Of a DNA stretch of 64,000 bases, positions 1 to 64,000 are shown piece by piece. The DNA comes from Sipunculus nudus. Its lineage: Eukaryota; Annelida; Sipuncula; Golfingiida; Sipunculidae. Numbering within the stretch: the first letter of the stretch is position 1; every line of letters starts with the position of its first letter. The notes under the pieces are model-generated. The model ran no database searches and was not told the DNA's origin. It saw only the letters and a program-made list of their open reading frames with translations. A program made the position numbers and the translations under genes. Location: positions 77,760,453 through 77,824,452 of the forward strand of contig CM049311.1 in assembly GCA_026874595.1 (NCBI GenBank), written 5' to 3'.

Positions 1-60
1 ATATATATATATATATATATATATATGGGGGAGAGAGAGAGAGAGTAAGAGAGAGAGAGC
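1..60. repeat. AT microsatellite followed by GA-rich microsatellite
   Basis: A pure (AT)n run of 26 bases is followed by a short G run and (GA)n interrupted once by TAAG. This is simple-sequence DNA cut by the window edge, so its true length is unknown. Confidence 0.95.
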
Positions 61-107
61 GATTTTGATTACACGTTTTAATAAATAGCCAGCAGTAAGC
101 CCGGTGT

Positions 108-235
108 AACAGGCCAGATTATACCCCCTGTACAGTTTATATCCGGGTATATTTTAGCCTAGGCCAGTATTTACCCCGGGGTATATTCTGGCCTAGTCAG
201 TTTTATGCCCCTCCACTTTATACTCCTCACTCGGA
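108..235. repeat. Short array of alternating palindromes (CCCCGGGG / GGCCTAGGCC), block 1
   Basis: About three degenerate units of ~34 bp. Each unit joins a TA-CCCCGGGG-TA palindrome to a CTGGCCTAGGCCAG palindrome. The best-preserved unit is at 160-200; outer units have lost one half of the symmetry. The same motif returns at 865-990. Between the two blocks (236-840) I see only AT-rich DNA with no gene or recognisable repeat. Confidence 0.7.
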
Positions 236-864
236 CCACAAAAACTGACTTGTATCATGTCAGATGCGGAGATCAGTATTTAAAACATACTGGTACCTAT
301 AATCTTATAAATTATTTATGATATCTATTTTATATCGCCAGGCATTATTTATTATCAGGATTAAGAGCTACTCCAAACCATGGATCATTCATCCATTTGT
401 ATATCCATAATATCAGAAAAAATGAGTTAATTTAAATGTATGTTTAATTCTGACAATGTCACGACAAAACTTACAATATTAGTATCGATACGAAAAAGCT
501 ATAGAGAATAACACATTTAGTAACTTCCTCAACTTAACCATAATCTATTCAATTGAAATTACATAAGCACTGTACTTTTATATATTTATTTTAAATTTAT
601 ACATCAGGTTACTATTGTAAGCTAGAGTTCGTTTTAATGTGGATATTTTATTGAAAGTTTGAATTAATTTGGGGTCTCATATCAGATGATAAATTAATTT
701 ATGAAAACCCAGAGACATAATACTGTTATGTGGTTCTACACATTTACATACAGATCGCTCTAGACGTCATTCACTTATACTCGATAATTACATTAAATTA
801 CTAAAAGTCTTACAGAGGGTGATTCAATTCGTTAAAAATGCTTATGGGGGTATTAAGTGGACTA

Positions 865-990
865 AGACGAATTATACCCCGGGGTATGATCTAGCCTGGC
901 CCATTTTATACCCCGGGTATAGTTTGGGCTAGGCCAGATTATACCCGCATATACAATCATAGGGGGGGGGGGGGGGCTATTCTGGCCTGC
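865..990. repeat. Alternating-palindrome array, block 2, with poly-G tract
   Basis: Three degenerate copies of the same ~34-bp two-palindrome unit as at 108-235. They are interrupted by a 15-G run (962-976), after which the 'tattctggcct' half resumes. The two blocks could be the ends of one ~870-bp element, but I could not define terminal inverted repeats or a target duplication. From 991 to about 1,265 I see nothing identifiable. Confidence 0.65.
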
Positions 991-1269
991 TACACCGGTA
1001 CGTTCCTCGTGCAGCGGTAAAACCCTGCATTCGTTCAACACATCGTTTCGTATAACCGCTGTTCTATGGCAAAGTTCTCTGGGCAGTAACACCAGGGTTC
1101 GCACAGACCGCAGAACGAACTGTATTCATACCACTGGGAGCGTTTGTAATTGCATTGTGCATCCGACCAAATTTTAAACATGCGACACCCACTCTAGTTG
1201 GTTTGATAACACATATTATGGAATAGGGCCAAGAATCAGCCTAATGAGAGCTTGTATCCCAGTGGAATC

Positions 1270-1632
1270 ATTTAGTTCCGAGTCGTTCGAAAAAGCTGCC
1301 CAGCGCCTTCAGGCAGGCCTGATTAAAGCGAATGAATGGTTCAGTCGGAACAGATTAGCAAAGCCCTGCTCTTAAAAAGATAAAAGGACACGCTCTGAAG
1401 TTAAGTTCAACTAAAGAATAAATAGTCAGATCATACCATACCAAACCACACTTAAAATACTCGATAGATAGTGACCTCACGTGGAATAATCACGTAAATA
1501 ATTTACAAACAAACTTTTGCCCAGACTGAGAGCATTATATCGCTTAAGAAGTTTTTACAACAACCGACTGTATGTACGTTAAACAATCCTTTAATACAAA
1601 GTCACATTGATTATTGTCTATTATTGGTTGTC
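1270..1632 (+). pseudogene. Decayed LINE reverse transcriptase, C-terminal part of the RT domain
   Basis: The RT domain copies element RNA into DNA during target-primed integration. Here only the part after the catalytic YxDD box survives, and it is broken across frames. One frame at 1,281-1,360 reads ESFEKAAQRLQAG, then KANEWFSRNRLA, the usual helix after the RT catalytic loop. A second frame at 1,465-1,515 reads DSDLTWNNHVNNLQT. Further shifted frames read LRALYRLRSF and then SHIDYCLLL at the end. This order (NEWF..NRL, DLTWNNHV, ALYRLR, HIDYC) is typical of the RT C-terminus of Jockey/CR1/RTE-like non-LTR elements. There are several frameshifts and in-frame stops, so it is inactive. No endonuclease or ORF1 region was found nearby. 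The exact clade cannot be assigned. Confidence 0.8.
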
Positions 1633-1701
1633 CGCACGCGTGTGAATCGTTTGTACGTGGATGATATTCTCCAAGTACAAACCATTCATACGTGTGTGGA
1701 C
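1630..1701. repeat. Imperfect 27-bp inverted repeat (hairpin), possible tiny MITE
   Basis: The left arm 1,630-1,656 and right arm 1,675-1,701 are inverted copies matching at 23 of 27 positions, with an 18-base spacer that itself begins TGGA and ends TCCA. Two of the four mismatches are CG in one arm against CA in the other, as expected from decay of methylated CpG. It sits between the RT pseudogene and the head of the family A repeat. Confidence 0.75.
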
Positions 1702-1714
1702 AAAAATGTAAGAA

Positions 1715-2490
1715 GAAGTCGTCTGCGGACAACAGAGCTGTCGCCGGTACGGGCCATTCATAAAACAAAGAGCACCACAGGGGTGCGTTATGTGCCCGTC
1801 ATATTTCTTGTGACCTCTGACATCAGGAAGTATGAATCGATTTTGTGGGGGAAACAAACTTAGTTGATATATTATATTGGTTAATATTTCTATTAGTTTC
1901 ATGAAAATTCATTATATTCCTGCTAAATGATAGCAGCGACACCATAAAGTAGGCTGGTGATATCTGACCTCATTGATAGTGTGTGGACTTTGCCGGGAAT
2001 CAAATTTAGGCGAGACCTTATACTGGTTAATATTTCTGTTGAGTCTCATAAAAATCAATCAATTTTCTGCTAAATTATCGCAGCGACACCATAAAGTAGC
2101 CTGGTGACTTCTGATCTCATTAAATATGTGTGGATTAAGCCTATAATAAAACTTGACCTAGTTAATCTATAGGCAATCTCTCAGAACATCAGTATAGGTT
2201 TAACAAAAATATCTTCATTAGCAATGGAGCTATAAGCCCACCTAAAAAAACTTAAAAACCTGATTTTTCCATGAACAAAGGTGACCTTGACCTTTGATCT
2301 TATAACCCCAATTCATAGGAGGGATTCCTAACCCCCTACACAATACATATATGAAATATGAAAGCTATATCTTGAGTGGTTCTCGAGTTATCAAGAGTTA
2401 TTCCAAAACTTACACCTGAGCTGGGTTGGGATCTGTGCAAATTTTGTTCGTTAAGAGCTTATTACTGGTCCAGAAATTAAAATATGGGGA
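1715..2490 (+). mobile_element. Dispersed family A copy 1: head plus first monomer
   Basis: The head starts with a conserved box (GTCGTCTG..GACAACAGAGCT, then TCGCCGGTACGGG) that recurs at 19,548 and 20,789. It is followed by two related ~120-bp segments ending in 'cagcgacaccataaagtag', then a monomer from ~2,160. The monomer carries the landmarks shared with the big array: ATCTTCATTAGCAATGGA, a GTGACCTTGACCTTTGA box (2,281), CCTACACAATACATAT, TGAGCTGGGTTGGGATCTG and CCAGAAATTAAAATATGG. No coding capacity. The 3' side is interrupted by the foldback element at 2,497, and homologous monomer sequence resumes at ~6,010. Confidence 0.75.
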
Positions 2491-2496
2491 ACGTTT

Positions 2497-3060
2497 TTTA
2501 GCTCAGCTGACATTAAGTCATGCTGTGCTATAGCGATGGGTCTTTGTACATCGTCCTTCCGCCTATCTTTCCGGCCGTCCGTCCTTCCGTTAGCGGGGCA
2601 CACATCGTAACCGTAAGGGCTAGGACCATGAACCCTATGCAGTCTTAAAGGTTCATGAAAGATTTCCTTGCAAACCTGAAATTAGGTCACTGCGACCTAT
2701 ATTCTCCGAGTTACGGGGTGTGTTTGCACCACCACCACCCCCTCCGAATTAATTCTTGTAATCAAAATTTTCATCCTAAACCTTTCATATTTCACCTACT
2801 GCTCACCTACCAACAGAGGAAGAACAATAATTATTTTGAGGTCACAAGATCAAAGATCAAGGTCACAAGACCCACTTCTTTGAAAAGCTTGTGGATGCAT
2901 GTTAAGCCAAATCTTTTGTCCCAAACCTTTGATCTTTCAAATACGGCTCACCAACCCAGTGGGAGAAGGAATCCTATAGATTTTGAGGTCACAATGTCAA
3001 AGGTCAAGGTCACAGGATCCATTTCTTTAAAAAGATCGTGGACACATTTCAGGCTAGTCC
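2497..3060 (+). repeat. Left inverted arm of the foldback-like element
   Basis: Terminal ~230 bp followed by two ~145-bp units, each with a box reading (on plus) GAGGTCACA.. TCAA.G.TCAAGGTCAC at 2,838-2,870 and 2,982-3,014. The open frame from 2,655 to 3,293 runs through this arm but is a by-product of the repeat units: the KIKVTRPTSLK and KVKVTGSISLK segments are the same repeat translated twice. Confidence 0.65.
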
Positions 3061-4426
3061 CACATTGGTTGCCATGTGATTACTCCAGTTTTAAGTGGTT
3101 CGTAGTTACCCATCACTCTAGAAAGAATCCAATTGATATGTGGGCAAAAGGCCTAGGCCATAGGTCAGGGATGTTCACAATAAAAACTTTTTTTGTAGAC
3201 CATCTCCATTTTTCTTGTATATTTAACCATTGCACTCCAACTTGTACATCTCACTGTGTGGCCGTAATTGTGAGCGACACTTGTTATATATGACTCCCTT
3301 TTATATCAGCCCATTGAACGATAAAAATTGCATAACAAAAACACTGTTGTCGGAGGTATGACTAAATGTTTCGGCCAGGCATTAACACTATGAGAGTATT
3401 GTATTTATATGTAGCTACTGATTTATAAAATGATGGGAACATTATGCAATTTATTTTATGGAATCAAAGCAATAAACTTTGTTTCCTAGATATCTAAATA
3501 TTTTATACAAATCATCAAATATACCAGCGAGTGTTTGTTCTGATAATATGGGGGTCTGTACCTGGAATTTGAATGGCTTTATTTGTATTACAAAACTCTT
3601 AGTGATGCTTTCTGTATTTCTTTTCTTTTAGGTCTTGCAGTTTACCTACCTTGCTGACCCCACTAAAAAGCAAGATGATAATTAAAAAATATTGGACTTA
3701 CACTTTTTACATTTGCATGTCCATAAATCTGATATGAGAGCTCTCCAACTGATCATGCCTTTTAAATTGTTTTGGGCATTCATTACTGTAAAATTCTTTG
3801 GAGCAATTGCCACAAATTTGGTCTCTTATTGGTCTCATTATGTCTACCACGTAGCCACCTTAAAAATCCTTTTGTCAGTGTATTTTCTTTGATTTTTTTT
3901 TAATGGTTGGTCCCTTTTAGAGGATGTTTGTTGTCGGATTTCAGACCTGTCAGAAATCCAATATGGCTACCAGGTAGCCATCTTTAAATTACTTTTGAAC
4001 ATATTATCTCAAGAAGTGCTTAAGTGAATGCAGTGGGACGTATATAAATGTCATCTTGCAAATGATCGGGTCAAAGATCTCTTTAAAAAATATGACCATC
4101 ATTTATGAAAGTTCAGTACAGTTGGTTTGTATTGAATAAAAATTCATACAGAAGCACCCGTTTCTCAATTATTTTTTTAGAGACTGACAGATATCAAGCA
4201 AGCTATGGGATTAGTTCCTGATAGTTCAACAACCATCAAGTCACTGTGTTTTGACCAGACATATGTGATATATATTTCTGTCATCGTAGAAAGTTTCAAC
4301 TAAATTGGCAAATAGGTTCTTCAAAAATTTGACTGGAATTTGTGAATCTCCGCCCGAGATGTCGAAGGTCATGCTTGGCAGCTGAGCCTCATGACCCATG
4401 GGTCACTCGTTTAAACCGCTGTGCTG
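3061..4426. other. Central part of the foldback-like element, no supported gene
   Basis: AT-rich sequence without a recognised gene. It contains a short palindrome (ATGGCTAC / GTAGCCAT) at about 3,962-3,980 and two polypyrimidine-AG sites each followed by a short open frame that ends in a stop (3,632-3,685 and 4,181-4,303). I treat these only as weak terminal-exon candidates (see findings). Confidence 0.4.
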
Positions 4427-4672
4427 GGTATTATCACTGTTCATCAGTCTACTAAGTTTAATTTAAATATCTTCATTACAAAATGGATCAATGAGCCTAA
4501 CCAAGAAAATTTAACCAGACTTGTCGATGAACAGCCTGGACACGTGACCTTGACCTTTGACCTTTAGATCCCTAAATCATAGGGGGATTCCTAGTCTCCT
4601 ATGCAAAACATATTTGAAATATATAGGGATAGTGGTTGCCTAGTTATAAAGAGTTAACTAGGGACCCATGGG
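4427..4672 (+). repeat. Family A monomer inside the foldback-like element
   Basis: Runs in register with the array monomer: GCTGTGCTGGGTATTATCAC, ATCTTCATTACAAAATGGA, GAGCCTAACCAA, TGACCTTGACCTTTGACC at 4,545-4,562, CATAGGGGGATTCCTAG, and GTGGTTGCCTAGTTATAAAG. It is flanked by the short direct match GACCCATGGGTC at ~4,394 and ~4,664, which could mark an insertion or a local duplication. Confidence 0.7.
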
Positions 4673-4699
4673 TCTCGACACTCAGCTGAATTTGTCTAG

Positions 4700-5690
4700 A
4701 AGGATATTTTAAAGAAATTTTTCAGAATGACAGTCCTGTGGCCTCAAACAATGACCTTGTGACCGACACATCTAAGAACTTGTTATCCTTGAACTTGCAG
4801 CATTTAAATTATTGTAACAATCTTATAAAAAGTGAACTTGACCTCTGACCAGGTAACCTCAAAATCTACAGATTTTCTCACTTTTGGCAAGTAAGCCATG
4901 TGTGAAAGATGGAAAAATTGGGATGAAAACTTGGATTTACAGTGCATCCACAATATTTTTTAAAGATGTGGCTCCTGTTACCTTCAACTTTGATCTCTGT
5001 ACCCTAAAACAAAATGAATTTACTTAAGTGGTGGGTCATTAATAAATCAAGTTTGAAGCCAATATGTCTATCCAAAGCAGAATTATCATCCATGAACTAA
5101 TTTGTGAATGGATTGGCCCTGTGACCTTGACCTTTGACCCTATGACCCCAAAATCGAATAGAATCTTCCCCTATTGACAGGTTAGCAATGTCTTGAAGAT
5201 GGAAGGTTTCTGATGAAAAGTTTGGCTTGAAATGCATACAAATTCTTTTTAAAGAAAACGGTCCTGTGACCTTGACCTTTGACCGTTGGACCCCAAATCG
5301 ACACAGTTCTTACTGTAGTGGTGAGCCATATAAGTTTGAAACCAATATTTCCAACGTAACTGGTGTTATCATCTTGAAACTAATTTTTGAACAGATGGCC
5401 TCTGTGACCTTGACCTTTGACCTTGTGACCCTAAATTCATTTATGCTCTCCCCATACTGGCAAGTCAGCTAAATGAGCAAGATGGAAAGTTTGGGATGAA
5501 AAGCTTGGCTTAAAAATGCAGGAATAATCTTTTTAAATAAGTGAGTCCTGTGATCTTGACCTTTGACCTTATGACCAAAAAATCATATGCTTTAGTGGTG
5601 GGCCATATTTAAGTCAAGTTTGAAATTCATGTGTCAATCCAACCTGGAGTTATCATCTGGAAACAAGTTTGTGTGGGTCGACGGATGGAC

Positions 5691-5723
<33 letters not shown>

Positions 5724-6005
5724 GGGTGATTACTATAGGGCATCCACTTGTGATCAATAAACATTTTTTTTTATTCGGGGGGGGGGGGTATTTCAAGCCC
5801 CATAGCTCGGAGGATATGGGTCGCAGTGACCTTATTTCAGGTTTCTAAGGAGAATTTTATTGACCTCACTAGATATTCACTTAAAAGTTTCTTGGACCTG
5901 CAGTTACGATTTGTGCCCTGCTAACGGACGGCCGGACGGCCGGACGTACGACAGACAAAGCGCCATTCCTATACCTCGGTTGACTTTACAGTTGAGCTAA
6001 CCAAA
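4700..6005 (-). repeat. Right inverted arm with about six ~145-bp nuclear-receptor-box repeats
   Basis: Boxes of the form TGACCTTGACCTTTGACC start at 5,121, 5,267 and 5,405 (exact or nearly so), with degenerate versions at 4,832, 4,976 and 5,551. Spacing is 138-147 bp. Between boxes the units share 'gatggaaagtttgggatgaaa', 'cttgg.tt', and 'tttttaaagaaa..gtcctgtg'. Next come a GACA microsatellite, a poly-T/poly-G tract at about 5,765-5,788, and the terminal ~230 bp that match the left arm inverted. Confidence 0.7.
5688..5725 (+). repeat. (GACA)n microsatellite
   Basis: A GACAGAGAGACAGACAGACAGACA-type run. It lies in the right arm of the foldback-like element, where such runs often sit near element ends in related repeats (see 10,186 and 14,387). 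Confidence 0.9.
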
Positions 6006-6009
6006 AAAA

Positions 6010-6432
6010 CTTCAGATTTTGTTTATTAAGTGCTAGTGGCCCAGAAATTAAAATATGGTAAAACTTTTAATAGGTTTGCTAGGCATTACCACTGTACATC
6101 ATTGTATTAAGATTAATTTAAATGTCCTAATTGGCAATGGAGAAATTAGCCTAACAAATAACTTTAACCTTCATTGACAACTGAGATCTGGGACCTTGGC
6201 CTTTAACATTTAGATCCCAAAATCATAGGGATTATTTCTAATCCCCAATACAATACATACGTGAAATACGAAAACAATATAGTAAATGGTTGCTGAGTTA
6301 TAAAAAGTTTAGTAAAACTTTAACCTGAGCTGGGTCGGGATCTATACAAATTCTGTTCGTAAACTGTTAGTTACTGGCCCAAAAATTAACATTAGGGAAA
6401 GTTTTAATGGGATGTGCCGGGTATGTCACTGC
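6010..6432 (+). repeat. Family A monomer, right flank of the foldback-like element
   Basis: Contains the monomer landmarks in order: GGCCCAGAAATTAAAATATGG, TTTGCTAGGCATTACCACTG, GGCAATGGAGAAATTAGCC, CCCAAAATCATAGGGATTA, CAATACATACGTGAAATACG and CTGAGCTGGGTCGGGATCTA. It resumes the family A sequence interrupted at 2,490. From 6,433 to 6,769 I see no identifiable gene or repeat. Confidence 0.75.
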
Positions 6433-6769
6433 ATGAGCTAAAAAGAGATATCTTCTGCTGATCTAATAGCACAAGTGAACTGGATGATAGTGGATACAAG
6501 TTACCGTTACTTTCTGTTACTCAGACGCTTTTCCCTGGAACAGTCTTGCTACTTGTCTCCGTGAGGCCAAATCTATTCCGTCTTTCTAGGGAATGTTGAA
6601 ACTCACTCTGCTGCAAAAGTAATATTTTGTTTATGTTTCAGTACCCCTTCTACGCTTTTATCTGGTTTTCATCTTAGTGTCGTTTTCATACACAGGGACT
6701 CTTTTTCCATGTTATATTTTAGCTATTATGGGAACCCATGTGATCATTAGATATAGACAACGACGTAAC

Positions 6770-7275
6770 ATGTTGTTTAAGATTAAAAAACAACGAGATT
6801 ATATAATATGGCACAGAACAAAAATAACAAAAGAGGTCATACATCATACAATGTTTAAAACAGCGAAGTAAATAAACTATTTAGAGTTTAAAATGAGGAA
6901 AAGGCGAGAATGTATGGGTGTAATATTTAGACATAAAAATCAAAATCCTAACAAATGTGAAAAATAAAGAAACAAAGATATTATATGATGTTTATGATTG
7001 ACAACAAATGAGATCATACAATGATTAAAACATCGACGTAAACAAACTATTTAGTGTTTAAATGAGGAAACAAAGATATTATATGATGTTTAAGATGGAG
7101 AAAAAATGAGATCATATAATGTTTAAAACAACGAAGTAAACAAGCTATATAGTGTTTAAATGAGGAAACAAAGATATATTAAATGATGTTTAAGATGGAG
7201 AACAAATGAAATCATACAATGTTTAAAACAACGAAGTAAACAAACTATTTAATGTTTAAATGGGGAAACAAAGAG
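6770..7275 (+). repeat. Minisatellite of ~98-bp units
   Basis: The phrase GAAACAAAGATAT recurs at 6,970, 7,067 and 7,165, and GAAACAAAGAGC at 7,265 (periods 97, 98 and 100). Each unit continues with ATGATGTTTAAGATGGAGAA, a GAGATCATACAATG box and AACAAACTATTTAGTG. Earlier, more divergent partial units lie at 6,770-6,900. The short open frame at 6,677-6,871 overlaps these partial units and is not a gene. Confidence 0.85.
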
Positions 7276-8310
7276 CAAAAACCTCTATAATGTGAAAATT
7301 ATGAACAATGATATAATAAGACGTGTAACAAACGTACATTAGTATTTCATTATTTTATGATATTATTTGGATAATTGTTACACATGATGGTCATATCAAC
7401 TCGATTTGATAGAAAAAGGCATAGTAAAAATACTAGTATATTTCATAACAATTTGAGGTGATTATGGATTTCACGGTCATGGATGAGCCCTTAATTTCAC
7501 AATTGAATGTATTTTTTTAAGCAAATTAAACATAATTTTATATATATTCTTTTAGATTTTCCGGCAAAATTAACGTTACAAAAGTGATATAGCTTTCGAA
7601 CAGTTTTATCATTTAGAATGTCTATGTGTGATAAAACTTCGTTTGAACGCAGTGATAAGTGCATACTGTATAGCGTGGTCTTTAAACCCCTTACTCAGGT
7701 GAGCAAAATTCTTATTTTCATATATCTATTATTTCCATAAAACCTGGAATGTCAGATGTCGACAAGAGCTTTATAACGTGTCACATAACTGCAAATATCA
7801 TAGCTGAAGCCTTTTCTAAAGCATTTAATAAGTTAAACTGTGAGAAAATTAAAGGAGTGATAAATACTTTTTATACTTTTTAGATGAATTGATTAAACCA
7901 TTTTACACTTGTTACCATGAAATACGGAACGGCCATACTGCTTACAATATACTTCTTTTCCGGTTGAAATTATTCGAACCATTAGATCTCTCATGATCTT
8001 TTTGAAGGCTTGTCATTCAAATTTAATGGGCAGAATATATCGGGTGGCATTAAGTGTTGATTTTTGTAGGACTTATGACTTTTAATATAACCCAAATAAA
8101 CATGGGCTCAATTTGGTTTAGGACATACTATGTTATATACTGTAGTTGATTTCATATTCGCGAGGTTAACATTTCGCGATTTTTACTTTTGCAGTGTTTC
8201 GCAAGATTTTGTTTTTTGCGATCTCACCATACGTTCAATTACACATTTAATGTATAAATTATTTAAAATATAAACTTATTTATTTTACATGGATTGTACA
8301 AATAGTTATT
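7276..8310. other. AT-rich intergenic or intronic DNA, nothing recognised
   Basis: No coding frame, RNA gene or tandem repeat that I can support. A stretch at 8,158-8,232 rich in 'tcgcga' and 'tttcgc' words has a faint counterpart at 14,575-14,620 and may be a shared dispersed fragment. Confidence 0.5.
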
Positions 8311-8314
8311 ATAA

Positions 8315-8505
8315 CTAATCACGGCACTCTCCATGGCTCAGATTGTGGCGTTCGGTAGACTCTAGAGGTGGAGGAAACTGGAGAAAACCACCGGCCTTGG
8401 ATGGGTAACTACAACCGACTCTCATAGCCACGCCGAGGATCGAACCCGGGTCGCCAGCGGAGAGAGCCGTGCGTTTATCCCTCGACTGTCCAGGCCCCTG
8501 TTCAT
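8315..8505 (-). mobile_element. tRNA-derived SINE (minus strand)
   Basis: On the minus strand the first ~70 bp resemble a tRNA head. An A-box-like TGGACAGTCGAGG lies at about 8,481-8,492, and a consensus RNA polymerase III B box GGTTCGATCC is at 8,437-8,446, preceded by GCTGGCGACCCG. The body follows with a 'ccggtggttttctccag' / 'tttcctccacc' segment, a motif I associate with invertebrate SINE bodies, ending near 8,320. No clear poly-A or simple-repeat tail remains. SINEs do not encode protein and depend on a LINE partner. The family name cannot be fixed from sequence alone. Confidence 0.65.
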
Positions 8506-8595
8506 ATTTAATATGTTATTATAAATCTTTACAATTTGGAGGGACCCTGGGAACGAGTGGATATTCTTGTTAATTATAGGCAGATGATGTAAAAA

Positions 8596-8812
8596 AGGTC
8601 GCATATTATCCCTAATATCAACATATGATTTACGGATAGCACTAAAGTTTCTGTTTATATTAATAATTAATACTTTTGCCTTGGAACGCAAGAACATAAA
8701 TAATGTTTATGAGATACCAGTGAGGCTATAGTATTAAAGATCTCACATTATCCGTCATATCAACATATGATTTACTGATAGCATTAAAGTTTCTGTTTAT
8801 ATTAATAAAACA
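8596..8812 (+). repeat. Direct repeat of ~75 bp
   Basis: The segment 'tatcaacatatgatttac' through 'gtttctgtttatattaata' occurs at 8,605-8,672 and again at 8,756-8,812 with few changes. Between them is ATAATGTTTATGAGATACCAG (8,699-8,720), which recurs at 14,519-14,540 next to the other family B copy, tying these two regions to the same dispersed element. Confidence 0.75.
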
Positions 8813-9164
8813 TAAACTAGACGACCATAGGTCGAACGCTTGCCGGAAATCGGTAGTGAAACACAAAAGAACAGACAGAACATATTGTCGGTTTTCTATC
8901 AATGGAATGACTCTCAGGGCCATTGCTGAGAATGTGTGGCCCATAGAATGACATATGAGACAAAAGAACAGGCAAGCAGACAAAGCTGACCAAAAAAGAC
9001 GAACAGACAGACATACTGACGTTGTGAGACAAAATTGACACCTAATGACTTAACCTAGTTATGGAGAAGATTCAAAGGAAGAAAATGAGTTATAATTTAT
9101 GTAATTTAGATTAATAGTTTTGGAGGTATGGCGAATTAATGATATACTTGGGAGGTTCGAATGT

Positions 9165-9179
9165 AGCGCCCTCTAGCGG
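9165..9179 (-). promoter_or_regulatory. CTCF-like core motif
   Basis: The minus strand reads CCGCTAGAGGGCGCT, close to the bilaterian CTCF core (CCASYAGRKGGCGCT). It is embedded in a family B unit. Binding is inferred from the motif only. Confidence 0.4.
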
Positions 9180-9552
9180 ACATATTCCGAACACGACAAA
9201 TGCGTTTCGTATTATTAGTGTATGACATGAGATGTCCCAGTTTCAAAAGGATTCCGTCAAAGCTGTGGCCTGTAGAATGCTATATGTAAGGCGTAAGGCG
9301 ACTTTGAGGATAACGGACAAACAGATGGACACACTGACAAAGTGACAGAAGATTGAAACCAGATGCCTTAATCAGGTTATGGAGAAGACTCAAAGGAAGA
9401 AAATAAGCTATAGTTTATGTAACTGAGGCTTTGGGTGTAGAGATATGGCCAATACAATGGTATGTGTGTGAGGGTCGTGTGCAGCGCCCACTATTGGCCA
9501 CATCCGGTATGGAGATATGGCCAAAATATGATATGTGGAGGAGGTTCGCATC

Positions 9553-9570
9553 CAGCGCCCCCTAGCGGCC
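9553..9570 (-). promoter_or_regulatory. CTCF-like core motif, strong match
   Basis: The minus strand reads GGCCGCTAGGGGGCGCTG, which aligns with the vertebrate CTCF consensus GGCCACCAGGGGGCGCTA with three or four differences. It lies in the second family B unit; a degenerate relative is at 9,481-9,499. Motif evidence only. Confidence 0.45.
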
Positions 9571-10185
9571 CTATAAAAAAATGAAAAAACAAATTCGAGA
9601 TACTAGGGTAAGACTTGAAATAAATCAGTTTAAAAAAAATTCCTGCAAAACTGTGGCCTCCAGGGCAAGATTAATGAAATCTCGAAATATCTCGTTTGAT
9701 GAGATATCATACGAGATATTTCCAGACTTTTAATAAAATCATATAGTATTAAACGAATGCTACCTAATGCAAAAAAACTAGACCTCTCTAGCATTAAAAC
9801 TGACAAATTAGTCCATTGATTTTCAAATATGATAACTTATCCCCGAAAAATGTGTTACCATGGAAACGGCAAATTTGAGTCAGGTACCCACCAAAAGAAA
9901 GTTCATTGGATGATGATTAAAATGAGCTATAGTTCAAGTAGATACGAGTAATAGTTACAAAGATATGAAGAAAAACCCGTTTTTTATACTTTTGATGACT
10001 ACGTCCTTGACCTTTGACCTATTTGGACCAAAAACAATAGGACACCTAGAAATTTTGATTTTCATCATCCCTGTAAGTTTCAAGGTTATTGTGGCAAAAT
10101 TGTGGGCAGGAGAGTGATGACAAACAGACAGACAGACTAGATGACCAGAGGTCACGCGCTTGCCGGACATGGTAATAATATCGAC

Positions 10186-10213
10186 AGAGAGACAGAGAGA
10201 CAGAGAGACAGAC

Positions 10214-10252
<39 letters not shown>

Positions 10253-10271
10253 TAGATAGACAGACAGACAT
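10186..10271 (+). repeat. (GACA)n / (GATA) microsatellite
   Basis: About 85 bp of GACAGAGA, then GACA and a few GATA units. Translations of it on either strand (DRQTDRQT or SVCLSVCLS) give spurious frames. Beyond it, 10,272-10,800 has no supported gene or repeat. Confidence 0.95.
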
Positions 10272-10807
10272 TATTAGTGTTATTATTAGTAGCCATCCTA
10301 TACAGGACAATCCATTTTTTGACAGAAATAAAAATAATACCAACTGAATCCTTGGTAGTTCTTGAGTGCTGGGAATAAGAAAAAGCAATGAAAATGAGAC
10401 TTGAAAAGAGTTGAACGTCCACAATGCCGAAATGCAAGCGAAGCCGCGTTCGTGTTAGACAGAGACCCGACCTCTTGGTAAGAGAGACATGACTTTTCAT
10501 TCCTGGACAAGCCAGGTGCCTCGCATGACCATCCTTTAAGGTCGGGCTTAAATTAGGGCTGTCCTTAAAGAAACAAGGCGGCCGCTCAGCCTGCGTCCGG
10601 GAATTATAAAATTCCAAGAAGTCCTGCCCATCACGGATTAACTGTAATGTTCCCTTCGTGTAAGTTATCTGTAATGTGAAATTTAATATATGTTAAAAAT
10701 TGGAATCTTTGGTTAAAAAAGGAAAGCAGGGATTTTTAAGGAGTCTGAAGTGGTAAGTAATGAGATGAAAAATTGTGAGGCCCTAGTTCCGTGGTGGGTT
10801 AGGACTT

Positions 10808-10875
10808 GAGATATAAAAATTATTTTCTTGGCATGAGGGGGGAGATATAAAAATTATTTTCTTGGCATGAGGGGG
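10808..10875 (+). repeat. Two perfect 34-bp tandem copies
   Basis: The unit starts GAGATATAAAAATTATTTTC and ends CTTGGCATGAGGGGG. It occurs at 10,808-10,841 and, with no change, at 10,842-10,875, so the duplication is recent. No other copy is seen in the window. The region 10,876-11,299 has a minus-strand open frame (10,783-11,205) that I cannot tie to any family. Confidence 0.9.
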
Positions 10876-11299
10876 AGCGCTGTCTAATTTTTTGGCGTCT
10901 GCCGCACGTTTGTGAATAAAAACGGTACACTCGACACGGGCGCGATGGAAGTTTAAGAGGAACCGTGATAATCCCAAGCCGTAGTTGAATTGTTTTGACC
11001 CCAGAGTTTGCAGTCCTAGCTTAAATAGGCATGGGACGGGCTCTTTTTTATACCCGGAACGCCAGAAGAGGCTGAAGATTGAATGAAGGATTGGGCCACT
11101 TTTTATCCGAAAAACCTGGGAATTGGCAATTAAAAAAAATGACAGGGACCTTCTTAGCCCGTTCCAGCTCTGGGAACGGTCATTAGAATATTGTCGGGAA
11201 TCCATATTATCCTACCTGTGGGCTGGGACGGTCCAGAAAACCGCAATTATACGGGTATCCATAAAATTGTTGTCAATTTTTTTCATTAATAAATACATA

Positions 11300-11735
11300 T
11301 ATATCTATAACGCGAACAGCTGGAGAATTCGCGGAGAATTCATCATGATGATATCATTAAATGTGAATTAAGGTACAATTTATGTTTTGTATTATATTTC
11401 CTTAAGAACCTGTAAATTTGATATCCTGCATGGTTCTGTTACGGTTTGCACAGTAAACTGTTGAAACAATATATAGTGTTTAGCGTTTTCGTCTTATGTA
11501 AGATCGGTAGTCAATGTTAGCTGGTGATCCAGATTGGTGTCAGTGGCAGTCCCACATTGTTTGCGCTTGTTATTATTTCGTTAATTTAACAGTGAATAAA
11601 TGTCTTAAGAGTAATATAGTGGTAGATTTTAAATGATTTTAACGTGTAATTAAAAGTATCATTGCATATAAAAACTCTCCGGGAAAATCTCCGTGAATTC
11701 TCCGCGAATTCCCCGCGTTTAGATATTGACTGATA
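11300..11735. mobile_element. MITE-like element with ~40-bp imperfect terminal inverted repeats
   Basis: The left end (11,302-11,345) reads TATCTATAACGCGAACAG and then 'ggagaattcgcggagaattca'. The right end (11,680-11,728) read on the other strand gives AATATCTAAACGCGG, then 'ggaattcgcggagaattca'. The interior is ~340 bp, AT-rich and without coding capacity. A small gap of about five bases differs between the ends. TA-rich flanks fit a TA target site, but I could not fix the duplication. The autonomous partner is not present here. Confidence 0.6.
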
Positions 11736-12402
11736 TTCATGCCGAAACCCATCTTGAAAGTGTTCTTGTTCTTTGACGTGTCATGGACACAAATTTAAGA
11801 CGAGATGGACTAAACCCCGCCCGGGTAGGATAGTTTGGACTGCGAAGAAATGCGGTGGGAGGGCTCTTTCTTATTCGGTGAACGCTCGAACAGGGTGTTG
11901 AATGATTGAAAAAAGGGTCATTTTCACTGTCATCTTGGTAACAGAATAAATATATTTTTTTTAAATTCATAGAGACTTGGTCATCCAATAACAGCAGAAA
12001 AAGAGTTCATTAAAATGTGGTCTGGTGTTCATTGTACCCTGGCCCACTTCCGGGATCCAAAGAGAAGCCTGAATTTTACTGCCAAAACACAGTCCCCCCC
12101 CCCCAAAAAAAAATAACATTTATTTATTTTAATTTTTTTAATGCTGGATGTAGTTGAATATCATGGTTTATTTATATAAAAAAAAATCAGATGCAATTCA
12201 TTGGATGAAAAGAGATTTTATTAAATTTATAAATACATTTTTTCAACAGTTTGATATTTGATTTTGTTTTATTTTTAGATAGACAATATGTTACCTAAGA
12301 TCTGTACTCATGGTCCAACACACATGTTTTTGGTGTCATTAGGCCCGGTTTAGGGTGTATACAGGGTAACAAGATAATATTACCCTGCTCCCAACAAAAA
12401 TT
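11736..12402. other. Non-coding stretch with poly-C/poly-A tract
   Basis: No gene supported. It contains a C run immediately followed by an A run at about 12,093-12,113. A minus-strand open frame of 83 codons (11,737-11,988) has no recognisable domain. Confidence 0.5.
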
Positions 12403-12570
12403 TCAAGCCCCCAGAAAGCTTATTTCAGCTGAGGACAATATATGGCTCATTATACACAGGCAAATTGTCTTTTGGACCACCTCATCTGCACCACACTCAT
12501 CACACACACCTGGTTTGGTTATCTTTGCAATCCATTTACACCGATTGACTGGTATCTCAAAGCATTTGGC
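12403..12570 (-). CDS. Possible terminal coding exon, cysteine-rich, unknown function
   Basis: I do not recognise this protein. Read on the minus strand, 12,570 down to 12,403 is open for 55 codons and closes with TGA. The peptide is unlike the repeat translations around it, with a spaced cysteine pattern: KCFEIPVNRCKWIAK, then GVCDECGADE, then TICLC. Such spacing would suit a metal-binding or disulphide-rich segment. Immediately upstream on the minus strand is a long T-rich tract (complement of 12,584-12,593) ending in candidate AG acceptors, one at 12,571-12,570 in a phase that fits. There is no start codon at its head, so it would need upstream exons, which I could not find between 12,600 and 13,080. 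It may be a host exon, a decayed transposon fragment or chance. Confidence 0.25.
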   Translation of the reverse strand, partial: AKCFEIPVNRCKWIAKITKPGVCDECGADEVVQKTICLCIMSHILSSAEISFLGA

Positions 12571-13085
12571 TCAACTCCCTCAGAAAAAAAAAATTAGACC
12601 ACTTTGAAGTTTTTCAAATCTGGTCATAGTGGTTTATGCAGAAATCAATTGTTCTCATCTTAAATCTGAAATAGTGGTCATAGAACATTGGTTGGTTCTT
12701 GTATGATTTTATTCAATTTACAATCAATATGCAGGAAAACATGGCATTTTATTTTACTTCAATACACCAACAATAAACAAGCTAAGGACAAGTGAACAGG
12801 CTACAATACATAGCTTAGGTAAAGGAAAACAGCAAGGGTTGTTTACATTGAGGACACGTGGCAACCAGGTGGTTGGCGCTGGTCTGTGAAGCTTACGAAG
12901 CAACAATCAAAGGAAGACAATAACAACACAATAGAAGTCTTCTTCATGGACCATCGCACACCCACTGAACATTGCTCCAACTGTCAAATGTAATGCCCCT
13001 GCCGACATTTACTATCACATACTGCCGCCACTTATGGTCACGGCACTGGGATGTACTTCTTTCATTTGAAGAAAAAAGATGCGAG
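12571..13085. other. Unique-looking non-coding stretch
   Basis: No supported feature. Composition is less AT-rich than its surroundings at 12,840-13,040. A short minus-strand frame near 12,980 reads GITFDSWSNVQWVCDGP before a stop; I could not connect it to the candidate exon at 12,403. Confidence 0.4.
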
Positions 13086-13818
13086 ATTTGACGAAACTTA
13101 CAATATAATCACATAATGTGACCGAGAGTGTTAGACGCTATCAAATGCTGAGAACTATAGGTCTTCAGCATAAAAATAGCAGAATTATAGGCGTTTCTTT
13201 GAATGGTCCCATGTTCTCGTTTGACAATAAACGGTGCGAGATATTACGAGATATTCACTTTTGTCACTTAAAACTATTCAGATGATTCTTGATCAATAGA
13301 AAATAAAATCTCTAGCATTGAAATGACCGAGATATAGACATTTGTTCGAAACCTCGAATATTCTCGTTTGGCGGGAGATGTTACGAGATGTGACGAGATT
13401 TGCGGTTAAATCATGTTTAGCTTCTGAAAAGCTACCAAATGCTGAAAACTACTCCTCTTTAGCTTAAAAGGTGATCAAGTTATAAGCATTTCTGTGAAAT
13501 CTCATAATTTCTCATTTGACAATGAAACGAGCGAGATGTGACAAGACTTGCACCTGAATGACTTAGAACCAAGGGAATACTATCTCATGCAAAAAAAAAC
13601 TAGACCTTTCTAGCAAAGAGATGGAAGCAAAAAACTCCATAATTTTAGATTGTCAAGTTTTCCTCCAAAATTTGGTTACCATGGTAACGGCAGCACAAAG
13701 CTACATGTGCAGAGAAATGAAACAATGATCCTAGTTCTAGATACGACAATAAAAATTGTGACATGTTTAATATTTTTTTAGATATTCCAGAAAAATGATA
13801 TGTTACAGTTTTTCATGT

Positions 13819-13837
13819 ACCACGCCCCCTGGTGGCA
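13819..13837 (-). promoter_or_regulatory. CTCF-like core motif, very strong match
   Basis: The minus strand reads TGCCACCAGGGGGCGTGGT. Fourteen consecutive bases (GCCACCAGGGGGCG) are identical to the vertebrate CTCF consensus. It lies within family B copy 2. Motif evidence only; occupancy is unknown. Confidence 0.45.
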
Positions 13838-14162
13838 ATTTTCAGAAAATGAAAAAAATAATTACGAGATATTTATAAATAACACAAAATACATGATTTT
13901 CAAAATCATTGTTAAAAAATAACGACCTCCAGGTCATATTTAATGAAATCTCGAAAATCTCATTTGACGAGAAATGGTGCGAGATTCTGCGAGACCTCAA
14001 TTGAATCATATATAACTGACTAAACACTACCCAATGCAAAAACTAAACCTCGCTAGCTTTAATAATGACAAAGCTAGAAAAAAAATCAAATTTCATGAAT
14101 TTTCCCCCAAAATTGCGTATCCAAGATAACAACAGAATGGAACGATTTAGCAGTGAGGCTAG

Positions 14163-14178
14163 TTGCCATCTAGTGACG
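14163..14178 (-). promoter_or_regulatory. CTCF-like motif, AGATGGCA variant
   Basis: The minus strand reads CGTCACTAGATGGCAA, resembling the CACTAGATGGCA form of the CTCF core. It sits at the position in the family B unit where other units carry AGCGCCC.CTAG, which is why I list it despite the weaker match. Confidence 0.3.
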
Positions 14179-14386
14179 ACTATTTTGAGCTACAGCTCGA
14201 GTGGCTTCGACTATTTTTAACAAAGTTATGATGAAAAACCTTATTATGAAGGGTGTCAGTGACCTTGACCTTGACCTTTGACCGATCATGACCAAAAACA
14301 ATAGGGCTCTGTAGTAGACGATTATATACCAACTATATGAATTTCAGAGCGATTGCTTGAAAATTGTGGCCTGTAGAGCGCGGACA

Positions 14387-14516
14387 AACAAACAGACAAA
14401 CATACAGGACTGACCAACATACTTGCCGAAATCTTTGATTCCGGCAAGTAACAAACAGACAAACAGACATACGCAGCTGACCAATATACTTGCCGAAATC
14501 TTTGATTCCGGCAGGC
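14387..14516 (+). repeat. Two ~66-bp tandem units, each with a 27-base hairpin
   Basis: Each unit has an ACAAACAGACAAACA tail, then 'ctgaccaa.atacttgcc', then a hairpin. Hairpin 1 (14,422-14,448) has 12-base arms CTTGCCGAAATC and GATTCCGGCAAG with one mismatch and a TTT loop. Hairpin 2 (14,489-14,515) is the same with one change in the 3' arm. They are followed by ATAATGTTTATGAGATACCAG, the same word as at 8,699. The shape suggests a transposon terminus, as in Helitron-type 3' hairpins, but no CTRR end is evident at the stem. Confidence 0.7.
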
Positions 14517-14644
14517 AATAATGTTTATGAGATACCAGTGTGGTTATAGTATAAACGAATGTTCATGAAGGTTTAATGTTCGCGATGATTTTTCTTTCAC
14601 GAATATCGCGCATTTGAAGCCCTCCCGAACATAGAGCCAACCAC

Positions 14645-14690
14645 AGTACCCCCCCCCCCCCCCCCCATGCACACACACACATTATTCAAA
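14645..14690 (+). repeat. Poly-C tract followed by CA repeat
   Basis: About 19 C with (CA)n shortly after. Simple-sequence DNA. Confidence 0.9.
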
Positions 14691-16891
14691 TCATCAGTCA
14701 TTTTTAAAAATAGGCTGTTATTTCAATCTGTAATAATAACAGGCATTAATAATAATGTGTCACAGTTTTGCAAAGTTCCTCAAATAATGTAACATTTATA
14801 CCCATATGCCACACCTTGTTGAACCAAGCCATTAAAAGTAAATTAGATCATTCATGCAAGTTTCATCGATTAAAATCACAACTTACTTTGTATTTCGAGT
14901 GGAGGAATCCGGAGGGTACAGGGGACGTTCCCCAATCCCCCAAGAATTGTTAAGGCACATGTTTTTCTTGTATTTGGTTTCTTAATCGAGGATATTCCCT
15001 GTTATTTGATACCAGAAGTGGTTTAAGTTGCTTATTTTTTAAATGAAAATTCTAAAATTTTTCCACCCAACACAAGAGGGACACTGTCTATCCCGATCTA
15101 CTCAATATTGTTTCATTAACGTTACATAAACCTTTCAAATGTGATCGCATGAGATATAACTATACCATTATATATCATCAATTAAATCGGAAATAGTGAA
15201 ATAATTAATATTTCAATATTTACGTGTCCCTTCCAGATATGGGTTTTATAGTTTTCCGGTTACATTGAAGATCAAATATTTCATGTATTATTGATATATA
15301 TGATAATCCAACCTTTATACATAAGAAGAGTAGATAATGATCCTAAATAATTATATCACTGGATTTCGAGGTTTATTTAATTAATTTGGCTATTTGTTTC
15401 TTGGCTTCATATTCCAGAGTCACATGTCATTTACCAGAGCACTTAAGGCATAAGTCGCTTGAAATAGCTCAGTACTCAGAGTAACAGCCGGTAGATAAGA
15501 TTGACTTTATGACAGTAGTGGAACAAGGTGAGACTCGTGGCACCTTACCCGTGTTAGTATCACAGACACGTTTTATGCATTGCATGGTATATATAACAGG
15601 AGAGCTGTGTAATATAATACGTATGTATAAGAAAAGGATAAAAATGATATTTAATTTGCAAAAAATACATTGAATTGCAAAATATTGGGCTGATTCATGA
15701 CGTTAAAATCCACAACCACCACAAATTCTTATGAAATTTATTTCTGTGTGCCTTTAGTATCAAAAGAGTTGATATAACATTCATTAATAACCATTATAAC
15801 ATGATTTTATTAAATTGAGAAATACAAAGAAAATTTAATTTTACCATATCTGGCGGAAAAGGGGTTCCATCATTGCATTATGCACTCCTGTGGCAACTAA
15901 AGCATCGAAATGGGCTTACATCTGTAAATGAGTATTAAAAAAGTGGACAGGGCGCGATCACCGGCACTAATATAAACATCATACGAATGCCAACTGCGTT
16001 TTCCGCTTTCTTTTCAGGCTTGCACCCGGTATTTCACAACCACTCACGTTTATGTTTCGATTTACTCATTGCCTTGGCTCTACCACGCATGGGTGGTTTT
16101 GCTGTGAATATTTTGTATAAAACAAAAATCTGATAGTGTGAAAGAATAGGCATAATATTATGTCCCTTTAATGGCGGATCTGCACATTGTTCCACTAAAG
16201 TACAACCATTTGCCAGTGTTAACTGTCTGCATGAACATATAGCTAGAGTACAGGCCCACCGAGTGGAATACAGAAACTAATGCCAATCTTATTCAGATTC
16301 TTATAATTATGTATTTATGTAAGGAAGACCATGTAATTAAGTAAAGGAGTATCTCATGGGCACCTAATTTTATTCATCCACACGTTAATGGAACTAAACA
16401 ACATGGGCTAACTACATGCTTTCAGCATGCCCGACCATGCCATGACCGTTAATCACCATTAATACCTTCTGAATATGCAATGGACCTAATTATTTTCACC
16501 ATCTTGTCATGGTGATATTATTACTACCAATTATTAACTACCTTATGTTTGTGACAAAGTATAAATGTTCATGTTATATATTTCGCAAGGTCATACATTT
16601 TTCCATACCTCCCCAACGATATCATGTACTTCTTCTTATTTGAGTCACGATTTTTTTCACAGTCATTCATAAAAGTTTGCAATTTGTATGCATCTTATAC
16701 TTAAACAGCCAAATATGAATCCAAGATCACCATCCCATGCAGTAAAGGCCATATACCCAATCAAATAGTCTGCATGACCTCTGACCCATGCCTAATTACC
16801 TAATTTGAAAGAAATCTTTTCTTCAGGCCTGATCGAGCTACACTGGTCTGCTGTCCGTCAATTACCTTCGGAGCATTTTGTTACTGCTAAA

Positions 16892-16893
<2 letters not shown>
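14691..16893. other. Unique AT-rich DNA, no gene recognised
   Basis: The longest stretch of the window without obvious repeats. Short frames (for example 14,768-14,953) show no domain and no codon-like bias. If the candidate exon at 17,465 is real, this would be its upstream intergenic region. Confidence 0.5.

Positions 16894-16947
<54 letters not shown>
16894..16947 (+). repeat. (AT)n microsatellite
   Basis: An uninterrupted AT dinucleotide run of about 54 bases. Confidence 0.97.
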
Positions 16948-16950
<3 letters not shown>

Positions 16951-17315
16951 TTAATTAATACCTGAAAGGACTGTCTGTTGAATTCGCAATAATTTATGCA
17001 AATGATTTGATATCTTCATATATAGAACTAGTACTTAATAGTGGTAATACATTATTGCACAAAATAGGAGTAACTGTTGTGAGTAGATCTTGTATACAGA
17101 ATACGCTGAGAAGGTTGCAATGGTAACATTTTTATGTAAAACTTATATGAGTAACATGGTGTAATATGATTCACGGGATCATCCTGGTGACAAATTATTA
17201 AATGATAACTACCCCATCTGTCATATTTCATCATAGCATCTTTACCATGCTTCTTAGTGAGGTCCTCCAGCGGGAGTTCTTTGAACTTGAAGTGACGACC
17301 TAGTTTTCAGGTGAA

Positions 17316-17364
17316 TTAGATTATGAATATGTAACCTGGACCAGAATACATATTCATAATCTAA
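17316..17364. promoter_or_regulatory. Perfect 17-bp inverted repeat just upstream of the candidate first exon
   Basis: The left arm TTAGATTATGAATATGT (17,316-17,332) and right arm ACATATTCATAATCTAA (17,348-17,364) are exact inverted copies around a 15-base spacer. Flanking bases do not extend the pairing. The right arm ends about 100 bp before the ATG at 17,465, with a TATA-like AAAAATATAC at about 17,367-17,376. It could be a cruciform or dimer-binding site, a 5'UTR hairpin, or the relic of a very small element. Confidence 0.6.
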
Positions 17365-17464
17365 AGAAAAATATACTTCTTTACACGCCGTCCGGGCAGC
17401 TAACAAGACGTGTTCGCAACTTCGTCCGCAAACTACCAGCAAAGATCAACGAGAATAAAGCAAC

Positions 17465-17527
17465 ATGGAACCTCTTAACTGGGTAGCCGAAGATGAAAAA
17501 AGGACAGATTTGGATACCTTTGACTGG
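17465..17527 (+). CDS. Possible first coding exon (21 codons) with 5' splice donor
   Basis: I do not recognise the product. The ATG at 17,465 lies in a strong Kozak context (CAACATGG: A at -3, G at +4). It opens 21 codons (MEPLNWVAEDEKR, then TDLDTFDW), an acidic hydrophilic N-terminus. A textbook donor follows at 17,528 (GTGAGTAAT); unspliced reading stops after eleven more codons. The upstream 80 bp are relatively CpG-rich (ACGCCGTCCGGG, TTCGTCCGC), with a TATA-like word at ~17,367, as expected near a transcription start. No matching second exon was found before the satellite array begins at ~21,240, so any downstream exons would lie beyond it or in unrecognised sequence. Chance ATG-plus-donor pairs occur, so this remains a candidate. 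Confidence 0.35.
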
Positions 17528-18089
17528 GTGAGTAATTGTCCTTGTTCAAATTGTTATTAAAACTGATTTAAATATTGATTTTCATCTCATTTCGGAAAGA
17601 CAGAGAGATACCCACTTAAACCTGCATAGAGATCAGGTACAATTACAAAGCTACTAGTTCAATGTTCGTCAGGTTAGTTTATACTATTAAAATGTTAGTT
17701 ACTCAGTCAAACAACGATTAAAACTGTTAGCTGACCCTGCCACAGTCATATTAACGAACAGATAAATCTTTTTTTACGGTTTTAAGATTGATTTTGATAA
17801 AATATTTCTACATGGTTGACATAATGTAATATTTTAGGAGATATTCTCAATCCTATTAAATTTTTTATTAGGTCCAGATTTGCATAGATAGGGATACATA
17901 CGGTTATTAAGTCGTACTTAGATTTAAGCCCGGAGAATTAATGTAATTCAGGATGATAATGATGTAACACTATCCATATATATCAATGAGTATTAATGAT
18001 AAGTGAAAATTTTTAAACGAACTATAGATGTTATCGGACGATGGTCCTCAGAGGGTCTCGCAGAGCGAATTGGTGTAAAGTGAAACTTG
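17528..18089. other. AT-rich stretch downstream of the candidate donor
   Basis: No repeat or exon that I can support; consistent with intron sequence if the exon at 17,465 is real. Confidence 0.4.
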
Positions 18090-18246
18090 TCTATGGGCGG
18101 ATCCAGGATTTAGGAAAAGGGGGGTCCAACCCAGGAGGACAAATGAAAACCCTAAAAAAAGGTCCTCAGGTCGGTCTGAAAAAGGGGGAGGCGGGGGGTC
18201 CAGACCCTCTCGCCCCTGCCCCCCCCCCCCCCCCCGATCCGCTTCT
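18090..18246. mobile_element. Short element with GGATC-type inverted ends and G/C-rich core
   Basis: It begins TATGGGCGGATCCAGGATTT and ends in a C run followed by CGATCCGCTTCTG, so GCGGATC at the left is matched by GATCCGC at the right. The core is G-rich on the left half (AAAAGGGGGGTCCAA, GGAGGCGGGGGGTCC) and C-rich at the right. I regard this as a small non-autonomous repeat of a type common in marine invertebrates. The spurious plus frame at 18,041-18,307 crosses it. A 17-base word GACCTGTCTAATAAGA follows twice (about 18,258 and 18,329). Confidence 0.5.
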
Positions 18247-18575
18247 GTTGTCTAAAACCGACCTGTCTAATAAGATCAGCTGCCTTAAAACGTTGAATCA
18301 ACTCTAGGCATTAAATAGGTTACAATTGACCTGTCTAATAAGACCATCCGTGTATGACAACAACTTTTAGCAATTCAAAGGGGTGGTCTCATAACATAGC
18401 TTTCGCTGTATTTCCATTTTAACGCAAGAGTAGAGCTTTAAATGGAACATAAATGTTAAGTGTTGTGTACTGACATGAAGATCAGACAAGGTTTCTTTGA
18501 AATACATTTGTGATTAATATTAGGTGGAAAGGTTACATGCGTTTCAGTTGTATAAGTATTTTCTTTTCATTTGCT

Positions 18576-19065
18576 TCATTTATCTTCTTGGAGGACATCA
18601 CAGTAAACCTGCAGACAGTCACTGTAGTATGTTGCCATTGTTAATATTTTGCAGGCTGGTATGTTGTGTTTTGTCCACACATGATCCAAATGTGAGTTTT
18701 GATGGTATGTTGGTTGATCAACTTGTTGCATAAATTTGTTTTGAATAAAAATGTTGCTTAAAGGGCCATTTCCTTTTGTTTGTAAAAAAATGATGTTGAA
18801 ATCCCCTCTAAATACAGTTGGCAGTGATGCATCAAGTTTTTGCAATATTTCAAATATGTAAGTGGCAAATATGTTATTGCTGACATTGGGATTTCTGTAC
18901 ATCAGTACTATTTGATTTTTTTCTGATAAAGCAGGGGTAATTTTTGCGTAAAGTCACCACTTGCAAGCAAGGCCACACCACCTCTGTCAGCATGCTGTCT
19001 AGCTGTTCCGAGTTGATGCGGATATTCTGGGATACTAATATTGAGAGATGATGGTTTGATGATGA
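18576..19065 (-). pseudogene. Decayed endonuclease/exonuclease/phosphatase (EEP) domain from a LINE or Helentron-type element
   Basis: The EEP domain nicks target DNA in non-LTR retrotransposons and is also found at the C-terminus of some Helitron2/Helentron proteins. The minus strand from 18,902 to 18,576 is open for 108 codons, with GDFN at the conserved aspartate/asparagine position, QQVDQPTYHQ, then SHLDHVWTK (the LDHV box), and TYYSD, where the family normally has SDH; here a cysteine follows the aspartate. Upstream to ~19,065 the domain continues in shifted frames: INSEQLD in one, then RQHADRGGVALLA in another, then LLYQKKIK before stops. The missing catalytic histidine and at least one frameshift make it a dead copy. 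Similarity to the RT pseudogene at 1,270 cannot be judged because the domains do not overlap. Confidence 0.75.
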
Positions 19066-19104
19066 TGATGGACCAACGGCTTTATTGTTGGTGTTTATGA
19101 AGTG

Positions 19105-19490
19105 CTGATTGTGCGAATGTTGTGCGACGCAAGAAACAATTGCGATTTTGCTACACTTGGGAGTCCTATGCGACAGATTTTATCTCCAATCATTCACAAT
19201 GTACTTGCATAGGTCGCGATCGAACCCCTCAAAAAGTTGTCTCGCAGTTCTCGCAGCTTCTGACTTGCGGAAACTGGAATAGTTTGCGACAGGTTCGAGA
19301 AGGGTCCGAGACACCAGCGACGCCTCTGCGACTATTTTGAGAGAATTTTTTACCTTGCGAATTTGCGATTTTTTTTACATGTTCAAAATTTCTGAGGTAA
19401 GGAAGCGACAGTTTTCGATTCACGCGAGGAAGTTAATAAACGCCGCGAATGTTCCAATTTGTCGCAAGCTGTCGCATCCCAGTGAGATAC
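19105..19490. repeat. TGCGAC/GTCGCA-rich segment, possible MITE
   Basis: The words TGCGA, GCGAC and GTCGC recur throughout on both strands, far more than in neighbouring AT-rich DNA. The left end has TGCGAATGTTGTGCGACGCAAG and the right end GTCGCAAGCTGTCGCATCCC, giving a weak inverted relationship. Short open frames on both strands (19,122-19,525) are by-products of the lower stop frequency in this CG-rich repeat. Confidence 0.4.
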
Positions 19491-19547
19491 AGGCTAAAGG
19501 GCACCGCTTTTTCAAAGTACACTGAACTATAATATGAAACAAAAAGT

Positions 19548-19850
19548 CCTCTGAGGACAACAGAGCTGTCGCCGGTACGGGTTACATTGATCTCATTAAA
19601 TATGTACGAATTTTGCTTATGATTAAACTTAACCTAGTTAATCCATGGGTAATGCCACAGAAGATCAGCATAAGTTTAATAGAAATATCTTCATTAGCAG
19701 TGGAGCAGTAAGCCCTACAAAAAACTTTACCCCGAGGTTCTCAAGAACACAGGTGACCTGTGACCTTGTCCTTTAACCCCCTAATTATATGTGTTATTTC
19801 TAACCCCCTATATACAATACTTATATGAAATATGTTACGGAACCTAATAT
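19548..19850 (+). mobile_element. Dispersed family A, partial copy (head box joined to a monomer)
   Basis: The head box (CTGAGGACAACAGAGCTGTC then GCCGGTACGGG) at 19,548-19,580 is joined directly to 'gatctcattaaatatgt' and a monomer. The ~500 bp that separate them in the copies at 1,715 and 20,785 are missing. The monomer carries ATATCTTCATTAGCAGTGGA, AGGTGACCTGTGACCTTGTC and 'tttctaaccccctatata'. It looks like an internal deletion copy. Confidence 0.7.
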
Positions 19851-19962
19851 CAACAGATCACATATATGCGTGATGAACATGAATTTTGTCAACGAGATGA
19901 AAAAAAATCAGATTCTGTAACACTAGGCAGCGTGAAAAAGAATTTTATGTGATTTATGGCTT

Positions 19963-20365
19963 GATCTTTCTCGAATTCACAGGGATCATTGGAGCTTATG
20001 AAGGCTCTTGACCTATTGAATTATAGACCTGTCGAAATTCTAATATGGCGGCGAGAGCACAATCAGTGATTTTCTTTTACATGCGATATATCAGCAAGAA
20101 CATGCTAGATCTTTCTCATATTCACAGAGATGATTGGTACCTATGAGGGCTCTATCCCTTTTAAATTAAACACCCGCCAAAAATCCAATATGGCGGCCAG
20201 ATTACAATCGGAGATTTTCTGTGGCAAGCAGAAAGCCCTTGATCTTTTTCAAATTCACAGGGATGATTGGTGTATATGAGGACTCAATCCCTATTGAATT
20301 ACAGACTTACTCAAAATCAAATATGGCCGCAAGAGTACAGTCGGTGATTTTGTATTGCACACATT
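19963..20365 (+). repeat. Three tandem ~130-145-bp units with YY1-like motifs
   Basis: Units begin with GATCTTT(C)TC at 19,963, 20,108 and 20,241. Each continues with AATTCACAGGGATGATTGG (or close), TATGAGGGCTC, CCTATTGAATTA, and a CCAATATGGCGGCC-type box, then a 'caatcggtgattt' box. The boxes at 20,042-20,052 and 20,187-20,197 (AATATGGCGGC) match the YY1 recognition core; the third (20,320-20,330) reads AATATGGCCGC. No coding capacity is supported. Confidence 0.75.
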
Positions 20366-20784
20366 ACTTCAGACATATCTTCTTAAAGGAGCCCAATCAC
20401 CTAGCTGACCTTTATAAATGTAGGCCAGAAAACGTGGATATCACCTCACACAGGTTGCTTATTTTGTTTATATCAACGTGTTTTTTAATATGTTGGGGCC
20501 CGACAAAATAACCAAAATAACTATTACAGCTGTTAGGACAGGCTTGATTCCTATCACAAAGATTTTTTTCTGATATAATTCACTGAATTAGAAGATCTGC
20601 GGAAGAAAATAAGGTATTGTCACACCACGCCTTTGTGTACATGACTTGTCCTGCAATTGAACAAGTTAATATGGCTCTCAGGATCTTAGGTTTGAATGTT
20701 TGTGGTTTACAAAGAAAACTGAACTATGGAATATTAGAAGAATATTTCCAGTTTTTTTACTTTATTGGATCATGTGAAACAACC
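20366..20784. other. Spacer between tandem repeat and family A head
   Basis: No supported gene. Mostly AT-rich; the short frame at 20,617-20,925 runs into the family A head and is not convincing. Confidence 0.4.
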
Positions 20785-21239
20785 AGTCGTCTGAGGCCAA
20801 CAGAGCTTTCGCCGGTACGGGGCATTCAGAAAACACAGAGCACCAAAGGGGTGCGTAATATGCCCGTCATGTTTCTTATGACCTCTAACCTCATTAAATA
20901 TGCATCAATTTTGGCGGGAATCTAACTTGGGGGAGATACTATATTGATTCATATTTTTATTGGATCCATGAATATCCATTACATTCCTGCTAAGTGATAC
21001 CGCAGCGACACCACAGATTAGGCTGGTGACCTCCGTCCACATTAAATATGTGTGGATTTTGATAGGAATCAAATTTAGGCGAGATCTTATATTGGTTAAT
21101 ATTTCTGTTGAGTTTCATCGAAATCGATAACTTTCCTGCTGCGTTATTTCACCGACACCATAAAGTAGCTTGGCTACCTCTGATCTCATTAAACATTAGT
21201 AGATTTTGCCTGGGATTAAACTCGACTAGTTAATGTATG
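20785..21239 (+). mobile_element. Family A head directly upstream of the satellite array
   Basis: Runs in register with 1,715-2,160: GTCGTCTGAGGCCAACAGAG, TTCGCCGGTACGGGGCATTC, AGAGCACCAAAGGGGTGCG, ATGCCCGTCATGTTTCTTAT, then two diverged ~120-bp segments ending in 'cagcgacacca', and finally TTAAACTCGACTAGTTAATG. The sequence then passes without a break into array monomers at ~21,240, as the copy at 1,715 passes into its monomer at ~2,160. This makes the array an expanded copy of the family A internal repeat. Confidence 0.75.
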
Positions 21240-24200
21240 GGTTATGTCACAGAACATCAGTATAAGTTTAATAGAAATATCTTCATTAGCAATGGACAGC
21301 CCAACAATAAACTTTACCCTGACGTTTACAAGAACACAGGTGACCTGTGACCTTTCCTTTAACCCCAAAATTTATTTGTGTGATTCCTAACCCCTATACA
21401 ATACATACATGTATATGAAATATGATACCTATATGGCGAGTGGTTGTTGAGTTATCCCAAAACCTGAGCTGGGTTGGGACCTGCATAAAGTGTATTCGTT
21501 AACTGCTTATTACTGGCTCAGATATTAAAATATTGGGAAAGTTTTAATTGCTGTTCTGGGTATTGTCCCTGTACATCAGTCTACTAAGATAGATTGAAAA
21601 ATTTTCAACAGCAAATGGAGTAATGAGCCTAACAAAAAACTCTAATCTAGCTTGGTCATGGACAACGGGGTCCTGTAATCTTAACTGACATTTCGATTTC
21701 TGATCCCCAAGTCAAAGGGGGGGGGGGGGGGGGGGGGTTAATGACCACCTATATAATACACATATGTAATATATAGGCAATCGAGTCAGTGGTTGATGAG
21801 AAACAAAGAGTAAACAAAAACTTTAACATGAGTTGGGTTGGAGTCTACAAATTTGTCTTACTACAGGTCCAGAAATTATAATATGGTGAAAACGTTTCAT
21901 AGCTGTGCTGGGTATTGTCACTGTACATCAGGGTATAAAGTTCAATTGAAATGGCTTCATTAGCAATAAAGAAATAAGCCTAACAAATAAACTTTAAACT
22001 GGCTTGTTCAAGGAAAACGTCGGTATGTGTTCTTGTCCTTTTGGTCCCCAAATCATAGGGGGGTTTCTAACCCGCCATGCAATACATATGTTTCAAATGA
22101 AAGCAATAGGGTCAGTGGTTGCCGAGTTATAAAGTGTAAACAAAACTTTAACCTGAGCTGGCTTGGGATCTTTACAAAAGTTGTCGAATAAATGGCCCAG
22201 AAATTAAAATATTTGAGGGTATAAGTGTTTGCCGAGTTTGAAAGAATAAACGAAACCTTTAACTTGATCTGGATTGGGATCTGTACAAATTTTGTCGAAT
22301 TATTACCAACGAAGTTGAAATATAAAAAAAAAATTAATAACTGTGCTAGGTAGTGTCACTAAACATAAATGTATTACGTTTAATTGAAATGTCTTCATTA
22401 GAAATGGAGAAGTTAAATGAGACTAACAAAAAAAAACTCTAATCTGGCTTGGTCATGGACAACGGTGGCCTGTGATCTTGACCTGTGCCTTTCTGATCCC
22501 CAAATCATAGGACGGGGTGGGGGGGGGGGGATTATAAAGACCACTTATACAATACATATTTGTAATATGAAAACAATCGAGTAAGAGGTTGCCGAGTTAC
22601 AAAGAGTAAACAAAAACTTTAACCTGGGTTGGGGTCTGTACAAATTGTTTGGGATCTTTTCAAAATTTGTCCAATTACTGGCCCAGAAATTAATTATGTG
22701 AGGGTAAGTGTTTGCCGAGTTATAAAGAATAAACGAAACATTTAACTTGAACTGGGTCGGGAACTAAACAAATTTTGTCTAATTATTAGCAAAGAAATTA
22801 AAATATAAAAAAAATAATATCTGTGCTAGGTATTGTCACTGTACATAAATGTATTGTTTCATTGAAATATCTTCGTTAGCAATGGAGAAGTTAAATGAAC
22901 CTAACAAAAAAAATCTAATCTGGCTTGGTCATGGACAACGGTGGCCTGTGATCCTGACCTGTGGCTTTCTGGTCCCCAAACCATAGGACGGGGTGGGGGG
23001 GGGGATTATAATGACCACCTATACAATACATATTTGTAATATGAAAACAGTCGAGTAAGTGGTTGCCGAGTTACAAAGAGTAAACCAAAACCTTAACCTG
23101 AGCTGGGTTTGGGTCTGTACAAATTGTGCCTATAATTACTGGTCCAGAAAGTATAATATGGTAAAAACGTTTCATAGCTTTGCTGGGTATTGTCACTGTA
23201 CATAAGTGTATTAAGTTCAATTGAAATGTATTCAGTAGGAATGGAGAAATAAGCCTAACCAAATAAACTTTAACCTGGCTTGTTCAGGGATAACGTCGGC
23301 CTGTGATCTTGACCTTTTGGTCCCTAAATCATAGGAAGGTTTCTAACCCCTATGCAATACACATGTGTAAAATGTAAGCAATAGGGTCAGTTGTTGCCGA
23401 ATTATAAAGAGTAAACAAAAACTTTAACACGGGCTGGTTTGGGGTCTGTACAAATTGTGCCTAATTACTGGTCCAGAAATTATAATATGGTGACAACTTT
23501 TATAGCTGTGCTAGGTATTGTCACTGTTCATCAGTGTATAAAGTTCAATTGAAATGGCTTCATTAGCAATGGAGAAATAAACCTAACAAATAAACTTTAA
23601 ACTGGCTTGTTCAAGGACAACGTCGTTATGTGATCTTGTCCTTTTTGTCCCTAATTCATAGGAGGATTTCTAACCCCCTATGCAATACATATGGTTCATA
23701 TGAAAGCAAAAGGGTCATTGGTTGCCGAGTTATAAAGAGTAAACAAAACTTTAACCTGAGCTGGCTTGGAATCTTTTCAAAATTTGTCCAATTACTGGCC
23801 CAGAAATTAAAATATGTGAGGGTGTTTGCCGAGTTATAAAAATAAAGGAAACATTTAATTTGAACTGGGTTGGGAACTAAACAAAGTTGTCTAATTATTG
23901 GCAAAGAAATTAAAATATAAAAAAAAATTTAATAGCTGTGCTAGGCATTGTCACTGTACATAAATGTATTACGTTTAATTGAAATGTCTTCATTAGCAAT
24001 GGAGAAGTTAAATGAACCTAACAAAAAAAATCTGATCTGGCTTGGTCATGGACAATGGTGGCCTGTGATCTTGACCTGTGCCTTTCTGGTCCCAAAATCA
24101 TAGTTTGTGGGGGGGGGGGGGGGTTAACGACCACCTATACAATAAATATTTGTAATATGAAAACAATCGAGTAAGTGGTTGCCGAGTTACAAAGAGTAAA

Positions 24201-27200
24201 CATAAACTTTCACCCTTAGCTTGGTTGGGATCAGTACAAATTGTGCCTATTTACTGGTCCAGAAATTATAATATGGTGAAAACGTTTATAGCTGTGCTAG
24301 GTATTGTCACTGTACATAAGTGTATTAAGTTCAATTGAAATGTTTTCAGTAGGAATGGAGAAATAAGCCTAACCAAATAAATTTTAATCTGGCTTGTTCA
24401 GGGATAACGTCGGCCTGTGATCTTGAACTTTTGGTCCCTAAATCATAGGAAGGTTTCTAACCCCTATGCAATACACATGTGTAAAATGTAAGCAATAGGG
24501 TCAGTTGTTGCCGAATTATAAATAGTAAACATAAACTTTAACCCTTAGGTTGGTTAGGATCTGTACAAATTGTGCCTAATTACTGGTCCAGAAATTATAA
24601 TATGGTGAAAACGTTTATAGCTGTGATAGGTATTGTCACTGTTCATCAGTGAATAAAGTTCAATTGAAATGACTTTATTAACAATTGAGAAATAAGCCTT
24701 ACAAAAAAAAATTTCAACTGGCTTGTTCAGGGACAACGTCGGTATATTATCTTGTCCTTTTTGTCCCTAATTCATAGGAGGATATCTAACCCCCTAGGCA
24801 ATACATATTGTTTTATATGAAAGCGAAAGGGTCAGTGGTTGCCGAGATAAAAAAAAACTTTAATCTGGCATTTTCAGGGACAACGTCGGCCAGTGATCTT
24901 GCCCTATTGGTCCCCAAATCATAGGTGCGTTTCTTACCCGCCATGCAATACATATGTTTCATATGAAAGCAATAGGGTCAGTGGTTGCCGAGTTATAAAG
25001 TGTAAACAAAACTTTAACCTGAGCTGGCTTGGGATCTTTACAAAATTTGTCAAATAACTGGCCAAGAAATTAAAATGTGTGAGGGTATAAGTGTTTGCCG
25101 AGTTTGAAAAAATAAACGAAACCTTTAACTTGAACGGGGTTGGGATCTGTACAAATTTTGTCGAATTATTAGCAACGAAGTTAAAATATAAAAAAAAATT
25201 TAATAGCTGTGCTAGGTATTGTCACTGTCCATAAATATATTACGTTTAATTGAAATGTCTTCATTAGCAATGGAGAAGTTAAATGAGACTAACAAAAAAA
25301 AAACTCTAATCTGGCTTGGTCATGGACAACGGTGGCCTGTGATCTTGACCTGTGCCTTTCTGATCCCCAAATCATAGGACGGGGTGGGGGGTGGGGGTGG
25401 GGGTATTAATGACCACCTAAATAACACTTATTTGTAATATGAAAACAATCGAGTAAGTGGTTGCCGAGTTACAAATAGAAAACAAAACTTTAACCTTGGT
25501 TGGGGTCTGTACAAATTGTTTTGGATCTTTTCAAAATTTGTCCAATTACTGGCCCAGAAATTAAATTATGTGAGGGTAAGTGTTTGCCGAGTTATAAAAA
25601 TAAACGAAACCTTTAACTTGAACTGGATTGGGAACTAAACAAATTTTGTCTAATTATTAGCAAAGAAATTAAAATATAAAAAAAACATTTAATAGCTGTG
25701 CTAGGTATTGCCACTGTACATAAATATATTACGTTAAATTGAAATGTCTTCAATAGCAATGGAGAAGTTAAGTGAACCTAACAAAAAAAACTCTAATCTG
25801 GCTTGGTCATGGAAAACGGGGGCCTGTGATCTCGACCTGTGGCTTTCTGGTCCCAGAATCATATTTTGGGGGGGGGGGGGGGGGGTTAACGACCACCTAT
25901 ACAATACATATTTGTAATATGAAAACAATCGAGTAAGTGGTTGCCGAGTTACAAAGAGTAAACAAAAACTTAAACCCTTAGCTTGGTTGGGGTCTGTACA
26001 AGGTGTGCCTAATTACTGGTCCAGAAATTATAACATGGTGAAAACTTTTATAGCTGTGATAGGTATTGTCACTGTTCATCAGTGTATAAAGTTCAATTGA
26101 AATGGCTTTATTAACAATTGAGAAAGAAACCTTACAAAAAAAATTTAAACTGGCTTGTTCAGGGACAACGTCGGTATATGATCTTGTCCTTTTTGTCCCT
26201 AATTTATAGGAGGATATCTAACCCCCTATGCAATACATATGGTCAATATGAAAGCGAAAGGGTCAGTTGTTGCCGAGATATAAAGATTAAACAAAACTTT
26301 AACCTGCGCTGCCTTATGATCTGTACAAAATTTGTTAAATTGCTGGCCAAGAAATTAAAATGTGTGGGTAAGTGGTAGCCGAGGTATAAAGAATAAACGT
26401 TACCTTTAACCTGAACTGGGTTAGAATCTGTACAAATTTTGTCTAATTACTAGCCCAGCAATAAACATATTGTAAAACACTTTTAATAGCTGTGCTAGGT
26501 ATTGTCACTGTACATCAGGGAATAAAGTTCAATTAAAATGTCGTCAGTAGCACTGGAGAAATAAGCCTAACAAAAAAAAAAACTTTAATCTGGCATTTTC
26601 AGGGACAACGTCGGCCAGTGATCTTGCCCTATTGGTCCCCAAATCATAGGTGCGTTTCTTACCCGCCATGCAATACATATGTTTCATATGAAAGCAATAT
26701 GGTCAGTGGTTGCCGAGTTATAAAGTGTAAACAAAACTTTAACCTGAGCTGGCTTGGGATCTTTACAAAAGTTGTCAAATAACTGGCCCAGAAATTAAAA
26801 TATGTGAGGGTATAAGTGTTTGCCGAGTTTGAAAGAATAAACGAAACCTTTTACTTGAACTGGGTTGGGATCTGTACAAATTTTGTCGAATTATTAGCAA
26901 CGAAGTTGAAATATTAAAAAAATTAATAACTGGGCTAGGTATTGTCACTGAACATAAATGTATTACGTTTAATTGAAATGTCTTCATTAGCAATGGAGAA
27001 GTTAAATGAGACTAACAAAAAAAAACTCTAATCTGGCTTGGTCATGGACAACGGTGGCCTGTTATCTTGACCTGTGCCTTTCTGATCCCCAAATCATAGG
27101 ACGGGGTGGGGGGGGGGAGATTATAAAGACCACTTATACAATACATATTTGTAATATGAAAACAATCGAGTAAGTGGTTGCCGAGTTACAAAGAGTAAAC

Positions 27201-28308
27201 AAAATCTTAAACCTGAGCTGGGTTTGGGTTTGTACAAATTGTGCCTAATTACTAGTCCAGAAATTATAATATGGTTTTAATAGCTATAAATGGAAAAATA
27301 AGCCTAACAAATAATCTTTAAACTGGCTTGTTCACGGACAACGTCAGTATGTAATCTTGTCTTTTTGTCCCTAATTCATAGGAGGATTTTTAACCCCCTA
27401 TGCAGTACATACGTTGCATATGAAAGCAAAAGGGTCAGTGTTTGTCGAGTTATAAAGTGTTAACAAAACTTTAACCTGAGCTGGCTTGGGATCTTTACAA
27501 AATTTGTCAAATAACTGGCCCAGAAATTAAATGTGTGAGGGTATAAGTGTTTGCCGAGTTTGAAAGAATAAACGAAACCTTTTACTTGAACGGGGTTGGG
27601 ATCTGTACAAATTTTGTCGAATTATTAGCAACGAAGTTAAAATATAAAAAAAATTTAATAGCTGTGCTAGGCATTGTCACTGTCCATAAATGTATTACGT
27701 TTCATTGAAATGTCTTCATTAGCAATGGAGAAGTTAAATGAGACTAACAAAAAAAATACTCTAATTTGGCTTGGTCATGGACAACGGTGGCCTGTGATCT
27801 TGACCTGTGCCTTTCTAATCCCCAAATCATAGGACGGGGGGGGGATTAATGACCACCTAAATAACACTTATTTGTAATATGAAAACAATCGAGTAAGTGG
27901 TTGCCGAGTTACAAATAGAAAACAAAACTTTAACCTTGGTTGGGGTCTGTATGAATTGTTTTGGATCTTTTCAAAATTTGTCCAATTACTGGCCCAGAAA
28001 TTAAATTATGTGAGGGTAAGTGTTTGCCGAGTTATAAAAATAAACGAAACCTTTAACTTGAACTGGATTGGGAACTAAACAAATTTTGTCTAATTATTAG
28101 CAAAGAAATTAAAATATAAAAAAACATTTAATAGCTGTGCTAGGTATTGCCACTGTACATAAATATATTACGTTAAATTGAAATGTCTTCATTAGCAATG
28201 GAGAAGTTAAGTGAACCTAACAAAATAAACTCTAATCTGGCTTGGTCATGGAAAACGGGGGCCTGTGATCTCGACCTGTGGCTTTCTGGTCCCAGAATCA
28301 TAGTTTGG
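21240..28308 (+). repeat. Satellite array, diverged edge (monomers ~330-360 and ~430-480 bp)
   Basis: The landmark (G)CAATGGA(G) occurs at 21,288, 21,605, 22,403, 22,880, 23,240, 23,570, 23,998 and 24,354, with intervals of about 317-477 bp (a diverged form is at 21,965). The long class contains an extra ~110-bp copy of the GTTTGCCGAGTT..AAATTTTGTC..AAATTAAAATAT segment. All monomers have the same orientation. Monomers differ from each other by many substitutions and indels. G tracts are present at ~21,718, 22,508, 22,988, 24,108, 25,380, 25,866, 27,107 and 27,835. Open frames of 60-110 codons inside are short, repeat with the monomer and have no domain. Confidence 0.9.
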
Positions 28309-31300
28309 GTGGGGGAGGGGGGTTAACGACCACCTATACAATACATATTTTTAATATGAAAACAATCGAGTAAGTGGTTGCCGAGTTACAAAGAGTAAAC
28401 AAAATCTTAAACCTGAGCTGGGTTTGGGTTTGTACAAATTGTGCCTAATTACTAGTCCAGAAATTATAATATGGTTTTAATAGCTATCAATGGAAAAATA
28501 AGCCTAACGAATAATCTTTAAACTGGCTTGTTCACGGACAACGTCAGTATGTAATCTTGTCTTTTTGTCCCTAATTCATAGGAGGATTTTTAACCCCCTA
28601 TGCAGTACATACGGTGCATATGAAAGCAAAAGGGTCAGTGTTTGTCGAGTTATAAAGTGTTAACAAAACTTTAACCTGAGCTGGCTTGGGATCTTTACAA
28701 AATTTGTCAAATAACTGGCCCAGAAATTAAAATGTGTGAGGGTATAAGTGTTTGCCGAGTTTGAAAGAATAAACGAAACCTTTTACTTGAACGGGGTTGG
28801 GATCTGTACAAATTTTGTCGAATTATTAGCAACGAAGTTAAAATATAAAAAAAATTTAATAGCTGTTCTAGGCATTGTCACTGTCCATAAATGTATTACG
28901 TTTCATTGAAATGTCTTCATTAGCAATGGAGAAGTTAAATGAGACTAAAAAAAAAAAAAACTCTAATCTGGCTTGGTCATGGACAATGGTGGCTTGTGAT
29001 CTTGACCTGTGCCTTTCTGGTCCCAGAATCATAGTTTGGGGGGGGGGGGGGGGGGTTAACGACCACCTATACAATACATATTTGTAATATGAAAACAATC
29101 GAGTAAGTGGTTGCCGATTTACAAAGAGTAAACAAAAACTTAAACCCTTAGCTTGGTTGGGGTCTGTACAAGGTGTGCCTAATTACTGGTCCAGAAATTA
29201 TAACATGGTGAAAACTTTTATAGCTGTGATAGGTATTGTCACTGTTCATCAGTGTATAAAGTTCAATTGAAATGGCTTTATTAACAATTGAGAAAGAAAC
29301 CTTACAAAAAAAATTTCAACTGGCTTGTTCAGGGACAACGTCGGTATATGATCTTGTCCTTTTTGTCCCTAATTTATAGGAGGATATCTAACCCCCTATG
29401 CAATACATATGTTTCATATGAAAGCAATAGGGTCAGTGGTTGCCTAGTTATATAGTGTAAACAAAACTTTAACCTGAACTGGCTTGGGATCTTTACAAAA
29501 GTTGTCAAATAACTGGCCCAGAAATTAAAATATGTGAGGGTATAAGTGTTTGCCGAGTTTGAAAGAATAAACGAAACCTTTAACTTGAACTGGGTTGGGA
29601 TCTATACAAATTTTGTCTAATTACTAGCTCAGCAATTAACATATTGTAAAACACCTTTAATAGCTGTGCTAGGTATTGTCACTGTACATAAATATATTAC
29701 GTTTAATTGAAATGTCTTCATTAGCAATGGAGAAGTTAAGTGAACCTAACAAAAAAACTCTAATCTGGCTTGGTCATGGAATACGGGGGCCTGTGATCTT
29801 GACCTGTGGCTTTCTGGTCCCAAAATCATAGTTTTTTTTTTTTTTGGGGGGGGGGGGGGTGATTAACGACCACCTATACAATACATATTTGTAATATGAA
29901 AACAATCGAGTAAGTGGTTGCCGAGTTACAAAGAGTAAACAAAAACTTTAACCCTTAGCTTGGTTGGGGTCTGTACAAGGTGTGCCTAATTACTGGTCCA
30001 GAAATTATAACATGGTGAAAACTTTTATAGCTGTGATAGGTATTGTCACTGTTCATCAGTGTATAAAGTTCAATTGAAATGGCTTTATTAACAATTGAAA
30101 AATAAACCTTACAAAAAAAATTTCAACTGGCTTGTTCAGGGACAACGTCGGTATATGATCTTGTCCTTTTTGTCCCTAATTTATAGGATGATATCTAACC
30201 CCCTATGCAATACATATGGTCAATATGAAAGCGAAAGGGTCAGTTGTTGCCGAGATATAAAGATTAAACAAAACTTTAACCTGCGCTGCCTTATGATCTG
30301 TACAAAATTTGTTAAATTGCTGGCCCAGAAATTAAAATATGTGTGGGTAAGTGGTAGCCGAGGTAAAAGAATAAACGTTACCTTTAACCTGAACTGGGTT
30401 AGAATCTGTACAAATTTTGTCTAATTACTAGCCCAGCAATAAACATATTGTAAAACACTTTTAATAGCTGTGCTAGGTATTGTCACTGTACATCAGGGTA
30501 TAAATTTCAATTAAAATGTCGTCAGTAGCACTGGAGAAATAAGCCTAACAAAAAAAAAACTTTAATCTGGCATTTTCAGGGACAACGTCGGCCAGTGATC
30601 TTGCCCTGTTGGTCCCCAAATCATAGGTGCGTTTCTTACCCGCCATGCAATACATATGTTTCATATGAAAGCAATATGGTCAGTGGTTGCCGAGTTATAA
30701 AGTGTAAACAAAACTTTAACCTGAGCTGGCTTGGGATCTTTACAAAAGTTGTCAAATAACTGGCCCAGAAATTAAAATATGTGAGGGTATAAGTGTTTGC
30801 CGAGTTTGAAAGAATAAACGAAACCTTTTACTTGAACTGGGTTGGGATCTGTACAAATTTTGTCGAATTATTAGCAACGAAGTTGAAATATTAAAAAAAT
30901 TAATAACTGGGCTAGGTATTGTCACTGAACATAAATGTATTACGTTTAATTGAAATGTCTTCATTAGCAATGGAGAAGTTAAATGAGACTAACAAAAAAA
31001 AACTCTAATCTGGCTTGGTCATGGACAACGGTGGCCTGTTATCTTGACCTGTGCCTTTCTGATCCCCAAATCATAGGACGGGGTGGGGGGGGGGGGAGAT
31101 TATAAAGACCACTTATACAATACATATTTGTAATATGAAAACAATCGAGTAAGTGGTTGCCGAGTTACAAAGAGTAAACAAAATCTTAAACCTGAGCTGG
31201 GTTTCGGTTTGTACAAATTGTGCCTAATTACTAGTCCAGAAATTATAATATGGTTTTAATAGCTATCAATGGAAAAATAAGCCTAACAAATAATCTTTAA

Positions 31301-34300
31301 ACTGGCTTGTTCACGGACAACGTCAGTATGTAATCTTGTCTTTTTGTCCCTAATTCATAGGAGGATTTTAACCCCCTATGCAGTACATACGTTGCATATG
31401 AAAGCCAGAGGGTCAGTGTTTGTCGAGTTATAAAGTGTTAACAAAACTTTAACCTGACCTGGCTTGGGATCTTTACAAAATTTGTCAAATAACTGGCCCA
31501 GAAATTAAAATGTGTGAGGGTATAAGTGTTTGCCGAGTTTGAAAGAATAAACGAAACCTTTTACTTGAACGGGGTTGGGATCTGTACAAATTTTGTCGAA
31601 TTATTAGCAACGAAGTTAAAATATAAAAAAAATTTAATAGCTGTGCTAGGCATTGTCACTGTACATAAATATATTACGTTAAATTGAAATGTCTTCATTA
31701 GCAATGGAGAAGTTAAGTGAACCTAACAAAAAAAAACTCTAATCTGGCTTGGTCATGGAAAACGGGGGCCTGTGATCTCGACCTGTGCCTTTCTGGTCCC
31801 AGAATCATAGTTTGGGGGGGGGGGGGGGGTTAACGACCACCTATACAATACATATTTGTAATATGAAAACAATCGAGTAAGTGGTTGCCGAGTTACAAAG
31901 AGTAAACAAAAACTTAAACCCTTAGCTTGGTTGGGGTCTGTACAAGGTGTGCCTAATTACTGGTCCAGAAATTATAACATGGTGAAAACTTTTATAGCTG
32001 TGATAGGTATTGTAACTGTTCATCAGTGTATAAAGTTCAATTGAAATGGCTTTATTAACAATTGAGAAAGAAACCTTACAAAAAAAATTTCAACTGGCTT
32101 GTTCAGGGACAACGTCGGTATATGATCTTGTCCTTTTTGTCCCTAATTTATAGGAGGATATCTAACCCCCTATGCAATACATATGTTTCATATGAAAGCA
32201 ATAGGGTCAGTGGTTGCCTAGTTATATAGTGTAAACAAAACTTTAACCTGAACTGGCTTGGGATCTTTATAAAAGTTGTCAAATAACTGGCCCAGAAATT
32301 AAAATATGTGAGGGTATAAGTGTTTGCCGAGTTTGAAAGAATAAACGAAACCTTTAACTTGAACTGGGTTGGGATCTATACAAATTTTGTCTAATTACTA
32401 GCCCAGCAATTAACATATTGTAAAACACCTTTAATAGCTGTGCTAGGTATTGTCACTGTACATAAATATATTACGTTTAATTGAAATGTCTTCATTGGCA
32501 ATGGAGAAGTTAAGTGAACCTAACAAAAAAACTCTAATCTGGCTTGGTCATGGAATACGGGGGCCTGTGATCTTGACCTGTGGCTTTCTGGTCCCAAAAT
32601 CATAGTTTTTTTTTGGGGGGGGGGGGGGGTGATTAACGACCACCTATACAATACATATTTGTAATATGAAAACAATCGAGTAAGTGGTTGCCGAGTTACA
32701 AAGAGTAAACAAAAACTTTAACCCTTAGCTTGGTTGGGGTCTGTACAAGGTGTGCCTAATTACTGGTCCAGAAATTAGAACATGGTGAAAACTTTTATAG
32801 CTGTGATAGGTATTGTCACTGTTCATCAGTGTATAAAGTTCAATTGAAATGGCTTTATTAACAATTGAAAAATAAACCTTACAAAAAAATTTCAACTGGC
32901 TTGTTCAGGGACAACGTCGGTATATGATCTTGTCCTTTTTGTCCCTAATTTATAGGAGGATATCTAACCCCCTATGCAATACATATGGTCAATATGAAAG
33001 CGAAAGGGTCAGTTGTTGCCGAGATATAAAGATTAAACAAAACTTTAACCTGCGCTGCCTTATGATCTGTACAAAATTTGTTAAATTGCTGGCCCAGAAA
33101 TTAAAATATGTGTGGGTAAGTGGTAGCCGAGATATAAAGAATAAACGTTACCTTTAACCTGAACTGGGTTAGAATCTGTACAAATTTTGTCTAATTACTA
33201 GCCCGTCAATAAAAATATTGTAAAACACTTTTAATAGCTGTGCTAGGTATTGTCACTGTACATCAGGGTATAAAGTTCAATTAAAATGTCGTCAGTAGCA
33301 CTGGAGAAATAAGCCTAACAAAAAAAAACTTTAATCTGGCATTTTCAGGGACAACGTCGGCCAGTGATCTTGCCCTATTGGTCCCCAAATCATAGGTGCG
33401 TTTCTTACCCGCCATGCAATACATATGTTTCATATAAAAGCAATATGGTCAGTGGTTGCCGAGTTATAAAGTGTAAACAAAACTTTAACCTGAGCTGGCT
33501 TGGGATCTTTACAAAAGTTGTCAAATAACTGGCCCAGAAATTAAAATATGTGAGGGTATAAGTGTTTGCCGAGTTTGAAAGAATAAACGAAACCTTTTAC
33601 TTGAACTGGGTTGGGATCTGTACAAATTTTGTCGAATTATTAGCAACGAAGTTGAAATATTAAAAAAATTAATAACTGGGCTAGGTATTGTCACTGAACA
33701 TAAATGTATTACGTTTAATTGAAATGTCTTCATTAGCAATGGAGAAGTTAAATGAGACTAACAAAAAAAAACTCTAATCTGGCTTGGTCATGGACAACGG
33801 TGGCCTGTTATCTTGACCTGTGCCTTTCTGATCCCCAAATCATAGGACGGGGTGGGGGGGGAGATTATAAAGACCACTTATACAATACATATTTGTAATA
33901 TGAAAACAATCGAGTAAGTGGTTGCCGAGTTACAAAGAGTAAACAAAATCTTAAACCTGAGCTGGGTTTCGGTTTGTACAAATTGTGCCTAATTACTAGT
34001 CCAGAAATTATAATATGGTTTTAATAGCTATCAATGGAAAAATAAGCCTAACAAATAATCTTTAAACTGGCTTGTTCACGGACAACGTCAGTATGTAATC
34101 TTGTCTTTTTGTCCCTAATTCATAGGAGGATTTTAACCCCCTATGCAGTACATACGTTGCATATGAAAGCCAGAGGGTCAGTGTTTGTCGAGTTATAAAG
34201 TGTTAACAAAACTTTAACCTGACCTGGCTTGGGATCTTTACAAAATTTGTCAAATAACTGGCCCAGAAATTAAAATGTGTGAGGGTATAAGTGTTTGCCG

Positions 34301-36320
34301 AGTTTGAAAGAATAAACGAAACCTTTTACTTGAACGGGGTTGGGATCTGTACAAATTTTGTCGAATTATTAGCAACGAAGTTAAAATATAAAAAAAATTT
34401 AATAGCTGTGCTAGGCATTGTCACTGTACATAAATATATTACGTTAAATTGAAATGTCTTCATTAGCAATGGAGAAGTTAAATGAACCTAACAAAAAAAA
34501 ACTCTAATCTGGCTTGGTCATGGAAAACGGGGGCCTGTGATCTCGACCTGTGCCTTTCTGGTCCCAGAATCATAGTTTGGGGGGGGGGGGGGAGGGGGGG
34601 TTAACGACCACCTATACAATACATATTTGTAATATGAAAACAATCGAGTAAGTGGTTGCCGAGTTACAAAGAGTAAACAAAAACTTAAACCCTTAGCTTG
34701 GTTGGGGTCTGTACAAGGTGTGCCTAATTACTGGTCCAGAAATTATAACATGGTGAAAACTTTTATAGCTGTGATAGGTATTGTAACTGTTCATCAGTGT
34801 ATAAAGTTCAATTGAAATGGCTTTATTAACAATTGAGAAAGAAACCTTACAAAAAAAATTTCAACTGGCTTGTTCAGGGACAACGTCGGTATATGATCTT
34901 GTCCTTTTTGTCCCTAATTTATAGGAGGATATCTAACCCCCTATGCAATACATATGTTTCATATGAAAGCAATAGGGTCAGTGGTTGCCTAGTTATATAG
35001 TGTAAACAAAACTTTAACCTGAACTGGCTTGGGATCTTTATAAAAGTTGTCAAATAACTGGCCCAGAAATTAAAATATGTGAGGGTATAAGTGTTTGCCG
35101 AGTTTGAAAGAATAAACGAAACCTTTAACTTGAACTGGGTTGGGATCTATACAAATTTTGTCTAATTACTAGCCCAGCAATTAACATATTGTAAAACACC
35201 TTTAATAGCTGTGCTAGGTATTGTCACTGTACATAAATATATTACGTTTAATTGAAATGTCTTCATTGGCAATGGAGAAGTTAAGTGAACCTAACAAAAA
35301 AACTCTAATCTGGCTTGGTCATGGAATACGGGGGCCTGTGATCTTGACCTGTGGCTTTCTGGTCCCAAAATCATAGTTTTTTTTTTGGGGGGGGGGGGTG
35401 ATTAACGACCACCTATACAATACATATTTGTAATATGAAAACAATCGAGTAAGTGGTTGCCGAGTTACAAAGAGTAAACAAAAACTTTAACCCTTAGCTT
35501 GGTTGGGGTCTGTACAAGGTGTGCCTAATTACTGGTCCAGAAATTAGAACATGGTGAAAACTTTTATAGCTGTGATAGGTATTGTCACTGTTCATCAGTG
35601 TATAAAGTTCAATTGAAATGGCTTTATTAACAATTGAAAAATAAACCTTACAAAAAAATTTCAACTGGCTTGTTCAGGGACAACGTCGGTATATGATCTT
35701 GTCCTTTTTGTCCCTAATTTATAGGAGGATATCTAACCCCCTATGCAATACATATGGTCAATATGAAAGCGAAAGGGTCAGTTGTTGCCGAGATATAAAG
35801 ATTAAACAAAACTTTAACCTGCGCTGCCTTATGATCTGTACAAAATTTGTTAAATTGCTGGCCCAGAAATTAAAATATGTGTGGGTAAGTGGTAGCCGAG
35901 ATATAAAGAATAAACGTTACCTTTAACCTGAACTGGGTTAGAATCTGTACAAATTTTGTCTAATTACTAGCCCGTCAATAAAAATATTGTAAAACACTTT
36001 TAATAGCTGTGCTAGGTATTGTCACTGTACATCAGGGTATAAATTTCAATTAAAATGTCGTCAGTAGCACTGGAGAAATAAGCCTAACAAAAAAAAAACT
36101 TTAATCTGGCATTTTCAGGGACAACGTCGGCCAGTGATCTTGCCCTATTGGTCCCCAAATCATAGGTGCGTTTCTTACCCGCCATGCAATACATATGTTT
36201 CATATAAAAGCAATATGGTCAGTGGTTGCCGAGTTATAAAGTGTAAACAAAACTTTAACCTGAGCTGGCTTGGGATCTTTACAAAAGTTGTCAAATAACT
36301 GGCCCAGAAATTAAAATATG
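28309..36320 (+). repeat. Satellite array, transitional zone with 2.77-kb RTP modules
   Basis: Poly-G tracts of recognisable flanks come in a fixed order. R has 'gacggggtggg' before and 'agattataaag' after; T has 'catagtttggg' and 'ttaacgacc'; P has a T run before the G run. R, T and P tracts lie at 31,081, 31,814 and 32,615, then at 33,851, 34,578 and 35,385, with the next R at 36,618, so the module is 2,767-2,770 bp. Copies differ by a few substitutions and by homopolymer lengths. The preceding stretch (27,107-31,081) is R, N, T, T, P, a longer variant of 3.97 kb. Within each module the P-to-R interval (1,236 bp) contains two extra monomers without a G tract. Confidence 0.9.
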
Positions 36321-39300
36321 TGAGGGTATAAGTGTTTGCCGAGTTTGAAAGAATAAACGAAACCTTTTACTTGAACTGGGTTGGGATCTGTACAAATTTT
36401 GTCGAATTATTAGCAACGAAGTTGAAATATTAAAAAAATTAATAACTGGGCTAGGTATTGTCACTGAACATAAATGTATTACGTTTAATTGAAATGTCTT
36501 CATTAGCAATGGAGAAGTTAAATGAGACTAACAAAAAAAACTCTAATCTGGCTTGGTCATGGACAACGGTGGCCTGTTATCTTGACCTGTGCCTTTCTGA
36601 TCCCCAAATCATAGGACGGGGTGGGGGGGGGGGGAGATTATAAAGACCACTTATACAATACATATTTGTAATATGAAAACAATCGAGTAAGTGGTTGCCG
36701 AGTTACAAAGAGTAAACAAAATCTTAAACCTGAGCTGGGTTTGGGTTTGTACAAATTGTGCCTAATTACTAGTCCAGAAATTATAATATGGTTTTAATAG
36801 CTATCAATGGAAAAATAAGCCTAACAAATAATCTTTAAACTGGCTTGTTCACGGACAACGTCAGTATGTAATCTTGTCTTTTTGTCCCTAATTCATAGGA
36901 GGATTTTAACCCCCTATGCAGTACATACGTTGCATATGAAAGCCAGAGGGTCAGTGTTTGTCGAGTTATAAAGTGTTAACAAAACTTTAACCTGACCTGG
37001 CTTGGGATCTTTACAAAATTTGTCAAATAACTGGCCCAGAAATTAAAATGTGTGAGGGTATAAGTGTTTGCCGAGTTTGAAAGAATAAACGAAACCTTTT
37101 ACTTGAACGGGGTTGGGATCTGTACAAATTTTGTCGAATTATTAGGAACGAAGTTAAAATATAAAAAAATTTAATAGCTGTGCTAGGCATTGTCACTGTA
37201 CATAAATATATTACGTTAAATTGAAATGTCTTCATTAGCAATGGAGAAGTTAAGTGAACCTAACAAAAAAAAAAACTCTAATCTGGCTTGGTCATGGTAA
37301 AACGGGGGCCTGTGATCTCGACCTGTGCCTTTCTGGTCCCAGAATCATAGTTTGGGGGGGGGGGGGGGGGGGTTAACGACCACCTATACAATACATATTT
37401 GTAATATGAAAACAATCGAGTAAGTGGTTGCCGAGTTACAAAGAGTAAACAAAAACTTAAACCCTTAGCTTGGTTGGGGTCTGTACAAGGTGTGCCTAAT
37501 TACTGGTCCAGAAATTATAACATGGTGAAAACTTTTATAGCTGTGATAGGTATTGTCACTGTTCATCAGTGTATAAAGTTCAATTGAAATGGCTTTATTA
37601 ACAATTGAGAAAGAAACCTTACAAAAAAAATTTCAACTGGCTTGTTCAGGGACAACGTCGGTATATGATCTTGTCCTTTTTGTCCCTAATTTATAGGAGG
37701 ATATCTAACCCCCTATGCAATACATATGTTTCATATGAAAGCAATAGGGTCAGTGGTTGCCTAGTTATATAGTGTAAACAAAACTTTAACCTGAACTGGC
37801 TTGGGATCTTTACAAAAGTTGTCAAATAACTGGCCCAGAAATTAAAATATGTGAGGGTATAAGTGTTTGCCGAGTTTGAAAGAATAAACGAAACCTTTAA
37901 CTTGAACTGGGTTGGGATCTATACAAATTTTGTCTAATTACTAGCCCAGCAATTAACATATTGTAAAACACCTTTAATAGCTGTGCTAGGTATTGTCACT
38001 GTACATAAATATATTACGTTTAATTGAAATGTCTTCATTAGCAATGGAGAAGTTAAATGAGACTAACAAAAAAAAACTCTAATCTGGCTTGGTCATGGAC
38101 AACGGTGGCCTGTGATCTTGACCTGTGCCTTTCTGATCCCCAAATCATAGGACGGGGTGGGGGGGGGGGGGGTGGGGGGATTAATGACCACCTAAATAAC
38201 ACTTATTTGTAATATGAAAACAATCGAGTAAGTGGTTGCCGAGTTACAAATAGAAAACAAAACTTTAACCTTGGTTGGGGTCTGTACAAATTGTTTTGGA
38301 TCTTTTCAAAATTTGTCCAATTACTGGCCCAGAAATTAAATTATGTGAGGGTAAGTGTTTGCCGAGTTATAAAAATAAACGAAACCTTTAACTTGAACTG
38401 GATTGGGAACTAAACAAATTTTGTCTAATTATTAGCAAAGAAATTAAAATATAATAAAAACATTTAATAGCTGTGCTAGGTATTGCCACTGTACATAAAT
38501 ATATTACGTTAAATTGAAATGTCTTCAATAGCAATGGAGAAGTTAAGTGAACCTAACAAAAAAAACTCTAATCTGGCTTGGTCATGGACAACGTTGGCCT
38601 GTGATCTTGACCTGTGCCTTTCTGATCCACAAATCATAGGACGGGGTGGGGGGGATTAATGACCACCTAAATAACACTTATTTGTAATATGAAAACAATC
38701 GAGTGAGTGGTTGCCGAGTTACAAAGAGTAAACAAAAACTTTAACCTTGGTTGGGGTCTGTACAAATTGTTTTGGATCTTTTCAAAATTTGTCCAATTAC
38801 TGGCCCAGAAATTAAATTATGTGAGGGTAAGTGTTTGCCGAGTTATAAAAATAAACGAAACCTTTAACTTGAACTGGATTGGGATCTGTACAAATTTTGT
38901 CGAATTATTAGCAACGAAGTTGAAATATTAAAAAAAATTAATAACTGGGCAAGGTATTGTCACTGAACATAAATGTATTACGTTTAATTGAAATGTCTTC
39001 ATTAGCAATGGAGAAGTTAAATGAGACTAACAAAAAAAAACTCTAATCTGGCTTGGTCATGGACAACGGTGGCCTGTTATCTTGACCTGTGCCTTTCTGA
39101 TCCCCAAATCATAGGACGGGGTGGGGGGGGGGGGAGATTATACAGACCACTTATACAATACATATTTGTAATATGAAAACAATCGAGTAAGTGGTTGCCG
39201 AGTTACAAAGAGTAAACAAAATCTTAAACCTGAGCTGGGTTTGGGTTTGTACAAATTGTGCCTAATTACTAGTCCAGAAATTATAATATGGTTTTAATAG

Positions 39301-42300
39301 CTATCAATGGAAAAATAAGCCTAACAAATAATCTTTAAACTGGCTTGTTCACGGACAACGTCAGTATGTAATCTTGTCTTTTTGTCCCTAATTCATAGGA
39401 GGATTTTTAACCCCCTATGCAGTACATACGTTGCATATGAAAGCAAAAGGGTCAGTGTTTGTCGAGTTATAAAGTGTTAACAAAACTTTAACCTGATCGG
39501 CTTGGGATCTTTACAAAATTTGTCAAATAACTGGCCCAGAAATTAAAATGTGTGAGGGTATAAGTGTTTGCCGAGTTTGAAAGAATAAACGAAACCTTTT
39601 ACTTGAACGGGGTTGGGATCTGTACAAATTTTGTCGAATTATTAGCAACGAAGTTAAAATATAAAAAAAATTTAATAGCTGTGCTAGGCATTGTCACTGT
39701 ACATAAATATATTACGTTAAATTGAAATGTCTTCATTAGCAATGGAGAAGTTATCTCCTAACAAAAAAAAAACTCTAATCTGGCTTGGTCATGGTAAAAC
39801 GGGGGCCTGTGATCTCGACCTGTGCCTTTCTGGTCCCAGAATCATAGTTTGGGGGGGGGGGGGGGTTAACGACCACCTATACAATACATATTTGTAATAT
39901 GAAAACAATCGAGTAAGTGGTTGCCGAGTTACAAAGAGTAAACAAAAACTTAAACCCTTAGCTTGGTTGGGGTCTGTACAAGGTGTGCCTAATTACTGGT
40001 CCAGAAATTATAACATGGTGAAAACTTTTATAGCTGTGATAGGTATTGTCACTGTTCATCAGTGTATAAAGTTCAATTGAAATGGCTTTATTAACAATTG
40101 AGAAAGAAACCTTACAAAAAAAATTTCAACTGGCTTGTTCAGGGACAACGTCGGTATATGATCTTGTCCTTTTTGTCCCTAATTTATAGGAGGATATCTA
40201 ACCCCCTATGCAATACATATGTTTCATATGAAAGCAATAGGGTCAGTGGTTGCCTAGTTATATAGTGTAAACAAAACTTTAACCTGAACTGGCTTGGGAT
40301 CTTTACAAAAGTTGTCAAATAACTGGCCCAGAAATTAAAATATGTGAGGGTATAAGTGTTTGCCGAGTTTGAAAGAATAAACGAAACCTTTAACTTGAAC
40401 TGGGTTGGGATCTATACAAATTTTGTCTAATTACTAGCCCAGCAATTAACATATTGTAAAACACCTTTAATAGCTGTGCTAGGTATTGTCACTGTACATA
40501 AATATATTACGTTTAATTGAAATGTCTTCATTAGCAATGGAGAAGTTAAATGAGACTAACAAAAAAAAACTCTAATCTGGCTTGGTCATGGACAACGGTG
40601 GCCTGTGATCTTGACCTGTGCCTTTCTGATCCCCAAATCATAGGACGGGGTGGGGGGGGGGGGGGGTGGGGGGATTAATGACCACCTAAATAACACTTAT
40701 TTGTAATATGAAAACAATCGAGTAAGTGGTTGCCGAGTTACAAATAGAAAACAAAACTTTAACCTTGGTTGGGGTCTGTACAAATTGTTTTGGATCTTTT
40801 CAAAATTTGTCCAATTACTGGCCCAGAAATTAAATTATGTGAGGGTAAGTGTTTGCCGAGTTATAAAAATAAACGAAACCTTTAACTTGAACTGGATTGG
40901 GAACTAAACAAATTTTGTCTAATTATTAGCAAAGAAATTAAAATATAATAAAAACATTTAATAGCTGTGCTAGGTATTGCCACTGTACATAAATATATTA
41001 CGTTAAATTGAAATGTCTTCAATAGCAATGGAGAAGTTAAGTGAACCTAACAAAAAAAACTCTAATCTGGCTTGGTCATGGACAACGTTGGCCTGTGATC
41101 TTGACCTGTGCCTTTCTGATCCTCAAATCATAGGACGGGGTGGGGGGGATTAATGACCACCTAAATAACACTTATTTGTAATATGAAAACAATCGAGTAA
41201 GTGGTTGCCGAGTTACAAAGAGTAAACAAAAACTTTAACCTTGGTTGGGGTCTGTACAAATTGTTTTGGATCTTTTCAAAATTTGTCCAATTACTGGCCC
41301 AGAAATTAAATTATGTGAGGGTAAGTGTTTGCCGAGTTATAAAAATAAACGAAACCTTTAACTTGAACTGGATTGGGATCTGTACAAATTTTGTCGAATT
41401 ATTAGCAACGAAGTTGAAATATTAAAAAAAATTAATAACTGGGCTAGGTATTGTCACTGAACATAAATGTATTACGTTTAATTGAAATGTCTTCATTAGC
41501 AATGGAGAAGTTAAATGAGACTAACAAAAAAAAACTCTAATCTGGCTTGGTCATGGACAACGGTGGCCTGTTATCTTGACCTGTGCCTTTCTGATCCCCA
41601 AATCATAGGACGGGGTGGGGGGGGGGGGGGGGAGATTATACAGACCACTTATACAATACATATTTGTAATATGAAAACAATCGAGTAAGTGGTTGCCGAG
41701 TTACAAAGAGTAAACAAAATCTTAAACCTGAGCTGGGTTTGGGTTTGTACAAATTGTGCCTAATTACTAGTCCAGAAATTATAATATGGTTTTAATAGCT
41801 ATCAATGGAAAAATAAGCCTAACAAATAATCTTTAAACTGGCTTGTTCACGGACAACGTCAGTATGTAATCTTGTCTTTTTGTCCCTAATTCATAGGAGG
41901 ATTTTTAACCCCCTATGCAGTACATACGTTGCATATGAAAGCAAAAGGGTCAGTGTTTGTCGAGTTATAAAGTGTTAACAAAACTTTAACCTGATCGGCT
42001 TGGGATCTTTACAAAATTTGTCAAATAACTGGCCCAGAAATTAAAATGTGTGAGGGTATAAGTGTTTGCCGAGTTTGAAAGAATAAACGAAACCTTTTAC
42101 TTGAACGGGGTTGGGATCTGTACAAATTTTGTCGAATTATTAGCAACGAAGTTAAAATATAAAAAAAATTTAATAGCTGTGCTAGGCATTGTCACTGTAC
42201 ATAAATATATTACGTTAAATTGAAATGTCTTCATTAGCAATGGAGAAGTTATCTCCTAACAAAAAAAAAACTCTAATCTGGCTTGGTCATGGAAAACGGG

Positions 42301-45300
42301 GGCCTGTGATCTCGACCTGTGCCTTTCTGGTCCCAGAATCATAGTTTGGGGGGGGGGGGGTTACATCCACCTATACAATACATATTTGTAATATGAAAAC
42401 AATCGAGTAAGTGGTTGCCGAGTTACAAAGAGTAAACAAAAACTTAAACCCTTAGCTTGGTTGGGGTCTGTACAAGGTGTGCCTAATTACTGGTCCAGAA
42501 ATTATAACATGGTGAAAACTTTTATAGCTGTGATAGGTATTGTCACTGTTCATCAGTGTATAAAGTTCAATTGAAATGGCTTTATTAACAATTGAGAAAG
42601 AAACCTTACAAAAAAAATTTCAACTGGCTTGTTCAGGGACAACGTCGGTATATGATCTTGTCCTTTTTGTCCCTAATTTATAGGAGGATATCTAACCCCC
42701 TATGCAATACATATGTTTCATATGAAAGCAATAGGGTCAGTGGTTGCCTAGTTATATAGTGTAAACAAAACTTTAACCTGAACTGGCTTGGGATCTTTAC
42801 AAAAGTTATCAAATAACTAGCCCAGAAATTAAAATATGTGAGGGTATAAGTGTTTGCCGAGTTTGAAAGAATAAACGAAACCTTTTACTTGAACGGGGTT
42901 GGGATCTGTACAAATTTTGTCGAATTATTAGCAACGAAGTTAAAATATAAAAAAAATTTAATAGCTGTGCTAGGCATTGTCACTGTACATAAATATATTA
43001 CGTTAAATTGAAATGTCTTCATTAGCAATGGAGAAGTTAAGTGAACCTAACAAAAAAAAACTCTAATCTGGCTTGGTCATGGAAAACGGGGGCCTGTGAT
43101 CTCGACCTGTGCCTTTCTGGTCCCAGAATCATAGTTTGGGGGGGGGGGGGGGTTAACGACCACCTATACAATACATATTTGTAATATGAAAACAATCGAG
43201 TAAGTGGTTGCCGAGTTACAAAGAGTAAACAAAAACTTAAACCCTTAGCTTGGTTGGGGTCTGTACAAGGTGTGCCTAATTACTGGTCCAGAAATTATAA
43301 CATGGTGAAAACTTTTATAGCTGTGATAGGTATTGTAACTGTTCATCAGTGTATAAAGTTCAATTGAAATGGCTTTATTAACAATTGAGAAAGAAACCTT
43401 ACAAAAAAAATTTCAACTGGCTTGTTCAGGGACAACGTCGGTATATGATCTTGTCCTTTTTGTCCCTAATTTATAGGAGGATATCTAACCCCCTATGCAA
43501 TACATATGTTTCATATGAAAGCAATAGGGTCAGTGGTTGCCTAGTTATATAGTGTAAACAAAACTTTAACCTGAACTGGCTTGGGATCTTTATAAAAGTT
43601 GTCAAATAACTGGCCCAGAAATTAAAATATGTGAGGGTATAAGTGTTTGCCGAGTTTGAAAGAATAAACGAAACCTTTAACTTGAACTGGGTTGGGATCT
43701 ATACAAATTTTGTCTAATTACTAGCCCAGCAATTAACATATTGTAAAACACCTTTAATAGCTGTGCTAGGTATTGTCACTGTACATAAATATATTACGTT
43801 TAATTGAAATGTCTTCATTGGCAATGGAGAAGTTAAGTGAACCTAACAAAAAAACTCTAATCTGGCTTGGTCATGGAATACGGGGGCCTGTGATCTTGAC
43901 CTGTGGCTTTCTGGTCCCAAAATCATAGTTTTTTTTGGGGGGGGGGGGGGGTGATTAACGACCACCTATACAATACATATTTGTAATATGAAAACAATCG
44001 AGTAAGTGGTTGCCGAGTTACAAAGAGTAAACAAAAACTTTAACCCTTAGCTTGGTTGGGGTCTGTACAAGGTGTGCCTAATTACTGGTCCAGAAATTAG
44101 AACATGGTGAAAACTTTTATAGCTGTGATAGGTATTGTCACTGTTCATCAGTGTATAAAGTTCAATTGAAATGGCTTTATTAACAATTGAAAAATAAACC
44201 TTACAAAAAAATTTCAACTGGCTTGTTCAGGGACAACGTCGGTATATGATCTTGTCCTTTTTGTCCCTAATTTATAGGAGGATATCTAACCCCCTATGCA
44301 ATACATATGGTCAATATGAAAGCGAAAGGGTCAGTTGTTGCCGAGATATAAAGATTAAACAAAACTTTAACCTGCGCTGCCTTATGATCTGTACAAAATT
44401 TGTTAAATTGCTGGCCCAGAAATTAAAATATGTGTGGGTAAGTGGTAGCCGAGATATAAAGAATAAACGTTACCTTTAACCTGAACTGGGTTAGAATCTG
44501 TACAAATTTTGTCTAATTACTAGCCCGTCAATAAAAATATTGTAAAACACTTTTAATAGCTGTGCTAGGTATTGTCACTGTACATCAGGGTATAAAGTTC
44601 AATTAAAATGTCGTCAGTAGCACTGGAGAAATAAGCCTAACAAAAAAAAACTTTAATCTGGCATTTTCAGGGACAACGTCGGCCAGTGATCTTGCCCTAT
44701 TGGTCCCCAAATCATAGGTGCGTTTCTTACCCGCCATGCAATACATATGTTTCATATAAAAGCAATATGGTCAGTGGTTGCCGAGTTATAAAGTGTAAAC
44801 AAAACTTTAACCTGAGCTGGCTTGGGATCTTTACAAAAGTTGTCAAATAACTGGCCCAGAAATTAAAATATGTGAGGGTATAAGTGTTTGCCGAGTTTGA
44901 AAGAATAAACGAAACCTTTTACTTGAACTGGGTTGGGATCTGTACAAATTTTGTCGAATTATTAGCAACGAAGTTGAAATATTAAAAAAATTAATAACTG
45001 GGCTAGGTATTGTCACTGAACATAAATGTATTACGTTTAATTGAAATGTCTTCATTAGCAATGGAGAAGTTAAATGAGACTAACAAAAAAAACTCTAATC
45101 TGGCTTGGTCATGGACAACGGTGGCCTGTTATCTTGACCTGTGCCTTTCTGATCCCCAAATCATAGGACGGGGTGGGGGGGGGGGGGAGATTATAAAGAC
45201 CACTTATACAATACATATTTGTAATATGAAAACAATCGAGTAAGTGGTTGCCGAGTTACAAAGAGTAAACAAAATCTTAAACCTGAGCTGGGTTTCGGTT

Positions 45301-48300
45301 TGTACAAATTGTGCCTAATTACTAGTCCAGAAATTATAATATGGTTTTAATAGCTATCAATGGAAAAATAAGCCTAACAAATAATCTTTAAACTGGCTTG
45401 TTCACGGACAACGTCAGTATGTAATCTTGTCTTTTTGTCCCTAATTCATAGGAGGATTTTAACCCCCTATGCAGTACATACGTTGCATATGAAAGCCAGA
45501 GGGTCAGTGTTTGTCGAGTTATAAAGTGTTAACAAAACTTTAACCTGACCTGGCTTGGGATCTTTACAAAATTTGTCAAATAACTGGCCCAGAAATTAAA
45601 ATGTGTGAGGGTATAAGTGTTTGCCGAGTTTGAAAGAATAAACGAAACCTTTTACTTGAACGGGGTTGGGATCTGTACAAATTTTGTCGAATTATTAGGA
45701 ACGAAGTTAAAATATAAAAAAATTTAATAGCTGTGCTAGGCATTGTCACTGTACATAAATATATTACGTTAAATTGAAATGTCTTCATTAGCAATGGAGA
45801 AGTTAAGTGAACCTAACAAAAAAAAAAACTCTAATCTGGCTTGGTCATGGTAAAACGGGGGCCTGTGATCTCGACCTGTGCCTTTCTGGTCCCAGAATCA
45901 TAGTTTGGGGGGGGGGGGGGGTTAACGACCACCTATACAATACATATTTGTAATATGAAAACAATCGAGTAAGTGGTTGCCGAGTTACAAAGAGTAAACA
46001 AAAACTTAAACCCTTAGCTTGGTTGGGGTCTGTACAAGGTGTGCCTAATTACTGGTCCAGAAATTATAACATGGTGAAAACTTTTATAGCTGTGATAGGT
46101 ATTGTCACTGTTCATCAGTGTATAAAGTTCAATTGAAATGGCTTTATTAACAATTGAGAAAGAAACCTTACAAAAAAAATTTCAACTGGCTTGTTCAGGG
46201 ACAACGTCGGTATATGATCTTGTCCTTTTTGTCCCTAATTTATAGGAGGATATCTAACCCCCTATGCAATACATATGTTTCATATGAAAGCAATAGGGTC
46301 AGTGGTTGCCTAGTTATATAGTGTAAACAAAACTTTAACCTGAACTGGCTTGGGATCTTTACAAAAGTTGTCAAATAACTGGCCCAGAAATTAAAATATG
46401 TGAGGGTATAAGTGTTTGCCGAGTTTGAAAGAATAAACGAAACCTTTAACTTGAACTGGGTTGGGATCTATACAAATTTTGTCTAATTACTAGCCCAGCA
46501 ATTAACATATTGTAAAACACCTTTAATAGCTGTGCTAGGTATTGTCACTGTACATAAATATATTACGTTTAATTGAAATGTCTTCATTAGCAATGGAGAA
46601 GTTAAATGAGACTAACAAAAAAAAACTCTAATCTGGCTTGGTCATGGACAACGGTGGCCTGTGATCTTGACCTGTGTCTTTCTGATCCCCAAATCATAGG
46701 ACGGGGTGGGGGGGGGGGGGTGGGGGGATTAATGACCACCTAAATAACACTTATTTGTAATATGAAAACAATCGAGTAAGTGGTTGACGAGTTACAAATA
46801 GAAAACAAAACTTTAACCTTGGTTGGGGTCTGTACAAATTGTTTTGGATCTTTTCAAAATTTGTCCAATTACTGGCCCAGAAATTAAATTATGTGAGGGT
46901 AAGTGTTTGCCGAGTTATAAAAATAAACGAAACCTTTAACTTGAACTGGATTGGGAACTAAACAAATTTTGTCTAATTATTAGCAAAGAAATTAAAATAT
47001 AATAAAAACATTTAATAGCTGTGCTAGGTATTGCCACTGTACATAAATATATTACGTTAAATTGAAATGTCTTCAATAGCAATGGAGAAGTTAAGTGAAC
47101 CTAACAAAAAAAACTCTAATCTGGCTTGGTCATGGACAACGTTGGCCTGTGATCTTGACCTGTGCCTTTCTGATCCTCAAATCATAGGACGGGGTGGGGG
47201 GGATTAATGACCACCTAAATAACACTTATTTGTAATATGAAAACAATCGAGTAAGTGGTTGACGAGTTACAAATAGAAAACAAAACTTTAACCTTGGTTG
47301 GGGTCTGTACAAATTGTTTTGGATCTTTTCAAAATTTGTCCAATTACTGGCCCAGAAATTAAATTATGTGAGGGTATAAGTGTTTGCCGAGTTTGAAAGA
47401 ATAAACGAAACCTTTTACTTGAACTGGGTTGGGATCTGTACAAATTTTGTCGAATTATTAGCAACGAAGTTGAAATATTAAAAAAATTAATAACTGGGCT
47501 AGGTATTGTCACTGAACATAAATGTATTACGTTTAATTGAAATGTCTTCATTAGCACTGGAGAAGTTAAATGAGACTAACAAAAAAAACTCTAATCTGGC
47601 TTGGTCATGGACAACGGTGGCCTGTTATCTTGACCTGTGCCTTTCTGATCCCCAAATCATAGGACGGGGTGGGGGGGGGGAGATTATAAAGACCACTTAT
47701 ACAATACATATTTGTAATATGAAAACAATCGAGTAAGTGGTTGCCGAGTTACAAAGAGTAAACAAAATCTTAAACCTGAGCTGGGTTTCGGTTTGTACAA
47801 ATTGTGCCTAATTACTAGTCCAGAAATTATAATATGGTTTTAATAGCTATCAATGGAAAAATAAGCCTAACAAATAATCTTTAAACTGGCTTGTTCACGG
47901 ACAACGTCAGTATGTAATCTTGTCTTTTTGTCCCTAATTCATAGGAGGATTTTAACCCCCTATGCAGTACATACGTTGCATATGAAAGCCAGAGGGTCAG
48001 TGTTTGTCGAGTTATAAAGTGTTAACAAAACTTTAACCTGACCTGGCTTGGGATCTTTACAAAATTTGTCAAATAACTGGCCCAGAAATTAAAATGTGTG
48101 AGGGTATAAGTGTTTGCCGAGTTTGAAAGAATAAACGAAACCTTTTACTTGAACGGGGTTGGGATCTGTACAAATTTTGTCGAATTATTAGGAACGAAGT
48201 TAAAATATAAAAAAATTTAATAGCTGTGCTAGGCATTGTCACTGTACATAAATATATTACGTTAAATTGAAATGTCTTCATTAGCAATGGAGAAGTTAAG

Positions 48301-50337
48301 TGAACCTAACAAAAAAAAAAACTCTAATCTGGCTTGGTCATGGTAAAACGGGGGCCTGTGATCTCGACCTGTGCCTTTCTGGTCCCAGAATCATAGTTTG
48401 GGGGGGGGGGGGGGTTAACGACCACCTATACAATACATATTTGTAATATGAAAACAATCGAGTAAGTGGTTGCCGAGTTACAAAGAGTAAACAAAAACTT
48501 AAACCCTTAGCTTGGTTGGGGTCTGTACAAGGTGTGCCTAATTACTGGTCCAGAAATTATAACATGGTGAAAACTTTTATAGCTGTGATAGGTATTGTCA
48601 CTGTTCATCAGTGTATAAAGTTCAATTGAAATGGCTTTATTAACAATTGAGAAAGAAACCTTACAAAAAAAATTTCAACTGGCTTGTTCAGGGACAACGT
48701 CGGTATATGATCTTGTCCTTTTTGTCCCTAATTTATAGGAGGATATCTAACCCCCTATGCAATACATATGTTTCATATGAAAGCAATAGGGTCAGTGGTT
48801 GCCTAGTTATATAGTGTAAACAAAACTTTAACCTGAACTGGCTTGGGATCTTTACAAAAGTTGTCAAATAACTGGCCCAGAAATTAAAATATGTGAGGGT
48901 ATAAGTGTTTGCCGAGTTTGAAAGAATAAACGAAACCTTTAACTTGAACTGGGTTGGGATCTATACAAATTTTGTCTAATTACTAGCCCAGCAATTAACA
49001 TATTGTAAAACACCTTTAATAGCTGTGCTAGGTATTGTCACTGTACATAAATATATTACGTTTAATTGAAATGTCTTCATTAGCAATGGAGAAGTTAAAT
49101 GAGACTAACAAAAAAAAACTCTAATCTGGCTTGGTCATGGACAACGGTGGCCTGTGATCTTGACCTGTGCCTTTCTGATCCCCAAATCATAGGACGGGGT
49201 GGGGGGGGGGGGGGGTGGGGGGATTAATGACCACCTAAATAACACTTATTTGTAATATGAAAACAATCGAGTAAGTGGTTGCCGAGTTACAAATAGAAAA
49301 CAAAACTTTAACCTTGGTTGGGGTCTGTACAAATTGTTTTGGATCTTTTCAAAATTTGTCCAATTACTGGCCCAGAAATTAAATTATGTGAGGGTAAGTG
49401 TTTGCCGAGTTATAAAAATAAACGAAACCTTTAACTTGAACTGGATTGGGAACTAAACAAATTTTGTCTAATTATTAGCAAAGAAATTAAAATATAATAA
49501 AAACATTTAATAGCTGTGCTAGGTATTGCCACTGTACATAAATATATTACGTTAAATTGAAATGTCTTCAATAGCAATGGAGAAGTTAAGTGAACCTAAC
49601 AAAAAAAACTCTAATCTGGCTTGGTCATGGACAACGTTGGCCTGTGATCTTGACCTGTGCCTTTCTGATCCACAAATCATAGGACGGGGTGGGGGGGATT
49701 AATGACCACCTAAATAACACTTATTTGTAATATGAAAACAATCGAGTGAGTGGTTGCCGAGTTACAAAGAGTAAACAAAAACTTTAACCTTGGTTGGGGT
49801 CTGTACAAATTGTTTTGGATCTTTTCAAAATTTGTCCAATTACTGGCCCAGAAATTAAATTATGTGAGGGTAAGTGTTTGCCGAGTTATAAAAATAAACG
49901 AAACCTTTAACTTGAACTGGATTGGGATCTGTACAAATTTTGTCGAATTATTAGCAACGAAGTTGAAATATTAAAAAAAATTAATAACTGGGCAAGGTAT
50001 TGCCACTGTACATAAATATATTACGTTAAATTGAAATGTCTTCAATAGCAATGGAGAAGTTAAGTGAACCTAACAAAAAAAACTCTAATCTGGCTTGGTC
50101 ATGGACAACGTTGGCCTGTGATCTTGACCTGTGCCTTTCTGATCCTCAAATCATAGGACGGGGTGGGGGGGATTAATGACCACCTAAATAACACTTATTT
50201 GTAATATGAAAACAATCGAGTAAGTGGTTGACGAGTTACAAATAGAAAACAAAACTTTAACCTTGGTTGGGGTCTGTACAAATTGTTTTGGATCTTTTCA
50301 AAATTTGTCCAATTACTGGCCCAGAAATTAAATTATG
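36321..50337 (+). repeat. 14.0-kb higher-order repeat unit, complete copy 1
   Basis: Sequence from 36,321 matches that from 50,338 onward at a lag of 14,005-14,020 bp. The order of G-tract blocks is RTNn, RTNn, RTTP, RTNn, RTNnn, starting with R tracts at 36,618, 39,119, 41,614, 45,174 and 47,669. N and n have 'gacggggtgg' before and 'attaatgacc' after, N with a long interrupted G tract and n with a short one. Intervals are R-T ~731, T-N ~801, N-n ~489, n-R ~474, T-T 789, T-P ~801 and P-R 1,237 bp. Rare private variants recur at the same lag, for example GTTATCAAATAACTAGCC at 42,805 and 56,814, and GTTATCTCCTAAC at 42,248 and 56,257. No gene is present. Confidence 0.93.
49985..50005 (+). other. 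Hybrid junction: probable unequal-exchange breakpoint
   Basis: The left side carries the variant CTGGGCAAGGTATTG seen at 38,945 and 52,960, where it continues TCACTGAACATAAATG. Here it continues CCACTGTACATAAATATATT, the variant that elsewhere follows TGTGCTAGGTATTG (47,025 for example). The switch creates the extra 474-bp n block of this module. The short shared word AGGTATTG is the likely site of exchange. Confidence 0.7.
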
Positions 50338-53300
50338 TGAGGGTATAAGTGTTTGCCGAGTTTGAAAGAATAAACGAAACCTTTTACTTGAACTGGGTTG
50401 GGATCTGTACAAATTTTGTCGAATTATTAGCAACGAAGTTGAAATATTAAAAAAATTAATAACTGGGCTAGGTATTGTCACTGAACATAAATGTATTACG
50501 TTTAATTGAAATGTCTTCATTAGCAATGGAGAAGTTAAATGAGACTAACAAAAAAAACTCTAATCTGGCTTGGTCATGGACAACGGTGGCCTGTTATCTT
50601 GACCTGTGCCTTTCTGATCCCCAAATCATAGGACGGGGTGGGGGGGGGGGGAGATTATAAAGACCACTTATACAATACATATTTGTAATATGAAAACAAT
50701 CGAGTAAGTGGTTGCCGAGTTACAAAGAGTAAACAAAATCTTAAACCTGAGCTGGGTTTCGGTTTGTACAAATTGTGCCTAATTACTAGTCCAGAAATTA
50801 TAATATGGTTTTAATAGCTATCAATGGAAAAATAAGCCTAACAAATAATCTTTAAACTGGCTTGTTCACGGACAACGTCAGTATGTAATCTTGTCTTTTT
50901 GTCCCTAATTCATAGGAGGATTTTAACCCCCTATGCAGTACATACGTTGCATATGAAAGCCAGAGGGTCAGTGTTTGTCGAGTTATAAAGTGTTAACAAA
51001 ACTTTAACCTGACCTGGCTTGGGATCTTTACAAAATTTGTCAAATAACTGGCCCAGAAATTAAAATGTGTGAGGGTATAAGTGTTTGCCGAGTTTGAAAG
51101 AATAAACGAAACCTTTTACTTGAACGGGGTTGGGATCTGTACAAATTTTGTCGAATTATTAGGAACGAAGTTAAAATATAAAAAAATTTAATAGCTGTGC
51201 TAGGCATTGTCACTGTACATAAATATATTACGTTAAATTGAAATGTCTTCATTAGCAATGGAGAAGTTAAGTGAACCTAACAAAAAAAAAAACTCTAATC
51301 TGGCTTGGTCATGGTAAAACGGGGGCCTGTGATCTCGACCTGTGCCTTTCTGGTCCCAGAATCATAGTTTGGGGGGGGGGGGGGTTAACGACCACCTATA
51401 CAATACATATTTGTAATATGAAAACAATCGAGTAAGTGGTTGCCGAGTTACAAAGAGTAAACAAAAACTTAAACCCTTAGCTTGGTTGGGGTCTGTACAA
51501 GGTGTGCCTAATTACTGGTCCAGAAATTATAACATGGTGAAAACTTTTATAGCTGTGATAGGTATTGTCACTGTTCATCAGTGTATAAAGTTCAATTGAA
51601 ATGGCTTTATTAACAATTGAGAAAGAAACCTTACAAAAAAAATTTCAACTGGCTTGTTCAGGGACAACGTCGGTATATGATCTTGTCCTTTTTGTCCCTA
51701 ATTTATAGGAGGATATCTAACCCCCTATGCAATACATATGTTTCATATGAAAGCAATAGGGTCAGTGGTTGCCTAGTTATATAGTGTAAACAAAACTTTA
51801 ACCTGAACTGGCTTGGGATCTTTACAAAAGTTGTCAAATAACTGGCCCAGAAATTAAAATATGTGAGGGTATAAGTGTTTGCCGAGTTTGAAAGAATAAA
51901 CGAAACCTTTAACTTGAACTGGGTTGGGATCTATACAAATTTTGTCTAATTACTAGCCCAGCAATTAACATATTGTAAAACACCTTTAATAGCTGTGCTA
52001 GGTATTGTCACTGTACATAAATATATTACGTTTAATTGAAATGTCTTCATTAGCAATGGAGAAGTTAAATGAGACTAACAAAAAAAAACTCTAATCTGGC
52101 TTGGTCATGGACAACGGTGGCCTGTGATCTTGACCTGTGCCTTTCTGATCCCCAAATCATAGGACGGGGTGGGGGGGGGGGGGGTGGGGGGATTAATGAC
52201 CACCTAAATAACACTTATTTGTAATATGAAAACAATCGAGTAAGTGGTTGCCGAGTTACAAATAGAAAACAAAACTTTAACCTTGGTTGGGGTCTGTACA
52301 AATTGTTTTGGATCTTTTCAAAATTTGTCCAATTACTGGCCCAGAAATTAAATTATGTGAGGGTAAGTGTTTGCCGAGTTATAAAAATAAACGAAACCTT
52401 TAACTTGAACTGGATTGGGAACTAAACAAATTTTGTCTAATTATTAGCAAAGAAATTAAAATATAATAAAAACATTTAATAGCTGTGCTAGGTATTGCCA
52501 CTGTACATAAATATATTACGTTAAATTGAAATGTCTTCAATAGCAATGGAGAAGTTAAGTGAACCTAACAAAAAAAACTCTAATCTGGCTTGGTCATGGA
52601 CAACGTTGGCCTGTGATCTTGACCTGTGCCTTTCTGATCCACAAATCATAGGACGGGGTGGGGGGGATTAATGACCACCTAAATAACACTTATTTGTAAT
52701 ATGAAAACAATCGAGTGAGTGGTTGCCGAGTTACAAAGAGTAAACAAAAACTTTAACCTTGGTTGGGGTCTGTACAAATTGTTTTGGATCTTTTCAAAAT
52801 TTGTCCAATTACTGGCCCAGAAATTAAATTATGTGAGGGTAAGTGTTTGCCGAGTTATAAAAATAAACGAAACCTTTAACTTGAACTGGATTGGGATCTG
52901 TACAAATTTTGTCGAATTATTAGCAACGAAGTTGAAATATTAAAAAAAATTAATAACTGGGCAAGGTATTGTCACTGAACATAAATGTATTACGTTTAAT
53001 TGAAATGTCTTCATTAGCAATGGAGAAGTTAAATGAGACTAACAAAAAAAAACTCTAATCTGGCTTGGTCATGGACAACGGTGGCCTGTTATCTTGACCT
53101 GTGCCTTTCTGATCCCCAAATCATAGGACGGGGTGGGGGGGGGGGAGATTATACAGACCACTTATACAATACATATTTGTAATATGAAAACAATCGAGTA
53201 AGTGGTTGCCGAGTTACAAAGAGTAAACAAAATCTTAAACCTGAGCTGGGTTTGGGTTTGTACAAATTGTGCCTAATTACTAGTCCAGAAATTATAATAT

Positions 53301-56300
53301 GGTTTTAATAGCTATCAATGGAAAAATAAGCCTAACAAATAATCTTTAAACTGGCTTGTTCACGGACAACGTCAGTATGTAATCTTGTCTTTTTGTCCCT
53401 AATTCATAGGAGGATTTTTAACCCCCTATGCAGTACATACGTTGCATATGAAAGCAAAAGGGTCAGTGTTTGTCGAGTTATAAAGTGTTAACAAAACTTT
53501 AACCTGATCGGCTTGGGATCTTTACAAAATTTGTCAAATAACTGGCCCAGAAATTAAAATGTGTGAGGGTATAAGTGTTTGCCGAGTTTGAAAGAATAAA
53601 CGAAACCTTTTACTTGAACGGGGTTGGGATCTGTACAAATTTTGTCGAATTATTAGCAACGAAGTTAAAATATAAAAAAAATTTAATAGCTGTGCTAGGC
53701 ATTGTCACTGTACATAAATATATTACGTTAAATTGAAATGTCTTCATTAGCAATGGAGAAGTTATCTCCTAACAAAAAAAAAACTCTAATCTGGCTTGGT
53801 CATGGTAAAACGGGGGCCTGTGATCTCGACCTGTGCCTTTCTGGTCCCAGAATCATAGTTTGGGGGGGGGGGGGGGGTTAACGACCACCTATACAATACA
53901 TATTTGTAATATGAAAACAATCGAGTAAGTGGTTGCCGAGTTACAAAGAGTAAACAAAAACTTAAACCCTTAGCTTGGTTGGGGTCTGTACAAGGTGTGC
54001 CTAATTACTGGTCCAGAAATTATAACATGGTGAAAACTTTTATAGCTGTGATAGGTATTGTCACTGTTCATCAGTGTATAAAGTTCAATTGAAATGGCTT
54101 TATTAACAATTGAGAAAGAAACCTTACAAAAAAAATTTCAACTGGCTTGTTCAGGGACAACGTCGGTATATGATCTTGTCCTTTTTGTCCCTAATTTATA
54201 GGAGGATATCTAACCCCCTATGCAATACATATGTTTCATATGAAAGCAATAGGGTCAGTGGTTGCCTAGTTATATAGTGTAAACAAAACTTTAACCTGAA
54301 CTGGCTTGGGATCTTTACAAAAGTTGTCAAATAACTGGCCCAGAAATTAAAATATGTGAGGGTATAAGTGTTTGCCGAGTTTGAAAGAATAAACGAAACC
54401 TTTAACTTGAACTGGGTTGGGATCTATACAAATTTTGTCTAATTACTAGCCCAGCAATTAACATATTGTAAAACACCTTTAATAGCTGTGCTAGGTATTG
54501 TCACTGTACATAAATATATTACGTTTAATTGAAATGTCTTCATTAGCAATGGAGAAGTTAAATGAGACTAACAAAAAAAAACTCTAATCTGGCTTGGTCA
54601 TGGACAACGGTGGCCTGTGATCTTGACCTGTGCCTTTCTGATCCCCAAATCATAGGACGGGGTGGGGGGGGGGGGTGGGGGGATTAATGACCACCTAAAT
54701 AACACTTATTTGTAATATGAAAACAATCGAGTAAGTGGTTGCCGAGTTACAAATAGAAAACAAAACTTTAACCTTGGTTGGGGTCTGTACAAATTGTTTT
54801 GGATCTTTTCAAAATTTGTCCAATTACTGGCCCAGAAATTAAATTATGTGAGGGTAAGTGTTTGCCGAGTTATAAAAATAAACGAAACCTTTAACTTGAA
54901 CTGGATTGGGAACTAAACAAATTTTGTCTAATTATTAGCAAAGAAATTAAAATATAATAAAAACATTTAATAGCTGTGCTAGGTATTGCCACTGTACATA
55001 AATATATTACGTTAAATTGAAATGTCTTCAATAGCAATGGAGAAGTTAAGTGAACCTAACAAAAAAAACTCTAATCTGGCTTGGTCATGGACAACGTTGG
55101 CCTGTGATCTTGACCTGTGCCTTTCTGATCCTCAAATCATAGGACGGGGTGGGGGGGATTAATGACCACCTAAATAACACTTATTTGTAATATGAAAACA
55201 ATCGAGTAAGTGGTTGCCGAGTTACAAAGAGTAAACAAAAACTTTAACCTTGGTTGGGGTCTGTACAAATTGTTTTGGATCTTTTCAAAATTTGTCCAAT
55301 TACTGGCCCAGAAATTAAATTATGTGAGGGTAAGTGTTTGCCGAGTTATAAAAATAAACGAAACCTTTAACTTGAACTGGATTGGGATCTGTACAAATTT
55401 TGTCGAATTATTAGCAACGAAGTTGAAATATTAAAAAAAATTAATAACTGGGCTAGGTATTGTCACTGAACATAAATGTATTACGTTTAATTGAAATGTC
55501 TTCATTAGCAATGGAGAAGTTAAATGAGACTAACAAAAAAAAACTCTAATCTGGCTTGGTCATGGACAACGGTGGCCTGTTATCTTGACCTGTGCCTTTC
55601 TGATCCCCAAATCATAGGACGGGGTGGGGGGGGGGGGGGGAGATTATACAGACCACTTATACAATACATATTTGTAATATGAAAACAATCGAGTAAGTGG
55701 TTGCCGAGTTACAAAGAGTAAACAAAATCTTAAACCTGAGCTGGGTTTGGGTTTGTACAAATTGTGCCTAATTACTAGTCCAGAAATTATAATATGGTTT
55801 TAATAGCTATCAATGGAAAAATAAGCCTAACAAATAATCTTTAAACTGGCTTGTTCACGGACAACGTCAGTATGTAATCTTGTCTTTTTGTCCCTAATTC
55901 ATAGGAGGATTTTTAACCCCCTATGCAGTACATACGTTGCATATGAAAGCAAAAGGGTCAGTGTTTGTCGAGTTATAAAGTGTTAACAAAACTTTAACCT
56001 GATCGGCTTGGGATCTTTACAAAATTTGTCAAATAACTGGCCCAGAAATTAAAATGTGTGAGGGTATAAGTGTTTGCCGAGTTTGAAAGAATAAACGAAA
56101 CCTTTTACTTGAACGGGGTTGGGATCTGTACAAATTTTGTCGAATTATTAGCAACGAAGTTAAAATATAAAAAAAATTTAATAGCTGTGCTAGGCATTGT
56201 CACTGTACATAAATATATTACGTTAAATTGAAATGTCTTCATTAGCAATGGAGAAGTTATCTCCTAACAAAAAAAAAACTCTAATCTGGCTTGGTCATGG

Positions 56301-59300
56301 AAAACGGGGGCCTGTGATCTCGACCTGTGCCTTTCTGGTCCCAGAATCATAGTTTGGGGGGGGGGGGTTACATCCACCTATACAATACATATTTGTAATA
56401 TGAAAACAATCGAGTAAGTGGTTGCCGAGTTACAAAGAGTAAACAAAAACTTAAACCCTTAGCTTGGTTGGGGTCTGTACAAGGTGTGCCTAATTACTGG
56501 TCCAGAAATTATAACATGGTGAAAACTTTTATAGCTGTGATAGGTATTGTCACTGTTCATCAGTGTATAAAGTTCAATTGAAATGGCTTTATTAACAATT
56601 GAGAAAGAAACCTTACAAAAAAAATTTCAACTGGCTTGTTCAGGGACAACGTCGGTATATGATCTTGTCCTTTTTGTCCCTAATTTATAGGAGGATATCT
56701 AACCCCCTATGCAATACATATGTTTCATATGAAAGCAATAGGGTCAGTGGTTGCCTAGTTATATAGTGTAAACAAAACTTTAACCTGAACTGGCTTGGGA
56801 TCTTTACAAAAGTTATCAAATAACTAGCCCAGAAATTAAAATATGTGAGGGTATAAGTGTTTGCCGAGTTTGAAAGAATAAACGAAACCTTTTACTTGAA
56901 CGGGGTTGGGATCTGTACAAATTTTGTCGAATTATTAGCAACGAAGTTAAAATATAAAAAAAATTTAATAGCTGTGCTAGGCATTGTCACTGTACATAAA
57001 TATATTACGTTAAATTGAAATGTCTTCATTAGCAATGGAGAAGTTAAGTGAACCTAACAAAAAAAAACTCTAATCTGGCTTGGTCATGGAAAACGGGGGC
57101 CTGTGATCTCGACCTGTGCCTTTCTGGTCCCAGAATCATAGTTTGGGGGGGGGGGGGGTTAACGACCACCTATACAATACATATTTGTAATATGAAAACA
57201 ATCGAGTAAGTGGTTGCCGAGTTACAAAGAGTAAACAAAAACTTAAACCCTTAGCTTGGTTGGGGTCTGTACAAGGTGTGCCTAATTACTGGTCCAGAAA
57301 TTATAACATGGTGAAAACTTTTATAGCTGTGATAGGTATTGTAACTGTTCATCAGTGTATAAAGTTCAATTGAAATGGCTTTATTAACAATTGAGAAAGA
57401 AACCTTACAAAAAAAATTTCAACTGGCTTGTTCAGGGACAACGTCGGTATATGATCTTGTCCTTTTTGTCCCTAATTTATAGGAGGATATCTAACCCCCT
57501 ATGCAATACATATGTTTCATATGAAAGCAATAGGGTCAGTGGTTGCCTAGTTATATAGTGTAAACAAAACTTTAACCTGAACTGGCTTGGGATCTTTATA
57601 AAAGTTGTCAAATAACTGGCCCAGAAATTAAAATATGTGAGGGTATAAGTGTTTGCCGAGTTTGAAAGAATAAACGAAACCTTTAACTTGAACTGGGTTG
57701 GGATCTATACAAATTTTGTCTAATTACTAGCCCAGCAATTAACATATTGTAAAACACCTTTAATAGCTGTGCTAGGTATTGTCACTGTACATAAATATAT
57801 TACGTTTAATTGAAATGTCTTCATTGGCAATGGAGAAGTTAAGTGAACCTAACAAAAAAACTCTAATCTGGCTTGGTCATGGAATACGGGGGCCTGTGAT
57901 CTTGACCTGTGGCTTTCTGGTCCCAAAATCATAGTTTTTTTTTTGGGGGGGGGGGGGTGATTAACGACCACCTATACAATACATATTTGTAATATGAAAA
58001 CAATCGAGTAAGTGGTTGCCGAGTTACAAAGAGTAAACAAAAACTTTAACCCTTAGCTTGGTTGGGGTCTGTACAAGGTGTGCCTAATTACTGGTCCAGA
58101 AATTAGAACATGGTGAAAACTTTTATAGCTGTGATAGGTATTGTCACTGTTCATCAGTGTATAAAGTTCAATTGAAATGGCTTTATTAACAATTGAAAAA
58201 TAAACCTTACAAAAAAATTTCAACTGGCTTGTTCAGGGACAACGTCGGTATATGATCTTGTCCTTTTTGTCCCTAATTTATAGGAGGATATCTAACCCCC
58301 TATGCAATACATATGGTCAATATGAAAGCGAAAGGGTCAGTTGTTGCCGAGATATAAAGATTAAACAAAACTTTAACCTGCGCTGCCTTATGATCTGTAC
58401 AAAATTTGTTAAATTGCTGGCCCAGAAATTAAAATATGTGTGGGTAAGTGGTAGCCGAGATATAAAGAATAAACGTTACCTTTAACCTGAACTGGGTTAG
58501 AATCTGTACAAATTTTGTCTAATTACTAGCCCGTCAATAAAAATATTGTAAAACACTTTTAATAGCTGTGCTAGGTATTGTCACTGTACATCAGGGTATA
58601 AAGTTCAATTAAAATGTCGTCAGTAGCACTGGAGAAATAAGCCTAACAAAAAAAAACTTTAATCTGGCATTTTCAGGGACAACGTCGGCCAGTGATCTTG
58701 CCCTATTGGTCCCCAAATCATAGGTGCGTTTCTTACCCGCCATGCAATACATATGTTTCATATAAAAGCAATATGGTCAGTGGTTGCCGAGTTATAAAGT
58801 GTAAACAAAACTTTAACCTGAGCTGGCTTGGGATCTTTACAAAAGTTGTCAAATAACTGGCCCAGAAATTAAAATATGTGAGGGTATAAGTGTTTGCCGA
58901 GTTTGAAAGAATAAACGAAACCTTTTACTTGAACTGGGTTGGGATCTGTACAAATTTTGTCGAATTATTAGCAACGAAGTTGAAATATTAAAAAAATTAA
59001 TAACTGGGCTAGGTATTGTCACTGAACATAAATGTATTACGTTTAATTGAAATGTCTTCATTAGCAATGGAGAAGTTAAATGAGACTAACAAAAAAAACT
59101 CTAATCTGGCTTGGTCATGGACAACGGTGGCCTGTTATCTTGACCTGTGCCTTTCTGATCCCCAAATCATAGGACGGGGTGGGGGGGGGGGGAGATTATA
59201 AAGACCACTTATACAATACATATTTGTAATATGAAAACAATCGAGTAAGTGGTTGCCGAGTTACAAAGAGTAAACAAAATCTTAAACCTGAGCTGGGTTT

Positions 59301-62300
59301 CGGTTTGTACAAATTGTGCCTAATTACTAGTCCAGAAATTATAATATGGTTTTAATAGCTATCAATGGAAAAATAAGCCTAACAAATAATCTTTAAACTG
59401 GCTTGTTCACGGACAACGTCAGTATGTAATCTTGTCTTTTTGTCCCTAATTCATAGGAGGATTTTAACCCCCTATGCAGTACATACGTTGCATATGAAAG
59501 CCAGAGGGTCAGTGTTTGTCGAGTTATAAAGTGTTAACAAAACTTTAACCTGACCTGGCTTGGGATCTTTACAAAATTTGTCAAATAACTGGCCCAGAAA
59601 TTAAAATGTGTGAGGGTATAAGTGTTTGCCGAGTTTGAAAGAATAAACGAAACCTTTTACTTGAACGGGGTTGGGATCTGTACAAATTTTGTCGAATTAT
59701 TAGGAACGAAGTTAAAATATAAAAAAATTTAATAGCTGTGCTAGGCATTGTCACTGTACATAAATATATTACGTTAAATTGAAATGTCTTCATTAGCAAT
59801 GGAGAAGTTAAGTGAACCTAACAAAAAAAAAAACTCTAATCTGGCTTGGTCATGGTAAAACGGGGGCCTGTGATCTCGACCTGTGCCTTTCTGGTCCCAG
59901 AATCATAGTTTGGGGGGGGGGGGGGGTTAACGACCACCTATACAATACATATTTGTAATATGAAAACAATCGAGTAAGTGGTTGCCGAGTTACAAAGAGT
60001 AAACAAAAACTTAAACCCTTAGCTTGGTTGGGGTCTGTACAAGGTGTGCCTAATTACTGGTCCAGAAATTATAACATGGTGAAAACTTTTATAGCTGTGA
60101 TAGGTATTGTCACTGTTCATCAGTGTATAAAGTTCAATTGAAATGGCTTTATTAACAATTGAGAAAGAAACCTTACAAAAAAAATTTCAACTGGCTTGTT
60201 CAGGGACAACGTCGGTATATGATCTTGTCCTTTTTGTCCCTAATTTATAGGAGGATATCTAACCCCCTATGCAATACATATGTTTCATATGAAAGCAATA
60301 GGGTCAGTGGTTGCCTAGTTATATAGTGTAAACAAAACTTTAACCTGAACTGGCTTGGGATCTTTACAAAAGTTGTCAAATAACTGGCCCAGAAATTAAA
60401 ATATGTGAGGGTATAAGTGTTTGCCGAGTTTGAAAGAATAAACGAAACCTTTAACTTGAACTGGGTTGGGATCTATACAAATTTTGTCTAATTACTAGCC
60501 CAGCAATTAACATATTGTAAAACACCTTTAATAGCTGTGCTAGGTATTGTCACTGTACATAAATATATTACGTTTAATTGAAATGTCTTCATTAGCAATG
60601 GAGAAGTTAAATGAGACTAACAAAAAAAAACTCTAATCTGGCTTGGTCATGGACAACGGTGGCCTGTGATCTTGACCTGTGTCTTTCTGATCCCCAAATC
60701 ATAGGACGGGGTGGGGGGGGGGGGGTGGGGGGATTAATGACCACCTAAATAACACTTATTTGTAATATGAAAACAATCGAGTAAGTGGTTGACGAGTTAC
60801 AAATAGAAAACAAAACTTTAACCTTGGTTGGGGTCTGTACAAATTGTTTTGGATCTTTTCAAAATTTGTCCAATTACTGGCCCAGAAATTAAATTATGTG
60901 AGGGTAAGTGTTTGCCGAGTTATAAAAATAAACGAAACCTTTAACTTGAACTGGATTGGGAACTAAACAAATTTTGTCTAATTATTAGCAAAGAAATTAA
61001 AATATAATAAAAACATTTAATAGCTGTGCTAGGTATTGCCACTGTACATAAATATATTACGTTAAATTGAAATGTCTTCAATAGCAATGGAGAAGTTAAG
61101 TGAACCTAACAAAAAAAACTCTAATCTGGCTTGGTCATGGACAACGTTGGCCTGTGATCTTGACCTGTGCCTTTCTGATCCTCAAATCATAGGACGGGGT
61201 GGGGGGGATTAATGACCACCTAAATAACACTTATTTGTAATATGAAAACAATCGAGTAAGTGGTTGACGAGTTACAAATAGAAAACAAAACTTTAACCTT
61301 GGTTGGGGTCTGTACAAATTGTTTTGGATCTTTTCAAAATTTGTCCAATTACTGGCCCAGAAATTAAATTATGTGAGGGTATAAGTGTTTGCCGAGTTTG
61401 AAAGAATAAACGAAACCTTTTACTTGAACTGGGTTGGGATCTGTACAAATTTTGTCGAATTATTAGCAACGAAGTTGAAATATTAAAAAAATTAATAACT
61501 GGGCTAGGTATTGTCACTGAACATAAATGTATTACGTTTAATTGAAATGTCTTCATTAGCAATGGAGAAGTTAAATGAGACTAACAAAAAAAACTCTAAT
61601 CTGGCTTGGTCATGGACAACGGTGGCCTGTTATCTTGACCTGTGCCTTTCTGATCCCCAAATCATAGGACGGGGTGGGGGGGGGGGGAGATTATAAAGAC
61701 CACTTATACAATACATATTTGTAATATGAAAACAATCGAGTAAGTGGTTGCCGAGTTACAAAGAGTAAACAAAATCTTAAACCTGAGCTGGGTTTCGGTT
61801 TGTACAAATTGTGCCTAATTACTAGTCCAGAAATTATAATATGGTTTTAATAGCTATCAATGGAAAAATAAGCCTAACAAATAATCTTTAAACTGGCTTG
61901 TTCACGGACAACGTCAGTATGTAATCTTGTCTTTTTGTCCCTAATTCATAGGAGGATTTTAACCCCCTATGCAGTACATACGTTGCATATGAAAGCCAGA
62001 GGGTCAGTGTTTGTCGAGTTATAAAGTGTTAACAAAACTTTAACCTGACCTGGCTTGGGATCTTTACAAAATTTGTCAAATAACTGGCCCAGAAATTAAA
62101 ATGTGTGAGGGTATAAGTGTTTGCCGAGTTTGAAAGAATAAACGAAACCTTTTACTTGAACGGGGTTGGGATCTGTACAAATTTTGTCGAATTATTAGGA
62201 ACGAAGTTAAAATATAAAAAAATTTAATAGCTGTGCTAGGCATTGTCACTGTACATAAATATATTACGTTAAATTGAAATGTCTTCATTAGCAATGGAGA

Positions 62301-64000
62301 AGTTAAGTGAACCTAACAAAAAAAAAAACTCTAATCTGGCTTGGTCATGGTAAAACGGGGGCCTGTGATCTCGACCTGTGCCTTTCTGGTCCCAGAATCA
62401 TAGTTTGGGGGGGGGGGGGGGGGGTTAACGACCACCTATACAATACATATTTGTAATATGAAAACAATCGAGTAAGTGGTTGCCGAGTTACAAAGAGTAA
62501 ACAAAAACTTAAACCCTTAGCTTGGTTGGGGTCTGTACAAGGTGTGCCTAATTACTGGTCCAGAAATTATAACATGGTGAAAACTTTTATAGCTGTGATA
62601 GGTATTGTCACTGTTCATCAGTGTATAAAGTTCAATTGAAATGGCTTTATTAACAATTGAGAAAGAAACCTTACAAAAAAAATTTCAACTGGCTTGTTCA
62701 GGGACAACGTCGGTATATGATCTTGTCCTTTTTGTCCCTAATTTATAGGAGGATATCTAACCCCCTATGCAATACATATGTTTCATATGAAAGCAATAGG
62801 GTCAGTGGTTGCCTAGTTATATAGTGTAAACAAAACTTTAACCTGAACTGGCTTGGGATCTTTACAAAAGTTGTCAAATAACTGGCCCAGAAATTAAAAT
62901 ATGTGAGGGTATAAGTGTTTGCCGAGTTTGAAAGAATAAACGAAACCTTTAACTTGAACTGGGTTGGGATCTATACAAATTTTGTCTAATTACTAGCCCA
63001 GCAATTAACATATTGTAAAACACCTTTAATAGCTGTGCTAGGTATTGTCACTGTACATAAATATATTACGTTTAATTGAAATGTCTTCATTAGCAATGGA
63101 GAAGTTAAATGAGACTAACAAAAAAAAACTCTAATCTGGCTTGGTCATGGACAACGGTGGCCTGTGATCTTGACCTGTGTCTTTCTGATCCCCAAATCAT
63201 AGGACGGGGTGGGGGGGGGGGGGGGTGGGGGGATTAATGACCACCTAAATAACACTTATTTGTAATATGAAAACAATCGAGTAAGTGGTTGACGAGTTAC
63301 AAATAGAAAACAAAACTTTAACCTTGGTTGGGGTCTGTACAAATTGTTTTGGATCTTTTCAAAATTTGTCCAATTACTGGCCCAGAAATTAAATTATGTG
63401 AGGGTAAGTGTTTGCCGAGTTATAAAAATAAACGAAACCTTTAACTTGAACTGGATTGGGAACTAAACAAATTTTGTCTAATTATTAGCAAAGAAATTAA
63501 AATATAATAAAAACATTTAATAGCTGTGCTAGGTATTGCCACTGTACATAAATATATTACGTTAAATTGAAATGTCTTCAATAGCAATGGAGAAGTTAAG
63601 TGAACCTAACAAAAAAAACTCTAATCTGGCTTGGTCATGGACAACGTTGGCCTGTGATCTTGACCTGTGCCTTTCTGATCCTCAAATCATAGGACGGGGT
63701 GGGGGGGATTAATGACCACCTAAATAACACTTATTTGTAATATGAAAACAATCGAGTAAGTGGTTGCCGAGTTACAAAGAGTAAACAAAAACTTTAACCT
63801 TGGTTGGGGTCTGTACAAATTGTTTTGGATCTTTTCAAAATTTGTCCAATTACTGGCCCAGAAATTAAATTATGTGAGGGTAAGTGTTTGCCGAGTTATA
63901 AAAATAAACGAAACCTTTAACTTGAACTGGATTGGGATCTGTACAAATTTTGTCGAATTATTAGCAACGAAGTTGAAATATTAAAAAAAATTAATAACTG
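50338..64000 (+). repeat. 14.0-kb higher-order repeat unit, copy 2 (truncated by window end)
   Basis: Repeats the module order of copy 1: RTNn (50,638), RTNn (53,134), RTTP (55,624), RTNn (59,180), RTNn (61,676). The window ends inside the last module, so 13.66 kb is visible. Up to ~62,400 the copy agrees with copy 1 apart from G and A tract lengths and isolated substitutions. In the last module the diagnostic variants change: CTGTGTCTTTC and GTTGACGAGTT at 63,170-63,300 match copy 1 module four (46,670-46,790) rather than module five, and 63,678-63,760 resembles 41,115-41,210. This indicates mosaic copying. Confidence 0.92.

Follow-up and report, generated by a model that had tools for sequence, protein, structure and literature searches.

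A single-locus 60-kb satellite of Sipunculus nudus, probably grown from the internal repeats of a HINE-like element, in which the 14-kb higher-order unit is a recent two-copy duplication

The 64,000-bp stretch of DNA analyzed here (hereafter the window; C6:77,760,453-77,824,452) carries a tandem array that likely arose when a HINE-like element inserted at this site and its internal repeats were amplified locally into a 60-kb satellite restricted to one locus, the 14-kb higher-order repeat (HOR) representing one recent duplication. The 14-kb "unit" is a two-copy step within a mosaic of nested duplications. A preliminary description of the window had treated 14 kb as the period of a satellite, expected to appear as a ladder; this reading is not upheld, since just two copies exist and they are flanked by registers of 2.77 kb and 4.95 kb. 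The four levels of order that it distinguished do exist, but they form a series of nested duplications differing in age, of which the 14-kb level is one step.

The analysis covered the window and 26 kb to its right; the locus lies at 77.8 of the 88.9 Mb of C6 (88.87 Mb, in a genome of 1.43 Gb). The array spans 59.7 kb in one orientation throughout, from 21,238 to window-coordinate 80,981 (C6:77,841,433), and so extends beyond the window edge at 64,000, within a few bases of which the 14-kb order stops. Cutting at a conserved anchor yielded 148 segments of 130-488 bp (the final cut, at 431, is arbitrary), which were lettered by clustering at 6% divergence across the window and its right flank; the principal segment types measure 263-488 bp. 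Both outer edges of the array are diverged and irregular, and its centre is homogenised. A family of ~135-145-bp repeats lies on either side of the array in opposite orientation, at 19,960-20,400 and at window-coordinates 82,803-83,782, with 86.6% identity over 321 bp. The parts of the array located in the window are the following:

21,238..28,339, plus strand: left margin of the array, where segments are diverged and irregular (nearest-neighbour identity of 0.56 to 1.0)
28,340..36,656, plus strand: 2.77-kb register, O P M Q M N C followed by O R M Q M N C twice, the first copy differing by ~1.3%
36,317..50,333, plus strand: copy 1 of the 14,017-bp unit, modules RTNn RTNn RTTP RTNn RTNnn, with 16 poly-G tracts of at least 8 G (segmentation and direct alignment)
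36,623..36,634, plus strand: example of a poly-G tract (tract list compared with segments)
50,334..64,000, plus strand: copy 2 of the unit, which lacks one 475-bp T block and whose homology to copy 1 ends at ~64,003, just past the window

The block order RTNn RTNn RTTP RTNn RTNn(n), previously said to occur twice, is matched in our segment lettering by ORMSTU ORMSTU ORMRMQMNC ORMSTU ORMSTTU at 36,657-50,673 (34 segments) and by ORMSTU ORMSTU ORMRMQMNC ORMSTU ORMSTU at 50,674-64,207 (33 segments). The constant lag of about 14 kb is likewise borne out, 14.0 kb being the fullest lag bin of shared 40-mers. The second unit repeats the module order of the first, but it is one 475-bp T block shorter, and the start proposed at 36,321 moves slightly with alignment, which places the left junction at 36,317/50,334. 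From there, homology at the 14-kb lag continues to about 49,993/64,003, i.e., over 13.68 kb by direct alignment. In this length the copies differ by six substitutions (36,743; 47,557; 49,170; 49,282; 49,672; 49,748), by a two-base G/T shift at the poly-T/poly-G boundary 43,937-43,938, and otherwise by poly-G length changes. The 10.8 kb between 36,744 and 47,556 contain zero substitutions, poly-G and poly-T changes aside.

With homopolymers collapsed, 32 corresponding segments of copies 1 and 2 show 5 mismatches in 13,059 bp (mean distance 0.04%), as against a mean distance of 30% over the 561 segment pairs within unit 1; the match between units is therefore far beyond chance. Modules inside one unit are separated by 0.1-1.0%, and modules 1, 2 and 4 differ from their positional counterparts in the other unit by 0.06, 0.00 and 0.04%. 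Module 5 holds four of the six substitutions between copies; that of copy 2 lies 0.18-0.24% from module 1 of either unit and 0.53% from module 5 of copy 1. Because it is nearer to module 1, one clean duplication does not account for the two copies, and further exchange or conversion is needed near the right end. The 14-kb junctions fall at equivalent positions of homologous segments, and the alignment carries on in phase on both sides at lower identity, as unequal exchange predicts.

Other registers adjoin the 14-kb copies; these, too, were compared with long homopolymers collapsed. To the right, a 4.95-kb register consists of ORMQVWLMXSTU twice followed by ORMQVWLMX (64,208-77,641, 2.75 copies); its copies 1 and 2 show 2 mismatches in 4,959 bp, and the next pair 3 mismatches and 2 gap columns in 3,523 bp. 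To the left, the last two copies of the 2.77-kb register are separated by 2 mismatches and 5 gap columns over 2,765 bp, and the preceding copy by 31 mismatches and 7 gap columns over 2,779 bp. An older correspondence of ~8.5 kb, with 24 mismatches and 8 gap columns across 6,549 bp, links this left register with modules within the 14-kb unit. The 14-kb and 4.95-kb duplications are of similar, recent age (0.04-0.12%), and either may have come last.

Hand comparison placed poly-G tracts of 8-21 G in edge segment A and in numerous segments of ~455-490 bp; they are absent from the ~329-, ~440- and ~263-bp segments of both 14-kb units. Eleven of 16 paired tracts (at least 8 G) differ in length between the 14-kb copies, differences that may reflect mutation or sequencing noise, the two not being separable here. 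Between these copies poly-G length, e.g., at 37,354 and 51,371, changes far oftener than bases are substituted. A role of poly-G tracts as duplication breakpoints is not supported: the nearest tract of at least 8 G is 306 bp from the left junctions and about 650 and 170 bp from the right ones. A coding function of the array was set aside as well, with one stop-to-stop frame of at least 110 aa in all of 22,000-64,000. Evidence that the monomer goes back to an ancient duplication of a ~165-bp sequence is suggestive at best: six segments scored 19-24 against shuffle means of 14.8-16.0 and maxima of 22.0-28.5, and two of the six beat all of their 100 shuffles.

The array is continuous with one end of a dispersed element that has defined ends. 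A genome search with the left-border sequence (20,700-21,750) returned at least 67 matches, the best 40 of 3,453 candidates having been scored. The dispersed copies share a sharp start corresponding to ~20,778-20,790, repeats of ~146-148 bp, one to several ~330-bp repeats related to those of the array, and a sharp end. Three features of the window belong to this element:

20,785..21,237, plus strand (array strand): terminal module of the HINE-like element, with two ~148-bp internal repeats, out of which the array grows (shared alignment start; match to the end consensus at 20,785)
1,716..2,509, plus strand, as the array: separate truncated element copy, head and about one internal repeat (end and copy searches)
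19,544..19,811, plus strand: further truncated element copy just outside the array (end and copy searches)

Element ends were analyzed at 23 loci, a best-scoring and thus non-random sample that includes the window's own copy at 1,716. By the thresholds used, a head was present at 22 of these and a tail at 19; 14 passed for both ends, with lengths of 920-1,792 bp. Across the genome, end patterns with at most 2 mismatches matched at 40 places for the head and 46 for the tail, and reversed control patterns at 0; the true copy number is probably larger, since the copies seen are diverged.

The features of HINEs, a type known to carry satellite-like repeats in bivalves, were compared with this element as they are set out in PMC4067079 and PMC7492417. 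Inverted subterminal repeats, 11-15 bp in HINEs, are found at both ends with 13 of 14 core bases matching, a score reached in 2 of 2,000 trials in which the consensus of one end was shuffled by single bases. A short inverted repeat complementary to the 5' subterminal repeat also exists: a predicted terminal stem-loop pairs part of the subterminal repeat (z -3.85, with none of 200 shuffles as stable; other strand z -2.95, 3/200). One to several array-related tandem repeats lie between the two modules, as in HINEs. At the 3' end, a 6-bp stem is predicted 5 nt from the terminus, and 45 of 200 shuffles fold as well (z -0.69 and -0.55; other strand z 0.08); the complete 67-base tail is likewise no more stable than its shuffles (z -0.47). 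For the microsatellite that HINEs have in the left module, a short degenerate GTC/GGC-like run is all that was seen, by eye, in the alignment. HINEs occupy T-rich sites with no target-site duplication, and in 11 of 14 copies an A stands beside one end, corresponding to T on the element strand. When it is read on the minus strand, the dispersed element likely agrees with HINEs, that is, with the non-autonomous Helentron type, some of the defining traits being indecisive; in this orientation 20,785..21,237 would represent the 3' module, lying on the minus strand. Helitron-type Rep domains are present in the genome, with at least 143 matches (150 of 195 candidates scored); none of these was linked to the ends of this element, and no autonomous partner sharing them was identified among these matches.

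Three of the Rep matches, at C7:48,525,832-48,588,283, lie ~30 kb apart with nearly equal scores, which suggests that a Helitron-like element was triplicated, in tandem or segmentally. The left part of the window contains further repeats. At 4,508-5,581, together with 5,688-5,724 and 5,903-5,944, six copies with GTGACCTTGACCTTTGACC-like sequence, five of them at 138-146-bp spacing, adjoin a GACA microsatellite and a GGACGG-rich stretch; the whole resembles another HINE-like element, distinct from the first, that has internal repeats of its own. At 6,962-7,274, a 98-bp sequence forms a further tandem repeat (3.2 copies, 88% matches). On the minus strand, 18,576-18,953 holds a 125-aa open frame, which may resemble the endonuclease domain of a non-LTR retrotransposon.

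Amplification of the element's repeats appears specific to the C6 locus, as indicated by the distribution of two markers. All 51 genome matches (at most 3 mismatches) of an array-diagnostic 46-base motif, which spans the 111-bp internal duplication, fall in the array. Of the 90 places matched by a relaxed anchor, 32 lie in the array, and the 58 outside it are nowhere denser than two per 1 kb; this anchor revealed no other long array of the element, although diverged arrays could escape it. The array abuts one element end at 20,785; the opposite end was not found to its right up to window-coordinate 90,000.

We propose that a non-autonomous Helentron-type (HINE-like) element carrying a few ~330-bp internal tandem repeats would have inserted at this site. 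These repeats could then have been amplified by repeated in-phase unequal exchange, between sister chromatids or alleles, or by equivalent replication slippage. Successive rounds would have duplicated blocks of differing size, namely the 111-bp internal duplications, the 2.5-2.8-kb modules and a block of ~8.5 kb, and the 4.95-kb and 14.0-kb blocks would be among the latest. Both the process of unequal exchange and this order of events are what we infer from the nested registers and in-phase junctions. A neutral simulation, in which segments were duplicated or deleted in phase and also mutated, was run 60 times per setting with arbitrary parameters, so that sufficiency alone is demonstrated. 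Depending on the setting, at least three lags coexisted in 11-60 of the 60 runs. A two-copy unit of at least 30 segments formed in 9, 13 and 4 of 60 runs where offsets of up to 40 segments were allowed, and a 30-segment unit in 0-2 of 60 runs with offsets of up to 10 or 20. Nested order thus needs no special mechanism, and the 14-kb step needs occasional large misalignments. Counted against the proposal are the missing right element end, the mismatch of module 5, the small-offset simulations, the weak 3' palindrome and tail, and the lack of a partner.

The scarcity of substitutions between the 14-kb copies, six in ~13.68 kb with none in 36,744-47,556, is also what would be seen if the assembler had made the second copy, or part of the nested registers, from two haplotypes or through overlap errors. 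We regard such an artefact as unlikely: the copies differ not only at those six sites but in 11 of 16 poly-G lengths and in one whole 475-bp block, near-identical repetition of the same kind recurs at 2.77 and 4.95 kb, and the array-diagnostic motif (at most 3 mismatches) occurs on no other contig. Near-identity of the units would equally be expected if the element or an extrachromosomal circle had been amplified by a rolling circle, of Helitron or host type, and re-inserted, which would give identical multi-kb units in one step. The parent is Helentron-like, and Helitrons are described in PMC7492417 as transposing by rolling-circle replication. One-step copying, however, would more readily yield many copies of one unit than three registers side by side with two or three copies each, and the 14-kb junctions are in phase; this route is accordingly improbable.

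A homogenised centre, diverged edges and higher-order organisation are also found in centromeric arrays, and poly-G tracts may form unusual DNA structures. Higher-order structure could on these grounds have been kept for a role as a centromere, a heterochromatin seed or similar, as in alpha satellite. A functional satellite of this kind is very hard to reconcile with a single 60-kb locus on C6 whose diagnostic motif is absent from the other contigs (numbers up to C17), and the array presumably lacks a cellular role. Local amplification of a HINE-like insertion is the reading that we retain.

Whether the array qualifies as an HOR depends on the definition. The working criterion stated in PMC5615363 places monomers of one unit at 70-90% identity and their counterparts in successive units above 95%; here, segments are ~70% alike within a unit and more than 99.9% between units. 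A main period repeated many times is not seen, two 14-kb copies being followed by other registers. The likeness to alpha satellite drawn in the preliminary description holds for the working definition but is not supported for scale or function. In both systems a unit comprises many diverged monomers, 34 and 33 segments here, and successive units are nearly identical; human alpha satellite units are given as 2 to 34 monomers in PMC8122249 and as up to 52 in the later PMC12385485. Primate alpha satellite, however, is built of ~170-bp monomers in centromeric arrays across chromosomes, whereas the present array, characterized from its sequence, has two copies of unrelated, longer segments (263-488 bp) and a diagnostic motif at one locus. 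Its organisation had further been called unusual for an invertebrate satellite of this length. The 34-segment unit is indeed large, but HORs themselves are reported from beetles and other insects (PMC5615363, PMC8122249), so the organisation is not foreign to invertebrates; the regular HORs of beetles are usually dimeric according to PMC5615363.

The locus connects a satellite restricted to one place with a mobile element that is dispersed, and the satellite's history of nested duplication can be read. Origin, change of register and homogenisation, usually blurred in very long satellites, can be ordered here at one site; neither a new kind of repeat nor a function is demonstrated. More speculatively, and with the balance somewhat against it, the array could be a satellite caught at birth: internal repeats of a single Helentron-type insertion amplified in successive, datable rounds, the 14-kb step (0.04%) recent enough to vary still between individuals, and the poly-G tracts serving as a fast clock that orders the rounds.

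The family had been considered undescribed. No description of this family, nor of HINE-derived satellites with higher-order structure, was found in the open-licence literature, and the word "higher-order" is absent from PMC8268682 and PMC11136912; the kind of repeat, a HINE-like element with internal repeats, has nevertheless been described. HORs and mobile-element-derived satellites being both already known, the locus appears to be a well-preserved example of a known process. Satellite arrays tied to the internal repeats of Helentron-type elements are described from oysters in PMC7492417 and PMC8268682. For the Pacific oyster, the latter source gives 89 monomers for an array associated with an element and 232 monomers (~40 kb) for another that stands alone, so the length of the C6 array is not exceptional in kind. 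The internal tandem repeats of a DNA transposon also seeded longer arrays in the Tetris/TIR-220 satellite of Drosophila virilis, but Tetris is a Foldback element with ~220-bp repeats (PMC4079207). Short arrays inside dispersed elements likewise expand occasionally in Lathyrus sativus, where, in the account of PMC7004042, the elements are plant LTR retrotransposons and expansion occurs chiefly at primary constrictions. The closest known systems also include the Cg_HINE elements and the Cg170/HindIII (CgiSat01) satellite of the Pacific oyster (PMC7492417, PMC8268682), from which the C6 array differs in its ~330-bp rather than ~165-bp monomers, its poly-G tracts, its single 60-kb locus and its three higher-order registers.
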